The position numbers were made by a program, and so were the translations under genes. From the NCBI RefSeq assembly GCF_947496725.1, contig NZ_CANMDS010000005.1, forward strand, positions 186,001-250,000: a stretch of DNA of 64,000 nt, read 5' to 3'. Under the pieces are notes generated by a model, which made no database searches, had not been told where the DNA came from, and saw only the letters and a list, made by a program, of their open reading frames with translations. This stretch comes from an uncultured Dokdonia sp. (GTDB lineage Bacteria; Bacteroidota; Bacteroidia; Flavobacteriales; Flavobacteriaceae). Shown here piece by piece: positions 1 through 64,000 of the stretch. Each line of letters begins with the position of its first letter. Position 1 is the stretch's first letter.

Positions 1-1549
1 AGATGGATCTGGACTTAATAATGCAAACTTTGCAACACCACCAGATGGATTTAATCCAAGAATGCAAATGTTCTTGTTTTCTGCATCAGGTCCTCCTGGT
101 GATCTGGTAACGATTGCTGAGGGTCCTTTAGCAGGTGGTTATGTTGGAGTTCCTTCGCAGTTTGGAGCACCTATCCCAGAAGATGAGGCTATTGTAGGAG
201 ATCTTGTACTTACTATAGATGATAACTCTGGTGCAGACTCTACAGATGAGTATGATGCTTGTGATGTTATTACAAATGGCGAGGACCTTGTGGGTAAAAT
301 TGCTGTCCTAAGAAGAGGAGCTTGTGAGTTTGGAGTTAAAGTACTTGCTGCCGAAAATGCTGGTGCCGTAGCTGTTATCGTAGTAAATAACGTGGCAGAT
401 GCGCCTATCGCAATGGCTCCTGGAGCTGTAGGAGATCAGGTAACAATACCTAACCTAATGGTCTCATTAGAAGATGGTGAGGCTATCATAGCTGCATTAC
501 TAGCTGGCGAAACAGTAAACGCATCTATTTTATTTACAGGGCCATACCAAGTAGATGGTGATCTTGATAATGGAATTATAGCTCACGAGTATGGTCACGG
601 TGTTTCAAATAGACTTACAGGTGGTAGAAATAATGCTAACTGTATGCGTACTTGTGTTGAATTTGATAATGATGGTTGTGTTGCTGGTAAGGCTACAGAG
701 GTGATGAGCGAAGGATGGTCAGATTATTTTGGACTAATGGTAACTATGCAAGAAGGAGATACTGGAGCAGATATACGTGGCGTAGGAACTTTTGCGGTAG
801 GTGAAGATACAGATGGTGGAGGAATAAGACCTACTCCTTATAGCACAGATCTTGCTATAAACAACTCAACTTATGATAGTGTAGCAACTTTTGAAAATAC
901 AACGGCTCCACACCCAGTAGGTTATGTTTGGACGACTATGATCTGGGATATGACTTGGAATCTTATAGAAGAATATGGTTTTGATGCAGATATTTACAAC
1001 GGTACAGGAGGTAATAACATCGCATTACAATTAGTGATAGATGGTCTTAAGTTACAACCTTGTAACCCAGGATTTGTAGATGGTCGTGATGCCATACTAG
1101 CAGCTGTAGAGATGAGTCCTTACCTAGCAGATGAAGATGAAAAGGCAGCCGTGGGTTGTATCATATGGAATTCTTTTGCAAATAGAGGTTTAGGATGGTC
1201 TGCAGATCAAGGTGACTGGAGAGAAAGAGAAGATGGTACATCTGCTACAGATTTACCACCAGATAACTTAAACCCTTGTAATGGTCCACTTTCTGTTGCA
1301 GAGGTAGGAGACGGTGTATTTAGTATCTTCCCTAACCCTTCTAATGGAGAGATAAACATTGCAGTAGCAACTCCTCAAGGAGCTGGTACGGTGAAGATTG
1401 TTGATATTAATGGTCGTACAGTATTCTCAAAAGATGTTGTTCTTCAAGATACAGTAAGATTACAGGCAGAAGGTCTGGCAACAGGTATATATTTACTACA
1501 AGTACAGACAGACTTAGGGACTGAGACTACAAAACTCATTATTGAGTAG
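1..1549 (+). CDS. M36 (fungalysin-type) extracellular metalloprotease with T9SS sorting domain, 5' partial
   Basis: The reading frame is already open at base 2 and its start lies upstream of the window; the Met at base 62 is internal. The visible part begins with NPRMQMFLF, typical of M36 peptidases. A protease-associated (PA) domain follows at about bases 180-510, inserted ahead of the catalytic motif. The zinc motif HEYGH lies at 583-597, with a downstream EGWSDYF supplying the likely third ligand. The last 75 or so residues (FSIFPNPSNGE to GIYLLQVQ and TKLIIE) form a type A T9SS C-terminal sorting domain. The protein is therefore predicted to cross the outer membrane through the SprA translocon, whose gene ends this window, and to act on the cell surface or outside the cell. 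The family hydrolyses extracellular protein. A terminator follows directly. The identification is firm; the specificity is not known. Confidence 0.93.
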   Translation, partial: DGSGLNNANFATPPDGFNPRMQMFLFSASGPPGDLVTIAEGPLAGGYVGVPSQFGAPIPEDEAIVGDLVLTIDDNSGADSTDEYDACDVITNGEDLVGKIAVLRRGACEFGVKVLAAENAGAVAVIVVNNVADAPIAMAPGAVGDQVTIPNLMVSLEDGEAIIAALLAGETVNASILFTGPYQVDGDLDNGIIAHEYGHGVSNRLTGGRNNANCMRTCVEFDNDGCVAGKATEVMSEGWSDYFGLMVTMQEGDTGADIRGVGTFAVGEDTDGGGIRPTPYSTDLAINNSTYDSVATFENTTAPHPVGYVWTTMIWDMTWNLIEEYGFDADIYNGTGGNNIALQLVIDGLKLQPCNPGFVDGRDAILAAVEMSPYLADEDEKAAVGCIIWNSFANRGLGWSADQGDWREREDGTSATDLPPDNLNPCNGPLSVAEVGDGVFSIFPNPSNGEINIAVATPQGAGTVKIVDINGRTVFSKDVVLQDTVRLQAEGLATGIYLLQVQTDLGTETTKLIIE

Positions 1550-1573
1550 TAGCTTTAAGTCTAAATTATTTAA

Positions 1574-1606
1574 AATCGGTAGGTCACAAGCCTGCCGATT
1601 TTTTTT
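1574..1606. terminator. Intrinsic terminator between convergent protease and dxs genes
   Basis: A 10-bp stem (AATCGGTAGG, 1574-1583, with CCTGCCGATT, 1591-1600, one G-T wobble) encloses a 7-nt loop and is followed by eight T on the + strand. It ends the M36 protease transcript. It overlaps the dxs stop codon and may also act on the minus strand, although the U-tract there is poorer. Confidence 0.85.
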
Positions 1607-3368
1607 ATGCGAAGTTTTTAAGAAGTAAAGAAAGTGAAGCTACAGAAATACCAGCTTCTTCATATTGCTGCTCTACCGTAGCGTGTTCTATAAAAGTATC
1701 GGGTATGCCTAAGATGGTAAGGGATCCTTTGTACGCTTTCGCGAAAGCGTAATCACCCACGCTACTACCTAGACCGCCTATTTTTGAACCATCTTCTACA
1801 GTAATGATATGCTCATAAGTGGTAAAAATAGTGTCTAGTAGCGCCTTGTCTAGCGGTTTTAAAAATCCCATATCATACACACTGCAACTTGCATTTACCT
1901 CGTTTACTGCGGCCAGTACATTTTTGAGAATGCTACCTAAAGTTATAACAGCAGTCTTCTTTCCTTTGATAACGTTGTAACCTTTACCTATAGATATTTC
2001 TTTAAATGGTAATTGCCAGTTTATATGAATACCTCTCCCTCTAGGGTAACGTATCGCAATAGGATGGTCGAGACCCTGCTGGGCAGTGTACATTATATTA
2101 CGCAAAGCAATCTCATCGCTAGGCGCATAAATAATAAGATTAGGAATACAGTTAAGATAAGCTAGATCATAAACTCCTTGATGCGTGCCACCATCTTGAC
2201 CCACAAGCCCAGCCCTGTCTAAACAAAAGATAACAGGTAGGTTTTGAAGCGCTACGTCGTGTATTACTTGGTCATAAGCACGTTGTAAGAACGTTGAGTA
2301 TATATTGCAAAAAACCACCATACCCTCCGTTGCCAGTCCTGCCGAAAGTGTTACTGCGTGTTGCTCTGCAATACCCACGTCAAAAGCTCTATCTGGAAAA
2401 GCTTCAATCATATACTTGAGAGAGCTGCCGGTAGGCATTGCTGGTGTGATACCTATAATTTCTTTATTTAAAGTAGCAAGCTCAACAATGGTGTGGCCAA
2501 AAACGTCTTGATATTTAGGAGGCTGTGGAGTGCTATCTTTTGCCACTCTAATGCCTGTTGTAGCATCAAACTTGCCTGGGGCGTGATAGGTGATTTGCTC
2601 ACGCTCTGCGAGAGCGAGACCTTTACCTTTTGTAGTGATTACGTGTAAAAATTTAGGGCCATTAGTTTTCTTTAACTCCTGTAAAACCTCAATTAAGGCA
2701 TTTAAATCGTGCCCATCTACAGGCCCAAAGTAACTAAAATTAAGCGCCTCAAAAATATTTTCTTCACGAGCGGTACCTTTTTTTACGTTTGTAAGATACC
2801 TCTTGAGAGCACCTACGCTAGGGTCTATGCCTATAGCATTATCATTAAGTATTACAAGCAAGTTTGCGTCTGTAACTCCAGCGTGATTAAGCCCTTCAAA
2901 AGCCATACCACTGGCTATAGATGCATCGCCTATTACTGCTATGTGGTGACGGTTATGCGCTCCTTTGAGACCAGCAGCCATCGCCATACCCAGTGCAGCA
3001 CTTATTGAGGTACTACTGTGACCTGTACCAAAGGTGTCATAAATACTCTCACCTCTATTAGGAAAACCACTTATGCCATCTTTTTGTCTATTAGTATGAA
3101 AGATGTCTTTACGACCTGTAAGGATTTTATGCCCGTAAGCTTGGTGACCTACGTCCCAAATCAGGTTATCGCTAGGTGTGTTAAATATATAGTGTAGTGC
3201 TATGGTAAGTTCTACAACACCTAAGCTTGCACCTAGGTGCCCTTCTTTGGTAGCAATAATATCTATGATAAACCTACGTAACTCTTGGGCAAGTACTGGT
3301 AATTGCTCCGGAGCTAAAGCGCGTAAGTCCGCTGGACTTAAAATGGTATCTAGAATACTTTTTTGCAT
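1605..3368 (-). CDS. dxs: 1-deoxy-D-xylulose-5-phosphate synthase
   Basis: Thiamine-diphosphate enzyme that condenses pyruvate and glyceraldehyde 3-phosphate to DXP, the first step of the MEP isoprenoid pathway. The 587 residues are slightly shorter than the usual 620 or so. The N-terminal part has GHQAYGHKILTGR, GHSSTSISAALG and the ThDP motif beginning GDASIASGMAFEG and continuing to the ND of ILNDNAIGI. The pyrimidine-binding part has DVGIAEQHAVTLSAGLA, and a transketolase C-terminal domain follows. The ATG at 3366-3368 is chosen because the N-terminus aligns in style with the family and a TAnnTTTG element lies just upstream. A palindromic repeat at 1733-1750 encodes YAFAKAY near the C-terminus. 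The gene is divergent from tadA with a 53-bp gap. Identification is firm. Confidence 0.97.
   Translation of the reverse strand: MQKSILDTILSPADLRALAPEQLPVLAQELRRFIIDIIATKEGHLGASLGVVELTIALHYIFNTPSDNLIWDVGHQAYGHKILTGRKDIFHTNRQKDGISGFPNRGESIYDTFGTGHSSTSISAALGMAMAAGLKGAHNRHHIAVIGDASIASGMAFEGLNHAGVTDANLLVILNDNAIGIDPSVGALKRYLTNVKKGTAREENIFEALNFSYFGPVDGHDLNALIEVLQELKKTNGPKFLHVITTKGKGLALAEREQITYHAPGKFDATTGIRVAKDSTPQPPKYQDVFGHTIVELATLNKEIIGITPAMPTGSSLKYMIEAFPDRAFDVGIAEQHAVTLSAGLATEGMVVFCNIYSTFLQRAYDQVIHDVALQNLPVIFCLDRAGLVGQDGGTHQGVYDLAYLNCIPNLIIYAPSDEIALRNIMYTAQQGLDHPIAIRYPRGRGIHINWQLPFKEISIGKGYNVIKGKKTAVITLGSILKNVLAAVNEVNASCSVYDMGFLKPLDKALLDTIFTTYEHIITVEDGSKIGGLGSSVGDYAFAKAYKGSLTILGIPDTFIEHATVEQQYEEAGISVASLSLLLKNFA
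1733..1750. repeat. Iterated palindrome copy 1 (inside dxs)
   Basis: Perfect 18-bp palindrome ACGCTTTCGCGAAAGCGT. It is in frame in dxs and encodes AFAKA on the minus strand. The right flank continues TAATCACC. Confidence 0.97.
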
Positions 3369-3372
3369 CGCA

Positions 3373-3380
3373 CAAAGGTA
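3373..3380 (-). promoter_or_regulatory. Putative dxs promoter -7 element (TACCTTTG)
   Basis: On the minus strand TACCTTTG matches the Bacteroidota -7 consensus TAnnTTTG. Only four bases separate it from the dxs ATG, so the transcript would start at or very near the start codon. No clear TTTG -33 element is seen. Confidence 0.5.
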
Positions 3381-3421
3381 CGTCTTGAATCTGTATTTTT
3401 ATATTCTATAAAACACAACAG

Positions 3422-3871
3422 ATGCTAGAACCATACGACGATACCTACTTTATGAAAAAAGCACTACAAGAGGCTCAAGCCGCTTTTGATCAAGGTGAGA
3501 TACCCGTGGGAGCTGTTGTTGTGATAGATAATATGATTATAGCGAGAGCTCATAATCTTACAGAGCGCCTCACAGATGTAACTGCGCACGCAGAGATGCA
3601 GGCTATTACCAGTGCTTCAAATTATATAGGTGGTAAATATTTGCAGCAGTGCACCTTGTATGTGACGCTGGAGCCCTGCCAGATGTGTGCTGGAGCGTTG
3701 TACTGGAGCCAGATAGGGCGTATTGTGTACGGAGCGAGTGATGAACGTCGTGGTTATGAGAAAATGGGCACAACTTTGCATCCTAAAACTAAAGTGGAGC
3801 GTGGTATTCTCGCGCACGAGTGTGAGCAAATAATGAAACGCTTCTTTATAGATAAACGCGGACTTAACTAG
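3422..3871 (+). CDS. tadA: tRNA-specific adenosine deaminase (A34 to inosine)
   Basis: Zinc-dependent deaminase of the CDA superfamily, 149 residues, normal length. HAEMQAI carries the zinc-ligand His and the proton-shuttle Glu, and PCQMCAGAL supplies the two Cys ligands (PCxxC). TadA converts wobble adenosine 34 of tRNA-Arg(ACG) to inosine in the cytoplasm. The ATG at 3422 gives MLEPYDDTYFMKKALQEA; the internal Met at 3452 is an alternative because many TadA proteins start near that point. It is divergent from dxs and convergent with the DUF4130 gene. Other CDA-superfamily deaminases such as guanine deaminase are less likely given the size and motif context. Confidence 0.92.
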   Translation: MLEPYDDTYFMKKALQEAQAAFDQGEIPVGAVVVIDNMIIARAHNLTERLTDVTAHAEMQAITSASNYIGGKYLQQCTLYVTLEPCQMCAGALYWSQIGRIVYGASDERRGYEKMGTTLHPKTKVERGILAHECEQIMKRFFIDKRGLN

Positions 3872-3880
3872 TAGTAGTTA

Positions 3881-3896
3881 CGCTTTCGCGAAAGCG
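3881..3896. repeat. Iterated palindrome copy 2 (intergenic)
   Basis: Perfect 16-bp palindrome CGCTTTCGCGAAAGCG in the 46-bp gap between the convergent tadA and DUF4130 genes. As RNA it would fold into a hairpin, but there is no U-tract, so it is not a standard terminator. Confidence 0.97.
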
Positions 3897-3917
3897 AACT
3901 AAGTATTGCAACCATCG

Positions 3918-4688
3918 CTATGGCTGCTTCTCACTAAGGTACTTCCAGTATCTTCTAGGTACGTGTTGTAAATGCAGTCTCATATTCTTTCTTGAAGGAA
4001 TATTAGTGCTCTTAAAATAGTTTTTCCATAGATCTTGATAGTGCATCTCGTCGTGGGTGAAATAAAAAGGCGCTGCCTCACTCGTATTTATATCTTTTGA
4101 AATCTCTAGCTTTACGTATGAGATTTTATGCAGGTCATAGTACACTCCATAATGTCTGCACCTGTCATAAATGAGCCATTTTTGGTCTGCATATCTATTT
4201 TTGAAGTGAATCGCATTAAGTGGTAGCGTGTCAAAATCTGGTTCTATCTCTGCAAAGTAAACATTGTCTTTTGTGAGTTTAAACCGTACAAAGGCATCCA
4301 TTCTGTGTTTTTCTCGACCCACCATTTTTACAAGATTGCTCAGTCTCAAAACATCTACATCTGCATAATCTTCTGTAACCCGATGTCCTAAAAAACCTTT
4401 TTTTATAATGCGTAGAAGCACGCGCTCACGATCTGGTTTTTCACTGAGGAAAGCTCGATAAATCCAGTCGCCTGCTTTTTTGCCTATTTTGGTTTGTATG
4501 CCTTTCCATACGCGGTCTGCTTTTACTTGATCTGTGTAGATAATGTGCTCCTCATCAAAGAAATTTTCGGTAGCGATGCGCTCGCTTACTATTTTTACCA
4601 CCAAAGGTTTGCGCTCATATACCTCAAACACCGAAGAAAGAAAACCTTCAAAGGTGCCATCATATATGTATTGATCTATCATTCCCAT
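3918..4688 (-). CDS. DUF4130 protein, partner of the adjacent radical SAM protein
   Basis: The 256 residues match the family I know as DUF4130 or TIGR03915, described only as a probable DNA metabolism protein. In other bacteria it occurs next to, or together with, a radical SAM protein and sometimes a uracil-DNA glycosylase-like domain. Features include an N-terminal IYDGTFEGFLSSVFEVYERK, a central VGREKHRMDAFVRF and a C-terminal stretch ending FFTHDEMHYQDLW-like then PRRYWKYLSEKQ (approximate). There is no signal peptide or membrane segment. ATG 4686-4688 lies one base after the TGA of the radical SAM gene, so the two are almost certainly co-translated. No reaction is established; a nucleic-acid repair or modification role is inferred from family pairing only. 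Confidence 0.85.
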   Translation of the reverse strand: MGMIDQYIYDGTFEGFLSSVFEVYERKPLVVKIVSERIATENFFDEEHIIYTDQVKADRVWKGIQTKIGKKAGDWIYRAFLSEKPDRERVLLRIIKKGFLGHRVTEDYADVDVLRLSNLVKMVGREKHRMDAFVRFKLTKDNVYFAEIEPDFDTLPLNAIHFKNRYADQKWLIYDRCRHYGVYYDLHKISYVKLEISKDINTSEAAPFYFTHDEMHYQDLWKNYFKSTNIPSRKNMRLHLQHVPRRYWKYLSEKQP

Positions 4689-4689
4689 A

Positions 4690-5976
4690 TCAAGAGGTTG
4701 TTAAAGGAGCATTTGAGCCAAAAAGATTGAGCTGGTTACTATATGCACCACGCCACTTGCTTCCAGATGTTCCCATAATCAAGCTCTTTAATTGTGCGGC
4801 AGTACGGTCTTTGGTCTCAAAAGTTGAAGAGTCACATATGAGAAAATATTGCGCTCTGTTCATAGAGATGCCTATCGCTTTAAGGTGCTCCCAGTTTAGT
4901 TTTCTATAGCGGCGTGCTTGTATAATTTTATGCACAGATCGCATCCCTATACCTGGTATGCGTGCGAGCATTCTCCGGTCTGCTTTATTAATATCTACGG
5001 GAAAGTGTTCTAGATTGCGTAGTGCCCAGCTTAGTTTTGGGTCTATGTCTGTTTCAAGGTTAGGGTGCTCCTTATTGAGTAACTCACGTATGTCAAACCC
5101 GTAAAAACGCAACAGCCAGTCTGTCTGGTATAATCTGTTTTCTCGCATCATAGGTACTTCTGTGCCTATAGATGGTAGACGCTCGTCATAGCTTATAGGT
5201 ATGTAGCCAGAGTAGTACACGCGTTTCATTTTAAACTGTTTGTAAAAGTATGCGCTGGTATACATAATCTCTGCATCTGTCTCACCGCTTGCACCTATAA
5301 TCATTTGTGTGCTCTGGCCTGCCGGAGCATAAATAGGTGTGCTTTTTATGAGTTTCTTCTCGCTCTTGTACTGTATGATTTCATTTTTTACCTTTTGCAT
5401 AGGTTTTATAAAATCTTCCCGTTTCTTATCTGGTGCAAGTAGTTTTAATCCCTTTTCTGATGGGATCTCTATGTTTACAGATAATCTATCTGCATATAGA
5501 CCTGCCTCTCGCATAAGCTCGTCACTGGCTCCTGGTATAGATTTGAGATGTATGTACCCATTAAAGTTTTCTTCCTCGCGCAACTTTTTTGCCACAGCAA
5601 CAAGTCGCTCCATTGTATAGTCTGCATTTTTAAAAATGCCACTGCTCAAAAACAATCCTTCTATATAATTACGGCGGTAAAAGTTAATGGTAAGATCTAC
5701 CACCTCTTGAACTTTAAATGCAGCTCGCTTTATATCATTACTCTTACGTGTGACGCAGTATGCACAGTCAAAGATGCAGTGGTTGGTAAGTAAAATTTTA
5801 AGTAAAGACACACACCTGCCATCTTCTGTGTAAGTGTGACAAATGCCCATACCACTCGAGTCTCCCAAACCTTTATTTTTATTTGCACGCTTACTACCAC
5901 TAGAGGAGCAAGAGACATCATACTTTGCAGCATCTGCAAGGATGTTTAGTTTTTCTTTAATACGTTCAAAATTCAT
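4690..5976 (-). CDS. Radical SAM protein with C-terminal helix-hairpin-helix, putative DNA modification/repair
   Basis: The 428 residues contain the radical SAM cluster motif CIFDCAYC (CX3CX2C) near residue 71, preceded by SLLKILLTNH. A SAM-barrel follows with FLSSGIF and LKSIPGA segments. Near residues 330-375, FPVDINKADRRMLARIPGIG and the following RSVHKIIQARR form a helix-hairpin-helix typical of DNA-binding proteins. This matches the family named putative DNA modification/repair radical SAM protein (TIGR03916 type). It is the first gene of a two-gene operon with the DUF4130 protein. A [4Fe-4S] cluster and 5'-deoxyadenosyl chemistry are expected; the substrate is unknown. It carries no fused uracil-DNA glycosylase domain. 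Family assignment is firm, function open. Confidence 0.9.
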   Translation of the reverse strand: MNFERIKEKLNILADAAKYDVSCSSSGSKRANKNKGLGDSSGMGICHTYTEDGRCVSLLKILLTNHCIFDCAYCVTRKSNDIKRAAFKVQEVVDLTINFYRRNYIEGLFLSSGIFKNADYTMERLVAVAKKLREEENFNGYIHLKSIPGASDELMREAGLYADRLSVNIEIPSEKGLKLLAPDKKREDFIKPMQKVKNEIIQYKSEKKLIKSTPIYAPAGQSTQMIIGASGETDAEIMYTSAYFYKQFKMKRVYYSGYIPISYDERLPSIGTEVPMMRENRLYQTDWLLRFYGFDIRELLNKEHPNLETDIDPKLSWALRNLEHFPVDINKADRRMLARIPGIGMRSVHKIIQARRYRKLNWEHLKAIGISMNRAQYFLICDSSTFETKDRTAAQLKSLIMGTSGSKWRGAYSNQLNLFGSNAPLTTS

Positions 5977-5992
5977 AATTTAGGATTTATGT

Positions 5993-6000
5993 CAAAATTA
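5993..6000 (-). promoter_or_regulatory. Putative promoter -7 element of the radical SAM operon (TAATTTTG)
   Basis: The minus strand reads TAATTTTG, matching TAnnTTTG, 16 bases upstream of the radical SAM ATG. A -33 element is not clear. Confidence 0.4.
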
Positions 6001-6065
6001 TGGAAATATTCCTAACAATAAGATAGATTCCTAATTATAGTGAACGATTTTGAAATCTTTTTGTG

Positions 6066-6081
6066 CGCTTTCGCGAAAGCG
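6066..6081. repeat. Iterated palindrome copy 3 (intergenic)
   Basis: Perfect 16-bp palindrome CGCTTTCGCGAAAGCG in the divergent promoter region between the radical SAM operon and the nitrilase gene. The right flank is TAATCACTTATC, like the flank of copy 1. Confidence 0.97.
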
Positions 6082-6154
6082 TAATCACTTATCATCGACT
6101 ACTATTATGTATTTTTAATGATGATAACCTATTTAAACAAACCATAACCACTAT

Positions 6155-7114
6155 ATGTCACAGCCTAACCACCTTAAAGTTGCCCTTGCTCAAATCGCTC
6201 CAGTCTGGGGAGATCGAGATGCCACGATTGAGAAAATAAAAACAGCTATAATAGAAGCGGCTTCAAATGATGCAGAGCTCATCGTTTTTGGTGAGGGGCT
6301 TTTGCCAGGTTACCCATACTGGTTATCACTTACAGATGGAGCTGCTTGGGACACTAAGGTGGTAAAAGAGCTTCACGCACACTATACTAGAAATGCGGTA
6401 GATATAGAACGAGGGGATTTACAAGATATATGTGATCTTGCTCAAAATTATAATATTGCAATATATCTTGGAATTATAGAAAAACCAATGGATAGGGGTG
6501 GAGCTAGTCTATATTGTTCTCTTGTGTATATAGATCAAGAAGGCGTTATACAATCTGTACACCGCAAGTTACAGCCTACGTATGATGAGCGCCTTACCTG
6601 GGCTCCGGGTGATGGTCACGGTTTACGAGTACACCCGCTTAAACAATTTACTGTAGGTGGACTTAATTGCTGGGAGAACTGGATGCCGCTACCGCGTGCT
6701 GCAATGTATGCACAGGGAGAAAACCTGCACATAGCTGTATGGCCAGGCAGTGATTATAATACAAAAGACATCACACGATTCATTGCTCGCGAGTCGCGCA
6801 GTTATGTTATATCGGTATCAAGTAGAATGGCAATCGCAACAGATTTTCCAAAGGAGACACCACATTTACAAGAAGTTTTAAAACGTGCTCCAGAAGTTTC
6901 TTCAAACGGAGGTTCTTGTATTGCCGGGCCAGATGGAGAGTTTATACTGCCACCAAATATCACAACAGAAGGTAATATTTATCACACCCTAGATTTTAAT
7001 AAGGTATATGAGGAGCGACAAAACTTTGACCCATCAGGTCACTACTCACGTCCAGATGTAACCCAGCTTACAGTAAACAGAGAACGCCAGCGGGTAGTTA
7101 AGTTTAATGATTAA
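6155..7114 (+). CDS. Carbon-nitrogen hydrolase, nitrilase branch
   Basis: The 319 residues contain the full Glu-Lys-Cys triad: E47 in VFGEGLLPGYP, K138 in HRKLQPT and C172 in GGLNCWENWMPL. The CWEN signature and the long insert before it are typical of true nitrilases (R-CN to the carboxylic acid plus ammonia) and of cyanide dihydratase relatives, rather than amidases of the Nit/biotinidase branches. The protein is cytoplasmic with no signal peptide. The ATG at 6155 starts a standard MSQPNHLKVALAQIAPVW N-terminus. It is a single-gene unit between a divergent operon and a bidirectional terminator. The substrate cannot be read from sequence; aliphatic or arylaceto-nitriles are possible. Confidence 0.92.
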   Translation: MSQPNHLKVALAQIAPVWGDRDATIEKIKTAIIEAASNDAELIVFGEGLLPGYPYWLSLTDGAAWDTKVVKELHAHYTRNAVDIERGDLQDICDLAQNYNIAIYLGIIEKPMDRGGASLYCSLVYIDQEGVIQSVHRKLQPTYDERLTWAPGDGHGLRVHPLKQFTVGGLNCWENWMPLPRAAMYAQGENLHIAVWPGSDYNTKDITRFIARESRSYVISVSSRMAIATDFPKETPHLQEVLKRAPEVSSNGGSCIAGPDGEFILPPNITTEGNIYHTLDFNKVYEERQNFDPSGHYSRPDVTQLTVNRERQRVVKFND

Positions 7115-7117
7115 TGT

Positions 7118-7155
7118 AAAAGAGGTGTAATCCAGATTATGATTACACCTCTTTT
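7118..7155. terminator. Bidirectional intrinsic terminator between nitrilase and ExbD-like genes
   Basis: A perfect 15-bp stem (AAAAGAGGTGTAATC, 7118-7132, with GATTACACCTCTTTT, 7141-7155) encloses an 8-nt loop. A-rich and T-rich ends on both sides serve the two convergent genes. Confidence 0.88.
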
Positions 7156-7161
7156 ATGAGT

Positions 7162-7785
7162 TTACAGTCTTAACTCTCTTTTTGTAGTAGCTTCAGAGAT
7201 GAGCATCGGGTAAAGGGAACGCACTTTTTTAAGTTGCATTTTTACTTTCTCTAGATTGCCATTATAGGTGCCTTCTCGCACCGCTTTGTTAATAGATGAA
7301 TAGTCTTGTTTGTATAATCGCTTATATGCTCTCTGGCGCAAACCTTCATAAGCCGCAGTGAGTTGAGCTTGCACCTGTATATAGGTGTTATAGTCTGTAA
7401 GTCTATCTGGAGCGAGGGATATTACTGCCTTTTGAGGATTATCTGAAGAGAGTAGGCTATGCTCACCTAGACAATAATCACAATGGCCTTCCATACCCAG
7501 TGGTATGCCGCCGTTATCTAAAAATGCAATAACCACCTCTTTTAGATCTGTAATAGAGACTCGTTTTTCTTCTACAAGAATTTCATTTTCAGGATTGACC
7601 ATAATTTGTAATAGATTTTTTTCTTTTACGTGAGCTTCGGTAGCATCTGTGAGTGCTGGTGGTAGCTGCCTGGCGATGCCTTTGTCCTTTTCGATGGTGG
7701 TGGTGACTAAGAAAAAAATAAGTAATAAGAATGCAATGTCTGCCATAGACCCCGCATTTACTTCTGGAGTAGTACGTCTTCTCAT
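7162..7785 (-). CDS. ExbD/TolR-family biopolymer transport protein
   Basis: This gene encodes an energy-transducing inner-membrane protein of the ExbD/TolR family, which uses proton motive force with an ExbB/TolQ partner. The preferred start is ATG 7783-7785 (MRRRTTPEVNAGSMADIAF); the frame is open further up, but that extension looks unnatural. A single membrane helix, about residues 18-33 (IAFLLLIFFLVTTTI), carries the expected Asp just before it (MADIAF). A periplasmic domain of about 170 residues follows. At 207 residues it is longer than classical ExbD (about 140), as is common for the second ExbD of flavobacterial exbB-exbD-exbD sets. No exbB or tonB gene is adjacent in this window, so it is an orphan here and its partner is unknown. 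Confidence 0.85.
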   Translation of the reverse strand: MRRRTTPEVNAGSMADIAFLLLIFFLVTTTIEKDKGIARQLPPALTDATEAHVKEKNLLQIMVNPENEILVEEKRVSITDLKEVVIAFLDNGGIPLGMEGHCDYCLGEHSLLSSDNPQKAVISLAPDRLTDYNTYIQVQAQLTAAYEGLRQRAYKRLYKQDYSSINKAVREGTYNGNLEKVKMQLKKVRSLYPMLISEATTKRELRL

Positions 7786-7897
7786 AATATAAAGTTTTAA
7801 AAATGTTGAACACCTATACAGAATCAAGTTCTGTGCCGAAGCAGCTGTTTTAAAATGAGTGACTTATGATATTGAGGCGGTGTGGTGGGCTTATATT

Positions 7898-7911
7898 GCT
7901 TTCGCGAAAGC
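7898..7911. repeat. Iterated palindrome copy 4 (intergenic)
   Basis: Perfect 14-bp core GCTTTCGCGAAAGC in the 203-bp divergent region between the ExbD-like and RluB-like genes. The right flank is GGTTATCAC. Confidence 0.97.
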
Positions 7912-7962
7912 GGTTATCACAACATTCTACACACATACTACTAATCACAACAGACTAAATCT

Positions 7963-7970
7963 TACCTTTG
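7963..7970 (+). promoter_or_regulatory. Putative promoter -7 element of the RluB-like operon (TACCTTTG)
   Basis: TACCTTTG matches TAnnTTTG and lies 18 bases before the ATG at 7989. The -33 element is not recognisable. Confidence 0.45.
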
Positions 7971-7988
7971 TAGCTTAAATAAAATGTA

Positions 7989-8879
7989 ATGAGCAGAGGA
8001 GCAGATAATCGAGGAAAAGGAAAACCATCTGGACGTAGTGGCGCAGGAGGAAAGCAAAAAAGCGGTTCTCGTGGCACACAACCCGTACGTAAACAAGGAG
8101 GAAGACCTACCGCAAAGGCAAAAGATAAAGCCTTTGATGCACCAAAAAAACAAACGCAACGTAAGAAGGATGATGGGACGATGCGTCTTAATAAATATAT
8201 AGCAAACTCTGGAGTATGTTCTCGTAGAGAGGCAGATATGTATATATCTATAGGTCAAGTTACCGTAAATGGTAAGGTGATTAATGAGATGGGTTACCAA
8301 GTAAAAATTGAAGATGATGTACGTTTTGACGGGCGTCGTATTAACCCAGAGGCAAAGGCATATGTATTACTTAATAAGCCTAAAGGATTTGCAACCACTA
8401 CAAGTAATGATAAAGGTAATACGGTGATGGACCTCGTAGCGGGATCTACAAAATCACGTATACAACCTATAGGTAGACTAGGGCGCAACGCAATGGGGTT
8501 ACTACTCTTTACTAACGATGATGAGCTTGTACAACGATTTACAAACTCAAAAAAGGGAGTAGATAAATTATACCATATAGAATTATCTAATAATCTTAAA
8601 GCTGCAGATGCAGAGCGTATAAGAGAAGGCCTCAAAATAGGAGGTAAGACGATAATGGTAGAGGAAATAAGCTTTGTAGATGGAGCTCCTAAGAAAGAAG
8701 TAGGACTTCGTATTAAAAATACAGGTAATAGTATTATACGTACTATTTTTGAACATCTTAATTATGAGGTGGTGCGTGTAGACTGTGTTACTATAGCAGG
8801 ATTAACTAAGAAAGACTTACCACGTGGTCACTGGCGTCACCTTACAAAACAAGAGGTGATCAATCTTAAAAACGGTTAA
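7989..8879 (+). CDS. rluB: RluB/RsuA-family pseudouridine synthase
   Basis: The 296 residues carry a strongly basic, Gly/Ser/Lys-rich N-terminal extension of about 65 residues, probably disordered and RNA-binding. An S4 RNA-binding domain follows (MRLNKYIANSGVCSRREADM), then a RsuA-type synthase domain (YVLLNKPKGFATTT, RIQPIGRLGRNAMGLLLFTN). The family makes pseudouridine in 23S or 16S rRNA. One oddity: the motif II position that normally reads GRLD, with the catalytic Asp, reads GRLG here (Gly165), so either the alignment is unusual or the nucleophile is missing. It is the first gene of a run continuing with a GT2 gene six bases later. RluB is preferred over RsuA because of its length and basic tail; specificity is uncertain. 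Confidence 0.85.
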   Translation: MSRGADNRGKGKPSGRSGAGGKQKSGSRGTQPVRKQGGRPTAKAKDKAFDAPKKQTQRKKDDGTMRLNKYIANSGVCSRREADMYISIGQVTVNGKVINEMGYQVKIEDDVRFDGRRINPEAKAYVLLNKPKGFATTTSNDKGNTVMDLVAGSTKSRIQPIGRLGRNAMGLLLFTNDDELVQRFTNSKKGVDKLYHIELSNNLKAADAERIREGLKIGGKTIMVEEISFVDGAPKKEVGLRIKNTGNSIIRTIFEHLNYEVVRVDCVTIAGLTKKDLPRGHWRHLTKQEVINLKNG

Positions 8880-8885
8880 TAGACT

Positions 8886-9605
8886 ATGGAGTATCGTCTC
8901 ACCATTGTTGTACCTGTGTATAATGAAGAAGATAATCTCTTACGAGTAGAATCTGAATTTAAGGCCTATTTTAAAACCGCAAAAGCAAAGAGTAAAGTGC
9001 TTTTTGTAAATGATGGGTCTAAGGATACGAGTCTAGATATCATAAAAGATATTTGTGCACGTAGCACAGATTTTGAGTACATCGCCTTTACGGAAAACTG
9101 TGGCTTAAGTGCCGCTATAAAAGCAGGTTTTGATCACGCAGATACAGAGCTAGTAGGCTATATAGATAGTGATTTACAAACGGCTCCAGATGATTTTAAT
9201 ATACTTATTGAAGAGATAGGACCTTACGATCTAGTTACGGGTGTACGTGCAGATAGGCAAGACTCTTTTGTTAAGAATATGTCTTCAAAAATTGCAAACG
9301 GCATACGTCGTTCATTTACTCACGATGGGATGGATGATACAGGTTGCCCGCTCAAAATCATCAAGACAGATTATGCACAGCGCATCCCTATGTTTAAGGG
9401 ATTGCACCGTTTCTTACCTGCAATGATATTATTACAAGAAGGTAAAGTAAAACAAGTGCCAGTGCGTCATTTTCCGCGAGTGGCGGGTGAGGCAAAATTT
9501 GGAGTTTGGAACCGCCTTCTAGGGCCGCTTATGGATTGCTTTGCTTATCTATGGATGAAGAAAAAGTATATTAATTATAAAGTAGGAAACTCCAGCCGTG
9601 GATAG
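8886..9605 (+). CDS. Family 2 glycosyltransferase (DPM1/ArnC-like)
   Basis: The 239-residue GT-A enzyme has VVPVYNEEDNLLR, the NDGSKDTS nucleotide-binding loop, the IDSDLQTAPDD metal-binding motif and DDTGCPLKIIKT. It resembles polyprenyl-phosphate glycosyltransferases (dolichyl-phosphate mannose synthase, ArnC) that load a sugar onto a lipid phosphate at the cytoplasmic membrane face. It lacks the C-terminal membrane helices of ArnC. The following LAB_N gene overlaps its end by eight bases and the ArnT-like gene comes next, so a module in which GT2 charges a lipid and ArnT transfers the sugar is the natural reading. The donor sugar is unknown. Confidence 0.9.
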   Translation: MEYRLTIVVPVYNEEDNLLRVESEFKAYFKTAKAKSKVLFVNDGSKDTSLDIIKDICARSTDFEYIAFTENCGLSAAIKAGFDHADTELVGYIDSDLQTAPDDFNILIEEIGPYDLVTGVRADRQDSFVKNMSSKIANGIRRSFTHDGMDDTGCPLKIIKTDYAQRIPMFKGLHRFLPAMILLQEGKVKQVPVRHFPRVAGEAKFGVWNRLLGPLMDCFAYLWMKKKYINYKVGNSSRG

Positions 9606-10218
9606 TCTGTCGTTACTTGCTGTGCTTGCCCAAATCCTCTTTGGAGGAAGAATGCTTTCGCAGTGGTTACTTTCAGAAAAGAGCAAGAAGGTAGTAACAC
9701 CTTTAACCTTCTGGTGGCTTAGTCTTTCTGGATCCTTTGTACTGTTTATATATGGTTACTTCCGTACAGACTTCCCGCTTATGCTGGGGCAAGTGCTGGG
9801 ATACATCATTTACATAAGAAACCTACAGATACAAAAGCAGTGGAAACTCTTGCCTAAATGGTCTCAGTTTCTCATAATAGCTATACCCATAGGCATCATT
9901 GCATATGGCTGGAATAATGGAAAGTTTGATCTAGCCGCTCTCTTCTCAAAAGATGAGATGGCTACCTGGCTACTTACTTTAGGTATTGTAGCACAAGTAT
10001 TATTTACCCTGCGCTTTGTATACCAATGGTTTTATGCAGAAAAGAATAAAGAGGCCACACTACCTTTAGGCTTTTGGCTATTTTCTTTTACTGGAGGACT
10101 GCTGTCACTCGTATACTTTTTATACAGAGTAGATTATGTGATGGTCCTCTCTTACTCGCTAGGTACCTTTATCTACGCTCGTAATATATACCTTCATTAT
10201 ATATCAAAAACAGCGTGA
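9598..10218 (+). CDS. Tandem lipid-A-biosynthesis N-terminal-like (LAB_N) membrane protein
   Basis: The 206 residues start at GTG 9598, which overlaps the end of the GT2 gene by eight bases. Two homologous halves are visible: LLAVLAQILFGGRMLSQWLL with PLTFWWLSLSGSFVLFIYG (about 5-60), and LTLGIVAQVLFTLRFVYQW with PLGFWLFSFTGGLLSLVYF (about 118-175). Each half resembles the small LAB_N domain (PF07578) found at the N-terminus of some lipid-A-disaccharide synthases and as stand-alone proteins. About six membrane helices are expected. Its place between a GT2 and an ArnT-like enzyme suggests lipid-sugar handling in the inner membrane, perhaps as a flippase-like or accessory subunit, but this is inference. 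No reaction is established. Confidence 0.85.
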   Translation: MDSLSLLAVLAQILFGGRMLSQWLLSEKSKKVVTPLTFWWLSLSGSFVLFIYGYFRTDFPLMLGQVLGYIIYIRNLQIQKQWKLLPKWSQFLIIAIPIGIIAYGWNNGKFDLAALFSKDEMATWLLTLGIVAQVLFTLRFVYQWFYAEKNKEATLPLGFWLFSFTGGLLSLVYFLYRVDYVMVLSYSLGTFIYARNIYLHYISKTA

Positions 10219-11873
10219 TAGAGCAATTAGAAAAGCGCCCTGTACTCGTCATCACCTTTGTGGTGCTTGGTATGTTATTACCTTTTCTAGATGCGCTAGA
10301 AGTAACCATAATGGAGGCGCGCAATTTTATCTCTGCAAGAGAGATGCTCACAGAAAATAACTGGCTACTCACTACAATGAACGGAGAGCCCCGTTATGAA
10401 AAGCCACCATTACCTACCTGGCTTACAGCATTATCAGGCTATGTGTTTGGCATAAAAAGTGTCTGGGCAATGCGACTTCCTGCGGTACTTATGGTTGTAT
10501 TATTAGGGAGTGTTGTTGTTACGCTTTCGCGAAAGCTTACTCTTTCTCCTCGTCATAGTTTACTTAATGGATTGATAAGTGTTACATCTCTTTATGTGGT
10601 GCTCATCATTTTTGAGGCTCCTTGGGATATTTATGCTCACGCATTTATGCTCTCTGGGATTTATTGCCTTTTTAGTAATTTAAGAAGTCCGTCTGGAGAA
10701 AGCAATATCTTGAAATGGGTAGTCGCAGCATTATGTCTAGGTGCATCTATACTAAGCAAAGGGCCTGTGTCGCTCTATGCACTGTTTTTACCTTTTGTGA
10801 TAGCATACCTAATACAATATAGAAGAGAGACGAGTCGTAAAAAGTGGTTGCCTTTTATAATAACCATATGTATGGGGCTCGTGATAGGTTTCTCCTGGTA
10901 TATTTATGTAAGAAGTGCAGATCCCGTAACCTTTGCAAGAATCGCCGAAAGGGAGACAGGTAATTGGACGAGTTATAATGTGCGTCCTTTTTATTACTAC
11001 TGGAGCTTTTTTGTTCAAAGTGGTCTCTGGACGATACCTGCTTTTATAAGTCTCCTTTATCCTTATTTAAAAACACGTGTGTTACACCGTAAAGAGTACA
11101 CATTTACCTTATTGTGGACCTTGCTGGCTGTCGTTTTACTATCTATCATACCAGAGAAAAAGTCTCGTTACTTGATGCCTGTTTTAATACCGCTTGCATT
11201 TACAATAGGTTTTTATATACATTATCTGGTAAGGAGCTTTAGTAAGCTTACAGATAGAAGAGAGACCTTGCCGGTTTATTTCAATATTGGGTTGATAGGT
11301 ACTTTAATTATACTGGGAGGTTTAGCGCTGCTTACACTGGGGTGGCAATTGGCTTACCTCTCTGTATTAGATATTCTACCCGGTGTTTTTGTTGTTTTAG
11401 CTGGGATTTGTATCATTTACTTTCTAGTAAAAAAGGAGCTCTATAAGAGCTTGCTATCTCTCGTTATTGCTCTTATATTACTCGTTAATGTCGGTTTTAA
11501 TGAAAGGTCTCAATTTAAGGAGTATGCTCACCAGTCTGTCAAGAGTAGCTCACTAGATAATCGAGTTGAGACTTCTTTTAAAGCCTTTGAGAACTTACCG
11601 GCACTACCTGTGTATGGACTTAATGGTGCTACTCCAGAAATGGTGTGGGCTGCAGGTCAAAAAATCCCAAGGCTTTGTAAAGATGATGAGCTTGTGATGC
11701 CAGGTGAAGATAGTTTTTATACACTTGTTTTCTTTGAAGACGATTGGCTCGTATCTGAAACCTTTCCAGATATGCAACATAAGTTTATGTTTACTTTAGA
11801 GCTTAATACAGCAGACCAAGCTAGTCGCAATTATACTGATAGAAAAGTGGCTAGTGTTTATCTAGTTGAGTAG
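10215..11873 (+). CDS. ArnT-like GT39/GT83 membrane glycosyltransferase
   Basis: The 552-residue polytopic membrane protein begins at GTG 10215, overlapping the previous stop as GTGA, a sign of translational coupling. ARNFISAREM and the NGEPRYEKPPLPTWLTALS segment near residues 33-70 are the hallmark of the PMT/ArnT family, which moves a sugar from an undecaprenyl-phosphate carrier to lipid A, protein or glycan on the periplasmic face. Around eleven hydrophobic segments follow, with a soluble C-terminal tail. Palindrome copy 5 encodes TLSRKLT in a short loop after helix 2. Its 3' end overlaps that of the convergent glycosyltransferase gene by 23 bases. The acceptor is not predictable. Confidence 0.88.
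   Translation: MIEQLEKRPVLVITFVVLGMLLPFLDALEVTIMEARNFISAREMLTENNWLLTTMNGEPRYEKPPLPTWLTALSGYVFGIKSVWAMRLPAVLMVVLLGSVVVTLSRKLTLSPRHSLLNGLISVTSLYVVLIIFEAPWDIYAHAFMLSGIYCLFSNLRSPSGESNILKWVVAALCLGASILSKGPVSLYALFLPFVIAYLIQYRRETSRKKWLPFIITICMGLVIGFSWYIYVRSADPVTFARIAERETGNWTSYNVRPFYYYWSFFVQSGLWTIPAFISLLYPYLKTRVLHRKEYTFTLLWTLLAVVLLSIIPEKKSRYLMPVLIPLAFTIGFYIHYLVRSFSKLTDRRETLPVYFNIGLIGTLIILGGLALLTLGWQLAYLSVLDILPGVFVVLAGICIIYFLVKKELYKSLLSLVIALILLVNVGFNERSQFKEYAHQSVKSSSLDNRVETSFKAFENLPALPVYGLNGATPEMVWAAGQKIPRLCKDDELVMPGEDSFYTLVFFEDDWLVSETFPDMQHKFMFTLELNTADQASRNYTDRKVASVYLVE
10521..10536. repeat. Iterated palindrome copy 5 (inside the ArnT-like gene)
   Basis: ACGCTTTCGCGAAAGC contains the exact 14-bp core. 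It reads TLSRK in frame, a different frame from copy 1. Confidence 0.96.
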
Positions 11874-13278
11874 CAGGTTTTGGCTTCCAAAACACTTCCC
11901 AAACAAAAAATCCTATAACAGTGATATACTCTATAGCGACAAGCCATAGGTTTTCATTAAAGCCATCTGCACCATAGGCTGCGTAGCTTAATAGGATTGT
12001 AGCGCTCCAGACTAAAGGAAAGCGATAGCGAGTAAACACACATAGTAATAATGGTGTCGCTACATACCAAGGGTGTACGGTAGTCGATAATAAGAAGTAA
12101 AAAAACATCCCTATGAGGATGGCTGTTATCATAGCCTGCAAGCTTCGATTGTTACGTATAAAAGCGAGTAGTACAAGAAGTACAACTGCAATTTTGGGTA
12201 ACAAGGGCCCTACATCTCCTATAATATTCCAGCCTATAACTTGATAGCCTATATACCTTATGATGTAATAGATGCTTGCATTAAATTCAAATTTTTGAAA
12301 CCATAAGGCAATGGTGGTGCCAAAATTTTCAGCAAAAGCACCGCTTAAAAATGGTATAAATGTGAGTGCCATAACTCCTAGGGTGATGAGGTAAAAGTAA
12401 ATGAGTCTGGGTATGTTTGTTTTTATTTCGCGAAAGCGGACTTTCCAAGGATATGAACTTCTAAAGTGGGTTGTCTTACCGCCACCTCTGGTTAAGAAGT
12501 ATTGCATAAATAGGGGTAAAAATAACAGCGGTAATAGCTTAGTTGATATGGAGAGTGCTAAGAACACAGCACTTAAAATCCATTTGCCTTGCGATAACTT
12601 GTAAAGGGATAGTACAACAAGAAAAAGCATCACAGACTCAAAGTGCAAGTTGCCCGTCATCTCGATGATGATAAAAGGATTTAAGGCATACCAGAAGATG
12701 TTATAAATGGGTAAACCTAGCTTAGTAAGTAATTTTTTACCATAGATGATTGTACCTATATCTGCTAGTATAATTACTATTCTGAATGTGATAACGCTTC
12801 CTAGTATACTTTTACTTGAGAAGAATGCTGCAACTAAGAATATGAGCTGGTTAATAGGTGGGTAGTTTGTAAAATGACTAGCATTGAGTGTACCCATACC
12901 TGCATAGAGCTCTTGAGCTTGTGCTACTATGCTTATTGTACCTGCATCAATATAACTTTGTGGAGTGCTTAAATACGGGTTGTAACCCTGTATGAGCATA
13001 CGGCCATCCCAAATAAACCTATAGAAGTCTTGAGAGAGGTTAGGCGTGGCATTTATAAAAATTATTCTGGCTAGGATGGCAATAAAAAAGAGAAGGCCAA
13101 AATCGTTTTTACTGCTCTTTACGATTAGATAAAAAGAGGCAAATAAAATACTGTAAAGACTTACTAGAAGAGGGAAATCTGATCTTTGTAAGTGATGTGC
13201 AAATAGATAGTAAACAACAAGGGAAACAACTGCAAGAAGCAATGAGGTTTTTTGATATTTCCACAGGGCTGCTATCAC
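11851..13278 (-). CDS. Polytopic membrane glycosyltransferase (GT87/mannosyltransferase-like)
   Basis: The 475 residues carry about twelve hydrophobic helices. The start is GTG 13276-13278, overlapping the preceding stop as GTGA. The first periplasmic loop contains SQDFYRFIWDGRMLIQGYNP, the acidic loop motif of GT-C mannosyltransferases of the GT87 or PIG-M kind that use polyprenyl-phosphate sugars. A later STTVHPWYVATPLLLC segment also fits that superfamily. It is the last gene of a four-gene minus-strand operon with two GT2 enzymes, which probably make or elongate a cell-surface glycan or glycolipid. A degenerate palindrome at 12426-12439 encodes FREI within a cytoplasmic-type basic loop. 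The exact family is uncertain. Confidence 0.78.
   Translation of the reverse strand: MIAALWKYQKTSLLLAVVSLVVYYLFAHHLQRSDFPLLVSLYSILFASFYLIVKSSKNDFGLLFFIAILARIIFINATPNLSQDFYRFIWDGRMLIQGYNPYLSTPQSYIDAGTISIVAQAQELYAGMGTLNASHFTNYPPINQLIFLVAAFFSSKSILGSVITFRIVIILADIGTIIYGKKLLTKLGLPIYNIFWYALNPFIIIEMTGNLHFESVMLFLVVLSLYKLSQGKWILSAVFLALSISTKLLPLLFLPLFMQYFLTRGGGKTTHFRSSYPWKVRFREIKTNIPRLIYFYLITLGVMALTFIPFLSGAFAENFGTTIALWFQKFEFNASIYYIIRYIGYQVIGWNIIGDVGPLLPKIAVVLLVLLAFIRNNRSLQAMITAILIGMFFYFLLSTTVHPWYVATPLLLCVFTRYRFPLVWSATILLSYAAYGADGFNENLWLVAIEYITVIGFFVWEVFWKPKPATQLDKH
12426..12439. repeat. Degenerate copy of the iterated palindrome
   Basis: The region reads ATTTCGCGAAAGCG. The core TTTCGCGAAAGCG is intact, but the left end GC is replaced by AT. 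It lies inside the GT87-like gene at about the position where the spacing of other copies would place one. Confidence 0.6.
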
Positions 13279-14765
13279 GCTTTGCTCGTTAATGACTTAA
13301 AGAATACAAACCCAAAACCTATAAATAACATTAGGTGAAAAGGGAATAGTCCAAAATCTCCTCCTTGATCTCCTACCACAAAGGCAGAGTACATCCCAAA
13401 GGCAAAGTATAGCATTAATAGCCCTTCAAAAATCACATTTATAGAGATGTTTTTCTTGATGTATTTGTTGCCTTTCCAAGATTCCTTGAGTTCGCTTATG
13501 TTGAATTTTGGGGTGCGTATAAAGTCACTACGTTTCCCTAGGTGCCCTTCTATTACTGCTATAGAGTTATGCAATGAGAAGCCCATTGCGATACTAAAGA
13601 ATGTAAAGAACATCCCTATATAACGTATAAATTGCTTAAAACCGCCACCGTAAATACTCTTAAACATAAACCAGTAACATATAAAGAATATCACACTACT
13701 TATGACAAAGAAAGACATCACGTAAAAGTAAGGCTTAAGGTGAGCATACTCGTTCTTTATATATAACATAGGGATGCTAAGTATTGCTACAATGAGCACG
13801 TTTAAAAACATTGTGCTGTTAAGTAAGTGCAGTATGCCGTGCATCTTTGTTTTGGTAGAAAGGCTCTTGCTTGCGACCACCTTTTTAGACATCTTCTGGA
13901 AGTTCTCTGCACCACCTTTATTCCATCTAAATTGTTGTGAGCGTGCTGCACTTATAACCACAGGTAATTCTGCTGGAGTTTTTACGTCCTCTAGGTACTT
14001 AAATTTCCAGTTTTTAAGCTGTGCTCTATAACTTAGGTCTAGGTCTTCTGTAAGTGTATCTCCTTCCCAGTTGCCAGCATCTTCTATACACTGCTTGCGC
14101 CATAGCCCTGCGGTACCGTTAAAGTTTATAAAGTGACCTTTACTGTTGCGACCTACTTGCTCTAGTGTAAAGTGAGCATCTAGAGCAAAAGCTTGTACTC
14201 GAGTAAGTAGTGAGTACTCTCTATTAATATGCCCCCAGCGAGTCTGTACTACACCTATGTTTCGATCTTTAAAGTAAGGCACCGTGCGTTGCAGCCAGTT
14301 GGGCTCGGGAAGAAAATCTGCATCAAAAATGGCAATATATTCTCCCTTTGCAACCTTAAGTCCTTCTTTAAGAGCACCAGCCTTAAAGCCAGAGCGGTCT
14401 TCACGAGTAACGTGCTTTATATCTAAACCTTGATTTTTAAGTCTCTCAATATGGTTTTTTGTACTCTCAAAAGACTCATCTGTACTGTCGTCTAGTACTT
14501 GTATCTCCAGCTTATCCTTTGGGTAGTCTAGCAACGCAATATTGTCTAGTAATCGCTCCATCACATAGAGCTCATTATATACAGGTAGCTGTATAGTAAC
14601 TAGTGGGATTTGAGCCGGGTCTTTAAAATTAAACTTTGGGGCATCGTCTTTAATGCGCTGCGCTCTTAGGTAATTAAAAAGCAAGTTGAGTTGCGATAGA
14701 CTGTAGGCAAATATGATAACTAGCGATATCGTGTAGATAACTATGATAGATATTTCTAAAATCAT
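13275..14765 (-). CDS. Processive-type GT2 membrane glycosyltransferase (cellulose/glucomannan synthase-like)
   Basis: The 496 residues have one N-terminal helix, a cytosolic GT-A domain and about four C-terminal helices. The signature D,D,D,QxxRW set is present: LDDSTDES, IFDADFLPE, TEDLDLSYRAQ and QQFRWNKGGAEN. This layout is that of BcsA/CslA-type synthases that polymerise and may extrude beta-glycans; the FNGTAGLWRKQCI segment is also typical. The ATG (14763-14765) overlaps the stop of the upstream GT2 gene by one base (TAATG), so the two are coupled. A BcsA-like PilZ domain is absent, arguing against c-di-GMP control. The product, mannan or another glycan, is not predictable. Confidence 0.9.
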   Translation of the reverse strand: MILEISIIVIYTISLVIIFAYSLSQLNLLFNYLRAQRIKDDAPKFNFKDPAQIPLVTIQLPVYNELYVMERLLDNIALLDYPKDKLEIQVLDDSTDESFESTKNHIERLKNQGLDIKHVTREDRSGFKAGALKEGLKVAKGEYIAIFDADFLPEPNWLQRTVPYFKDRNIGVVQTRWGHINREYSLLTRVQAFALDAHFTLEQVGRNSKGHFINFNGTAGLWRKQCIEDAGNWEGDTLTEDLDLSYRAQLKNWKFKYLEDVKTPAELPVVISAARSQQFRWNKGGAENFQKMSKKVVASKSLSTKTKMHGILHLLNSTMFLNVLIVAILSIPMLYIKNEYAHLKPYFYVMSFFVISSVIFFICYWFMFKSIYGGGFKQFIRYIGMFFTFFSIAMGFSLHNSIAVIEGHLGKRSDFIRTPKFNISELKESWKGNKYIKKNISINVIFEGLLMLYFAFGMYSAFVVGDQGGDFGLFPFHLMLFIGFGFVFFKSLTSKA

Positions 14766-15457
14766 TACTTAAAACTGTATTTAAAAATCCACCCTAATAT
14801 TTTTACTCCTGCCATAACTGCGCCCTTTACAGTACCAGATACTTTTGAAACGCCTATGCGGTTTCTGTAGTTTACGGATACTTCGGTATATTTCATTTTC
14901 TTTTTTAAGACCTTAAGTTGCATCTCTACAGTCCAGCCATATGTTTTATCTTCCATCTCTAAGGCGAGGAGGCTATCATATTTCATTGCTCTAAATGGGC
15001 CAAGATCTGTAAAACGTGCGCCAAAAAATAGACTCATAAGCGTTGTGGCTAGCCAGTTTCCAAAAATTTGTGGTCCTGTCATAGACCCGCTTTCGCGAAA
15101 GCGTTTATCTCTAGCACCAATCACCATATCACAGTTGTCTTGCACAATAGGTGCGATTATCTTAGTAAGCTCTTCTGGGTAATCACTATAATCACCATCT
15201 AAAAAAACAACAATGTCTGGCTTAGGAGTATGGCTCGCAATATAATTCATCCCTTTAAGGCAAGCATAGCCATAACCCATTTGCTCTTCTCTTAAAACGG
15301 TAGCTCCATTTTCTTGAGCAACTTGCTCTGTGTTATCTGTAGAGGCATTACTTACTACAATTACTTCGTTGACAATAGCGGGAATGTCTTGCAGAACAAG
15401 TCCTATAGAATCTTGTTCATTGTAGGCTGGTATAATAACTTTTATAAGGGGCTCCAT
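14765..15457 (-). CDS. Family 2 glycosyltransferase (polyprenyl-phosphate type)
   Basis: The preferred start ATG 15455-15457 gives MEPLIKVIIPAYNEQDSIG, 230 residues; the longer frame from 15490 would overlap the upstream gene and adds an unlikely tail. Motifs are PAYNEQ, VVSNASTDNTEQ, FLDGDYSDYPEE and GARDKRFRES. The enzyme resembles DPM1/UgtP-like GT2 proteins that add a sugar to a lipid phosphate. It is the second gene of the minus-strand glycan operon, four bases after the MORN-like gene and overlapping the next by one base. Palindrome copy 6 falls in the KRFRES stretch, a surface loop. Confidence 0.88.
   Translation of the reverse strand: MEPLIKVIIPAYNEQDSIGLVLQDIPAIVNEVIVVSNASTDNTEQVAQENGATVLREEQMGYGYACLKGMNYIASHTPKPDIVVFLDGDYSDYPEELTKIIAPIVQDNCDMVIGARDKRFRESGSMTGPQIFGNWLATTLMSLFFGARFTDLGPFRAMKYDSLLALEMEDKTYGWTVEMQLKVLKKKMKYTEVSVNYRNRIGVSKVSGTVKGAVMAGVKILGWIFKYSFK
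15088..15103. repeat. Iterated palindrome copy 6 (inside a GT2 gene)
   Basis: Perfect 16-bp palindrome CGCTTTCGCGAAAGCG. Read on the minus strand it encodes RFRES, the third possible frame. Confidence 0.97.
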
Positions 15458-15461
15458 AATG

Positions 15462-15944
15462 CTAGTAGAAAGAGATGTCTGGATTATCACGGCGAAAAGC
15501 TCTTACACTTGTCCATTCACCTTTTAATTGATTTGCTTCGTATTTTTCTACTTTGATGAGTTTGTTGTTTTTATAGACTAAGCAAAAACCTTCTTGTTCA
15601 TTATTAACATATTGAGTTTTGCGTGTTTCTTGCCGCGCAATATCGTAAAAAATCCACCAATTTTGCGCTTTTCCCTGCTCATAATGCCCCTCGCGCACTA
15701 GTTTGCCTTGGGAATTGTAAAAATACCAATAGTCGGTTTTAAGGTTATTTGCATAGTGACCTTGAGACATAAGCTCGCCATTACTATGGTAAAATTTCCA
15801 GTACTTAATCTTTTGCTCACCCATAACCCAGCCCTCGGCCTTAATAGTACCATTGTTATGATACTCCTTATGGTAACTATTTGGTTCTGCTATAAAAAGC
15901 AGTTGAGTTGTAAAAATAAAGATGATAAAACCTTTGGCTGTCAT
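15462..15944 (-). CDS. Secreted MORN-repeat (YwqK-like) protein
   Basis: The 160 residues begin with a hydrophobic N-terminus (TAKGFIIFIFTTQLLFIAEP) that looks like a signal peptide. Four or so repeats of the MORN/YwqK kind follow: EYHNNGTIKAEGWV, FYHSNGELMSQGHY, FYNSQGKLVREGHY and YKNNKLIKVEKY. Such repeats form a beta-sheet surface; some databases label the family as an antitoxin, but no toxin gene is near. It is the first gene of the four-gene glycosyltransferase operon on the minus strand, four bases from the next. Its function there is unknown; an envelope-side accessory role is only a guess. Confidence 0.8.
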   Translation of the reverse strand: MTAKGFIIFIFTTQLLFIAEPNSYHKEYHNNGTIKAEGWVMGEQKIKYWKFYHSNGELMSQGHYANNLKTDYWYFYNSQGKLVREGHYEQGKAQNWWIFYDIARQETRKTQYVNNEQEGFCLVYKNNKLIKVEKYEANQLKGEWTSVRAFRRDNPDISFY

Positions 15945-16011
15945 AGCACCTTAGACGAGAGAAGTTAGAGTCACTAACACATAAAATGTATTTTTATACA
16001 AAAACAGATGT

Positions 16012-17127
16012 ATGGAGTTTAGTTTTTGGGAGCAAGAAACGTGGTTTACTAATGTAGATTATACCGTAGTAGGAAGCGGTATTGTAGGGCTTACGTGTGC
16101 TTTACGCTTACGCGAAAGGTTTCCGAAAGCAAAGATACTCGTGTTAGAAAGAGGAATACTTCCTAATGGTGCAAGTACAAAAAATGCGGGTTTTGCCTGT
16201 TTTGGTAGTATTTCAGAAATACTAGATGATCTAAAATCACACTCAGAAGATGAAGTTGTAGCTCTTGTAAAAAAAAGAATAGAAGGCCTCACAAAACTGC
16301 GAGCGTTGCTTATTGATAAGAGTATCGACTATCAAGAAAACGGAGGCTATGAGCTATTTTTAAAGAAGGATAACAGTCTCTATAAGCAATGTGTTGAAGC
16401 CATACCTACCATAAATAAATTGCTATTTCCTATTTTCAAAAAGGAAGTATATAGCTTAAAACCAAATGACCTGCAATGTGATGGAATCTATGATCAAGTA
16501 ATCTTTAATAATTGTGAGGGGCAAATAGATACTGGGCGTATGATGCAATCACTTTTGCAACTCGCTCAGTCTAAGGGAATCTTGATTTTGAATAATACAA
16601 GCGTAATTTCTTATGCCGAAAATGCTAGTGAAGTAACCGTTTTCACTAGCTCTGTACAGTTCAAAACAAAAAAGCTCCTCATTGCTACAAATGGCTTTGC
16701 AAAAAAGCTAGGTCTTACTCAAGTAAAACCTGCACGAGCACAGGTTTTGATAACTAATAAAATACCTGATTTGCATCTTAAAGGGACCTTTCATCTTGAT
16801 AGAGGGTATTACTATTTTAGAAATATAAATGGAAGGATACTTTTAGGCGGTGGCCGTAACCTCGATTTTAAAGGAGAGGAAACCACTGTAATCGCACAAA
16901 CAGAAGTCATACAGCAAGAGCTAGAACGCTTACTTAAAGAAGTTATACTGCCACATACAAAGTTTGAAATAGCACATAGGTGGAGTGGCATTATGGGGGT
17001 AGGTAGCCAGAAACAGCCTTTACTTAAAAAAATATCAGACCACACGTATTGTGGGGTTCGGCTAGGAGGTATGGGTGTTGCCATAGGTGCAACTGTGGGA
17101 GAAGACTTGGCAAATCTTATTCCGTAG
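16012..17127 (+). CDS. FAD-dependent oxidoreductase, D-amino-acid oxidase (DAO) family
   Basis: The 371 residues open with the dinucleotide-binding VVGSGIVGLTCALRLRERF and a downstream VLERG acidic strand end, so FAD is bound at the N-terminus. ASTKNAGFACFGS is the usual second FAD contact of the DAO/glycine oxidase group. A C-terminal HRWSGIMGVGSQKQP and GVRLGGMGVAIGATVGE complete the fold. The family oxidises amines or amino acids. No signal peptide is seen, so it is probably cytoplasmic. It is followed by the GreA-like gene 44 bases downstream. The substrate is unknown. A poorly matching relative of the palindrome lies at 16104-16120. Confidence 0.88.
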   Translation: MEFSFWEQETWFTNVDYTVVGSGIVGLTCALRLRERFPKAKILVLERGILPNGASTKNAGFACFGSISEILDDLKSHSEDEVVALVKKRIEGLTKLRALLIDKSIDYQENGGYELFLKKDNSLYKQCVEAIPTINKLLFPIFKKEVYSLKPNDLQCDGIYDQVIFNNCEGQIDTGRMMQSLLQLAQSKGILILNNTSVISYAENASEVTVFTSSVQFKTKKLLIATNGFAKKLGLTQVKPARAQVLITNKIPDLHLKGTFHLDRGYYYFRNINGRILLGGGRNLDFKGEETTVIAQTEVIQQELERLLKEVILPHTKFEIAHRWSGIMGVGSQKQPLLKKISDHTYCGVRLGGMGVAIGATVGEDLANLIP

Positions 17128-17171
17128 TGTAGGTTTATAATAGACTATTTTTACAGACCGTAATATCACTT

Positions 17172-17630
17172 ATGACCCATCCTGAAATAAAAGAAGAACT
17201 TCTCAAAGCTTGTAAAGAGCATCTTATGCAACGCAGAGATGTGGTGCAGCAAATTCTAGATAATGTAGCAACTTCATTAAGAGAGGAGACTAAGAGTACA
17301 GCTGGAGATAAACACGAGACCGGCAGAGCGATGTTGCAATTAGAACGTGAGAATGCCGGCAAGCAACTGGCAGCTATAGAAAAACTAGAACAAACCTTTC
17401 TTAGAATAAAGCTTGATCTTTCAGAAGGTCCAGTGCACTTGGGTAGCGTTGTCGTTACCCCACAGGCATCCTATTTTATTTCTATTCCTGTAGGAGCTAT
17501 AAAAGTAGATGGTCGCACTTTTTATGCAATAGGTATAGGCTCACCTATAGGTCAATTACTAATGGGTAAACGAGAAGGTGATGAAGTACGCTTTCGCGAA
17601 AGCGTAATAAAGATCACTACAATTTATTAG
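17172..17630 (+). CDS. GreA/GreB C-terminal-like protein
   Basis: The 152 residues have an N-terminal helical half (about 1-75, including EELLKACKEHLMQRRDVVQQ) and a C-terminal half with VHLGSVVVTPQASYFISI and IGSPIGQLLMGKREGDEV. That ending closely resembles the FKBP-like C-terminal domain of GreA (SPLGKALLGK). Many flavobacterial genomes label this family 3-oxoacyl-ACP synthase, which the sequence does not support. It may bind RNA polymerase like Gre/Rnk factors, but the N-terminal coiled coil is short. Palindrome copy 7 encodes RFRESV at the very C-terminal end. The stop abuts the stop of the convergent ABC gene with no gap. Confidence 0.78.
   Translation: MTHPEIKEELLKACKEHLMQRRDVVQQILDNVATSLREETKSTAGDKHETGRAMLQLERENAGKQLAAIEKLEQTFLRIKLDLSEGPVHLGSVVVTPQASYFISIPVGAIKVDGRTFYAIGIGSPIGQLLMGKREGDEVRFRESVIKITTIY
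17588..17605. repeat. Iterated palindrome copy 7 (3' end of the GreA-like gene)
   Basis: Perfect 18-bp palindrome ACGCTTTCGCGAAAGCGT, 25 bp before the stop codon. It encodes RFRESV. Confidence 0.97.
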
Positions 17631-18572
17631 TTACTTGAGATTAATGTATGTAGTGTCTCCTTTTACAAGGTTGCTTTCAGAATTAAAAAGTATAGATTGC
17701 CCGTCACACAAAGCTTCTATCAAATAATGAGTTCCCATAAAATAACTTCTGGTAATCTCAACCTTTATGCCCTCTGGAGAGATTGTGAGCTGGTGTGGGT
17801 AGCGCAGTAGCTGCTCATCTTTTTGTGCATCTGGAAAAAACCATTGCTTAGGTAGCTTATTAAGATCTCCAAAAAGGGAGCCTACGTAATAGGAAGGAGG
17901 GTTGTCATATAGCCTTTGAGTTTGCTCGTGAGCGATTATAGTTCCATCTCGCATAACAATAGTCTTGTCCATATATGATAAAACATCTGTGCTGTCGTGT
18001 GTAGCAACTAGGCAGGTGATGTTTTGCTTTTTTAGGTATGCAAAGAGACGTCTGCGCAGCTTGTTTTTTCTAAAGTTATCAATGTGGGAGAATGGCTCAT
18101 CTAGTAATAGGAGTTCTGGTTCTTTCGCTAGTGTTTGTGCTAGTGCTACCCGTTGTTTTTGTCCGCCAGAGAGCGTTTTTACGTGAGCAGATGCAAAGGG
18201 AGTCATTTCTACCACTTCTAGTAATTCTTCGGTTCTGGCCTGGCTAGCTTCTGGCTCTAGTCTGCTTAAATATTTATGAATATTTTCTGTCACAGATGTA
18301 TAAGGCATTAGGTCAAAATCTTGCGAAAGATATTTGATATATGGCATCCCTGGAATAAGATTTTCTTCGGGACCAGTGACCTTTTTATTATCAAAAGTTA
18401 TAGAGCCTTGGTCTAAATCATAAAGACCGTAAATCATTTGTAATAGAGTGGTCTTGCCACAACCACTCTCGCCTATGATAGCTGCGTGTGTTCCTTTTTC
18501 AATTTGAAGTTGTATAGGTCCCACATTAAAGCGTTCAGAAATAGAGAATAAGACATCTGTAAGTATAAGCAT
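17631..18572 (-). CDS. ABC transporter ATP-binding protein
   Basis: The preferred start is ATG 18570-18572 (MLILTDVLFSISERF), giving 313 residues; the frame is open for eight more codons. Walker A is GESGCGKTT, the Q-loop follows IKYLSQDF, the signature is LSGGQKQRVALAQ, Walker B is LLLLDEP and the H-loop is VATHDSTD. The C-terminal 80 residues form an extra domain (TOBE-like) ending near DTTYINLK. The arrangement resembles PotA/CysA importers, but no permease or binding protein is adjacent, so the transported substrate is unknown. It is convergent with the GreA-like gene and divergent from manA. A TATTTTTG element lies eight bases before the ATG. Confidence 0.87.
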   Translation of the reverse strand: MLILTDVLFSISERFNVGPIQLQIEKGTHAAIIGESGCGKTTLLQMIYGLYDLDQGSITFDNKKVTGPEENLIPGMPYIKYLSQDFDLMPYTSVTENIHKYLSRLEPEASQARTEELLEVVEMTPFASAHVKTLSGGQKQRVALAQTLAKEPELLLLDEPFSHIDNFRKNKLRRRLFAYLKKQNITCLVATHDSTDVLSYMDKTIVMRDGTIIAHEQTQRLYDNPPSYYVGSLFGDLNKLPKQWFFPDAQKDEQLLRYPHQLTISPEGIKVEITRSYFMGTHYLIEALCDGQSILFNSESNLVKGDTTYINLK

Positions 18573-18580
18573 AGCGTTTA

Positions 18581-18588
18581 CAAAAATA
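18581..18588 (-). promoter_or_regulatory. Putative promoter -7 element of the ABC ATPase gene (TATTTTTG)
   Basis: The minus strand reads TATTTTTG (TAnnTTTG), eight bases from the preferred ATG at 18572. This supports that start and implies an extremely short leader. Confidence 0.45.
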
Positions 18589-18639
18589 CAGATCACCGGT
18601 AAGATATAAACGCAGAGAGCGACTTTAGTAAGCTATACG

Positions 18640-18647
18640 TATATTTG
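18640..18647 (+). promoter_or_regulatory. Putative manA promoter -7 element (TATATTTG)
   Basis: TATATTTG matches TAnnTTTG and lies 15 bases before ATG 18663. It rules against the TTG at 18645 as the start, since that codon is inside the element. Confidence 0.5.
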
Positions 18648-18662
18648 CAGTCTTATAATATT

Positions 18663-19634
18663 ATGAATTTATACCCCTTATTTTTTACTCCGCTTTTTAA
18701 ATATCGCCTTTGGGGTGGTACAAAATTACGTACAGTTCTTTATAAAGAATTTGATGGAGATCATATAGGTGAGTCTTGGGAAGTTTCTGGAGTCGCTGGC
18801 AGTGAGACTATTGTTTCAAATGGACCGCTTGCAGGTAAAACCCTTAATGAGTTGATAGCTAGTTATGGCGCAGATTTTCTAGGGGAAACAGTGATTGATA
18901 AATTTGGAAGTCATTTTCCGCTACTCATAAAGTTTTTAGATACAGAAAAGCCACTTTCGGTGCAGGTACATCCTGGAGATGCGATAGCAAAAGCGCGTCA
19001 CGACTCTTATGGTAAAAATGAGATGTGGTACATTATGGATGCAGAGCCAGATGCAGAGATTATAGTGGGCTTTGAGAGTGATACAAAACCAGAAGATTAT
19101 ACTAAGGCAGTTAGTGAGGGTTCTTTAATCGATTTACTTCACAAGGAAAATGTTTCTAAAGGTGATATTATTCATATTCCTGCAGGACGAATACACGCAA
19201 TAGGAGCTGGTATTATGCTAGCCGAAATACAGCAAACCTCAGATGTGACATACAGAGTGTATGATTATGATAGGGTGGATGTAAAGACTGGTAAGAAACG
19301 AGACCTACATACAGAGCAGGCTACAGATGTGCTAGATTATAATGGGTGTGAATATTACAAGACTCCTTATAAGGCTGAGCTTAATACTTCTGTTCCAGTT
19401 ATAGAAGATCATTACTTTACGACAGCTGTGTTAGATCTAGAAGGTAAATCACTTAGAGATTATAGTCATCAAGATTCTTTTACCATACTAATGTGTGTGG
19501 CAGGAAGTACTTCTTTTATGTATGATAATAAGACCTATGATTTTAAGCAAGGTCAGACAGTTGTGCTTCCAGCTAAGGTTGATACTGTACAATTTATAAG
19601 TGACCGCGCTACTATTCTTGAAGTAACTGTATAG
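18663..19634 (+). CDS. manA: Mannose-6-phosphate isomerase, class I
   Basis: Zinc enzyme interconverting mannose 6-phosphate and fructose 6-phosphate, supplying GDP-mannose precursors for glycans. With the ATG at 18663 it has 323 residues, typical of the short Bacillus-type ManA. LYPLFFTPLFKYRLWGGTKL opens the cupin. SVQVHPGD and KNEMWYIM supply zinc ligands, IPAGRIHAIGAGI the later His, and AEIQQTSDVTYRVYDYDR is a strong family motif. Nearby glycosyltransferases, including mannosyltransferase-like ones, fit a role in surface glycan supply. It is transcribed alone from a TATATTTG-type promoter. Confidence 0.94.
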   Translation: MNLYPLFFTPLFKYRLWGGTKLRTVLYKEFDGDHIGESWEVSGVAGSETIVSNGPLAGKTLNELIASYGADFLGETVIDKFGSHFPLLIKFLDTEKPLSVQVHPGDAIAKARHDSYGKNEMWYIMDAEPDAEIIVGFESDTKPEDYTKAVSEGSLIDLLHKENVSKGDIIHIPAGRIHAIGAGIMLAEIQQTSDVTYRVYDYDRVDVKTGKKRDLHTEQATDVLDYNGCEYYKTPYKAELNTSVPVIEDHYFTTAVLDLEGKSLRDYSHQDSFTILMCVAGSTSFMYDNKTYDFKQGQTVVLPAKVDTVQFISDRATILEVTV

Positions 19635-19687
19635 CTCACTAATAGTTAAAGAAAAGTGAAATACAGTATTGGGAGGTTGTGACCAGC

Positions 19688-19695
19688 TATTTTTG
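19688..19695 (+). promoter_or_regulatory. Putative promoter -7 element of the metallophosphoesterase gene (TATTTTTG)
   Basis: TATTTTTG matches TAnnTTTG and ends 16 bases before the GTG start at 19712, which supports that start. Confidence 0.42.
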
Positions 19696-19711
19696 TTAAA
19701 ATTCTTTATTT

Positions 19712-20938
19712 GTGCTTAGACTCATATTTTTTATTGCCTTTATTATAGCCCTAGATATTTATGCTTACCAAGCATTCAGATTCCTAGTAAAAGGAAGATG
19801 GGGTACGATACTATACTTTCTTATTACCTTATTTATAATAGGAGGGATGATTTATCAATTCTCTACAGGAGGTAGGCGCAATATGAGTCCACTTACACAG
19901 TTCTTTATTGTCTCTTTTGTGATTTTGATAGTTTGTAAGTTGGTCATTATCGCGACAATGTTTGGTGAGGATATATTCAGGCTTGTAAAGGGAGGCGTCA
20001 ATAAACTTACTGGAAACACACAGGGCGGTGCAATTCCATCCAGACGTAAGTTTGTAAGCCAGATTGCACTTGGTCTAGCAGCGATACCTTTTGCATCTAT
20101 TCTATATGGTGTTATTAAGGGGCGTTATAACTTTAAGGTACTTAAGTATACACTCAGTTTTGATGATTTACCTGAAGCGTTTGATGGATATAAGATTACT
20201 CAAATAAGTGACGTGCACAGTGGTAGTTTTGATAATGCCGAAAAGCTAGACTACGCTATAGATTTAATAAACGAGCAGGCAAGTGATGCCATATTATTTA
20301 CTGGAGATATGGTAAATAATGAGGCCGCAGAAATGGAACCTTGGAAAGAGACTTTTGCAAGGCTAAAGGCACGTGACGGTAAGTTTTCTGTTTTAGGAAA
20401 TCACGACTATGGTGATTACATAGACTGGCCTACGCCAGAAGCTAAGATTGCAAATCTTGATAGACTTAAAGAAATTCAAAAAGAGATGGAGTTTAAGCTT
20501 CTCCTTAATGAGCATCATTATATTGAAAAAGATGGGCAACGTCTCGCTATAGTAGGTGTAGAAAACTGGGGTGAAGGCGGATTTAAAAAAGCTGGAGATC
20601 TTAATAAAGCAATCTCTGGTCTCGCTCAAGATGACTTTAAAATATTGATGAGTCACGACCCATCACACTGGGAGTATGAGGTAAAAGATCACCCAGAACA
20701 TTTTCACCTTACATTGAGCGGTCATACTCACGGTATGCAGTTTGGTATAGAGATACCAGGTTGGTTTAAGTGGAGCCCTGTAAAGTGGCGTTACAAGTAC
20801 TGGGCAGGTATTTATGAAGATGCAAAACAGTATATAAATGTAAACCGAGGATTTGGGTATCTAGCCTTTCCGGGTAGGGTAGGAATCTGGCCAGAGATAA
20901 CTGTTATAGAGTTGAAAAAAAGTGGTAAAAACGCATAG
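19712..20938 (+). CDS. Membrane-anchored calcineurin-like metallophosphoesterase (YkuE-like)
   Basis: The 408 residues start with GTG 19712. Three N-terminal hydrophobic segments (about 1-22, 32-52 and 66-90) precede a linker with SRRKFVSQIALGLAAIPF at about 110-127, which resembles a twin-arginine or fourth membrane segment. The catalytic domain has the complete metal-binding set: ISDVHSG, FTGDMVNN, LGNHDYG, MSHDPSHW and LSGHTHGMQ. The related YkuE and LpxH-type enzymes cleave phosphate esters or lipid-linked pyrophosphates. A periplasmic-face active site is inferred from the RR segment and helix count. The gene stands alone ahead of the thioredoxin-like gene. The substrate is unknown. Confidence 0.9.
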   Translation: MLRLIFFIAFIIALDIYAYQAFRFLVKGRWGTILYFLITLFIIGGMIYQFSTGGRRNMSPLTQFFIVSFVILIVCKLVIIATMFGEDIFRLVKGGVNKLTGNTQGGAIPSRRKFVSQIALGLAAIPFASILYGVIKGRYNFKVLKYTLSFDDLPEAFDGYKITQISDVHSGSFDNAEKLDYAIDLINEQASDAILFTGDMVNNEAAEMEPWKETFARLKARDGKFSVLGNHDYGDYIDWPTPEAKIANLDRLKEIQKEMEFKLLLNEHHYIEKDGQRLAIVGVENWGEGGFKKAGDLNKAISGLAQDDFKILMSHDPSHWEYEVKDHPEHFHLTLSGHTHGMQFGIEIPGWFKWSPVKWRYKYWAGIYEDAKQYINVNRGFGYLAFPGRVGIWPEITVIELKKSGKNA

Positions 20939-21002
20939 TAAGGAGAATATACTATCTTTACGAAGCTTGAAACGCCTGATTGTTTAATTAAAATTGTAGG
21001 GT

Positions 21003-21302
21003 ATGTCAAAATTTGGTGAACTTATTGATCTTAATATTCCGGTTCTTTTAGACTTCTACACAGAGTGGAATGAAGACTCTGTCTCAATGCATCCCATACT
21101 AAGAGATGTTGCTGCGGCAGTAGGAGATAAGGGTAAAGTCATAAAAATAGATGTAGATAAGAACAATGAACTAGCAGATGCGCTACGCATCAAAAGCTTG
21201 CCTACGCTCATTATCTATAAAAACGGCGAGATGATATGGCGCCAGAGTGGTGAGCTAGATGCAAATACCATTATAGGTATTATGCAAGAGTATGCCTCTT
21301 AG
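21003..21302 (+). CDS. Thioredoxin-fold protein without the CXXC active site
   Basis: The 99 residues have the thioredoxin pattern: VLLDFYTEW strand, then a helix, then VIKIDVDKNNELADALRIKSLPTLIIYKNG with the cis-Pro loop. The active site that should read WCGPC reads W22-N-E-D-S26, so both redox cysteines are absent and no other Cys occurs. It cannot act as a classical dithiol oxidoreductase. It may be a structural, chaperone-like or binding protein. The gene sits between the metallophosphoesterase and the convergent deacetylase gene, with one base between the two stop codons. Confidence 0.88.
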   Translation: MSKFGELIDLNIPVLLDFYTEWNEDSVSMHPILRDVAAAVGDKGKVIKIDVDKNNELADALRIKSLPTLIIYKNGEMIWRQSGELDANTIIGIMQEYAS

Positions 21303-21303
21303 A

Positions 21304-21969
21304 TTATTCTAACCTTCCAAAAGTAAAGCCCGCTTTTTCAAAATACGCTATAGCGCGCGGTAGTGCATATTTCATATTTTCAAAGGCTTTTACACTGTCG
21401 TGAAAAACGATAATATCTCCATTTTTTGCCTTCTTAATTACATTATCAAGACATTGTTCTGGAGAAGTATGCGCATCCCAGTCAAAGGCAATCACGCGAT
21501 ACATTATAATTGTATAACCAAGTTTTATTAAGGCCTTAGCTTGCTTGCGTTTTATCTTTCCGTAGGGAGGTCTAAAGAGTGGCGCAGTAGGAGTGTTTAT
21601 TGTCTTAGGTAAATGAGTCGATATTTCCTCTTCGGCGAGCCTAACATTATCTATATATGCGTCTGTGCTTGTTTTCCAACCATTCAAGTGATGCTGGGTG
21701 TGGTTTCCTATGGAGTGACCGCTTTGGTATATGCGTTTAAAAACCTCTGGATGCTTACGTACATTATCAGCTATACAGAAAAAGGTAGCAGGAATGGGGT
21801 TTTTACGCTTTCGCGAAAGCGTATCTAAAACAAACTCTGTCACCTCCGGTACTGGGCCATCGTCAAAAGTGAGATAGACCGTTTTCTTACTAGTCTTTTT
21901 GTCCCAAACATACCATTGTGGATATAACCACTTAAGGAATGCTGGGACTCTGGACAGTTTTAAGTACAC
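21304..21969 (-). CDS. Polysaccharide deacetylase (NodB domain, CE4)
   Basis: The 221 residues start at GTG 21967-21969. NodB motifs are YLTFDDGPVPEVTEF (motif 1, catalytic and metal Asp), SIGNHTQHH (motif 2, HxxxH) and RPPYGKIKRKQ (motif 3), with IIVFHDS near the end. CE4 enzymes remove N- or O-acetyl groups from peptidoglycan or other glycans. A short hydrophobic N-terminus (LKLSRVPAFLKWLYP) is not a clear signal peptide. The gene lies 12 bases after the DUF2723 gene, in the same operon. Palindrome copy 8 encodes TLSRKRK in the loop after motif 1. Confidence 0.9.
   Translation of the reverse strand: MYLKLSRVPAFLKWLYPQWYVWDKKTSKKTVYLTFDDGPVPEVTEFVLDTLSRKRKNPIPATFFCIADNVRKHPEVFKRIYQSGHSIGNHTQHHLNGWKTSTDAYIDNVRLAEEEISTHLPKTINTPTAPLFRPPYGKIKRKQAKALIKLGYTIIMYRVIAFDWDAHTSPEQCLDNVIKKAKNGDIIVFHDSVKAFENMKYALPRAIAYFEKAGFTFGRLE
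21805..21822. repeat. Iterated palindrome copy 8 (inside the deacetylase gene)
   Basis: Perfect 18-bp palindrome ACGCTTTCGCGAAAGCGT, encoding TLSRKR on the minus strand. Confidence 0.97.
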
Positions 21970-21981
21970 GTGCTAATATAT

Positions 21982-24900
21982 CTACTCCTCGATAATTGAG
22001 TCTGCATTAATCGCACCGCCTGTTGCTGGTACAGTTTCTAATGGTACTTCTACAGCACCATTTTCTGGCTCCTCATCATCTCCTAGTAGGTAGGGGAATG
22101 AGCGCATATAGTTGTCATAAATTTGAGCCTCTTTTTCAAAGAGTTCTCTATCATCATTTATGATAAGTAGGTCTACAAGGCTTCTATACTTCTCAATGTT
22201 TGTAAGTATCTCTTCATAGTACTTGTATTGTAGCTCTGCATCTAGCGCGCTAAAGTATTTGAGTTGTTCTTGGTACTTTGCAGCTACTTCTTGCCATATG
22301 GCTTGAGCGCGCTGCTTTTCTCCTATCTCATAATAGCCAGTGATGTATGGTTCAACTAGTGTGTAGAATTCAAAGATGTCTACTGGCATTTTTTCCATCG
22401 CGAGATCCATAACCTCTTTAGCCTTTTCTGGCTTATTTTCGGCTAGTAATTGCTCTACTAGACGTGCCATATTACCTCTGTAGGTAATTGCGTTTGTGCG
22501 CGTCTCACGATCGTGATAAATGTCTGGACTACCGCTATTACCCCAGTACCATTTCTTTACAATATCATACATCTTATCTGCATCTACGCGACCCATATCA
22601 TACGGGTTACGAGGGTCTATAGGTGTGCGTATAGGGATGAGCTTGTAGGTAACACCATCTAGCTGCAGGTAATCCTTCATCCATAAGTAATCATCATCAC
22701 CAAAGCTTCCGCCCGTAAAGTAGATAGGACGCTCCCAGTTGTTACTTGCTATAATATCTAGCATAAGCAATCTGTTTTTATAAAGCACATTGCCACTTAA
22801 CTCGATGTCTATGTATGGTACAATCTCATCTGCATCATCTATAGGGACAATCTTGTTTTTAAGTACAGACTCTTTATCTACTGGGATTCTTACTTTCTTG
22901 CTAGGGAAGGTATTAAAGAACTGCCCTTTTGCATACTCAACCTTAGTCCTTGGGTCATCACTTGCGATAAAGTTCATCCATTGTGCGATTGGGATAATGG
23001 AGTCTTTAGTCTCTTGATAAAACAGCGCCTCTCTATTATCTGCCGCATACTTGTCGTGAGTGAGGGTGCTAGGCACCGGTGGACTTTTGTATGCAGCGCG
23101 CTTCATCTGGTCAAAATACCAGTCTGTGTTTATTAAACTTGTATTTACAATACGCACATCTGTACGATAGCCTTCTATCTCTTGTACATACCATAAGGCA
23201 AAGGTGTCATTATCACCTATGGTAAATATGATGGCATTCTCATCTACAGAGTCTAGGTATTTTCTTGCCATTGCTAGCGCTGTCTTTCTGCCAGAACGAT
23301 CGTGGTCATTCCAGTTTTGAGATGCTAGAAGTACAGGTGCAGCTAGTAAACATACTACAGCCACAATAGGCATTGCTGTTTTAGGTTTTATAAAATCTTT
23401 TACAATATCAAAGAGGGCATAAACGCCAAAACCTATCCACATTGCAAACACATAAAAGGAACCTACAAGCGCATAGTCGCGCTCACGAGGTTCAAAAGCA
23501 CGCTCGTTGAGATATACTTTTAAGGCAAGACCTGTAAACAAGAAAAACACGAGTAACACTGCAAAGCGTTTCCAGTCTTTAGTTGCGTGAAAGAGTAGAC
23601 CTAGTAATCCTAATAATAATGGTAAGAAGTAGTACGTGTTGCGTGCCTTGTTGTTCTCAACATCAGACGGTAGGTTTTCTTGCGGTCCTAAAAAGATACC
23701 ATCTAGCCAGTCTATACCAGAAATCCAGTTGCCATTAAAGTCATCACCTTTACCTTGTATGTCGTTCTGGCGACCTACAAAGTTCCACATAAAGTAGCGC
23801 CAGTACATATACCCAAACTGGAAGCTGAACATATAGTTCATATTATCACCAAAAGATGGTTTTTCTACATCGAGATATTGACCTATCTGACTTTTTAAGA
23901 AAGCATCGTACCCTTCATAGTTTACCTTGCCATCTCTATAATCTATTTTAAACTGAGTTACGACATCTTGAAGATACTGGCGATCTTCTTCTGGCATACT
24001 AGGGTCATACTTAATGCTAAATTTAAGTGGCCCTGTATACTGCATATAGTTTGCATTATTTTCTGGGCTCCACATTCTTGGTAAAATCGCACTGTGTGCA
24101 TCATCAAGATTTTGCTTTGCATTGCGCCACTGGTTTACAACTACATACTTGCCTAGTTTTTCATCTTTCTCATAAAGTTTTGGCTTATCTAGGTAGGGAG
24201 TATCTGGATCTAATCCAGCATAGTCTGCTGTAAACTGTGGTCCGTAAAAGAGTTTTGTTTCTGGATACTGCTCACGATTATAGTATGAGAGTAGTGATCT
24301 AGCATTAGATGGATTGTTTTCATTTATTGTTGTTCCTGCATTTGCACGTATAGGAAGCATCATCCAGCTTGAGAATCCTATAAAAATGTATAACATACAT
24401 AAGAGCGTAGTATGTATGAGGGGTTTGTTACGCTTTCGCGAAAGCGTTAACCCATAATAAAACAGTCCTACTAAAATTAAACCAGCAATAATAGTCCCGC
24501 TATTAAACGGAAGTCCGATAGAATTTACAAAGAATACTTCTAGGTATCCAAAAAGTGACAGGGTGTACGGTAGTAGTAGTTTAAAAATAAACATCAGTAT
24601 AGCTACCACAATCACTAGGGCGATAAGAAGGTTTTTTGGGGTTACCTTTTCCGTATTTTTAAAAAAGTAAAGAAGACCTATAGCAGGTATGGTAAGTAAT
24701 CCCATAAAGTGTATCCCAAAAGAGAGTCCCACAATAAATGAGATAAGTATGAGCCAGCGGTTACCACGAGGTTTGTGCATATCACGTTCCCATAATAGCC
24801 CAAGATAGAATAGTAATGATAGTACAACTGCAGCAGGTGCATAAACCTCTGCCTCTACAGCATTAAACCAGAAACTATCTGTAAATGCAAATGCAAGTGA

Positions 24901-25287
24901 CCCTATGGCAGCACTCGCAAGGATGGCAAGCTGCTTAGTTTTTGTGATGAGTTCCTTTTCTTCTGTAAGTGTTCTAGTAAGCAATAAAGTGAGTGACCAG
25001 AACATAAACAGTATGGTAAATGCACTACTTAAACAAGATAGGTAGTTTACTGCAAGGGCAATATAAGTTGGGTCTGGAGCAAAAATAGAAACAAAGGCTC
25101 CTAGTATTTGATAAAGTGGTGCTCCCGGCGGGTGGCCTATCTCAAGTTTTGACGAGGTAGATATGTACTCTCCGGCGTCCCAAAAACTAGCCGTAGGCTC
25201 TACGGTAAGAGAATATACTATAAGGGCAATGGCAAATACAGTCCAGCCCAGAATCTTGTTATACTTCGCAAAGTTGAAGTCGCTCAT
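21982..25287 (-). CDS. DUF2723 large membrane protein (GT117-type, protein O-mannosyltransferase-like)
   Basis: The 1101 residues begin at ATG 25285-25287. The N-terminal DUF2723 domain has about a dozen hydrophobic helices. It contains VEPTASFWDAGEYISTSSKL and IGHPPGAPLYQILGA, a GT-C-like first loop with the conserved Asp-Ala-Gly-Glu motif. Further helices lie near 560-660, followed by a long soluble periplasmic C-terminal region (GDNDTFALWYVQE, SNNWERPIYFTGG) with TPR-like helices at the end. The family is typical of Bacteroidota and is annotated as glycosyltransferase 117, thought to glycosylate exported proteins. It leads an operon with the deacetylase. Palindrome copy 9 encodes LTLSRKRNK in a loop between helices. 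Activity is not proven here. Confidence 0.9.
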   Translation of the reverse strand: MSDFNFAKYNKILGWTVFAIALIVYSLTVEPTASFWDAGEYISTSSKLEIGHPPGAPLYQILGAFVSIFAPDPTYIALAVNYLSCLSSAFTILFMFWSLTLLLTRTLTEEKELITKTKQLAILASAAIGSLAFAFTDSFWFNAVEAEVYAPAAVVLSLLFYLGLLWERDMHKPRGNRWLILISFIVGLSFGIHFMGLLTIPAIGLLYFFKNTEKVTPKNLLIALVIVVAILMFIFKLLLPYTLSLFGYLEVFFVNSIGLPFNSGTIIAGLILVGLFYYGLTLSRKRNKPLIHTTLLCMLYIFIGFSSWMMLPIRANAGTTINENNPSNARSLLSYYNREQYPETKLFYGPQFTADYAGLDPDTPYLDKPKLYEKDEKLGKYVVVNQWRNAKQNLDDAHSAILPRMWSPENNANYMQYTGPLKFSIKYDPSMPEEDRQYLQDVVTQFKIDYRDGKVNYEGYDAFLKSQIGQYLDVEKPSFGDNMNYMFSFQFGYMYWRYFMWNFVGRQNDIQGKGDDFNGNWISGIDWLDGIFLGPQENLPSDVENNKARNTYYFLPLLLGLLGLLFHATKDWKRFAVLLVFFLFTGLALKVYLNERAFEPRERDYALVGSFYVFAMWIGFGVYALFDIVKDFIKPKTAMPIVAVVCLLAAPVLLASQNWNDHDRSGRKTALAMARKYLDSVDENAIIFTIGDNDTFALWYVQEIEGYRTDVRIVNTSLINTDWYFDQMKRAAYKSPPVPSTLTHDKYAADNREALFYQETKDSIIPIAQWMNFIASDDPRTKVEYAKGQFFNTFPSKKVRIPVDKESVLKNKIVPIDDADEIVPYIDIELSGNVLYKNRLLMLDIIASNNWERPIYFTGGSFGDDDYLWMKDYLQLDGVTYKLIPIRTPIDPRNPYDMGRVDADKMYDIVKKWYWGNSGSPDIYHDRETRTNAITYRGNMARLVEQLLAENKPEKAKEVMDLAMEKMPVDIFEFYTLVEPYITGYYEIGEKQRAQAIWQEVAAKYQEQLKYFSALDAELQYKYYEEILTNIEKYRSLVDLLIINDDRELFEKEAQIYDNYMRSFPYLLGDDEEPENGAVEVPLETVPATGGAINADSIIEE
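24430..24447. repeat. Iterated palindrome copy 9 (inside the DUF2723 gene)
   Basis: Perfect 18-bp palindrome ACGCTTTCGCGAAAGCGT. The symmetry continues outward (TTA on the left, TAA-like on the right). It encodes TLSRKR on the minus strand. Confidence 0.97.
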
Positions 25288-25489
25288 TATGTTATATTTT
25301 GTAAAGGGACGAAGTTAAGCAATACCCCTGATTTGTGGTAACGTAGGTGGGGCATTAATTATTTCTTAAAAATAAAAATTTGAAATTTTAACAATTATGC
25401 TCTGAGCTTCATTTATAGCTGGTTATCGCAGGATTTTTGTGATGTGAAAAGTAATTTTTGAAAAATGAGCTATTTTTTTTTGAATAATG

Positions 25490-25520
25490 TTTGTGAATGT
25501 AAAACTTTCCTTTAAATTTG
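25490..25520 (+). promoter_or_regulatory. Bacteroidota-type promoter of tRNA-Gln
   Basis: TTTG at 25490-25493 and TAAATTTG at 25513-25520 are separated by 19 bases, a full match to the flavobacterial TTTG-N19-TAnnTTTG promoter. The tRNA begins 23 bases after the -7 element. This is the best promoter in the window. Confidence 0.75.
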
Positions 25521-25543
25521 CACTCGCTATTGAAAAAATATAG

Positions 25544-25616
25544 TGGCCTATGGTGTAATTGGCAACACGTCTGTTTTTGGTACAGAAGAGTCTAGGTTCG
25601 AGACCTAGTGGGCCAA
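25544..25616 (+). tRNA. tRNA-Gln (anticodon TTG)
   Basis: A 73-nt cloverleaf. The acceptor stem TGGCCTA pairs with TGGGCCA and the discriminator is A. The D-arm contains TGGTGTAATTGGCAACA. The anticodon stem TCTGT/ACAGA holds loop TTTTGGT with anticodon TTG, reading CAA. The T-arm CTAGG TTCGAGA CCTAG is perfect. CCA is not encoded. It is a single tRNA with its own promoter and terminator. Confidence 0.96.
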
Positions 25617-25620
25617 CTTA

Positions 25621-25654
25621 AAAACCCGACCTTTAATTAGGTCGGGTTTTTTTT
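25621..25654 (+). terminator. Intrinsic terminator of tRNA-Gln
   Basis: A 12-bp perfect stem (AAAACCCGACCT, 25621-25632, with AGGTCGGGTTTT, 25639-25650) has a 6-nt loop and a T-run to 25654. It starts four bases after the tRNA. Confidence 0.93.
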
Positions 25655-25724
25655 ATTTCAATAATCAAGAAGTAAATTGGGGAAATTTTACATTTAATAT
25701 TGTGATTGCTTTGTAATTAATGTT

Positions 25725-26072
25725 TTAAGCAGATATTGGTTTAATGACGTGATAATAAGTGAGCATATTTTTATAATAGCGTAAAGAACTGTGATTGTCT
25801 TCTATGCACGACTTTAAGAAATCATTAAACCTCGCATAATCTACCGGTACTTGTACTTGCGCGGTCTCATTAATAGATTGATCTACCATAACTTCGAGTA
25901 ACACCATTTGATTCTCTAAATCAAAGCTTACATTTTCTGCTTGAAAATATTTTTTTATTAATGCTTTATGTAGGCTTGAGAAGTCTACGGGTTGAGCGGT
26001 GTGCGGCTCACAACTGTAATCTATAAGAGTGTTAAGCTCTTTAAGGATGGTGTGTTTTAATGATCTGTTCAT
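25725..26072 (-). CDS. Hypothetical protein, 115 residues
   Basis: I do not recognise this family. The product is soluble, mostly helical by appearance and mildly acidic, starting MNRSLKHTILKELNTLIDYS and ending near NMLTYYHVIKPISA. There is no signal peptide, membrane segment or metal motif, and its two Cys are not paired in a motif. The ATG at 26070-26072 is the only good start. It lies between tRNA-Gln and the universal stress protein gene, both with their own signals, so it is probably transcribed alone. Coding is supported by the length of the open frame, normal codon use and the lack of an alternative on the other strand. Confidence 0.7.
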   Translation of the reverse strand: MNRSLKHTILKELNTLIDYSCEPHTAQPVDFSSLHKALIKKYFQAENVSFDLENQMVLLEVMVDQSINETAQVQVPVDYARFNDFLKSCIEDNHSSLRYYKNMLTYYHVIKPISA

Positions 26073-26172
26073 AACAGTTTATTTTCCAGAAAGATACGTA
26101 GTGATTACTTCTTTAAATTATAACAAAATGCTAATTAGCAGTTAGTTAACATATCGTTTTGAGTTGTGTTGC

Positions 26173-26186
26173 GCTTTCGCGAAAGC
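26173..26186. repeat. Iterated palindrome copy 10 (intergenic, at a terminator)
   Basis: Exact 14-bp core GCTTTCGCGAAAGC, directly adjoining the U-tract of the universal stress protein terminator. Confidence 0.96.
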
Positions 26187-26218
26187 AAAAAAAACACCTC
26201 TACATAATAGTGAGGTGT
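26187..26218 (-). terminator. Intrinsic terminator of the universal stress protein gene
   Basis: On the minus strand the stem ACACCTC/GAGGTGT (26212-26218 with 26194-26200) is followed by eight U (26187-26194). The loop is 11 nt. Confidence 0.75.
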
Positions 26219-26246
26219 CTTGTGGGGTGTCTCTGGATGATTAATT

Positions 26247-27080
26247 TTAAATCCTAAAGGTTATAATGGGTCTTTTGGCGTGGTTAACGAGTCCCTCGCT
26301 TAGTGAGCCGTTTAGAAAGTGAGAGAGTCCTTTTCGGCCGTGAGTACCTATGCCTACAATTCCAGCATCTATCATTTCTGCAAAATGTAGGACGCCGCTT
26401 TCTATGCTGTTGTCATTATAGATATTAAGAGAGTAGTTTGTAAAGTTTGGTTCTTTTGCCATAAATTCTTTCATAGTGGCTTCTATCTCGTGGGTAGTCT
26501 GAAAGTTGCTCGGGGTATTTACATAAAGCATATGTAGTTTTATATCGCTATCTAGAGCAAAAGCAGCGGCTTTTCTAAATGCTGTGTGGTTCTCTTCTTT
26601 AAAGTCACTTACGTATACAAACTTGTCAAGTTTAAAAAGTTCGTGTTTTTGCTTTATTATAAGCACAGGTACTTTGGAGTTTCTTACTACTTTCTCAGCA
26701 TTAGAGCCTATAAAAAATTCGTGTAACCCGCTATCGCCGTGAGATCCCATCACGATTATGTCAGATTCGTACTTGTTTACGTAGTCCATAATACCTTCAA
26801 ATGCTCCGTCAAACTCTGCTGTTTCTTCTATGTTAATTCCTTCTAGGTAAGGAGCGCTCATCATTGTTTCAAACTTCTGGTGAGCCAGTTTCATAAAGAA
26901 TATAGCTTCTGGTAAATCACTTTGCTGTCCAGTAACTGCATCTACAAGTTGCATAGGTAAGTCTACCATATGTAATAGGTTTATAGATGCGTTGTGACGC
27001 CTGGCAAGATCTGCAGCGACTCTAAGTGCATTTTCTGCTTGTTCTGAGAAGTCTGTGGGTACAAGTATTTTTTTAATCAT
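26247..27080 (-). CDS. Universal stress protein, two UspA domains
   Basis: The 277 residues form a tandem Usp protein. Domain 1 (about 1-148) runs from KKILVPTDFSEQAENALRVA to GSHGDSGLHEFFIGSNAEKVV. Domain 2 (about 150-277) ends with GTHGRKGLSHFLNGSLSEGLV and RPIITFRI. Both halves keep the GxxG-x9-GS ATP-binding pattern, so nucleotide binding is likely. The protein is cytoplasmic and the family helps survival under stress, although its precise role is unknown. It is a single gene with its own terminator, and no recognised promoter was found upstream. Confidence 0.92.
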   Translation of the reverse strand: MIKKILVPTDFSEQAENALRVAADLARRHNASINLLHMVDLPMQLVDAVTGQQSDLPEAIFFMKLAHQKFETMMSAPYLEGINIEETAEFDGAFEGIMDYVNKYESDIIVMGSHGDSGLHEFFIGSNAEKVVRNSKVPVLIIKQKHELFKLDKFVYVSDFKEENHTAFRKAAAFALDSDIKLHMLYVNTPSNFQTTHEIEATMKEFMAKEPNFTNYSLNIYNDNSIESGVLHFAEMIDAGIVGIGTHGRKGLSHFLNGSLSEGLVNHAKRPIITFRI

Positions 27081-27225
27081 AAGGATATAGTTTATAGTTA
27101 AACAATGCCATAATACGCGACCTTGTGGGTGAGTAATATGGTTTTAAATACTTTAAATGCTGGGTCTCTTAAAATTACAAAATAATAGCCGGCTGTTGCG
27201 GCTTTTAATAACGGATAATTTGTAG

Positions 27226-27233
27226 TATATTTG
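27226..27233 (+). promoter_or_regulatory. Putative promoter -7 element of rimP-nusA-infB (TATATTTG)
   Basis: TATATTTG matches TAnnTTTG. Transcription would start near 27240, giving a leader of about 55 bases that contains the hairpin at 27259-27285. Confidence 0.5.
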
Positions 27234-27258
27234 CACCGTTGAAAGACGCAGTGAATAC

Positions 27259-27285
27259 AGAGGGGACAGCGGTCCCCTCTTTTTA
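27259..27285 (+). promoter_or_regulatory. Terminator-like hairpin in the rimP-nusA-infB leader (candidate attenuator)
   Basis: A perfect 9-bp GC-rich stem, AGAGGGGAC (27259-27267) with GTCCCCTCT (27272-27280), encloses the tetraloop AGCG and is followed at once by TTTTT. It lies between the promoter element and the rimP ATG at 27295, so it would terminate transcripts of the whole operon unless read through. No alternative antiterminator stem is obvious. It may respond to NusA level, but that is inference. Confidence 0.65.
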
Positions 27286-27294
27286 TAGGCTTAT

Positions 27295-27759
27295 ATGTTG
27301 AAGGAAAAAGTAACCAATTTACTACAAGAGGCGCTAGACGAGAATCCTAATTTATTCTTGATTAGTCTTGATATTCAAGGGAATAACGAGGTGAAAATCA
27401 TTATAGATGGTGACACTGGTGTGAGAGTAGAAGATTGTATGGCGGTAAGCCGTAAGGTTGAGCATAACTTAGATCGAGAAGAAGAAGATTTTTCTCTAGA
27501 AGTGATGTCTGCTGGTGCTACAAGCCCCTTAAAGATACCTAGGCAATATAAAAAGAACGTCGGGAGACATCTAGAAGTAAAGAAAGAGGATGGGTCGCAA
27601 GTCGAAGGATTAATGACCGATGCTACAGAAACAGATGTAACGCTTACTTGGAAAACAAGAGAGCCAAAACCTGTGGGAAAAGGAAAAGTGACCGTTCAAA
27701 AGATAGAAACGATTCCTTATAGCGAGATAGTGCAAGCAAAAGTGATGATTAAATTTTAA
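27295..27759 (+). CDS. rimP: Ribosome maturation factor RimP
   Basis: The 154 residues match RimP. The N-terminal alpha-beta domain has LFLISLDIQGNNEVKIIIDGD and VEDCMAVSRKVEHNLDREE, and FSLEVMSAGATSPLK is the characteristic signature leading to the C-terminal SH3-like domain (KNVGRHLEVKKEDG, IPYSEIVQAKV). RimP binds the 30S subunit and assists maturation of the head region. It is the first gene of rimP-nusA-infB, the same order as in most bacteria, with 11 bases to nusA. ATG 27295 follows a short leader with a strong hairpin. Confidence 0.95.
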   Translation: MLKEKVTNLLQEALDENPNLFLISLDIQGNNEVKIIIDGDTGVRVEDCMAVSRKVEHNLDREEEDFSLEVMSAGATSPLKIPRQYKKNVGRHLEVKKEDGSQVEGLMTDATETDVTLTWKTREPKPVGKGKVTVQKIETIPYSEIVQAKVMIKF

Positions 27760-27770
27760 CAAAAGTTGAT

Positions 27771-29003
27771 ATGGAGAATTTAGCGTTAATCGATTCTTTT
27801 TCAGAATTTAAGGACGATAAATTAATAGATCGTGTGACCCTGATGGCCATCTTAGAAGAGGTGTTCAGAAGTACGTTAAAAAGACGTTTTGGAAGTGACG
27901 ATAACTTTGATATAATTATTAACCCTGACAAAGGAGATCTAGAGATCTGGCGTAACCGTGTGGTTGTGGCAGATGGTGAGGTGGAAGATGATAATGAAGA
28001 GATATCATTAACAAACGCACGTAAGATTGAAGAAGATTTTGAGGTAGGTGAAGATGTGTCAGAGGAAGTAAAGCTTATTGATTTAGGGCGTCGCTCTATC
28101 TTAGCTTTGCGTCAGAATTTGATTAGTAAGATACACGAGCACGATAATACAAACATATACAAGCAGTTTAAAGAGCTTGAAGGTGATTTGTATACGGCAG
28201 AGGTTCACCATATACGTCACAGAGCAATTATATTACTTGACGATGATGGTAACGAGATTATATTGCCAAAAGATCGTCAGATACCTTCAGATTTTTTCAG
28301 AAAAGGAGAAAATGTACGTGGGGTAATTGAAAGCGTAGAGCTTAAAGGTAATAAGCCTGCTATTATAATGTCTAGGACGTCTCCATTGTTTTTGGAGAAG
28401 TTGTTTGAGTCAGAGATACCAGAGGTATTTGATGGTTTAATTACTGTTAAAAATGTGGTGCGTATTCCTGGTGAGAAGGCAAAGGTGGCTGTAGATTCTT
28501 ATGACGACCGTATCGACCCAGTAGGAGCCTGTGTAGGAATGAAAGGTTCTCGTATACACGGTATCGTAAGAGAGCTTGGTAATGAAAACATAGATGTTAT
28601 TAATTACACGACTAATCTTAATTTGTATATCACCAGAGCATTGAGCCCTGCGCGTATTACAAGTATTAAGATAGATGAAGAAAATAAAACTGCACAAGCA
28701 GTTCTTAAACCAGAAGAGGTAAGTAAGGCAATAGGACGTGGTGGTCATAACATCCGTCTAGCTGGACAGCTTACTGGTTATGAGATTGATGTGTATAGAG
28801 AAGGTGTAGAAGAAGATGTTGAGCTTACAGAGTTCTCAGATGAGATAGAAGCTTGGGTAATCGAAGCCTTTGGAAAAATAGGTCTTGATACAGCACGTAG
28901 CGTACTGGAGCAGGATGTAAGTGATCTTGTACGTCGTACAGATCTTGAAGAAGAAACAGTACTTGATGTGATGCGTATCCTCAAGGAAGAATTTGAAGAA
29001 TAA
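27771..29003 (+). CDS. nusA: Transcription termination/antitermination factor NusA
   Basis: The 410 residues have the NusA N-terminal RNA-polymerase-binding domain (about 1-130, with [21 protein letters not shown]). An S1 domain follows ([19 protein letters not shown]), then KH1 ([29 protein letters not shown]) and KH2 ([22 protein letters not shown]). The acidic C-terminal AR repeats of E. coli NusA are absent; only a short HhH-like tail follows, as is usual in Bacteroidota. NusA modulates pausing, Rho-dependent and intrinsic termination. It is the second gene of the operon, 53 bases before infB. Confidence 0.96.
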
Positions 29004-29056
29004 AGTACCCTACTCGCAATAGTAAAGTAGGTATAGATAATAATTTAGAGCAGTTT

Positions 29057-31828
29057 ATGGCAGCAACAATGCGATTAAACAAGGTATTACGGGAATTTAA
29101 TATTTCTCTTGATCGTGCCGTAGAATTTTTGGATTCTAAGGGTATTGAGATAGAGGCACGTCCGACTACGAAAATTTCAACAGAAATTTACGAGGTGCTT
29201 TCGGGTGAATTTCAAACGGATGCTAATAAAAGAGTAGCTTCTAAGGAGGTTGCTGAGGCAAAAGAAAAAGAGAAGGAAGCATTGCGCGCCGCTCGTGAAG
29301 TAGAAATTGAAGCAAAAGCTGAGGCGAAAGCAGCAGCACCTAAGAAGCAAGAGGTTGTTAAGGCTAAAGCACAGCTAGATGGACCAAAGCAAGTAGGTAA
29401 AATCGATCTTTCTAAAGCATCTGGAAAACCTGTTGCTCCAAAGCAAGAGAAGAAAGAAGAGGTTAAGAAAGAGGAGGTTAAAAAGGAAGAAAAGCCAGTT
29501 GCTCCTGTAAAAGAAGCTGCTCCTGAACCTGCTCCGGTAGTAGAAGAAAAGAAAAAAGAAGATAAGCCTAAGCAAGCTGCTCCTATAGAAAAGGAAGCAA
29601 AGAAAGTTAAGGCTCCTGCTGCAAAGAAGGAAGAGCCTAAAAAGGCTGAAACTCCAGAAAAAGAAGTGGGTCTAGGTGACGAAGTCATTAAGACGGATTA
29701 CAAAAAACTAGATGGACCTAACTTTACAGGCCAAAAAATTGACCTTTCTAAGTTTAAGAAACCGGAAAAGAAAACTTCTTCAGACGATAAGAAAAAACGT
29801 CGTCGCCGTATTACAAAGCCTGGTTCAGGTGGAGGTAAGCCGGGAGGAAATAATCGTGGAGGAAACAATAACAATCGTGGTAACTCTGGAAAGGGAAGAG
29901 GACGTGTTGTTAAGGCAGAGCCTACAGAAGAAGAAGTACAAAAACAAATACGTGAGACACTTGAAAAACTTCAAGGAAAGTCTAACAAAGGAAAAGGTGC
30001 AAAGTACCGTCGTGATAAAAGAGATCAACACCGTCAAAAGACAGAAGATGATCTAGCTCAACAAGATGCAGAAAGCAAAATCCTTAAGGTAACAGAGTTT
30101 GTTACAGTAAGTGAGGTTGCTACGATGATGGATGTGGGTGTAACACAAATTATATCTGCGTGTATGTCACTGGGTATGATGGTAACGATGAACCAGCGTC
30201 TAGATGCCGAAACACTATCTATTGTTGCAGATGAGTTTGGTTATTCTGTTGAGTTTGTAACTGCAGATCTTGAGGATGCTATAGAAGATGTAGAAGACCT
30301 TCCAGAAGATCTAGTAGAAAGAGCTCCTATTGTGACAGTAATGGGTCACGTAGATCACGGTAAAACATCACTTCTTGATTACATCCGTAAGGAAAATGTA
30401 ATTGCAGGTGAGAGTGGAGGGATAACACAGCACATAGGTGCATATGGTGTACAGCTAGAAGATGGTAAGAAAGTTGCCTTTTTAGATACTCCAGGTCACG
30501 AGGCCTTTACGGCAATGCGTGCCCGTGGTGCTCAGGTAACAGATATTGCTGTTATTGTAGTCGCTGCAGATGATGATATAATGCCACAAACTAAAGAGGC
30601 AATCTCTCACGCTCAGGCGGCAGGAGTGCCTATAGTTTTTGCAATAAATAAAATTGACCTTCCAGCGGCAAACCCTGAGAAGATTAAAGAGGGACTTGCG
30701 CAAATGAATCTTCTTGTAGAAGATTGGGGTGGAAAAATCCAATCTCAAGAAATTTCTGCAAAGAAAGGAACTGGTGTAAAAGAATTGCTTGAGAAAGTAT
30801 TACTTGAAGCTGAGCTCTTAGAGCTTAAAGCAAACCCAGATAGAAATGCAAATGGTACCGTAGTGGAAGCATTCTTAGATAAAGGTCGAGGATATGTATC
30901 TACAATTCTTGTACAAGCAGGAACGCTTCAAGTGGGTGATTACGTACTAGCGGGAACTACCTCTGGTAAAGTAAAAGCGATGCACGATGAGCGTGGTAAG
31001 AAAATAAAGAAGGCTGGACCTTCTACTCCAGTATCTGTTTTAGGACTAGACGGAGCGCCACAAGCAGGTGATAAGTTTGTTGTAATGACAGATGAGCGTG
31101 AAGCAAAAGATATTGCAACTAAGCGTACACAACTGCAACGTGAGCAAAACGTACGTACACAACGTCATATCACACTTGATGAGATAGGTAGGCGTATTGC
31201 CCTAGGAGACTTTAAGGAGCTCAATATTATCCTTAAAGGAGATGTGGATGGATCTGTAGAAGCACTTACAGATAGTTTCCAGAAATTATCTACAGAAGAG
31301 ATAGCTGTAAATATTATACACAAAGGTGTAGGAGCTATTACAGAAAGTGATGTATTACTTGCTTCTGCCTCAGATGCGATTATTATTGGATTTAATGTAC
31401 GTCCAGCAGGTAATGCTAGACAGGTAGCAGATAAGGAAGAAATCGATATCCGTACATACTCTATCATCTATGATGCGATCAATGATCTTAAAGATGCGAT
31501 GGAGGGAATGTTATCACCAGAGATGCGTGAGGAGATAACAGGTACAGCAGAGATACGTGAGACCTTTAAGATATCTAAGGTGGGAACTATCGCAGGTTGT
31601 ATGGTAACTAACGGTAAGATCTTTAGAAATTCAAACATACGTCTTATACGTGACGGAGTAGTAGTTTACACAGGTGAGCTAGCTGCACTTAAGCGCTTTA
31701 AGGATGATGTAAAAGAAGTTTCAAAAGGATACGATTGTGGTATGCAGATTAAGAACTACAATGACATTAAACTTGATGATGTGATTGAAGCATTCCAAGA
31801 AGTAGCTGTAAAGAAGAAGCTTAAATAA
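29057..31828 (+). CDS. infB: Translation initiation factor IF-2
   Basis: The 923 residues start with an IF2-N helical domain ([20 protein letters not shown]). A long Lys/Glu/Ala/Pro-rich and then Arg/Gly-rich linker (about 70-330) is probably disordered. The GTPase domain has GHVDHGKT (residues 430-437), DTPGHEA and NKID, followed by domains II to IV ending at [22 protein letters not shown]-2 brings fMet-tRNA to the ribosome. It is the last gene of the operon, with a strong terminator 22 bases downstream. Large open frames on the opposite strand of the repetitive linker are shadows of the low-complexity coding sequence. Confidence 0.98.
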
Positions 31829-31850
31829 TATAAAGCTATATCTATATAAC

Positions 31851-31884
31851 AATCGCCTTAGAGTCTATCTAAGGCGATTTTTTT
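31851..31884 (+). terminator. Intrinsic terminator of the infB operon
   Basis: A 10-bp perfect stem (AATCGCCTTA, 31851-31860, with TAAGGCGATT, 31870-31879) has a 9-nt loop and a T-run to 31884. A palindrome copy follows after four bases. The rest of the gap to 32062 shows no feature that I can recognise. Confidence 0.93.
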
Positions 31885-31887
31885 ATG

Positions 31888-31903
31888 CGCTTTCGCGAAA
31901 GCG
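31888..31903. repeat. Iterated palindrome copy 11 (intergenic, after the infB terminator)
   Basis: Perfect 16-bp palindrome CGCTTTCGCGAAAGCG, starting four bases after the terminator T-run. Confidence 0.97.
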
Positions 31904-32062
31904 TATAACCTGTTATGTTTTGTTGTTTTAGGGTGGTGTGTGGCTTACTTAGTGTCGTAAGTCGTGTAATGTCTTGAGAGGCTTAGATGTGCCTTAATCT
32001 GCTCTGTGAGATATTTGCTTGTCTGTTGTGAGCGTGGTGGTTTCTCTTAGAATTAAGGCTAT

Positions 32063-32100
32063 AAAAAAAAACCTCAATAGCAAAGCTGATTGAGGTTTTT
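32063..32100. terminator. Terminator downstream of the SPOR gene
   Basis: A 12-bp perfect stem (AAAAACCTCAAT, 32067-32078, with ATTGAGGTTTTT, 32089-32100) has a 10-nt loop and an eight-base A-run on the left, giving a U-tract on the minus strand. It terminates the SPOR gene and could act in both directions. Confidence 0.88.
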
Positions 32101-32120
32101 TATAAACGTGATATTATTTT

Positions 32121-32510
32121 CTAATTATCTGGCTTAAATATAAAAGCGCTAGAAAACTCTTTTCTTATTTCGATAAGTGCGCGATCTGCCTCAAGTCTAT
32201 TTCTAAAGTTCCCTATCCATACTTTATAGTTAGGTGTCTCGTGTTTAATGGCAGATGTCCAGGTGCCTACGCGGTTGCGATACTTCTTAAGTGTAGCGCT
32301 GGCTGTGTTTAGGCTTCCTGAGTAGAGTTGTATTTTGTATCTATCTGCAAGCTTGTTATCTTTAGTAAGGCTGCTCTTAAGGTCTAGTAGTTCTGTGATT
32401 CTATCATCTTGATTTACGGTTACTTGTGCAGATTGCGCTTTCGCGAAAGCGGAAAAAGTAAGGGTAACTGCTATGACAATTACGATATGTTGAAACGGTT
32501 GTACGCTCAT
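32121..32510 (-). CDS. Exported SPOR-domain protein
   Basis: The preferred start is ATG 32508-32510, giving 129 residues; an upstream in-frame Met would place the start before the promoter element at 32528-32535. A signal peptide (HIVIVIAVTLTFSAFAKAQS) is followed by a linker and a SPOR domain (YKIQLYSGSLNTASATLKKY to YKVWIGNFRNRLEADRALIE). SPOR domains bind denuded peptidoglycan glycan strands, so a periplasmic or outer-membrane-associated role near sites of cell-wall remodelling is likely. Palindrome copy 12 encodes the AFAKA at the signal-peptidase region. It is a single gene, divergent from the act operon. Confidence 0.88.
   Translation of the reverse strand: MSVQPFQHIVIVIAVTLTFSAFAKAQSAQVTVNQDDRITELLDLKSSLTKDNKLADRYKIQLYSGSLNTASATLKKYRNRVGTWTSAIKHETPNYKVWIGNFRNRLEADRALIEIRKEFSSAFIFKPDN
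32436..32451. repeat. Iterated palindrome copy 12 (in the signal peptide of the SPOR gene)
   Basis: Perfect 16-bp palindrome CGCTTTCGCGAAAGCG, encoding SAFAKA at the predicted cleavage region. Confidence 0.97.
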
Positions 32511-32527
32511 AATTTGCTGATTTTGAA

Positions 32528-32535
32528 CAAAGGTA
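32528..32535 (-). promoter_or_regulatory. Putative SPOR-gene promoter -7 element (TACCTTTG)
   Basis: The minus strand reads TACCTTTG (TAnnTTTG), 17 bases before ATG 32510. This decides against the longer open frame that starts at 32555. Confidence 0.5.
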
Positions 32536-32632
32536 AAAGATAAAAACTTAAACAAATTAATATTATTATTTAGAACTATTATAAATTAGTAAGAACCCCT
32601 GTAAGGTGCCCTAAAAAATGCAGTTTGTGTAG

Positions 32633-32640
32633 TATTTTTG
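32633..32640 (+). promoter_or_regulatory. Putative act-cox operon promoter -7 element (TATTTTTG)
   Basis: TATTTTTG matches TAnnTTTG, 91 bases before the actA ATG. The long leader contains three TTAACA repeats (32662, 32673, 32682). Confidence 0.42.
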
Positions 32641-32661
32641 CATACCATTTTGTGCGCGGGT

Positions 32662-32687
32662 TTAACAGGCTCTTAACAACGTTAACA
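32662..32687 (+). promoter_or_regulatory. Three direct TTAACA repeats in the act operon leader
   Basis: TTAACA occurs at 32662-32667, 32673-32678 and 32682-32687, spaced 11 and 9 bases, close to one helical turn. It may be a regulator site downstream of the promoter element. The motif is short and AT-rich, so chance is possible. Confidence 0.25.
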
Positions 32688-32731
32688 GTGTAAAAACCGT
32701 GCCATCTTTTTGAAGCTAATTCAATATTAAT

Positions 32732-34024
32732 ATGATACAGGTTAAACGCCAAAATTCATTCTCGAGAATACTTACCCTAGCTGCGGTGGTGCTTCTCACG
32801 TTATCTAGTTCTCTTTTTGCGCAAGATGCACCAGCGGCAGATGCTAAGGCTGGTGAGGCTTTATTTAAAGCAAATTGTGCAGCTTGTCACAAATTATATA
32901 AGCCTATGACTGGGCCGTTACTTCATCAGGTTTCTGAGAAGTACGACCGCGAGTGGTTGTATAAGTGGATCAAGAATAGTCAAGGACTTATTAAGTCTGG
33001 AGACCCTCTTGCTGTAAAAGTATATGAGGAGAATGGTAATAAAGTGATGAACTCTTTTCCTGCATTGTCTAATGCAGATATAGATAACATTCTTGCTTAT
33101 ACAGATACGCCAAAACCTGCTCCTCCGGTTCTTGATGATGGACCTGTTGATGTTAATCAAGGTGGTGGAGTTTCAAATAATCTTATTCTTGCTATCCTTG
33201 GATTTGTATTGTTGCTTCTTGTTGCTGTATTGTTTCTAGTAAATAACACACTTAACAAGTTTGCTTCTGCTCAGGGAATTGAAATGCCGGTAGAGGAAAA
33301 GCGCAAGCCTATCTGGAAGGCATTTGTTGAAAACCAATTCTTAGTATTGGTTTCGGTAATCTTCTTATTATTAGGAAGTGCATATTTCGCTTACGGGTGG
33401 ATGTCGCAAGTAGGGGTTGATCAAGGGTATATGCCTGTACAGCCTATTCACTACTCGCACAGAATTCACGCTGGAGAGAATGCAATAGAGTGTAAATACT
33501 GTCACTCTTCTGCAAGAGTGTCTAAGCATTCTGGTATTCCTTCTCTTAATGTGTGTATGAACTGTCACAAGTCTATCGCAGAAGTTGCTGGACCTGAGTC
33601 TGAGTTTAGCTCTGTTACTGAAGATTACTCTAAAGAGTTTTATGATAAAGAAATCCAAAAGCTATACAAAGCTGTAGGTTGGGATGAGGCAACTCAATCA
33701 TATACTGGGGAAACTCAGGCTGTAGAGTGGGTGCGTATTCATAACCTTCCAGACTTTGCATACTTTAATCACTCACAGCACGTAAGTGTAGCTGGTATAG
33801 AGTGTCAGAAATGTCACGGACCTGTAGAGGAGATGGAAGTAATGTATCAATATGCTCCTCTTACGATGGGATGGTGTATAAACTGTCACCGTGAGACTAA
33901 CGTGAAGATTGAGGGTAATGCATATTACGAAGAGATACACGAGCAACTTGCAAAGAAGTATGGAGTTGAGAAAGTGACAGCTGCTCAAATGGGTGGTCTA
34001 GAATGTGGTAAGTGTCACTACTAA
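32732..34024 (+). CDS. actA: Alternative complex III subunit A, multiheme cytochrome c with an extra N-terminal heme domain
   Basis: The 430 residues start with a signal peptide (about 1-30). A monoheme cytochrome c domain follows with CAACH at 49-53. A membrane helix lies near 152-172, then a second hydrophobic segment near 203-222, then the five-heme domain. CXXCH motifs are at 254 (CKYCH), 275 (CMNCH), 358 (CQKCH), 382 (CINCH) and 425 (CGKCH), the last ending one residue before the C-terminus. Counting all, six hemes c are predicted. ActA carries electrons from the quinol-oxidising part of complex III toward cytochrome oxidase. It is the first gene of the act-cox operon. Confidence 0.94.
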   Translation: MIQVKRQNSFSRILTLAAVVLLTLSSSLFAQDAPAADAKAGEALFKANCAACHKLYKPMTGPLLHQVSEKYDREWLYKWIKNSQGLIKSGDPLAVKVYEENGNKVMNSFPALSNADIDNILAYTDTPKPAPPVLDDGPVDVNQGGGVSNNLILAILGFVLLLLVAVLFLVNNTLNKFASAQGIEMPVEEKRKPIWKAFVENQFLVLVSVIFLLLGSAYFAYGWMSQVGVDQGYMPVQPIHYSHRIHAGENAIECKYCHSSARVSKHSGIPSLNVCMNCHKSIAEVAGPESEFSSVTEDYSKEFYDKEIQKLYKAVGWDEATQSYTGETQAVEWVRIHNLPDFAYFNHSQHVSVAGIECQKCHGPVEEMEVMYQYAPLTMGWCINCHRETNVKIEGNAYYEEIHEQLAKKYGVEKVTAAQMGGLECGKCHY

Positions 34025-34105
34025 TAAACAGAATTTAAGTTTCGAGAGAAACTCTTAATAAAGGTTGCTAAGCGTAGTCGAAGCACAAATTAATAAATCA
34101 ATTAT

Positions 34106-37100
34106 ATGTCATCAAACAAGAAATACTGGAAAAGTGTCGATGAGCTCCACGGAGATGCATCTATCGAGGCACTAAGACAGAATGAGTTTGTACAAGAAAT
34201 TCCGACAGATGAATTTTTAGGTGATAAAGAAACACTTGAAAGTACAGAAACTACACGTCGTGACTTCTTGAAGTACGTAGGTTTCTCTACAGCGGCAGCA
34301 TCGCTTGCGGCTTGTGAGGGTCCTGTTGTAAAGTCTGTTCCTTATGTGGTACAGCCAGAGCAAATAATACCAGGAGTTGCAGATTATTATGCGACTACTA
34401 TTGCAGATGGTTTTGACTTTGCAAGTGTGCTTGTAAAGACTCGTGAGGGTCGCCCTATTAAAATAGAAAACAATGACCTTGCTAAGGCAGGTTTTGGTGC
34501 AAACGCTCGTGTGCACGCATCTGTTCTGGGAATGTACGATACAAAACGTGCGCAGTTTCCAACGGCAGGAGGAGAAGAGGTTTCTTGGACAGATATAGAT
34601 AAAGGTGTAGTTGCTGCGCTTGAAAATGGTAAGAAAGCAGTATTGCTTACTCAAACATTTGCAAGTCCATCTACAGATAAACTCATAGGAGAGTTTATTG
34701 CAAAGTATCCTAATGTTTCTCACGTTGCTTATGATGCTGCTGGAGAACAATTTGCTTTAGATGCTTTTGAAATAAAATACGGTTTCCGTGCATTGCCAGA
34801 TTATGATTTTGGTGCTGCGGAAGTAATTGTCTCAGTAGGGGCGGACTTTTTAGGAGATTGGAATGGTGGTGGGTACGACTCTGCTTACGGTAAGTCTCGT
34901 ATACCTAAAAATGGAAAGATGTCTAAGCACTTCCAGTTTGAGGCAAATATGTCTCTTTCTGGTGCAAATGCAGATGTACGTGTTCCAGCTACACCATCAC
35001 AACAAAAATTAATAGTGCAGGCACTAGCTGGTGGATCTGCTTCTGGTCTTTCAGAAGGAGTGAAGGCTAAGGTTGCTCAAGCGCGTAAGGCACTTCTTGC
35101 TGCTGGTAGTAAAGGATTACTTGTAACAGGTGTGCAAGATGTTTCTACGCAGAGAATTGCACTTGACTTTAATGAGGGTAAAGTGGTAATGGATACTGCT
35201 AAGCCTAAGCTTACAAGATCTGGAGATGCTCGTAAAGTGATGCAGCTTGTAAAAGAAATGAACGCTGGTCAAGTAGGAACACTTATTATGGCTGGAGTAA
35301 ATCCTGCGTATAGTCTTCCTAACGCAGATGAGTTTGTTGCTGGTCTTGCAAAGGTTGACGTTTCTGTAGCTTGTTCATTAAGAGCAGATGAGACAGCGGC
35401 ACTTTCTACTCATATTGCACCAGTACCACACTACCTTGAGTCTTGGGGAGATGTGCAGATTAAAATGGGTGAGGTAAGTTTACAGCAGCCTACAATAAAA
35501 GAGATATTTAATACACGTCAGTTTCAGCAAAGTTTACTTAACTGGATGGGTGTAGATAAAACATATTACAGCTACCTTAAAGAGACTATGTCTTCGGCAG
35601 GTATCGCTTTCAATAAGTCTGTTCAAGCAGGAGTTGTTGAGACTAGCGCTTTCGCGAAAGCGGTAACCGCATCAAACACTTCTATAGCTTCAGATGCTGG
35701 TCTTGCGAGTACATTGCAAGGGAGTAATGGAGGTTTTGAGCTTACGTTGTATACAAAAACTTCAATGGGTGATGGAACTCAGGCAAACAACCCTTGGTTA
35801 CAAGAGATGCCAGATCCATTAACACGTTGTACCTGGGATAACTACTTAACAATGTCTGAGGCAGATGCTAAAGAACTTGGATTGTGGTTTGATAGAAGTT
35901 CATTCTTTACAGAAGCACGTCACGATGCAAATGGTGGTCTTAATGGTCACTATGCTAACGTTACTGTGAACGGTGTCACTATTGAGAAAGTACCGGTAAT
36001 GATACAGCCAGGACAAGCTAAAGGATCTGTAGGTCTTGCGGTAGGTTATGGTCGTAAAGAAAGCATACAAGAGGAGATGCAAACGGGTGTTAATGCATTC
36101 CCGTTAATGCAAAACTTCCAGACTACTCAAAGTGTTACTATTGAAAAAGTAGGTGGTGTACACGAGTTTGCCTCTGTACAACAGCACAACACACTTATGG
36201 GTCGTGGTGATATCGTAAAAGAGACGACTCTTGAGATATTCAATACAAAAGATAAGCATTTCTGGAACGCGGTTCCTGAGGTGAGTAAAGCACACGTAGA
36301 GTACGAAGTGACATCGCCAGAAGTTGATCTTTGGGAGGAGTTTGATCGCTCAGTAGGGCATCACTTTAACCTTGCTATTGATCTTAATGCTTGTACTGGT
36401 TGTGGAGCTTGTGTAATTGCTTGTCACGCTGAGAATAATGTTCCTGTAGTAGGAAAGTCTGAAATACGTCGTAGCCGTGATATGCACTGGTTACGTATAG
36501 ATAGATATTATTCGTCTGAGGATACATTTGCTCAAGATGATACTAAGAAGGAAGAGTTTGATGGATTAGGTGGTGATAAAGGTTCTCTTGGAGGATTTGG
36601 AGAGCTTGAAGATCCAGCTGCAAATCCACAGGTTGCTTTCCAACCTATAATGTGTCAGCACTGTAACCACGCTCCTTGTGAGACTGTGTGTCCAGTAGCA
36701 GCTACATCACACGGTCGACAAGGTCAAAACCATATGGCTTACAACCGTTGTGTAGGTACTCGTTACTGTGCAAACAACTGTCCTTATAAAGTACGTCGTT
36801 TCAACTGGTTCCTTTATAATGGTAATGATGAGTTTGATTATTATATGAACAATGATCTTGGACGTATGGTTATTAACCCAGATGTTACTGTTCGTTCTAG
36901 AGGGGTTATGGAGAAATGTTCTATGTGTATTCAAATGACACAAAAGACTATTCTTGATGCTAAGCGCGAAGGACGTAAGGTTAAAGACGGAGAGTTTGCA
37001 ACAGCTTGTTCTAACGCTTGTACAACTGGAGCACTTGCCTTTGGTGATATTAATGACAAGAGCAGTGAGATTGCAGAACTTAAAGAAGATGATCGTATGT

Positions 37101-37177
37101 ATCACTTACTTGAGCACGTAGGAACAAAACCAAATGTATTCTACCAGACAATGGTACGTAATACAGAAGAAGTATAA
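34106..37177 (+). CDS. actB: Alternative complex III subunit B, molybdopterin-oxidoreductase-like iron-sulfur protein
   Basis: The 1023 residues begin with a cytosolic-looking leader, then a Tat-type TTRRDFLKYVGF at 49-60. A long domain related to molybdopterin oxidoreductases (B1) spans about 100-720, and a ferredoxin-like domain (B2) follows. The latter holds four cysteine groups: CTGCGACVIAC starting at 763, CQHCNHAPCETVC, CVGTRYCANNC and CSMCIQM with CSNAC, enough for one [3Fe-4S] and three [4Fe-4S] clusters in this family. It passes electrons from quinol to ActA on the periplasmic side. Palindrome copy 13 encodes SAFAKAV at about 516. The gap to actA contains only a small GAGA-loop hairpin. 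Confidence 0.95.
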   Translation: MSSNKKYWKSVDELHGDASIEALRQNEFVQEIPTDEFLGDKETLESTETTRRDFLKYVGFSTAAASLAACEGPVVKSVPYVVQPEQIIPGVADYYATTIADGFDFASVLVKTREGRPIKIENNDLAKAGFGANARVHASVLGMYDTKRAQFPTAGGEEVSWTDIDKGVVAALENGKKAVLLTQTFASPSTDKLIGEFIAKYPNVSHVAYDAAGEQFALDAFEIKYGFRALPDYDFGAAEVIVSVGADFLGDWNGGGYDSAYGKSRIPKNGKMSKHFQFEANMSLSGANADVRVPATPSQQKLIVQALAGGSASGLSEGVKAKVAQARKALLAAGSKGLLVTGVQDVSTQRIALDFNEGKVVMDTAKPKLTRSGDARKVMQLVKEMNAGQVGTLIMAGVNPAYSLPNADEFVAGLAKVDVSVACSLRADETAALSTHIAPVPHYLESWGDVQIKMGEVSLQQPTIKEIFNTRQFQQSLLNWMGVDKTYYSYLKETMSSAGIAFNKSVQAGVVETSAFAKAVTASNTSIASDAGLASTLQGSNGGFELTLYTKTSMGDGTQANNPWLQEMPDPLTRCTWDNYLTMSEADAKELGLWFDRSSFFTEARHDANGGLNGHYANVTVNGVTIEKVPVMIQPGQAKGSVGLAVGYGRKESIQEEMQTGVNAFPLMQNFQTTQSVTIEKVGGVHEFASVQQHNTLMGRGDIVKETTLEIFNTKDKHFWNAVPEVSKAHVEYEVTSPEVDLWEEFDRSVGHHFNLAIDLNACTGCGACVIACHAENNVPVVGKSEIRRSRDMHWLRIDRYYSSEDTFAQDDTKKEEFDGLGGDKGSLGGFGELEDPAANPQVAFQPIMCQHCNHAPCETVCPVAATSHGRQGQNHMAYNRCVGTRYCANNCPYKVRRFNWFLYNGNDEFDYYMNNDLGRMVINPDVTVRSRGVMEKCSMCIQMTQKTILDAKREGRKVKDGEFATACSNACTTGALAFGDINDKSSEIAELKEDDRMYHLLEHVGTKPNVFYQTMVRNTEEV
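35647..35662. repeat. Iterated palindrome copy 13 (inside actB)
   Basis: Perfect 16-bp palindrome CGCTTTCGCGAAAGCG, encoding AFAKA on the plus strand, in a weakly conserved-looking stretch between the two main domains. Confidence 0.97.
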
Positions 37178-37210
37178 AACAACTAATCTAAAGACTAATT
37201 ATATAGGATT

Positions 37211-38971
37211 ATGGCGCATTACGAAGCACCTATACGAAGACCACTAGTTACCGGAGATAAGACCTATCACGATGTAACATTAGATATCGTTGCTCCAGTG
37301 GAGGGACGTGCAAATAAATCTTGGTGGCTCGTATTCTCTATCGCACTAGTAGCTTTCTTATGGGGAATAGGCTGTATTATCTATACTGTAACAAACGGTA
37401 TCGGTAGTTGGGGTCTAAATAAAACCGTAGGTTGGGCTTGGGATATTACCAACTTTGTATGGTGGGTAGGTATCGGTCACGCAGGAACACTAATTTCTGC
37501 AGTACTATTATTATTCCGTCAGAAGTGGCGTATGGCAATTAACCGTTCTGCAGAGGCGATGACTATTTTCTCTGTAGTGCAAGCAGGATTATTCCCTATT
37601 ATACATATGGGGCGTCCTTGGTTAGCTTACTGGGTATTACCTATACCTAACCAGTTTGGTTCTTTATGGGTAAACTTTAACTCTCCGCTACTTTGGGATG
37701 TATTTGCAATATCAACATACCTTTCTGTATCATTAGTTTTCTGGTGGACTGGATTATTACCTGACTTTGCAATGATACGTGATAGAGCTGTTAAGCCTTT
37801 CCAGAAGAAAATCTATAGTTTACTTTCATTTGGTTGGTCTGGTAGAGCAAAAGATTGGCAGCGTTTTGAAGAGGTGTCACTTGTTCTTGCAGGTCTGGCA
37901 ACACCGCTTGTACTTTCTGTACACACGATTGTATCTTTTGACTTTGCTACGTCGGTTATACCGGGATGGCACACCACGATTTTCCCTCCTTACTTTGTTG
38001 CGGGAGCGGTATTCTCAGGGTTTGCAATGGTAAACACGCTTCTTATTATAATGCGTAAAGTTGTAAGTCTTGAAGCTTACATCACAATACAGCACATTGA
38101 ACTTATGAATATTGTAATTATGATTACAGGTTCTATAGTAGGTGTAGCTTATATTACTGAGTTATTTATGGCTTGGTATTCTGGAGTGGAATATGAGCAA
38201 TATGCATTCTTAAACAGAGCAACAGGACCTTATGCTTGGTCTTATTGGGCAATGATGACGTGTAACGTTTTCTCTCCGCAGTTTATGTGGTTCCCAAAAT
38301 TAAGAAGATCTATAATGTTCTCTTTTATCATATCAATTGTTGTAAACATCGGGATGTGGTTTGAGCGTTTTGTAATTATTGTAACATCACTTCACCGTGA
38401 TTACCTTCCATCTTCTTGGACGATGTTCTCACCTACATTTGTAGATATAGGTATCTTCATAGGTACTATAGGTTTCTTCTTTGTATTGTTCTTATTATAT
38501 GCACGTACATTCCCAGTGATTGCACAAGCAGAGGTTAAGACTATTATGAAGTCATCTGGAGAGCGTTATAAAAAATTACGTGAGTCTGGACAATCACTAG
38601 TAGGCACAGGAGCAGATCCTCGTACATCTGGTGGGCCAGTAAAGATTAATCTTGATGGTGCATACATTGCAAAACCTCAAGAGGTTGCTGCTGGTGAGAC
38701 TGTGATACCAGAAGATACGCACGGTAATGAATCATTAGTTAATCGTCTTGGGATTTTTGACGCTGCTACTCAAAAAGCAGATGACCTTAAGGTAATTAAT
38801 GGTATAGGACCAAAAATGGAAGAGAAGCTTAACGAACTAGGAATTTATACGTACGAGCAAGTAGGTAAAATGACTTCTGTTGAGTACAACTTATTAGATA
38901 ATCTAACTGGATCATTTCCTGGTCGCGCAGAGCGTGATGATTGGGCAGGTCAAGCTAACAATCTTAAATAA
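37211..38971 (+). CDS. actC: Alternative complex III subunit C, NrfD-like quinol-binding protein with a C-terminal HhH-like extension
   Basis: The 586 residues contain about ten membrane helices of the NrfD/PsrC type. The family binds menaquinol at the periplasmic side and may couple proton movement; FVWWVGIGHAGTLISAVLLL and NIVIMITGSIVGVAYITELF are typical. The last 63 or so residues (524-586) are separate from the membrane domain. DDLKVINGIGPKMEEKLNEL and the following YTYEQVGKM look like the helix-hairpin-helix module found on some Nuo and ribosomal proteins. ActC and ActF are the two large membrane arms of the complex. The gap to actB is 33 bases. Confidence 0.93.
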   Translation: MAHYEAPIRRPLVTGDKTYHDVTLDIVAPVEGRANKSWWLVFSIALVAFLWGIGCIIYTVTNGIGSWGLNKTVGWAWDITNFVWWVGIGHAGTLISAVLLLFRQKWRMAINRSAEAMTIFSVVQAGLFPIIHMGRPWLAYWVLPIPNQFGSLWVNFNSPLLWDVFAISTYLSVSLVFWWTGLLPDFAMIRDRAVKPFQKKIYSLLSFGWSGRAKDWQRFEEVSLVLAGLATPLVLSVHTIVSFDFATSVIPGWHTTIFPPYFVAGAVFSGFAMVNTLLIIMRKVVSLEAYITIQHIELMNIVIMITGSIVGVAYITELFMAWYSGVEYEQYAFLNRATGPYAWSYWAMMTCNVFSPQFMWFPKLRRSIMFSFIISIVVNIGMWFERFVIIVTSLHRDYLPSSWTMFSPTFVDIGIFIGTIGFFFVLFLLYARTFPVIAQAEVKTIMKSSGERYKKLRESGQSLVGTGADPRTSGGPVKINLDGAYIAKPQEVAAGETVIPEDTHGNESLVNRLGIFDAATQKADDLKVINGIGPKMEEKLNELGIYTYEQVGKMTSVEYNLLDNLTGSFPGRAERDDWAGQANNLK

Positions 38972-38977
38972 TTAAGT

Positions 38978-39508
38978 ATGGCATCTACAGTTATACACGC
39001 AATATACTCTGATGACGACGTTCTTATGAACGCTGTAAAGGAGGTTAGAAAAAAACATCTTCATATTAATGAGGTGTATACACCATTCCCTGTACACGGG
39101 TTAGATAAGGCTATGGGGCTTGCGCCTACTCGTCTTGCTATTACTGCCTTTTTATACGGATGTGTGGGAATTACAGTAGCAACATTAATGATGAATTTCA
39201 TTATGATTGAAGACTGGCCACAAAACATAGGTGGTAAGCCATCTTTCAGCTACATTGAGAATATGCCAGCTTTTGTGCCTATTATGTTTGAGCTTACGGT
39301 ATTTTTTGCAGCTCACTTAATGGTTATTACTTTCTATATGAGAAGTAAATTATGGCCTTTTAAGAAAGCTGAAAATCCAGATGTACGCACGACAGATGAT
39401 CACTTCCTTATGGAGATTGATGCAACTGGAAAAGATGGAAAAGAACTTGCAGACTTTTTAGTAACAACTGGAGCTGTAGAGATTAATTTAATTGCAAACG
39501 AAGCATAA
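38978..39508 (+). CDS. actD: Alternative complex III subunit D (DUF3341)
   Basis: The 176 residues match the DUF3341 family. A cytosolic N-terminal part (STVIHAIYSDDDVLMNAVKE) is followed by two membrane helices, LAITAFLYGCVGITVATLMM and VPIMFELTVFFAAHLMVITF, and then a short C-terminal domain (DHFLMEIDATGK). It is an accessory membrane subunit that packs between the two large arms. It lies six bases after actC and nine before actE, which fixes its role by context as well as by sequence. Confidence 0.93.
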   Translation: MASTVIHAIYSDDDVLMNAVKEVRKKHLHINEVYTPFPVHGLDKAMGLAPTRLAITAFLYGCVGITVATLMMNFIMIEDWPQNIGGKPSFSYIENMPAFVPIMFELTVFFAAHLMVITFYMRSKLWPFKKAENPDVRTTDDHFLMEIDATGKDGKELADFLVTTGAVEINLIANEA

Positions 39509-39517
39509 GTCAACGCA

Positions 39518-40216
39518 ATGAAGAATATATTTAAAATAGCTGTTTTGTTTATCGCTTTTGGCAGTATGATTTCTTGTCAAGATGATAATAAACCTAATTA
39601 TCAGTATATGCCTAATATGTACGTATCTGTAGGCTATGAAACTTACGGTAAGTATGAGGTGTTTCCTGAAGGGTATGAAGCTTTAAAACCGGCAGAAGGC
39701 TCGGTGATGAGAGGGTGGTTACCATATGATTATGAAAATACTATTGAAGGAAAAGCTTCCGCGAAAGCGAAACTGAAAAACCCATTACCTTATACAGAGG
39801 GGAATTATGTTAAGGGTAATGAATTATATAACATTTACTGCGGTATCTGTCACGGTGTAAAAGGTGACGGAAAAGGAACATTAGCAAAAAGAGAGAAAAT
39901 ACTAGGGGTCCCTGCATATAACGATGCTGGTAGAGCTATCACTGAAGGTAGTGTATACCACGTGATGTATTACGGTATTAACTCTATGGGATCTTATGCA
40001 TCGCAGATGACGGAAGACGAACTTTGGATGGTTGATCATTACGTAATGGGTCTTAAAGATGCATTAGATGGAAAACCTGAGAGAGCGTTTACAGCAGCAG
40101 AAATTATTGAGGAAATGACAGAGGGTAAGATTGATACAGATCTTAACGAAGGTGCAGTAGATGCTATACCAGGTCCTGAGTCTGAGCCAATGAATGCAGC
40201 AGGTAACGAACACTAA
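39518..40216 (+). CDS. actE: Alternative complex III subunit E, monoheme cytochrome c lipoprotein
   Basis: The 232 residues carry a lipoprotein signal peptide with lipobox MISC, so Cys20 is lipidated and anchors the protein on the periplasmic face. One heme motif, CGICH starting at residue 108 (YNIYCGICHGVKGDGKG), is present, and a later GSYASQM region can supply the axial Met. It probably takes electrons from ActA. A degenerate palindrome at 39755-39768 encodes ASAKA before the heme domain. The fourth-base change in that copy keeps the amino acid series similar to other copies. Confidence 0.93.
   Translation: MKNIFKIAVLFIAFGSMISCQDDNKPNYQYMPNMYVSVGYETYGKYEVFPEGYEALKPAEGSVMRGWLPYDYENTIEGKASAKAKLKNPLPYTEGNYVKGNELYNIYCGICHGVKGDGKGTLAKREKILGVPAYNDAGRAITEGSVYHVMYYGINSMGSYASQMTEDELWMVDHYVMGLKDALDGKPERAFTAAEIIEEMTEGKIDTDLNEGAVDAIPGPESEPMNAAGNEH
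39755..39768. repeat. Iterated palindrome, one-mismatch copy (inside actE)
   Basis: GCTTCCGCGAAAGC differs from the core at one base (T to C). It encodes ASAKA in the same frame as the AFAKA copies. Confidence 0.75.
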
Positions 40217-40245
40217 TAACTAACGGAACAACCGATATTTAAGAT

Positions 40246-41610
40246 ATGTACACATTATCTAAAAACTTAAAATTATCAGCGATTATCTTTATGGTAGTAG
40301 GATTTGTCCTATTTGCTGTAGATTACGTTTTCTTACCAAAGACAATAGCAGATATTGAAGCAATGCACGCAGGTGATGCCCACGGAGGTGGTCACGGAGA
40401 TGCAACAGTTGCAGATGCTCACGAAGCAGATACACACCACGTAGCAACCGATGATGCACACGCAGAAGACGGTCACGTAATGACCGAAGAAGAGCATAAT
40501 GAGCACTTACTAGCAGGTTACCAAAATAAACCTTGGTCTGCTGTTTATATCGCTGCTTTTTTCTTCTTTATGATTTCTCTAGGGTGTCTTGCATTCTACG
40601 CAGTACAATATGCTGCTCAGGCTGGATGGTCGCCTTTATTACTTAGAGTGATGGAGGGTATAACAGGATATCTTTTACCTGGAAGTATAATAATGTTTGT
40701 TTTACTAGCATTATCTGGATTCCATTTTAACCATATGTTCCACTGGATGGCAGATGGAATTACTGATCCAGCAAGTGATAACTATGATAAGCTTATTGCT
40801 GGTAAATCAGGATGGTTAAATGTGCCTTGGTTACTTATTAGAGCTGCAATTTTTATTGCTGGATGGAATATTTACAGATTCTTTGCTGTAAAGTTCTCAA
40901 AAGAGCAGGATGAAGCATCTGATAACAAATCACATAAAAAGTCATTTAAAATTGCGGCAGCATTCTTAGTGTTCTTCTTATACACTGAGTCAATGATGTC
41001 TTGGGATTGGATTATGTCTATCGATCCTCACTGGTTTAGTACTCTCTTTGGATGGTACGTACTTGCAGGTATGATGGTTTGTGGTATAACTACCATCGCT
41101 CTCATAACTATGATACTTAAGGGTGCAGGTTACTTACAGAGTGTAAATGATAGCCACATACACGATCTTGCTAAATTTATGTTCGGTTTCAGTATTTTCT
41201 GGACGTACTTATGGTTCTCACAGTTTATGCTTATATGGTACTCAAACATACCAGAAGAGGTAACGTATTACATACAACGTATTGAAGATTATAACTTACC
41301 ATTCTTTGGTATGTTAGTTATGAATTTCCTTTTCCCATTATTAATATTAATGAATAGCGATTTCAAACGAGTTAACTGGTTTGTAGTAATGGCTGGTATA
41401 GTAATCTTATTAGGTCACTATGTAGACATCTTCAATATGGTTATGCCAGGTACAGTAGGACAGGCTTGGTCGTTTGGATTTGTAGAAATAGGATCACTTA
41501 TGTTCTTCTTTGGATTGTTTGTACTGATTGTTTTCAGTTCACTTACAAAACGTCCTTTAGAGCCTAAGCGTAATCCGCTTATTGAAGAAAGTAAACACTT
41601 TCACTATTAG
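40246..41610 (+). CDS. actF: Alternative complex III subunit F, NrfD-like membrane protein
   Basis: The 454 residues have about ten membrane helices and belong to the quinol:cytochrome c oxidoreductase F family, paralogous to ActC. After the first helix (SAIIFMVVGFVLFAVDYVFL), residues 41-87 form a loop with ten histidines among Ala, Asp, Glu and Gly, perhaps metal-binding. Later segments SMMSWDWIMSIDPHWFSTLF and FWTYLWFSQFMLIWYSNIPE are typical. It forms the second membrane arm of the complex. Twenty-nine bases separate it from actE and 27 from coxB. Confidence 0.92.
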   Translation: MYTLSKNLKLSAIIFMVVGFVLFAVDYVFLPKTIADIEAMHAGDAHGGGHGDATVADAHEADTHHVATDDAHAEDGHVMTEEEHNEHLLAGYQNKPWSAVYIAAFFFFMISLGCLAFYAVQYAAQAGWSPLLLRVMEGITGYLLPGSIIMFVLLALSGFHFNHMFHWMADGITDPASDNYDKLIAGKSGWLNVPWLLIRAAIFIAGWNIYRFFAVKFSKEQDEASDNKSHKKSFKIAAAFLVFFLYTESMMSWDWIMSIDPHWFSTLFGWYVLAGMMVCGITTIALITMILKGAGYLQSVNDSHIHDLAKFMFGFSIFWTYLWFSQFMLIWYSNIPEEVTYYIQRIEDYNLPFFGMLVMNFLFPLLILMNSDFKRVNWFVVMAGIVILLGHYVDIFNMVMPGTVGQAWSFGFVEIGSLMFFFGLFVLIVFSSLTKRPLEPKRNPLIEESKHFHY

Positions 41611-41637
41611 AATATAGATTAAAGAAGTTAGAAAGCA

Positions 41638-42720
41638 ATGACAGGTTTATTAGCACTCATCGTAGTAATTCTATTTGTAGTCACACTTTGGCAAATGTCA
41701 AAGATTTTTAAACTATCTCAGTTTAATAAGAAGACCAATAGTGAAAATGCTCAAGTAGCAGACGATAAAGACAACAGAATCAATGGTAAATTGATGTTGA
41801 TGTTTATCACATTTTTATATGCCATAACTATTTACTGTTTCTGGAATTACAGTAAGTTTTATTTGCCAGAACCATCTTCTGAGCACGGAGCAGATTATGA
41901 CACCTTGTTATTTATCTCTCTTGCACTTATAATGTTCGTACAAGTAATCACACAAGCATTACTTCATTACTTTGCATATAAGTACTCAGGTAAGAAAGGT
42001 CAAAAGGCATTATTCTATGCAGATAATGATAAGTTAGAGTTTATCTGGACTATTATTCCAGTAATAGTTCTTGCAGGTCTTATTATCTATGGTCTTTTTA
42101 CTTGGTCAGATATAATGAACTTTGAAGAGGACGAGGATGCTATAGTTGTAGAATTATATGCAAAGCGTTTCGGTTGGCAAGCACGTTATGCCGGAGAGGA
42201 TAATATCTTAGGTAACGCAAATGTTCGTTTCATTGAAGGAGCAAACACAGTAGGTGTTGATGAAAGTGATGCTGATGCAATGGATGATAAAATTACAACA
42301 GAGCTTCACCTTCCAGTAGGACGCCAGGTAATCTTTAAGTTACGTTCTCAAGATGTATTACACTCTGCTTATATGCCTCATTTTAGAGCGCAAATGAACG
42401 TTGTACCAGGTATGATAACTCAATTCTCTTTTACTCCATCTAAAACTACTGCAGAGATTCGTGATACGGATTATATGAAAGATAAGATGGCTACTATCAA
42501 AGAGATTAGAAAAGAAAAAAATAAAGCTTCTATAGCGGCAGGAGACGGCCCTATAGATTCTTATGACGAATTTGACTATTACTTGCTATGTAATAAGATT
42601 TGTGGAGCATCGCACTATAATATGCAGATGAAGATTGTTGTTGAAACTCAAGAAGAATATGACGCTTGGATTGCAACTCAAAAAACATTTGGCAGCTCTA
42701 TAGCAGCAGCTCAAGAATAA
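41638..42720 (+). CDS. coxB: Cytochrome c oxidase subunit II
   Basis: The 360 residues have an N-terminal helix followed by two membrane helices, LMLMFITFLYAITIYCFWNY and FIWTIIPVIVLAGLIIYGLF. A cupredoxin domain follows. The CuA ligands are in DVLHSAYMPHFRAQ (His) and CNKICGASHYNM (C318, C322, H326, M329). It receives electrons for the oxidase from complex III. An insertion between the helices and the CuA core, including IKEIRKEKNKASI, lengthens it. It sits directly behind actF, showing that the two complexes are co-expressed and probably form a supercomplex. Confidence 0.95.
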   Translation: MTGLLALIVVILFVVTLWQMSKIFKLSQFNKKTNSENAQVADDKDNRINGKLMLMFITFLYAITIYCFWNYSKFYLPEPSSEHGADYDTLLFISLALIMFVQVITQALLHYFAYKYSGKKGQKALFYADNDKLEFIWTIIPVIVLAGLIIYGLFTWSDIMNFEEDEDAIVVELYAKRFGWQARYAGEDNILGNANVRFIEGANTVGVDESDADAMDDKITTELHLPVGRQVIFKLRSQDVLHSAYMPHFRAQMNVVPGMITQFSFTPSKTTAEIRDTDYMKDKMATIKEIRKEKNKASIAAGDGPIDSYDEFDYYLLCNKICGASHYNMQMKIVVETQEEYDAWIATQKTFGSSIAAAQE

Positions 42721-42756
42721 AAAAAGAAAAAGAAAAATTAACTAAAGAATCTAGGT

Positions 42757-44580
42757 ATGGCAGCACACGCAGCAACAGCAGATCACGGTCACGATGATCA
42801 CGAGCACCACCACGAGCAAACGTTTATAACGAAATATATCTTTAGTACTGATCACAAGATGATCTCAAAGCAGTATTTGATTACTGGTTTGGTAATGGGT
42901 ATTATAGGTATTGGGATGTCATTGATATTCCGTTTACAACTGGCTTGGCCAGATCACCAATTTACTATTTATGAAGTACTCTTAGGAGACTGGGGTAAAG
43001 ACGGTGTAATGGATCCAAACATTTATCTTGCACTTATTACTATACACGGTACCATAATGGTATTCTTTGTACTTACAGCAGGTCTGAGTGGTACTTTTAG
43101 TAACTTATTGATTCCACTTCAGATTGGAGCGAGGGATATGGCTTCTGGATTCCTTAATATGGTATCTTACTGGCTCTTCTTCCTTTCTTCTGTAATAATG
43201 GTATTATCATTATTTGTAGAGTCAGGACCAGCAGCAGCAGGTTGGACTATCTATCCACCATTATCTGCACTACCTAACAGTATACCTGCTTCAGGAATGG
43301 GTATGACATTGTGGTTAGTAGCGATGGCAATATTCATTGCATCATCACTATTAGGTTCACTTAACTATGTTGTTACAGTACTTAACCTTCGTACAAAGGG
43401 GATGACTATGACAAGATTACCACTTACAATATGGGCTTTTTTCGTGACTGCTATTATCGGTGTGGTTTCTTTCCCAGTTCTTTTATCTGCAGCTTTAATG
43501 CTTATTATGGATAGAAGCTTTGGTACGTCATTCTTCTTATCTGATATTTATATTGGAGGAGAAGTATTACATAACTCTGGTGGTTCACCAGTATTATTTG
43601 AGCACCTTTTCTGGTTCTTAGGTCACCCTGAGGTATACATTGTATTATTACCAGCACTAGGTATCTCATCAGAGATAATATCTACAAACTCACGTAAGCC
43701 TATATTTGGTTACCGAGCGATGATTGCTTCTATTTTAGCAATTGCATTCTTATCAACTATTGTATGGGGTCACCATATGTTTATTTCAGGTATGAACCCA
43801 TTCTTGGGATCTGTATTTACATTTACAACCCTATTAATTGCAATTCCATCTGCTGTAAAAGCTTTTAACTATATCACAACCTTGTGGAAGGGTAACCTTC
43901 AGTTCAACCCTGGTATGCTTTTCTCAGTAGGATTAGTTTCTACTTTTATTTCTGGTGGACTTACAGGTATCATACTTGGAGATTCAACGTTAGATATAAA
44001 CGTACACGATACGTATTTTGTAGTAGCTCACTTCCACTTAGTAATGGGTATCTCTGCATTATATGGACTTTTTGCAGGTGTGTATCACTGGTTCCCAAAA
44101 ATGTTTGAAGGTAAAATGATGAACAAGAACCTAGGTTACGTTCACTTCTGGATTACAGTTATTGGAGCTTATGGTATTTTCTTCCCAATGCACTTTATCG
44201 GTATGGCAGGATTACCTAGACGTTACTATACAAACTCAGCTTTCCCATATTTCGATGATCTTGTAGATGTAAACAAAGCGATATCTATTTTTGCTTTCAT
44301 TACAGCGGCTGCACAGCTAGTATTCTTATACAACTTCATACACTCAATGTTCTATGGAAAAGTAGGTTCTAAGAACCCTTGGAAATCTAACACATTAGAG
44401 TGGACAACAGATCACAAGCATATACACGGTAACTGGGCAGGTGCAATTCCTGAAGTACACCGCTGGCCATATGATTATTCTAAATTGAATAAAGATGAGT
44501 CAGATTATGTTATTGCTGGTCAAGACTATGTGCCGCAAACAGTTCCACTTCAAGACAATGAAGAAGAAATGCATCACTAG
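42757..44580 (+). CDS. coxA: Cytochrome c oxidase subunit I (aa3-type)
   Basis: The 607 residues form the catalytic twelve-helix subunit. FLGHPEVYIVLLPALG holds the CuB His and the cross-linked Tyr, WGHHMFISGMNP the other two CuB His, and VAHFHLVMG the heme ligands. The N-terminal tail is unusual in having seven His among the first 19 residues. It reduces O2 to water while pumping protons in the inner membrane. It is the last gene of the act-cox operon, ended by a terminator 37 bases downstream. No coxC or assembly gene is present in this window. Confidence 0.96.
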   Translation: MAAHAATADHGHDDHEHHHEQTFITKYIFSTDHKMISKQYLITGLVMGIIGIGMSLIFRLQLAWPDHQFTIYEVLLGDWGKDGVMDPNIYLALITIHGTIMVFFVLTAGLSGTFSNLLIPLQIGARDMASGFLNMVSYWLFFLSSVIMVLSLFVESGPAAAGWTIYPPLSALPNSIPASGMGMTLWLVAMAIFIASSLLGSLNYVVTVLNLRTKGMTMTRLPLTIWAFFVTAIIGVVSFPVLLSAALMLIMDRSFGTSFFLSDIYIGGEVLHNSGGSPVLFEHLFWFLGHPEVYIVLLPALGISSEIISTNSRKPIFGYRAMIASILAIAFLSTIVWGHHMFISGMNPFLGSVFTFTTLLIAIPSAVKAFNYITTLWKGNLQFNPGMLFSVGLVSTFISGGLTGIILGDSTLDINVHDTYFVVAHFHLVMGISALYGLFAGVYHWFPKMFEGKMMNKNLGYVHFWITVIGAYGIFFPMHFIGMAGLPRRYYTNSAFPYFDDLVDVNKAISIFAFITAAAQLVFLYNFIHSMFYGKVGSKNPWKSNTLEWTTDHKHIHGNWAGAIPEVHRWPYDYSKLNKDESDYVIAGQDYVPQTVPLQDNEEEMHH

Positions 44581-44617
44581 AGATGTCATAACATAAATCA
44601 TACTTTTATGATTACTT

Positions 44618-44646
44618 AAAACCCATTCTTAACGAGTGGGTTTTTT
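44618..44646 (+). terminator. Intrinsic terminator of the act-cox operon
   Basis: An 11-bp stem (AAAACCCATTC, 44618-44628, with GAGTGGGTTTT, 44634-44644, one wobble) has a 5-nt loop and a T-run to 44646. A palindrome copy begins seven bases further on. Confidence 0.9.
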
Positions 44647-44652
44647 AGTTTT

Positions 44653-44670
44653 ACGCTTTCGCGAAAGCGT
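44653..44670. repeat. Iterated palindrome copy 14 (intergenic, after the cox terminator)
   Basis: Perfect 18-bp palindrome ACGCTTTCGCGAAAGCGT, seven bases after the terminator T-run. Confidence 0.97.
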
Positions 44671-44733
44671 AACATTATCCTTTATAAGTCTTAAATGGAA
44701 GGTGGCTGTAAAGTTTCAAACAAGACAATTTCT

Positions 44734-44741
44734 TATCTTTG
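44734..44741 (+). promoter_or_regulatory. Putative ruvB promoter -7 element (TATCTTTG)
   Basis: TATCTTTG matches TAnnTTTG, 19 bases before the ruvB ATG. A TTTC at 44714-44717 is a weak -33 candidate. Confidence 0.45.
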
Positions 44742-44760
44742 ATAGAAATCACCTAGACGT

Positions 44761-45783
44761 ATGAATGAGCACTTGGATCCTACAAATGAAGGTTACTCAA
44801 GAGAAGAAGTAGATATTGAGAAAGCGTTAAGACCTTTGTCGTTTGACGACTTTGCGGGACAAGATCAAGTGCTTGAAAATCTCAAGATTTTTGTACAAGC
44901 GGCAAATCTTAGAGGAGAGGCATTAGATCACACCCTCTTTCACGGTCCTCCAGGTCTTGGTAAAACTACCCTTGCAAATATTCTGGCAAACGAACTTGGG
45001 GTAAATATTAAGATAACCTCTGGCCCCGTTCTAGACAAGCCTGGTGATCTCGCTGGATTACTTACTAATCTAGATGAGCGTGATGTGCTATTTATAGATG
45101 AGATACATAGACTTAGTCCTATAGTAGAAGAGTATTTATACTCGGCTATGGAGGATTATCGTATAGATATAATGATTGAGACGGGGCCAAATGCACGTAC
45201 CGTTCAGATAGACCTTGCGCCTTTTACACTCGTAGGAGCAACTACACGTTCAGGACTTCTTACAGCGCCTATGCGCGCACGTTTTGGTATATCTAGTAGA
45301 TTGCAATATTATACAACAGAGCTTCTTACAACCATCGTACAGCGCAGCTCTAGTATACTAGGAGTGCCTATCTCTATGGAAGCTGCTATAGAGATAGCCG
45401 GTAGAAGTCGTGGTACACCTCGTATAGCAAATGCCTTATTGCGTAGAGTGCGTGATTTTGCACAAATAAAAGGGAATGGTAGTATCGATATTAAGATTGC
45501 TAAGTATAGCCTTGAAGCACTTCACGTAGATGCTCACGGGCTGGATGAGATGGATAATAAAATACTAGCTACTATTATAGATAAGTTTAAAGGCGGGCCT
45601 GTGGGACTCACTACACTTGCCACTGCCGTTTCTGAAAGCGCCGAAACCATTGAGGAGGTTTATGAACCTTTTTTAATACAGCAAGGTTTTATTATGCGTA
45701 CTCCAAGAGGACGTGAAGTTACAGAGGATGCATACAAGCATCTAGGTAGAGTAAAAGGCCCCGTGCAGGGAGGTCTGTTTTAG
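44761..45783 (+). CDS. ruvB: Holliday junction branch-migration helicase RuvB
   Basis: The 340 residues form an AAA+ motor. [20 protein letters not shown] opens it, Walker A is GPPGLGKTT (62-70), Walker B is [10 protein letters not shown], sensor I lies in LVGATTRSG and the arginine-finger region near [10 protein letters not shown]-terminal winged-helix domain ([20 protein letters not shown]) binds DNA. RuvB drives migration of Holliday junctions together with RuvA, whose gene is about 11 kb away at 56545 rather than adjacent. It leads a run with the P450 and queG genes. Confidence 0.97.
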
Positions 45784-45820
45784 GAACATTCTATTTTAAA
45801 ATTTTATATAAAAGCACCCT

Positions 45821-47146
45821 ATGTCTAGTGATATTCCAGCAGTTTCGGTTTTAAAGTTTCTGGCAAATGCTGGGAGTATTTTAAAGAATCCGCTTCCTTT
45901 TCATCACGATAATTTTGAGAGTAAGGGTGATACCTTTAAGTTGCAGTTGGGCTTTGGTAATGAAGTTGTCTTCTCTAGAGATCCAGGCTTCGCAAAGTAT
46001 GCTTTGCAAAAAAACCAGCGCAACTACACAAAGTCACCCATTCAGACTAAAGATCTTGCAAAGTATGTAGGCGAGGGACTTTTAACCTCAGAAGGTTCTC
46101 TATGGAAAAAACAACGAAAACTCATACAACCAGCCTTTCATAAAAAGCAGCTTGCACAGCTTATAGAAGCTATGCATACAGTAATAAAGGAGGAGTTACA
46201 AAACATAAAAACAGGAGAGGCGTTTGATGTATTTGAGATATTTAATGACCTTGCTTTTAACACAGTTGCAAAGTCACTCTTTCAGACCGAGGTAGATCGT
46301 AAAAAGATAAACCGCCTGCAATATATTACAGAGCAAGCGCAAAAGATGCTCGTAAAAGAGTTGAGACAACCTTATAAATCTTGGTATTTTAAGTATGCTG
46401 GACCTATAGACAAGCACCTGGCTCTTACTCAAGAGGCGCGTGATATACTTATGGAACTCGTAGAAGAACGTCGAGCATCACAACAAAAGGTAGGAGACTT
46501 ACTAGATATGCTTCTGGAGTCTACTTATGAGGATGGCACAGGTATGGATGATGAGCAACTCATAGATGAGATTCTCATACTCTTTACAGCGGGTCACGAG
46601 ACAACCTCAAATGCGCTTACATTTGCCGCCTCATTACTTGCAAGACATCCAGAATGGCAAGATAAAATTTATGAGGAATACGCTTTCGCGAAAGCGAACT
46701 CAACATCATTAAACGAGTTTTTAAGACATTGTACAGTCACTAAGCAAGTGCTAGAGGAAACAATGCGACTTTACCCACCAGCTTACTTCATAGACAGAGT
46801 AAATATTGAAGAAGATGAATATAATGGGATGAAGATACCGGTAGGTTCTAATTTATTATTTTCGTGTATTGAGATTCACAAGCACGACGATTTTTGGGAA
46901 GATCCATTACAATTTAACCCTACTCGATTTGATGAAAATGCGGGGATGTATCACGATGCCTATTTCCCATTTGGGGCGGGACCTAGAATGTGTATAGGTA
47001 ATAACTTTGCAATGTATGAAATGATTCTTGCGGTTACCGAAATGGTATCCCGTTTTAAAATCACTCCTATAAACACACCTATAGAACTATTACCGCTCAT
47101 TACCCTTAAGCCAAAAAATGCAATCTTAGAGTTTACTGCAAGATAG
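45821..47146 (+). CDS. Cytochrome P450
   Basis: The 441 residues have the full P450 set. The I-helix AGHETTSNA begins at 257, the K-helix is [15 protein letters not shown], and the heme-ligand motif [13 protein letters not shown] has Cys391. No N-terminal membrane anchor is seen, so it is a soluble bacterial enzyme needing a separate ferredoxin or flavodoxin partner. The style is that of the CYP102/CYP4-like group acting on fatty acids or terpenoids, but the substrate cannot be read. Palindrome copy 15 encodes YAFAKAN between the I- and K-helices. It lies 37 bases after ruvB, and queG starts one base after its stop. Confidence 0.93.
46681..46696. repeat. Iterated palindrome copy 15 (inside the P450 gene)
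   Basis: Perfect 16-bp palindrome CGCTTTCGCGAAAGCG, encoding AFAKA. Confidence 0.97.
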
Positions 47147-47147
47147 G

Positions 47148-48074
47148 GTGATAGAGAATAGATCAAAACATACAGCATTTATTAAGGCAGAAGCACAACG
47201 CTTAGGTTTTATGTCTTGCGGTATAAGTAAAGCAGGTTTTCTTGAAGAAGAAGCGCCTCGTCTTGAGTCTTGGCTCAATAAAAATATGCACGGCGAGATG
47301 CAGTATATGGAAAACTACTTTGACAAGCGCCTTGACCCTACAAAACTTGTAGAAGGGTCTAAGAGTGTAATATCACTCCTACTTAATTATTACCCTCACG
47401 AGTTGCAGAATGAGGAGTCTTATAAAATCTCTAAGTATGCCTATGGCCGTGATTATCATTTTGTGATAAAAGATAAACTCAAAGAGTTTATGCACGTTAT
47501 ACAAGAACAGATAGGAGAGGTGCAGGGCCGTGCTTTTGTAGATAGCGCTCCTATACTTGATAAAGCTTGGGCAGCAAAGAGTGGTCTGGGGTGGATAGGT
47601 AAGCACAGTAACTTAATTTCAAAAAAGGCAGGGTCATTTTATTTTATTGCAGAGCTTGTGGTAGACCTAGACCTTGAGTATGATACACCTGTTACAGATC
47701 ACTGTGGGAGCTGCACTGCTTGTATAGACGCTTGTCCCACACAGGCCATTGTGGAGCCGTATAAGGTAGACGGTAGTAAATGTATAAGCTACTTTACGAT
47801 AGAGCTTAAAAATGAAATACCTGAGTATGCAAAGAGTCAACTAGATGACTGGATGTTTGGTTGTGATGTATGTCAAGATGTATGCCCTTGGAATCGATTT
47901 TCAAAAGCACATAGTGAGCCGTTATTTAACCCAAACCCTAAGCTGCTCACTTATGATAAAAAACAATGGGAAGAAATAACTCAAGAGGTGTTCTCAGAAA
48001 TATTTAGAAAATCTGCTGTAAAGCGAACCAAATTTTCTGGCTTGAAGCGAAATATCGATGCGTTAAAAAAATAG
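47148..48074 (+). CDS. queG: Epoxyqueuosine reductase
   Basis: The 308 residues start at GTG 47148, one base after the P450 stop. QueG reduces epoxyqueuosine to queuosine in tRNA using cobalamin and two [4Fe-4S] clusters. The two cluster motifs are [16 protein letters not shown] from residue 186 and [33 protein letters not shown] is the cobalamin-domain signature of the family. The C-terminal HEAT repeats found in longer QueG proteins are absent, as in many Bacteroidota. Its link with the P450 gene is by position only. Confidence 0.95.
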
Positions 48075-48134
48075 CCATAATTGATGTTTGAATTGCGAAA
48101 TCCTTAAAATTACAGACACTTAATGTTATCTTAA

Positions 48135-48142
48135 TATTTTTG
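48135..48142 (+). promoter_or_regulatory. Putative promoter -7 element of the sugar MFS gene (TATTTTTG)
   Basis: TATTTTTG matches TAnnTTTG, 43 bases before the ATG at 48186. Confidence 0.4.
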
Positions 48143-48185
48143 CGGATATTACTGTCTTGAATCATAATTAAAATCCAGCATATTT

Positions 48186-49664
48186 ATGAACAAAATACTC
48201 AGTAGTATCAAAAAACCTAACTTGTCCTTCTGGCAAATTTGGAATATGAATGTTGGTTTCTTTGGAATTCAATTTAGTTTTGGGCTCCAACAAACTGCCA
48301 TTAACCCTATTTTTTCTTTTCTAGGTGCAGATCACGCAGAGTTACCATTACTCAACTTAGCAGGTCCAGTTACCGGTTTATTAATACAGCCTATTATAGG
48401 TGCGATAAGTGATAAAACTTGGTTGCCTAAATGGGGTGGTCGTAGAAAACCATTTTTCCTAATAGGCGCGCTACTGGGTAGTTTATGTCTTTTTGCTTTT
48501 CCATTTAGTCCAGGCCTTTGGTTTGCTGTTGGTCTTCTGTGGATACTTGATGCAGCAAACAATACTGCAATGGAACCTTATCGAGCCTTTGTAGGTGATA
48601 AGCTTAATGATGACCAGCTTACTTATGGTTATCAGATGCAAAGCCTTTTTGTTGGAGCAGGAATAACAATAGCAAATTTTTCGTTATTCTTATTTCAAGA
48701 TTGGTTTGGTTCTCCTTCTGGAGAAACTACAGCCTTGTGTACAACGGCTACAGAAACTATTTCTGCTATTCCAACTTGGGTTTATTATTCGTTCTTCTTA
48801 GGTGCTGTTGCATCAGTAGGTACCATCTTGTGGTCAGTGTGGAAAACCCCTGAAATTCCACCTTCTGAAGAGCAACTATCTGAAATTAAGAGAGAAAGAA
48901 AGGATTCTACATTTGCAGGTAGGGCTTCAGAACCTTTCAGAGAGATAGCAGGTGCTATAGGTAAGATGCCTAAAATGATGTGGAAACTTGCAGCTGTTTA
49001 CTTTTTTCAGTGGTATGCACTTTTCGTTTACTGGCAATTTATAACTCCTATGCTACGTACATCCTTTTTTGGCCTTGCAAATGATGATGATGCCCGTTTT
49101 AATTCGATTATGGAGGCTTGCAAATCAGGAGAAGTAATATCTACTGCAGATACTGCTTTTGCTCAGAATTTTCAAGCCATTTCAGAACAGGCGCTTGCCC
49201 AAACTGGATTAATGAATGGGACGTATAATTTTATTACTATGATTGTGGCCCTTGCATTAGTCCCTTTTGCAAAAAAGTATGGGTCACGCAATGTATATGT
49301 AATTTGTCTTTTCTTTTCTGCTATTGCAATGTTGAGTATGCCTTTTATTACAAACAAATGGGCGCTTCTTGCACCTATGTTGCTCTTTGGAATAGGTTGG
49401 GCTGCAATGATGGGCATTCCATATGCAATGGTTTCTAAAATTATTCCAGAAGAAAAAAGAGGTGTTTATATGGGGATAGTTAATATGATGATTGTTATTC
49501 CTATGCTTATCCAGACTGTTACCTTCGGTCCTATTATAAAGAATTTACTAGGTAATAGTGCTGTTAATGCAATATTGTTTGGCGGTGTCTTTTTTATTAT
49601 TGCTGCACTCTTAGCTTTGCGTATGAAAAAGTCTGTGTCTACCGCGGTGACAGATATGAACTAA
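48186..49664 (+). CDS. MFS transporter, SLC45/GPH-like disaccharide permease
   Basis: The 492 residues carry twelve predicted membrane helices. QIWNMNVGFFGIQFSFGLQQ at the N-terminus, the DKTWLPKWGGRRKPFF loop (RWGRR-type) between helices 2 and 3, and AANNTAMEPYRAFVGD resemble the SLC45/sucrose-proton symporter group, which imports sucrose, maltose or related disaccharides. The gene opens a sugar-use cluster with a second MFS gene, a GH37 trehalase and a PfkB kinase, so trehalose or another disaccharide is the inferred cargo. A 25-bp inverted repeat follows the stop codon. Confidence 0.88.
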   Translation: MNKILSSIKKPNLSFWQIWNMNVGFFGIQFSFGLQQTAINPIFSFLGADHAELPLLNLAGPVTGLLIQPIIGAISDKTWLPKWGGRRKPFFLIGALLGSLCLFAFPFSPGLWFAVGLLWILDAANNTAMEPYRAFVGDKLNDDQLTYGYQMQSLFVGAGITIANFSLFLFQDWFGSPSGETTALCTTATETISAIPTWVYYSFFLGAVASVGTILWSVWKTPEIPPSEEQLSEIKRERKDSTFAGRASEPFREIAGAIGKMPKMMWKLAAVYFFQWYALFVYWQFITPMLRTSFFGLANDDDARFNSIMEACKSGEVISTADTAFAQNFQAISEQALAQTGLMNGTYNFITMIVALALVPFAKKYGSRNVYVICLFFSAIAMLSMPFITNKWALLAPMLLFGIGWAAMMGIPYAMVSKIIPEEKRGVYMGIVNMMIVIPMLIQTVTFGPIIKNLLGNSAVNAILFGGVFFIIAALLALRMKKSVSTAVTDMN

Positions 49665-49670
49665 ATTATG

Positions 49671-49695
49671 ATATACTAATAACTTATTAGTATAT
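49671..49695. repeat. AT-rich 25-bp inverted repeat after the first MFS gene
   Basis: ATATACTAATAA (49671-49682), a single C, and the exact reverse complement TTATTAGTATAT (49684-49695), starting six bases after the MFS stop. It may be an operator or an mRNA 3' structure. A second weaker pair, ACAGTT and AACTGT, lies at 49748-49763. Confidence 0.6.
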
Positions 49696-49856
49696 TAGTA
49701 GAACAATAGAAGTTCTTTTTCTTGAGCCACTATAAAAGAACTGTATGACAGTTATAAAACTGTCCCATTATTGCTAAGATTTACAGCATCTTGTTCATAA
49801 GATTAAATCCAATAATCATATGGCGTTTGAGGCTGATAAGTGGTTAATACCCAACT

Positions 49857-49884
49857 GAAAGCACTGGCTCGCGCTGGTGCTTTC
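49857..49884 (+). other. Hairpin in the 238-bp gap before the second MFS gene
   Basis: GAAAGCAC (49857-49864) pairs with GTGCTTTC (49877-49884) around a 12-nt GC-rich loop. It lies 19 bases before the ATG at 49903. The following bases ATACTTTAATCCCTTTTT are only loosely T-rich, so it could be a weak terminator or a leader structure. Confidence 0.4.
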
Positions 49885-49902
49885 ATACTTTAATCCCTTT
49901 TT

Positions 49903-51129
49903 ATGAAACATATAGGTGTAAAACTCTCATTGTATCTCAACTATTTTGTCTTTGCTATTCTTCTTAATAGTGTGGGTATTGTTATACTCAAGTCGCTCAA
50001 CAATTATGGTGTAGATGAAACTACGGCAAGTGTGCTAGAAGCATTTAAGGATTTGCCTATAGCTATTGTCTCATTTGCTATTGCTTCCTTTTTACCTAGA
50101 ATAGGATATAAAAAGGCAATGCTCATAGGTCTAGCTATGGTAACCGTAGCGTGTATCGCTATGTATTATGGGAACACATTTGATACGGCAAAGATTCTTT
50201 TTGCAACCGTAGGGGCTGCATTTGCCCTCATAAAAGTTTCTGTTTACTCTACCATAGGTCTTGTGACTAACTCTACAAAAGAGCATAATAGTTTAATGAG
50301 TTCTATAGAAGGGTTTTTTATGGTAGGTATTGCGCTTGCTTATTTTCTTTTTCCTGCATTTAATACAGAAGGTGAACCAGACGCGTGGCTTAACGTTTAC
50401 TGGCTACTAGCAGCACTCTCTGCGGTGTCTTTTATTATCTTATTATTTACCAAATTTGAAAAAGAAGCAGAGATACCTGGTGCAGATCTTAAAGAAGATT
50501 TTCTTGAGATGTTTAAGTTATTAGCAAGATTGCTCATTATCGTTTTTGTTATAAGTGCATTTCTATTTGTAATGATAGAGCAAGGTATAATGTCCTGGTT
50601 ACCTACATTTAATAATAAAGTGTTAGGCCTAACTGAAAATTTAGGGATTATGATGTCTAGTATTCTTGCGTTATCTCTAGCTGCTGGACGATTACTGGCA
50701 GGTGTTCTCACTCGTAAAATATCTTGGATTTATGTCCTCTCTGCCTGTACAATAGGAGCAATGCTCCTCGTAGTGTTTGTATTGCCTAAAACCGTTGGCC
50801 TCAATGTGGGTGAGATAAGTTCATTAAGAGACATACCAGCTATAGGCTTTGCGTTTCCATTAGTAGGGTTGTTTATAGCACCTATTTATCCGTTGCTCAA
50901 CTCTGTTGTCTTAAGTGCGTTACCTAAGAGAGTACACAGCCCTATGACAGGGCTTATAGTGATATTTTCGGCACTGGGAGGGACGTTTGGTAGTAGGATT
51001 ATAGGATATTTATTTGAAACAAAAGGTCCAGAAAATGCTTTCTACTTTACACTTATTCCTATGACGGTGTTACTTGTATTTTACTTTATTCTTAAAAAAC
51101 TTACAGAAAAAGATGTACTTCAAGGGTAA
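49903..51129 (+). CDS. MFS transporter, putative sugar permease
   Basis: The 408 residues have about twelve hydrophobic helices with FVFAILLNSVGIVILKSL at the start and a central cytosolic loop near 190-205 (KFEKEAEIPGADLKEDFLE). A basic RKISWIY stretch lies between later helices. It belongs to the major facilitator superfamily, perhaps the FucP-like sugar group, but is not closely recognised. The trehalase start codon lies 17 bases inside its 3' end, so the two are coupled, and import of the trehalase substrate is a plausible job. Export of a sugar is also possible. Confidence 0.82.
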   Translation: MKHIGVKLSLYLNYFVFAILLNSVGIVILKSLNNYGVDETTASVLEAFKDLPIAIVSFAIASFLPRIGYKKAMLIGLAMVTVACIAMYYGNTFDTAKILFATVGAAFALIKVSVYSTIGLVTNSTKEHNSLMSSIEGFFMVGIALAYFLFPAFNTEGEPDAWLNVYWLLAALSAVSFIILLFTKFEKEAEIPGADLKEDFLEMFKLLARLLIIVFVISAFLFVMIEQGIMSWLPTFNNKVLGLTENLGIMMSSILALSLAAGRLLAGVLTRKISWIYVLSACTIGAMLLVVFVLPKTVGLNVGEISSLRDIPAIGFAFPLVGLFIAPIYPLLNSVVLSALPKRVHSPMTGLIVIFSALGGTFGSRIIGYLFETKGPENAFYFTLIPMTVLLVFYFILKKLTEKDVLQG

Positions 51130-52969
51130 TATAAAGGAAACACTTAGTCACTTGCTAGAGCAAGAAGACACAGATGGAGATAAGAAAATCACAGTAGAAG
51201 ATCAAGGGCCTAAGCAGTTTGACATTGCTCTGTATGGAGATGATAACGCTTTCGCGAAAGCGTATACTATAAAAGGAACCTACCATCTTTCTAATTTTTT
51301 ACAGGAGCTCGCTTTAGAAAGAGCGCTTAGTAAAACCGAAGCTATAATTCCTTTGTGGAAAATAGAGGAGCAACCCACTAGCCGCATTAACCGAATGATA
51401 CGTGATTACTTCTGGGACGACCTCACACGTACAATAGATAAGAAGGGGCTTGCAAATATCCTCACAGACACAAAAGCTGGAGATAGCGTACAACGTATGT
51501 ATGTGCCTGGAACAGATCAAGAGGGTGTAGCATATTATAATAATCTAAAGACAGATTTTCCTAATCTAGAGGTTGTGGTGCTTCCTCTAGAGATTACTCC
51601 AGAGTATGTTAAGTCCATAAATGAGAAGCCAGGCATTCTGGCATTGGGTCTTGAGGGTAAAAACGGAATTCCGTTTGTAGTGCCTGGAGGAAGGTTTAAT
51701 GAGATGTATGGATGGGATAGCTATTTTGAAGGTGTAGGGTTACTGCTAGATAACCGTGTAGATCTAGCTAAAGCTATGATTGATAATTTTTGCTATCAAA
51801 TCACACATTATGGTAAGATATTAAATGCAAATAGGAGTTATTATCTCACTCGTGCACAGCCTCCATTTTTGAGTTCGTTTATAAGAGAAACTTTTGAAAA
51901 AGATTCAAGCCTAGGTAAGGAGTGGCTTGCAAGTGTTCTAGCTATTGCAATACAAGAGTATGAAAGTGTATGGATGAGAGCGCCTAGATATACAGATAAT
52001 GGTCTCAATCGTTATTATGCACAAGGTGTAGGAGTGCCGCCAGAGACAGAAGAAGGTCATTTTGATGAGCATCTAGCCGTTGTGGCAAAGAAAGAAGGTT
52101 GTAGTATAGAAGAACTGGTGAGTAACTATCAAAATGGAGGTCTAGACTTACCTGAGTTAGATCGTTACTTTACACACGATAGAAGTTTACGTGAGAGCGG
52201 TCACGATACCTCGTGGCGACTTGACGATGTGTGTGCAGATCTAAACACGGTAGATCTTAATAGTTTATTATATAAGTATGAGATAGACTTTGAGTACCTC
52301 ATTGCTACTTATTTTGCGGGTGACTTCAAAGGCAAAAAATCTAGATATTATAAAGAAAGTGCGCTAGCTCGCAAGGAGCGTATAGATACCCTTATGTGGA
52401 ATGAAAATAAGAGCCAGTACTTTGATTATAATTTTGTCACAAAGCAGAAAACTGAATTTGAAAGTGCTTCAAATTACTTTCCATTATGGGCAGGTCTGCT
52501 AGATAATGATAAAGCAATGAAGACCGTAAGACGTCTTATGATGGATCTTAAAGAAAAGGGAGGTGTAGCAGGTACAAGTCGCGCTATGAATACAATCATC
52601 CCAGAAGGAGCAGTACAGCGCCAGTGGGATTATCCTAACGGCTGGGCTCCGCACCAGATGATGATATGGCGAGGACTTAAAGCATATGGTTTTGATAAAG
52701 AATTACAAGAGCTTGTGTACAGGTGGTTGTGGATGATTACTAGAAATGCCGTAGACTATAATGGGGTTATACCTGAGAAGTACGATGTCGTATCTGCAAC
52801 GCATAAAGTTTTTGCAGAGTATGGTAACGTGGGGACCGAGTTTGATTATATAACAACTAGTGGTTTTGGGTGGATGAATGCTAGTTATCAATTAGGGCTT
52901 TCATTGCTGAATCCTAAATTGAGAGCAGCCCTAGATAACCTTGAAGATCCAGAAAAAGTATTTAATTAA
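51113..52969 (+). CDS. Trehalase, GH37, cytoplasmic
   Basis: The chosen start ATG 51113 gives MYFKGNIKETLSHLLEQ and 618 residues; an upstream TTG in the frame is less likely. Both GH37 signatures are present: PGGRFNEMYGWDSYF from residue 191 and QWDYPNGWAPHQ from 504. The enzyme hydrolyses alpha,alpha-trehalose to two glucose. There is no signal peptide, so it acts in the cytosol on imported or internal trehalose. An extra N-terminal region of about 130 residues is present. Palindrome copy 16 encodes NAFAKAY within it. It overlaps the MFS gene upstream and precedes the PfkB kinase by 13 bases. Confidence 0.93.
   Translation: MYFKGNIKETLSHLLEQEDTDGDKKITVEDQGPKQFDIALYGDDNAFAKAYTIKGTYHLSNFLQELALERALSKTEAIIPLWKIEEQPTSRINRMIRDYFWDDLTRTIDKKGLANILTDTKAGDSVQRMYVPGTDQEGVAYYNNLKTDFPNLEVVVLPLEITPEYVKSINEKPGILALGLEGKNGIPFVVPGGRFNEMYGWDSYFEGVGLLLDNRVDLAKAMIDNFCYQITHYGKILNANRSYYLTRAQPPFLSSFIRETFEKDSSLGKEWLASVLAIAIQEYESVWMRAPRYTDNGLNRYYAQGVGVPPETEEGHFDEHLAVVAKKEGCSIEELVSNYQNGGLDLPELDRYFTHDRSLRESGHDTSWRLDDVCADLNTVDLNSLLYKYEIDFEYLIATYFAGDFKGKKSRYYKESALARKERIDTLMWNENKSQYFDYNFVTKQKTEFESASNYFPLWAGLLDNDKAMKTVRRLMMDLKEKGGVAGTSRAMNTIIPEGAVQRQWDYPNGWAPHQMMIWRGLKAYGFDKELQELVYRWLWMITRNAVDYNGVIPEKYDVVSATHKVFAEYGNVGTEFDYITTSGFGWMNASYQLGLSLLNPKLRAALDNLEDPEKVFN
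51246..51263. repeat. Iterated palindrome copy 16 (inside the trehalase gene)
   Basis: Perfect 18-bp palindrome ACGCTTTCGCGAAAGCGT, encoding NAFAKAY. Confidence 0.97.
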
Positions 52970-52982
52970 AAATTAGATTTAG

Positions 52983-53936
52983 GTGAAAAGAGACTTAGAT
53001 ATTTTATGTGTAGGTGAGGTACTTATAGATTTTATAGGCCATCAAAAAGAAGTACGTATAGATAAAACACGTGATTACCACAGGTACTTAGGAGGTAGTC
53101 CTACTAATGTAGCGATGAATCTCGCACGACTGGGTATGAATGTAAAACTTGCCGCTACCATAGGAGATGATGGGCTAGGCGTTTACATTAAAGATAAACT
53201 TACCGAAAATGGTGTGCAGACAAATCTCATAGCGACAGATCCTGAAAATCCTACGAGTGTGATTTTTGTGTCAAAAACTACAGGCACACCAGATTTTATA
53301 CCTTATCGGTATGCAGACACTAAGATCTCAGAAGCTCAAGTGCCTGATGCTTTGCTAGCGCAAACTACTATTTTTCATACCACAGCATTTGCCCTAAGTA
53401 AGAAGCCTGCAAGAACTACAATTTTAACCAAAGCAAAAAAAGCTTACGAAGCTGGTTGTACACTTAGTATAGATCTTAATTACTCGCCTCGTATTTATCC
53501 TAATAGGGAGAAGGCTATAAAAACCTTTAGAGAGTATTGCTCATATAACCCGCTCGTGAAGATAAGTGAGGATGATATGGAGCGCCTTTTTGGTGAGAAA
53601 AGAAGTCACGAGGCTATTTTTGATTTCTTCCATAATGATTTTGGGGTAGAGCTTGTTTGTCTCACCTTAGGATCAGAAGGGGTTAAGCTTTCGCGAAAGC
53701 GTAAAAATCACCCTCCAGAAATGATTATTGAGCCAGCGGCAAGAGTTGAGCAAATACTTGATGCTACGGGAGCAGGAGATGCTTTTTGGAGTGGATTCTT
53801 ATTTGCCTACATAAGAGAGTATGATATCAGAAAATGTCTCAAAGTGGCGCTGTCACTGGCGGCTATAAAATTACAGCACGTGGGTAGATTGCCACAAAAT
53901 GTGGATATACTCACCCAGTTGCTAGATTTTAAATAA
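52983..53936 (+). CDS. PfkB-family sugar kinase
   Basis: The 317 residues begin at GTG 52983. LCVGEVLIDFIG, YLGGSPTNVAMNLARLG (PfkB signature 1) and DATGAGDAFWSGFLFA (signature 2, from residue 260, with the catalytic Asp at 266) are complete. The family includes fructokinase, 2-keto-3-deoxygluconate kinase and 5-dehydro-2-deoxygluconokinase. Here, after a trehalase and two sugar permeases, a fructokinase-like or other hexose kinase role is inferred. Palindrome copy 17 encodes KLSRKRKN in a loop. It ends the cluster. Confidence 0.9.
   Translation: MKRDLDILCVGEVLIDFIGHQKEVRIDKTRDYHRYLGGSPTNVAMNLARLGMNVKLAATIGDDGLGVYIKDKLTENGVQTNLIATDPENPTSVIFVSKTTGTPDFIPYRYADTKISEAQVPDALLAQTTIFHTTAFALSKKPARTTILTKAKKAYEAGCTLSIDLNYSPRIYPNREKAIKTFREYCSYNPLVKISEDDMERLFGEKRSHEAIFDFFHNDFGVELVCLTLGSEGVKLSRKRKNHPPEMIIEPAARVEQILDATGAGDAFWSGFLFAYIREYDIRKCLKVALSLAAIKLQHVGRLPQNVDILTQLLDFK
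53687..53700. repeat. Iterated palindrome copy 17 (inside the PfkB gene)
   Basis: Exact 14-bp core GCTTTCGCGAAAGC, flanked by AA on the left and GTAAAAATCACC on the right. It encodes LSRKR. Confidence 0.96.
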
Positions 53937-53993
53937 TAACCTCCATTAGGTAGATGTTAACAAGACTAGGTGTATAACCGATACGGAATTCAG

Positions 53994-54001
53994 TACTTTT
54001 G
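53994..54001 (+). promoter_or_regulatory. Putative maeB promoter -7 element (TACTTTTG)
   Basis: TACTTTTG matches TAnnTTTG, 23 bases before the ATG at 54025. Confidence 0.45.
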
Positions 54002-54024
54002 TAAGTCAATAGATAACCAACTTT

Positions 54025-56319
54025 ATGAGTCAGCAGAACAAAAGACGGAGGGAAGCCCTCGTATATCACGCAAAGCCAAAACCAGGTAAAATTGCGGTAG
54101 TTCCTACAAAAAAGTACTCAAGCCAGCGTGATCTTGCCCTTGCTTATTCTCCAGGGGTGGCAGAGCCGTGTCTAGAGATAGAAAAAGATATTAATAACGT
54201 TTATAAATATACAGCAAAGGGTAACCTTGTAGCTGTAATCTCAAATGGTACTGCGGTGCTAGGTCTGGGAGATATAGGGCCAGAAGCATCAAAACCTGTT
54301 ATGGAGGGTAAAGGTTTACTCTTTAAAATATTTGCTGGGATAGATGTTTTTGATATAGAAGTAGGGACAAAAGATGTAGATGCTTTTATAGAAACTGTAA
54401 AAAATATCGCTCCGACCTTTGGGGGGATTAACCTTGAAGATATTAAGGCACCAGAGGCTTTTGAAATCGAGCGCAGGCTCAAAGAAGAGCTAGATATACC
54501 TGTAATGCACGATGACCAGCACGGTACGGCAATCATATCTGCCGCAGCGATGCTCAATGCATTAGAAATAGCAGGTAAGCGCATAGAAGATGTGCGTATT
54601 GTAGTGTCTGGAGCGGGTAGTGCAGCTATCTCTTGTATGAACTTGTATCATTTACTTGGTGCTAAGCTAGAGAATATTGCGATGTTTGATATAAATGGTC
54701 TTCTTAAAGAGGATCGTACAGACTTATCTCCAGAGCAGTTTAAGTTTAAAAGCAAAGAGAGTTTTAACACACTAGCAGAGGCAATGGTTAATGCAGATGT
54801 GTTTTTAGGTCTCTCTGTGGGTAACATTGTAACACCTACAATGGTACAGTCTATGGCAAATGATCCTATTGTATTTGCAATGGCAAACCCAACTCCAGAG
54901 ATAGATTATGATGTTGCGATAGCATCAAGGCCAGACTTAATAATGGCGACGGGAAGGTCTGACCATCCTAACCAAGTTAATAATGTGCTAGGTTTTCCAT
55001 TTATTTTTAGAGGCGCGCTAGATGTGCGTGCAACTGCAATAAATGAAGCGATGAAGATGGCGGCGGTAAAAGCGCTGGCTCAACTTGCAAAGGAGCCTGT
55101 TCCAGAACAGGTAAATATCGCATATGGAGAGACTAGATTTACCTTTGGTCGTGATTATATTATTCCAAAACCATTTGACCCAAGATTAATAACTACAATA
55201 CCTCCTGCAGTGGCACAAGCTGCGATGGATTCTGGAGTGGCAAAAGAACCTATAAAAGATTGGACCGCTTACCACGATGAGTTATTAGAGCGACTGGGTG
55301 AAGATAACAAGATTGTAAGATTGCTAATGGATCGCGCACGCCGCAACCCAAAACGTATAGTCTTTGCAGAGTCAGATCAACTAGATGTGCTTAAAGCTGC
55401 ACAAATCGCTCACGAAGAAGGTATCGCAATACCTGTATTACTAGGTAATCGTGATGTGATATTAGAACTTAAGGAAGAGATAGGTTTTGATGCAGATGTA
55501 GAAATTATAGATCCAAAATCTGACGAAGAGAAAGCTCACGTGGCAAAATATGGTGAGATATACTGGGAGTCAAGAAAGCGAAAGGGTATCACGCTCTATG
55601 CCGCACAAAAACTACTTAGACAGCGAGATTACTTTGCTTCTATGATGGTGAGTCAAGGTGATGCAGACGGGATGCTCTCTGGTTTTAGCCGTAGTTATCC
55701 ATCTGTAATAAAACCGGTTCTTGAAGTAATAGGTACCGCGCCTGGTGTGCAAAAAGTAGCTGCTTGTAACCTGATGGTTACCTCAAAAGGACCACTCTTT
55801 CTTGCAGATACATCTATAAACATAGATCCTAATGCAAAGGAGCTGGCAAAAATTGCCCAGATGACTTCGACGGCTGTAAGGATGTTTGGACTAGAGCCAG
55901 TAGTGGCGATGATGTCTTACTCAAACTTTGGCTCATCTACGCACGAGAAGGCAAAAACGGTAAGCGACGCTGTATCTTACTTACACCGCAACTTCCCAGA
56001 GCTTATTGTAGACGGAGAGGTGCAGGCAGATTTTGCACTTAATAGAGATATGTTGCAAAGTAAGTTTCCGTTTTCAAAGCTTGCTGGTAAAAAAGTAAAC
56101 ACTCTTGTGTTTTCAAACATAGATAGCGCAAACATCACTTATAAGATGATTAAAGAGCTAGAAAATGCAGATAACATAGGTCCTATAATGCTTGGTATGC
56201 GCAAGCCTGTGCATATATTGCAACTAGGAGCAAGTGTAGACGAGATGGTGCATATGACTGCTATCACGGTGATTGATGCTCAAAAGAAAGAAAACTTTTT
56301 TAACAAGCAACAAGAGTAG
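54025..56319 (+). CDS. maeB: NADP-dependent malic enzyme with phosphotransacetylase-like domain
   Basis: The 764 residues have an N-terminal malic-enzyme part (about 1-430) and a C-terminal part of phosphate acetyl/butyryltransferase fold (about 430-760). In the first, [45 protein letters not shown] and the Rossmann motif [16 protein letters not shown] are diagnostic of malate oxidative decarboxylation to pyruvate with NADP. In the second, [19 protein letters not shown] is typical and is thought to give acetyl-CoA-type regulation rather than catalysis in MaeB. Length is normal for this class. It stands alone, followed by a palindrome and a terminator. Confidence 0.96.
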
Positions 56320-56327
56320 TGGTTTTA

Positions 56328-56343
56328 CGCTTTCGCGAAAGCG
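56328..56343. repeat. Iterated palindrome copy 18 (intergenic, between maeB and its terminator)
   Basis: Perfect 16-bp palindrome CGCTTTCGCGAAAGCG, nine bases after the maeB stop and 21 bases before the terminator stem. The right flank is AAAATCACACC. Confidence 0.97.
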
Positions 56344-56364
56344 AAAATCACACCTCATAATTTT

Positions 56365-56397
56365 AAAGGTTCAGGCGTTAGTCTGAACCTTTTTTTT
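56365..56397 (+). terminator. Intrinsic terminator of maeB
   Basis: A 10-bp stem (AAAGGTTCAG, 56365-56374, with CTGAACCTTT, 56383-56392) has an 8-nt loop and a T-run to 56397. Confidence 0.92.
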
Positions 56398-56462
56398 ATG
56401 TTCAAGAATAGAAAGGAAATCACGATGTAAGTCTGTTAAGACGCGATGTAATGTTGTTAAAA

Positions 56463-56476
56463 GCTTTCGCGAAAGC
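56463..56476. repeat. Iterated palindrome copy 19 (intergenic, before ruvA)
   Basis: Exact 14-bp core GCTTTCGCGAAAGC, only 135 bases from the previous copy and 68 bases before ruvA. It is the last copy in the window. Confidence 0.97.
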
Positions 56477-56544
56477 GGTAGGATAAAATAACATTTCTCC
56501 TAGGCATAAATTTCTTACATTTACGCACCTTAAAATTCTGTTAA

Positions 56545-57126
56545 ATGATTACGCACCTAAGCGGTAGACTTATAGAAAAGAATCCTACACACGTTGTATT
56601 AGATTGCAATGGCGTGGGGTATTTTATAAATATCTCTCTATATACTTTTGGGCAACTAGGCGATAGTGAAGCGCTCAAATTATACACACATCTTCAAGTT
56701 AAGGAAGATAGTCATACGCTTTTTGGGTTTATGGAGGTGATGGAGCGTGAGATTTTCAGACTATTGTTATCTGTTTCTGGTATAGGGGCAAGTACGGCAA
56801 GAACAATGCTGTCTTCACTTGAGCCTAATCAAATCAAGCAAGCCATTGCGTCAAACGATGTGGCGACCATACAGAGTATAAAGGGAATAGGAGCAAAAAC
56901 GGCGCAACGTGTCATTTTAGATCTTAAGGATAAAATACTTAAAGTATACGATATCAGTACTGAAAGTGCTATGCAAAGCAATACTAATAAAGATGAGGCG
57001 TTATCTGCTTTAGAGACTTTAGGATTTGCGCGTAAACAGGCAGAGAAAGTATGTCTGGCTATCACAAAAGAAAAGCCAGATGCGAGCGTAGAGACTATTA
57101 TTAAAGAGGCATTAAAAAAACTGTAG
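56545..57126 (+). CDS. ruvA: Holliday junction DNA-binding protein RuvA
   Basis: The 193 residues have the OB-fold start (MITHLSGRLIEKNPTHVVLD), then the tandem helix-hairpin-helix part (LLSVSGIGASTARTML and IQSIKGIGAKTAQRVILDLKD). The C-terminal domain III (DEALSALETLGFARKQAEKV) binds RuvB. RuvA holds four-way DNA junctions in a square-planar form. Its gene is followed after seven bases by sprA, a common neighbour in Bacteroidota, and is separate from ruvB. The upstream region holds a palindrome copy and no clear TAnnTTTG element. Confidence 0.96.
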   Translation: MITHLSGRLIEKNPTHVVLDCNGVGYFINISLYTFGQLGDSEALKLYTHLQVKEDSHTLFGFMEVMEREIFRLLLSVSGIGASTARTMLSSLEPNQIKQAIASNDVATIQSIKGIGAKTAQRVILDLKDKILKVYDISTESAMQSNTNKDEALSALETLGFARKQAEKVCLAITKEKPDASVETIIKEALKKL

Positions 57127-57133
57127 GTCTATT

Positions 57134-60100
57134 TTGAAGCGAAATTATTACTTGAATTTACGTGTAGCGGTATTGTTTATTGCGGTTGTCTTTATAGGTA
57201 ACCTAAGTGCTATAGCACAAGAGGAGGATCCTAATGAAAATGAAGAGAGCGCCACACCTGCGACTTTCTCCTTAGGGAGCCTTGTTTTACCTAACCCAAA
57301 TAGTATTGTAGCAAAGTACACCTACGACCCTGTGCTAGATAGGTACATTTACACCGAAGAGCTGGGTGCTTTTAATGTTACTTACCCGCTTATACTTACT
57401 CCAGAAGAATATGAAAAACGTGTGCGTGATGAGCAAATGCGTCAATATTTTAGAGAAAAAATTACGGCAATAGATGGTCGTGCAGATGAGGATGACTCTA
57501 GAAATAGCCTTGTAAAATCCCTGTATGTAAAAAATGATCTTTTTGAATCTATTTTTGGAGGAGATGAGATTACGTTTACACCACAAGGTTCTGTAGAGAT
57601 GGATCTCGGGCTGTTATTTACAAAGCAAGATAACCCTGCTTTTTCTCCTCGTAATAGAAGAAATTTTACATTTGACTTTGACCAGCGTATAAGTCTTAGT
57701 TTATTAGGGCAAGTAGGTGAACGCCTCCAGATCACAGCAAACTATGATACGGAGTCTACCTTTAATTTTCAGAATCAAATAAAACTAGAATACACCCCTA
57801 CTGAGGATGATATCATCCAGAAGATAGAAGTGGGTAACGTGTCTATGCCTCTTAATAGTGCATTGATACAGGGGTCTCAAAGCCTTTTTGGTGTTAAGAC
57901 CGAGTTACAGTTTGGTAAAACTAGGGTAACTGCAGTATTTTCAGAAAATCAATCACAACCTAAAACGGTTACCGCAGAGGGTGGAGCAACGGTACAAGAA
58001 TTTGAAGTTCCTGCGCTTAACTATGATGAGAATCGTCACTTCTTCTTAGCACATTACTTTAGAGATACGTACAACGAGGCTTTAGAGAATTATCCTTTTA
58101 TAGATAACAGAGGAGTGCAAGTAACGCGTGTAGAGGTGTGGATTACAAATAGACAAAACCAAACTACAAACGCACGTAACATTGTTGCGATACAAGACAT
58201 AGGAGAGTCTGATCCTACAAACATAGGGGTGAACGCTGGAGCAAACCCTGGTTTTATAAACAGTAGTGCAAATGCTTTTCCAGATAACAGAAATAACGAT
58301 TTTAACCCAAGAGGAATAAACGATGCCTCTGTGCAGTCACAGTTAACACCTGCTATACGGGATGTTGCTACTGTGGGTCAGGGTTTTGGTAGTGTTACGG
58401 TGCAAGATGGTACAGATTATGTGCTTTTAGAAAACGCACGTAAGCTAGATAACTCGCAGTTTACATTATATCCAGGTCTTGGTTATATCTCATTAAATCA
58501 GCGCCTTAATAATGATGAGGTGCTGGGTGTAGCTTTCCAGTACACCGTAGGAGGGCAAGTATACCAAGTAGGAGAATTTGCAAATGATGGTGTAAATGCT
58601 ACAGAAGGAAGTAGACCAGATGCAGATATGGACGGAATACCAGATATTGCAGATGCTGATAGCCCGGTAACCCGCCCAGATGATGATAACGACGGTATTG
58701 CAAATGATGCAGATGCAGATAGAAATGGGGATGGTATTTTAAACGGACAAGATGCAGATGGTGATGGTATACTAGATACTGTGATACCAGCTGGTCAGGC
58801 AGGCAGCCCTGTGAACCTTGTGGTAAAAATGCTTAAGAGTAACCTCACCAATGTAGAGGAGCCTATATGGGATCTGATGATGAAGAACATCTACCCACTA
58901 GGAGCTTTTCAATTAGAGCAGGAAGGTTTTAGGTTAAACATCGTATATGCAGATCCTTCGCCTATTAATTTTATCTCTCCAGTCGCAGGTGAGCCATTAC
59001 CAACACTCTTTGATGGTGTAAATAATGACAACACGATGGATGAAGGTCAAGATCGTGGTGCGCTTGAGAGTAATACGTTATTGCGACTTTTTAATCTTGA
59101 TAGACTAACTACTTTTGGTGACCCACAAGTAGGTGGAGATGGATTTTTTGATTTTGTGCCAGGTGTTACTGTACACGTACAAAACGGTAGTATTGTATTT
59201 ACTACGGTTGAGCCTTTTGGAGAAAATCTATTTGATTTACTAAGTATTAACGATGGAGCAGAAAGTTATGAAAACTCAGATACTTATAATGCGCATCAAG
59301 ATAAGTATGTTTATAGCTCACTCTATCAATCTACAAAAACAATAGCAAGAGACAATGCAGAGAAGAACAAGTTCTTGCTTAAGGGGCGCTACAAATCTGC
59401 ACAAGAGCAGGGTATCCCACTAGGTGCTTTTAATATTCCTCAAGGTTCTGTTACGGTAACGGCTGGTGGTCGTGTGCTTGTAGAAGGTCTTGATTATACG
59501 GTAAACTATCAATTAGGGCGTGTTATTATTTTAGACAAATCACTTGAGGCATCTGGAATTCCTATTTCTGCATCTGTTGAGAACAACACTATTTTTGGTC
59601 AACAGAATAAGCGTTTTACAGGCATTAATGTTGAACACCAGTTTAGTGAAAACTTCATAGTAGGAGGTACTTTTTTAAATTTAAATGAAAGACCGCTTAC
59701 GCAAAAAGCTACATATAACTTTGAACCTATAAATAATACCATTGTAGGTCTTAATGCAAGCTACTCGACAGAGCTGCCTTTCTTAACGAGATGGGTAAAT
59801 AAACTACCTAACATTGATACAGATGTACCTTCTAACTTATCTGTACGAGGAGAAGTTGCTTACTTACTTCCAGGGCAGCCTAAGGGAACAGATTTTAATG
59901 GTGAGGCTACTTCTTATATAGATGACTTTGAAGGGTCACAAACATCAATAGATATAGGAGGGCCCTTGCAGTGGAACTTGTCATCACCTCCAGTAGGTTT
60001 TGGTGGCGAATTTGCAAATGGTGACCTTGCAACAGGATATCGTCGTGCAAAATTTGCTTGGTATACTATTGATCCTATTTTTTATAATAACCAGAGACCT

Positions 60101-63100
60101 GATGGGATTTCTGATGATGACCTTTCATTACCAGAAACACGTCGTGTGTTTAGGGACGAAATCTTCCCACAACAAGATATAATATCTGGTCAAACGCAAG
60201 CCCTTTTTACGCTTGACTTGGCTTATTTTCCAGATCAAAGAGGGCCTTATAACTTTAGCCCAGAAGCCGTAGACGGAACATTATCTAATCCTCAAGAGAA
60301 TTTTGGGGGTATCACAAGGCAATTAACCTCTACAGATTTTGAACAAGCAAATGTTGAATTTGTTGAGTTCTGGTTACTAGATCCTTTTTATGCAGATGGA
60401 GATACCACAAGCCCAGGAGGAAATCTAACTTTAAACCTAGGTAGTATTTCTGAAGATATCCTTAAGGACGGTCGTAAGCAATATGAAAATGGATTACCTA
60501 ATGATGGTGGAGAGGTAGGAACCTCAGAAACGGTATGGGGAAAAGTGCCAACTAACCAGTCATTAGTATATGCTTTTGATACAGAAGGTCAGGAGCGTAC
60601 CAATCAAGATATAGGGTATGACGGTCTTAGTGATGCAGAAGAAATGATAGAGTTTCCAAACTTTGCAAACTTACCTGACCCAGCTGGTGATAACTATAAT
60701 TACTTCCTTAATACTGAGGGAGGAGTTGTAGAGCGTTATAGAGATTATAATAATAATCAAGGTAACTCACCTGTAGAGGTCACACAAACCAATCGTGGTT
60801 CTACAACCTTTCCAGATGTAGAAGATGTAAACCGTGACAACACAATGAACACGGTAGATGCATACTTTGAGTATGAATTACCTATCAATCCTGCGTCACT
60901 TAGTGTAGAAAACAATCCATTTGTCACAGATGTAAGAGAGCTTACAGTAACAACTCAAAATGGATCACAATTACCTACGAGATGGGTGCAGTTTAGAGTG
61001 CCAATTAACCAGGCGACTAATGTGGTAGGGGGTATTAATGACTTTAGAGCAATCCGTTTTATGCGTATGTATATGAGCGGGTGGCAAGAAGATGTTGTAC
61101 TTCGTTTTGGTACACTAGATTTAGTGCGTGGAGACTTTAGAAGATATTTACTTTCATTAGATCCTAATGAAAATACAGAGATAAATGATGGTGACAACAC
61201 ACTTTTTGAAGTTGCTGCAGTAAATATTGAGGCAAACGAAACTAGAGAGCCTGTTCCTTATGCATTACCTCCAGGTGTAATAAGAGAGCGCCTTAACAAC
61301 AACAATAATAACATAAGACAAAACGAGCAGTCTCTTTCTTTAAGAGTTGAAAACCTTGAAGAGCAGGATGCGCGAGGAGTATATAAGTATTATTCTCTCG
61401 ATATGCGACAGTATAAAAATCTTAAGATGTTTATGCACGCAGAGCCTATTATTGAAAATGGGCTAGACAATCAAAATGTTGTAGGATTTATTAGAATGGG
61501 AACTGACCTTAATTCTAATTTCTATCAAATAGAGCTACCACTCGCACCTACACCATTTAATGTTTCTAACCAAGATAGAGAGGCGATTTGGCCAGCGGGT
61601 AATGAGTTAGATCTACCATTAGAATTGCTGCAAACCATAAAATCTAAAGTAATCGCAGGAGATGTAGAGTCTGATCCAGATGATATAACTTATTTTGATC
61701 AAAATGGAGATCGTATTCTTAATCCTGAGGAAGCCTGTTATGAAGAAGGTCAACTTCGTATAGGTATACAGGGTCTCCCTAGTTTTGGAGATGTGAGAAC
61801 GTTAATGCTAGGGGTTAAAAATGGAAACCCTACTAGTAACCAGGCAATGGGTTGCTCACCAGGAGAGATAGGGGCAGAGGTTTGGTTTAATGAGCTTCGT
61901 TTATCTGACCTTACTAATGAAGGTGGGTATGCAGGTATTGTAAGTCTTGATGGTAACATTGCAGACTTTGCAAATGTATCTGCTACAGGTAGAGTGAGTA
62001 CAGTTGGTTTTGGTAGTGTTGAGCAAAATGCTGGAGAACGTAGTCTCGAAGATGTAATGCAGTATGACGTAGTTACAAATCTTAATGCGGGACAATTATT
62101 ACCTAAAAAATGGGGTGTACAACTACCGCTTAACTATTCTATAGGAGAGCAAAGCATCACACCTAAGTTTGATCCCCTTTATGAAGATGTTGAGCTAGAT
62201 ACATCACTTGATAATGCGGCAGATCAAGAGCAAAGAGATCAGATAGAAGACTATGCTATAGATTATACGAAGCGTCAAAGTTTTAATGCAATAGGTGTGC
62301 GTAAAGAACGTACAAACACAGATCGTAAACCTATGCCGTATGATGTAGAAAACCTTACCTTCTCATACTCATATAGCCAGACAGATCATAAGGATTTTGA
62401 GATTGAAGAATCATTAGATCAAAATGTGAGATTAGGAGGGACCTATAATTTTAATTTTAACTCAAAGCCTGTTGAGCCATTTGCAAAGAACGATAGCCTC
62501 TTTACAGGGAAGTACTATAAATTCTTAAAGGATTTTAATTTTAACTACCTGCCTTCTAGTGTGGCGGTGCAATCTAACATTGTACGCCAGCGTAACGAGC
62601 AAAAATTTAGAGATGTATTTGCAAATGATGGTGATATAGCTTTACCACGTTTATTTCAACGTAACTATTTATTTGACTGGGGGTATGCTATTGACTTTCC
62701 TATCACAAAAAGTCTTAGATTCAATTATAATATGAATCATAATCGTGTGGTGAGAAACTATCTCGATAGTGATGGTACTCCTTCATTTCTAGATGATGAT
62801 GGTCAAGAGATAGCTGGTTTTGGTATTTATGATGGATTCTTAGATGTAGGTACGCCAGACACACACTTTGGAGTATTACAGCTTAACTATGACTTACCAT
62901 TTGACAAGTTTCCATTTACAGAATGGATTACAGCAACCTATGCATATACAGCAAACTATAGGTGGCAGCGTGGGTCACAGCAATTCCAAGTTTTAGAAAA
63001 TATACCAGAGATTGGGAACAGTGTAGAAAACACAAACACCCACGCTATAAATGGTACATTAGATATGGAGAAGCTCTATAAATATGTGGGGCTTAATAAA

Positions 63101-64000
63101 AAGAAAAAGAAGCGCGCAACAGCCTCTAGACCTAGAGGGCTACCATCGCCAGAAGATGATCGTAAGACATCAGATAGACAGCGTAAACAAGCGCAAGATC
63201 AAGATGCAAGTAGTGGTAGTTTAAGCGGTTCAGATAAGGCGCTTAATACAGGCGTAAGTTTGCTTACAGCCATAAAAAGGGTACAGGTCTCTTATGAAGA
63301 GCAAAACGGTCTTTACTTACCTGGATATTTACCAACTGTAGGGTTTACAGGGAGTTTGAAACCTACACCAGGATTTATCTTTGGTAGTCAGGCAGAGGTG
63401 CGAGAACTCGCCGCTAGTAATGGGTGGCTCACACTATTTCAAGATTTTAATGAGCAGTATCGTGAGGTTGAGAGTAGAAACTTAGGTATTCAGGCAAGAA
63501 TAGGATTATTAAAGGATCTTGATATTGATCTTAATATGAATAGAGTTTATCAAGAAAACTATCAAGAAAATTACCGAGTAGACCCAGAAACCTTGCAGTA
63601 CGAGTCTCTTACGGGTAATAGCTTTGGTAGATTTAATATTTCAACACTACTCATCGCCACTGCTTTTAATGAGAGCACATCAGATTTTTCTGAAACATTT
63701 AATACGTTTAGAGAAAACAGGCTAGCAGTTGCAGATAGGCTCGCATCAGAATTTTATGGAGGAGCAGGTTTTGAGAGAGATGAAAACGGCTTTCCAGAAG
63801 GTTTTGGAAGAACTAACCAGCGTGTATTATTACCAGCATTTTTATCGGCATATAGTGGTCGAGATGTAAATAAGACAGATTCTGGTTTCTTAAGAAATGT
63901 ACCGCTTCCTAACTGGAACATTAAGTACACAGGACTTATGAACTTAGACTGGTTTAGAGATAAGTTTAAGAGGTTCTCAGTGCAACACGGTTACACAGCT
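57134..64000 (+). CDS. sprA: T9SS outer-membrane translocon SprA, 3' partial
   Basis: The frame is open for 2289 codons from TTG 57134 to the window end, and the rest lies outside. The TTG start is chosen because it gives a good signal peptide (LRVAVLFIAVVFIGNLSAIA then QEED) seven bases after ruvA; no ATG lies in frame for about 300 bases. VAKYTYDPVLDRYIYTEELG, RNFTFDFDQRISLSLLGQVG, GFGGEFANGDLATGYRRAKF and repeated beta-strand segments match SprA. SprA is the giant 36-strand barrel through which T9SS cargo crosses the outer membrane. An Asp-rich insert at residues 496-549 is unusual (see findings). No palindrome copy occurs in this gene. Confidence 0.96.
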   Translation, partial: MKRNYYLNLRVAVLFIAVVFIGNLSAIAQEEDPNENEESATPATFSLGSLVLPNPNSIVAKYTYDPVLDRYIYTEELGAFNVTYPLILTPEEYEKRVRDEQMRQYFREKITAIDGRADEDDSRNSLVKSLYVKNDLFESIFGGDEITFTPQGSVEMDLGLLFTKQDNPAFSPRNRRNFTFDFDQRISLSLLGQVGERLQITANYDTESTFNFQNQIKLEYTPTEDDIIQKIEVGNVSMPLNSALIQGSQSLFGVKTELQFGKTRVTAVFSENQSQPKTVTAEGGATVQEFEVPALNYDENRHFFLAHYFRDTYNEALENYPFIDNRGVQVTRVEVWITNRQNQTTNARNIVAIQDIGESDPTNIGVNAGANPGFINSSANAFPDNRNNDFNPRGINDASVQSQLTPAIRDVATVGQGFGSVTVQDGTDYVLLENARKLDNSQFTLYPGLGYISLNQRLNNDEVLGVAFQYTVGGQVYQVGEFANDGVNATEGSRPDADMDGIPDIADADSPVTRPDDDNDGIANDADADRNGDGILNGQDADGDGILDTVIPAGQAGSPVNLVVKMLKSNLTNVEEPIWDLMMKNIYPLGAFQLEQEGFRLNIVYADPSPINFISPVAGEPLPTLFDGVNNDNTMDEGQDRGALESNTLLRLFNLDRLTTFGDPQVGGDGFFDFVPGVTVHVQNGSIVFTTVEPFGENLFDLLSINDGAESYENSDTYNAHQDKYVYSSLYQSTKTIARDNAEKNKFLLKGRYKSAQEQGIPLGAFNIPQGSVTVTAGGRVLVEGLDYTVNYQLGRVIILDKSLEASGIPISASVENNTIFGQQNKRFTGINVEHQFSENFIVGGTFLNLNERPLTQKATYNFEPINNTIVGLNASYSTELPFLTRWVNKLPNIDTDVPSNLSVRGEVAYLLPGQPKGTDFNGEATSYIDDFEGSQTSIDIGGPLQWNLSSPPVGFGGEFANGDLATGYRRAKFAWYTIDPIFYNNQRPDGISDDDLSLPETRRVFRDEIFPQQDIISGQTQALFTLDLAYFPDQRGPYNFSPEAVDGTLSNPQENFGGITRQLTSTDFEQANVEFVEFWLLDPFYADGDTTSPGGNLTLNLGSISEDILKDGRKQYENGLPNDGGEVGTSETVWGKVPTNQSLVYAFDTEGQERTNQDIGYDGLSDAEEMIEFPNFANLPDPAGDNYNYFLNTEGGVVERYRDYNNNQGNSPVEVTQTNRGSTTFPDVEDVNRDNTMNTVDAYFEYELPINPASLSVENNPFVTDVRELTVTTQNGSQLPTRWVQFRVPINQATNVVGGINDFRAIRFMRMYMSGWQEDVVLRFGTLDLVRGDFRRYLLSLDPNENTEINDGDNTLFEVAAVNIEANETREPVPYALPPGVIRERLNNNNNNIRQNEQSLSLRVENLEEQDARGVYKYYSLDMRQYKNLKMFMHAEPIIENGLDNQNVVGFIRMGTDLNSNFYQIELPLAPTPFNVSNQDREAIWPAGNELDLPLELLQTIKSKVIAGDVESDPDDITYFDQNGDRILNPEEACYEEGQLRIGIQGLPSFGDVRTLMLGVKNGNPTSNQAMGCSPGEIGAEVWFNELRLSDLTNEGGYAGIVSLDGNIADFANVSATGRVSTVGFGSVEQNAGERSLEDVMQYDVVTNLNAGQLLPKKWGVQLPLNYSIGEQSITPKFDPLYEDVELDTSLDNAADQEQRDQIEDYAIDYTKRQSFNAIGVRKERTNTDRKPMPYDVENLTFSYSYSQTDHKDFEIEESLDQNVRLGGTYNFNFNSKPVEPFAKNDSLFTGKYYKFLKDFNFNYLPSSVAVQSNIVRQRNEQKFRDVFANDGDIALPRLFQRNYLFDWGYAIDFPITKSLRFNYNMNHNRVVRNYLDSDGTPSFLDDDGQEIAGFGIYDGFLDVGTPDTHFGVLQLNYDLPFDKFPFTEWITATYAYTANYRWQRGSQQFQVLENIPEIGNSVENTNTHAINGTLDMEKLYKYVGLNKKKKKRATASRPRGLPSPEDDRKTSDRQRKQAQDQDASSGSLSGSDKALNTGVSLLTAIKRVQVSYEEQNGLYLPGYLPTVGFTGSLKPTPGFIFGSQAEVRELAASNGWLTLFQDFNEQYREVESRNLGIQARIGLLKDLDIDLNMNRVYQENYQENYRVDPETLQYESLTGNSFGRFNISTLLIATAFNESTSDFSETFNTFRENRLAVADRLASEFYGGAGFERDENGFPEGFGRTNQRVLLPAFLSAYSGRDVNKTDSGFLRNVPLPNWNIKYTGLMNLDWFRDKFKRFSVQHGYTA
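58619..58780 (+). other. TSP3-like calcium-binding repeat region within sprA
   Basis: Residues 496-549 have DADMDGIPD, DDDNDGIAND, DADRNGDGILN and DADGDGILDT, the DxDxDG pattern of thrombospondin type 3 / EF-like calcium-binding repeats, placed between normal SprA segments (VGEFANDGVN before and NLVVKMLKSN after). Confidence 0.8.

Follow-up and report, generated by a model that had tools for sequence, protein, structure and literature searches.

Palindrome copies in the window

The window analysed here, a 64-kb stretch of a Dokdonia genome, holds 19 perfect copies of the 14-bp palindrome GCTTTCGCGAAAGC, as had been claimed in an earlier note on this DNA with start positions 0–2 bases off those given below. 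The expectation in that note of far fewer than one copy per 64 kb is borne out by dinucleotide shuffling, a copy being present in 0 of 100 shuffles of the window, and its division of the copies into eight intergenic and 11 genic ones matches the list of open reading frames against which we checked it. The partial copies that it placed near 12426 and at 39755 are real (the former begins at 12424 and has two mismatches, the latter has one), and a partial copy at 16106 is added here. The copies are given below, with no strand assigned to any of them.

1735..1748, exact 14-bp core, genic; the orthologous position is likewise exact in G016, G007, G008 and G005
3882..3895, exact core, intergenic
6067..6080, exact core, intergenic
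7898..7911, exact core, intergenic; of the relatives, retained only by G016
10523..10536, exact core, genic
12424..12437, copy with two mismatches, TATTTCGCGAAAGC; outer GC of one side lost
15089..15102, exact core, genic
16106..16119, copy with two mismatches, GCTTACGCGAAAGG; may be unrelated to the palindrome; same form three times in a 464-kb sample of the genome
17590..17603, exact core, genic
21807..21820, exact core, genic
24432..24445, exact core, genic; degenerate in G007
26173..26186, exact core, intergenic; the same gap in relatives holds a displaced copy
31889..31902, exact core, intergenic; of the relatives, retained only by G016
32437..32450, exact core, genic
35648..35661, exact core, genic; exact in 5 of 5 relatives
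39755..39768, copy with one mismatch, GCTTCCGCGAAAGC; within the longest gap of the 464-kb sample (35648 to 44655, 9007 bp)
44655..44668, exact core, intergenic; exact in 5 of 5 relatives
46682..46695, exact core, genic; exact in 5 of 5 relatives
51248..51261, exact core, genic; retained by G016 and G005
53687..53700, exact core, genic
56329..56342, exact core, intergenic; first member of a close pair
56463..56476, exact core, intergenic; other member of the close pair

Copy number and exactness across the genome

Across the whole genome (3,291,590 bases in 121 contigs), GCTTTCGCGAAAGC occurs 905 times and the reversed pattern not once. Within the 464-kb sample of this genome, 140 exact copies were counted together with five one-mismatch and 16 two-mismatch copies, compared to 0.0, 0.0 and 0.8 expected under a third-order Markov model; a fifth-order model, whose training sequence itself contained the motif, gives 3.4 exact copies. 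Of the two outcomes by which the earlier note would have given up the element, a count near the Markov expectation and a restriction of copies to the window, neither was observed; the excess over the Markov model is genome-wide. In many two-mismatch forms, only the outer GC on one side is gone. Of the 16 two-mismatch variants a single one remains palindromic, so it is the sequence, and not a hairpin, that is kept. A search for 12-base palindromes occurring more than twice returned none in 20-kb pieces (10 kb in one case) of 12 motif-free genera.

Placement and spacing of the sites

A simple gene caller, by which gene and intergenic classes in the 464-kb sample were assigned, placed 73 sites in genes, which make up 87% of the sample, and 67 between them. 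The pattern described in the earlier note, enrichment between genes without avoidance of genes, is upheld at this scale, the 13% of the sample that no called gene covers accounting for 67 of the 140 sites. Intergenic sites number 34 per 28.7 kb of tandem, 20 per 13.0 kb of divergent and 13 per 6.0 kb of convergent junctions, convergent gaps having the highest site density per kb, and the commonest reading frame over genic sites is AFAKA (44 of 73).

The intervals between sites (n = 138) have a mean of 3243 bp and a coefficient of variation (CV) of 0.473, where random placement gives ~1, and of 5000 placements with the gene class of the sites matched, none was as even as observed. Intervals below 1 kb (7 versus 40.7 expected) and above 6 kb (6 versus 23.5 expected) are both depleted. 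Spacing in other samples is likewise below the random value but less regular, with a CV of 0.54 in G016 (133 intervals), 0.68 in G230 (99 intervals) and 0.62–0.73 in four small samples, in which the few intervals (10–19 each) make for weak evidence. Furthermore, the spacing differs by species, from ~3.2 kb in the window’s genome to 7.3 kb in G230; such regularity sets a length scale of 3 to 7 kb for any mechanism to explain.

A wider element with symmetric flanks

A cis element with dyad symmetry, which spans up to ~64 bp and whose edges are mostly TTAC/GTAA, has the 14-mer as its core. The base after the core is G in 90% of cases, and the usual Dokdonia edge GTAA is matched at +2 to +4 in 75%, 88% and 71% of intergenic sites. 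From +3 to +25, the outward strand is G-poor on both sides (G 0.03–0.16 versus 0.19, 464-kb sample), so that, with ~20 bp per side G-poor outward, either strand has a GT-rich stretch 5′ of the core. These outward flanks have an excess of CC and CCC and no clear three-base periodicity. The bias occurs at coding and intergenic sites and is equal 5′ and 3′ of the core along the coding strand, and no left-right base covariation was found between flanks. Because the coding and template sides show the bias equally, intergenic sites show it more strongly and covariation is lacking, we regard it as a property of the DNA and not of an RNA or an extended stem; both an RNA-level flank effect and an extended stem were rejected on these grounds. 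The 22-nt form can be folded as a hairpin (−7.3). Nonlabens sites (n = 52) have the same G-poor flank with another +2 base, and at G230 sites, a sample too small at n = 7, the flank bias was not clearly shown. The palindrome itself had been seen in the earlier note; the symmetric G-poor flanks, the regular spacing and the viral copies (below) had been missed.

Constraint and turnover

Comparison of G000 with G016 (94% identical) covered 113 aligned sites, 111 of them exact, with 27 more G000 sites left unaligned, mostly on a 76-kb piece that has no counterpart in the stretch compared. The cores contain two changes in 1582 bases where ~101 would be expected at the flank rate (6.36% divergence at 46–60 bp from sites), which makes the core ~50-fold slower to change; taking G016 as the reference likewise gave 111 exact sites and two changes, and position +1 is half as variable as background. 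At all four sites that differ between the two genomes in aligned DNA, the difference is a single base and not the insertion of a unit, which argues against a REP-like mobile origin; REP elements were among the analogies drawn in the earlier note.

Among relatives that are 78–79% identical, G007 has the exact core at the orthologous base for 12 of the 19 window sites, G008 for 13 and G005 for 14, compared to 0.7 expected without constraint, and G003 retains 5 of the 11 window sites covered by the compared stretch. Sites lost in most of G007, G008 and G005 have a nearer neighbour (median 1145 versus 2147 bp, P-value 0.02, from 19 sites and relatives that are not independent), as if a nearby second copy rendered a site dispensable. 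By these alignments, the core is under strong purifying selection at each site.

Distribution across genomes

All 18 Dokdonia genomes searched, the window’s own included, carry 369–905 copies (808 in G008), four Nonlabens-type genomes carry 551–664, and one other genus carries 408. Among 18 non-Dokdonia genomes of the family, one has 578 copies, another has six and 16 have none, and 23 of 23 genomes of the same order outside these have none. Of 299 family genomes drawn evenly, five exceed 400 copies (905, 857, 578, 664 and 408) and the remaining 294 have 0–19 (1–19 in 56 and none in 238). Named genomes with the motif include Nonlabens xiamenensis (553), N. xylanidelens (664, a count equal to that of G281), strain BBFL7 (551), which we take to be a Nonlabens, and D. 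sinensis (857). The few copies of several motif-poor genera lie in clusters, and one pair 933 bp apart is common to at least five genomes, so these copies look like horizontally moved DNA. Less tidy cases are a Cytophagaceae metagenome-assembled genome (MAG), SAT51, with 89 copies, two Leeuwenhoekiella genomes with 7 and 13, and a Saprospiraceae MAG with 10, in which the reversed control occurs once.

The 14-mer was not found in the literature searched, outside of which subscription journals mostly lie. Papers containing the 10-mer core were none of them evidently about the motif, going by titles and abstract openings, and no description of it was found in literature on Dokdonia, Nonlabens or Bacteroidetes uptake sequences.

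Sites in viral contigs

At least 120 viral loci in 111 contig groups carry the site among the matches listed, and 15 of these groups have at least two sites. Genes of the multi-site contigs include those for a portal protein, a major head protein, a terminase, a primase and a Mu-type transposase, and IMG/VR contigs can be prophages. The flank signature is present in viral contigs but weaker than in hosts: at 28 distinct sites of multi-site contigs, chosen by having at least two sites, outward G is 0.118 versus a local mean of 0.197 (G or C), and in single-site contigs 77 flanks show no bias (G 0.27).

We also gathered the relatives of one terminase by protein instead of by site, which gave six sequences, query included. 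The query and a relative at 84% protein identity, whose DNA is 68% identical, have the exact site in the same place, and four relatives at 51–60% have no site, even with two mismatches. Other exact pairs at 66–68% DNA identity were found via the site itself and are hence biased, and a portal-protein search returned five loci that are all at least 99% identical and so uninformative on conservation. Two cultured phages whose host is of the Nonlabens type, P12024S and P12024L, contain no site in 35.7 kb each, where host density would give ~6, and carry ERF and YqaJ recombination genes; the two are very alike and too few for a rule.

Candidate reader proteins

No reader was found among the ParB_N, methylase, RecC and AddB candidates searched. 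Ten of 11 motif-rich genomes have a single ParB_N protein, which speaks against a Noc-type second ParB as the reader; G010 has two, the second being 616 aa long, a size that occurs in motif-poor genomes too. The earlier note had considered a methylase or restriction link on account of the TCGCGA centre. None of three methylase families is conserved across the 11 motif-rich genomes (PF00145 is present in three and absent from eight, PF01555 is over the cut-off in two, and PF02086 is present in five and absent from six), G008 has no match to any of the three, and TCGCGA outside the motif is near expectation (39 seen, 31.6 expected), so that the link finds no support here.

None of 24 genomes has RecC (PF04257). 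A PDDEXK_1 protein of ~900 aa is present in 20 of 20, in most with a second PDDEXK_1 protein beside it, and these are taken to be AddB with AddA. AddB of Dokdonia and Nonlabens are 37% identical, the same distance as to motif-free genera. The motif-rich genomes (8 of 20 rows) are not united with confidence in the AddB tree, nor does any column of the alignment distinguish them. Since the core is identical in Dokdonia and Nonlabens and AddB is only 37% identical, AddB makes a poor candidate, and we rejected it as the specific reader. A search for a second Chi-like oligomer in the 464-kb sample brought out none, and avoidance of CATG, considered as a partner feature, does not track the motif.

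Discussion

HIP1 and uptake sequences, with which the earlier note compared the palindrome, are in our judgement the right comparison class: the element has single features of HIP1, of uptake sequences and of Chi, and it fails a tested defining feature of each. Given this misfit with the known signals tested, it probably marks or protects the cell’s own DNA in an undescribed way. Evenness, indifference to genes, purifying selection and use by some phages together point to a function that any resident DNA would need in cis every few kilobases, and the perfect symmetry of the core suggests that a dimer binds it as double-stranded DNA.

Our preferred reading, to which we assign a probability of roughly 0.36, is a self-DNA or repair mark that is read by a protein and acts as a Chi would, but in both directions. 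The reader would be a DNA-binding protein, sequence-specific and probably a homodimer; the element, recurring almost regularly every 3 to 7 kb, would protect resident DNA or direct double-strand-break repair. After resection to a site, the GT-rich strand 5′ of the core could serve as a 3′-ended tail for RecA. In this reading the sequence, exactness, spacing, constraint, flank symmetry and occurrence in some viral contigs are observations, and the reader, its protective role and the link to break repair are inferences. A Chi-like mark was chosen because this GT-rich strand lies where the 3′ tail would and because RecA favours GT-rich DNA, according to passages in PMC3763553. The occurrence of AddAB-like genes in 20 of 20 genomes tested supports such a mark, and the possession of their own ERF and YqaJ genes by the site-free cultured phages was counted in its favour. 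The element resembles the Chi of RecBCD/AddAB in being genome-wide, recurring every few kilobases independently of genes, occurring in host and some phage DNA and having a GT-rich neighbourhood. It differs in its 14-bp perfect palindrome, symmetric short flanks and regular spacing, and, unlike the GT-rich islands around E. coli Chi, which studies cited in PMC3763553 ascribe to codon usage, its flank bias extends to intergenic sites.

Several observations weigh against a Chi-like mark. Chi sites known so far are short, asymmetric and read on one strand, and a chromosome-organising protein would explain a 14-bp palindrome equally well as a dimer’s double-strand site. AddB is the usual Chi reader of AddAB, and here RecC is missing and AddB lacks a motif-specific column; a protein bound to the site and able to stop or switch the nuclease would answer the AddB objection. 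The unbiased phage test, moreover, yielded a single independent relative that has the site, against four that lack it. A more specific proposal, which we consider somewhat unlikely, is a new kind of self-DNA mark, in which a dedicated dimeric protein on regular palindromes of every long-lived replicon would license host or phage DNA against the cell’s own end-processing or defence nucleases on either side of a break.

Close behind the Chi-like mark, and itself somewhat unlikely, comes a site for a dedicated chromosome-organising protein, serving in nucleoid bridging or looping or as loading points for condensin or topoisomerase. Perfect palindromy, near-absolute exactness, regular spacing and gene indifference would all be expected of such a site, as would a spacing that differs by species while copies per genome stay at a few hundred to ~900; the strand-asymmetric GT/AC flanks and the copies in phage genes are not predicted. 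Noc and ParB sites are 14–16 bp palindromes read by dimers, and the element is of that size and kind, unlike them in its ~900 copies. No second ParB is common to the motif-rich genomes, 10 of 11 of which lack a Noc-type ParB, and no candidate protein was found.

An uptake sequence for natural transformation, maintained by molecular drive, seems improbable. The element shares with USS/DUS its hundreds of copies, even spacing, greater density between genes, wider flank preference and genus dialects, the edge bases varying between genera; known uptake sequences are reported in PMC1939737 to be evenly spaced and denser in non-coding DNA, and can have AT-rich flanks according to passages in PMC7811141. 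Known uptake sequences are, however, non-palindromic according to PMC1939737, and the present element is sharper: one-mismatch forms are rare (5 versus 140 exact), whereas an A. pleuropneumoniae uptake sequence has 438 exact and 947 one-mismatch copies in a table of PMC1939737. Retention of the site in the same place by at least two diverged phages, at ~68% DNA identity, is likewise unpredicted by uptake drive.

Methylation or restriction marking of the HIP1 kind is very improbable. Like HIP1 of cyanobacteria, the element is a palindrome that recurs very often, inside genes and between them, and has a CG-rich centre; a study on HIP1 reportedly treated its selection and periodicity. HIP1 is linked to orphan methylases according to PMC4390886, and the element, unlike it, is longer, occurs about once per 3 kb, has no conserved methylase of the three families and shows no unusual TCGCGA outside the motif; its one-mismatch forms are also far rarer than those of HIP1 (5648 exact, 1830 one-mismatch; table in PMC1939737). 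Finally, a REP-like mobile repeat or a regulatory or terminator hairpin, for which the foldable 22-nt form and intergenic enrichment speak, is scarcely credible given the single-base differences between near relatives, the near-absence of palindromic variants, a flank bias independent of transcription and sites in all three junction types.

Few bacterial cis elements equal this palindrome in number, exactness and evenness. Were its reader a Chi, uptake or nucleoid protein of known class, the novelty of the element would be smaller. If it is a self-DNA mark or a nucleoid organiser, the reader would be a new factor of chromosome maintenance in bacteria that abound in the sea, and the value of the mark would find a natural assay in the phages that copy it.

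CATG avoidance in two Dokdonia genomes

The tetranucleotide CATG is entirely missing from the window (1-64000; 0 occurrences versus about 198 expected), and this depletion extends across 464 kb of the same genome (G000), where 4 copies were counted against 1437 expected. A near relative, G016, is depleted to a similar degree (3 versus 1434 expected); in the other Dokdonia and Nonlabens samples, depletion is far weaker or nil. G000 and G016 have a D12 methylase in common, which we regard as a candidate cause of their CATG depletion.

Extreme avoidance of tetranucleotides was also observed in another genus (G241; 40 kb, loci L329 and L330), affecting CATG (0 versus 148 expected), GATC (8 versus 177) and CTAG (1 versus 55). 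Separately, GGCC is absent from both phages of a Nonlabens-type host, P12024S and P12024L (L358 and L359), with 32 occurrences expected in each.

Variation in the palindrome and its surroundings

Near-matches and copies of the 14-bp palindrome:
Window 16106-16119: GCTTACGCGAAAGG, two mismatches from the palindrome and perhaps unrelated to it
L049 1-5500, also L318, L322, L325 and L326: island with two palindrome sites 933 bp apart

The near-match form occurs 3 times in the 464-kb sample, above expectation for a chance near-match. The two-site island is common to several Flavobacteriaceae genera and, as judged by eye, carries efflux and copper-oxidase-like genes. Between the high and low copy-number classes lies the 5.0-Mb metagenome-assembled genome Cytophagaceae SAT51 (G339, locus L038), whose 89 palindrome copies reflect either a binning error or a genuine intermediate.

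The AddB-like protein (L383-L390) evolves fast: in a pair of Dokdonia that match at 94% of positions in the DNA sampled, its identity is 86%, and between Dokdonia and Nonlabens it is 37%.
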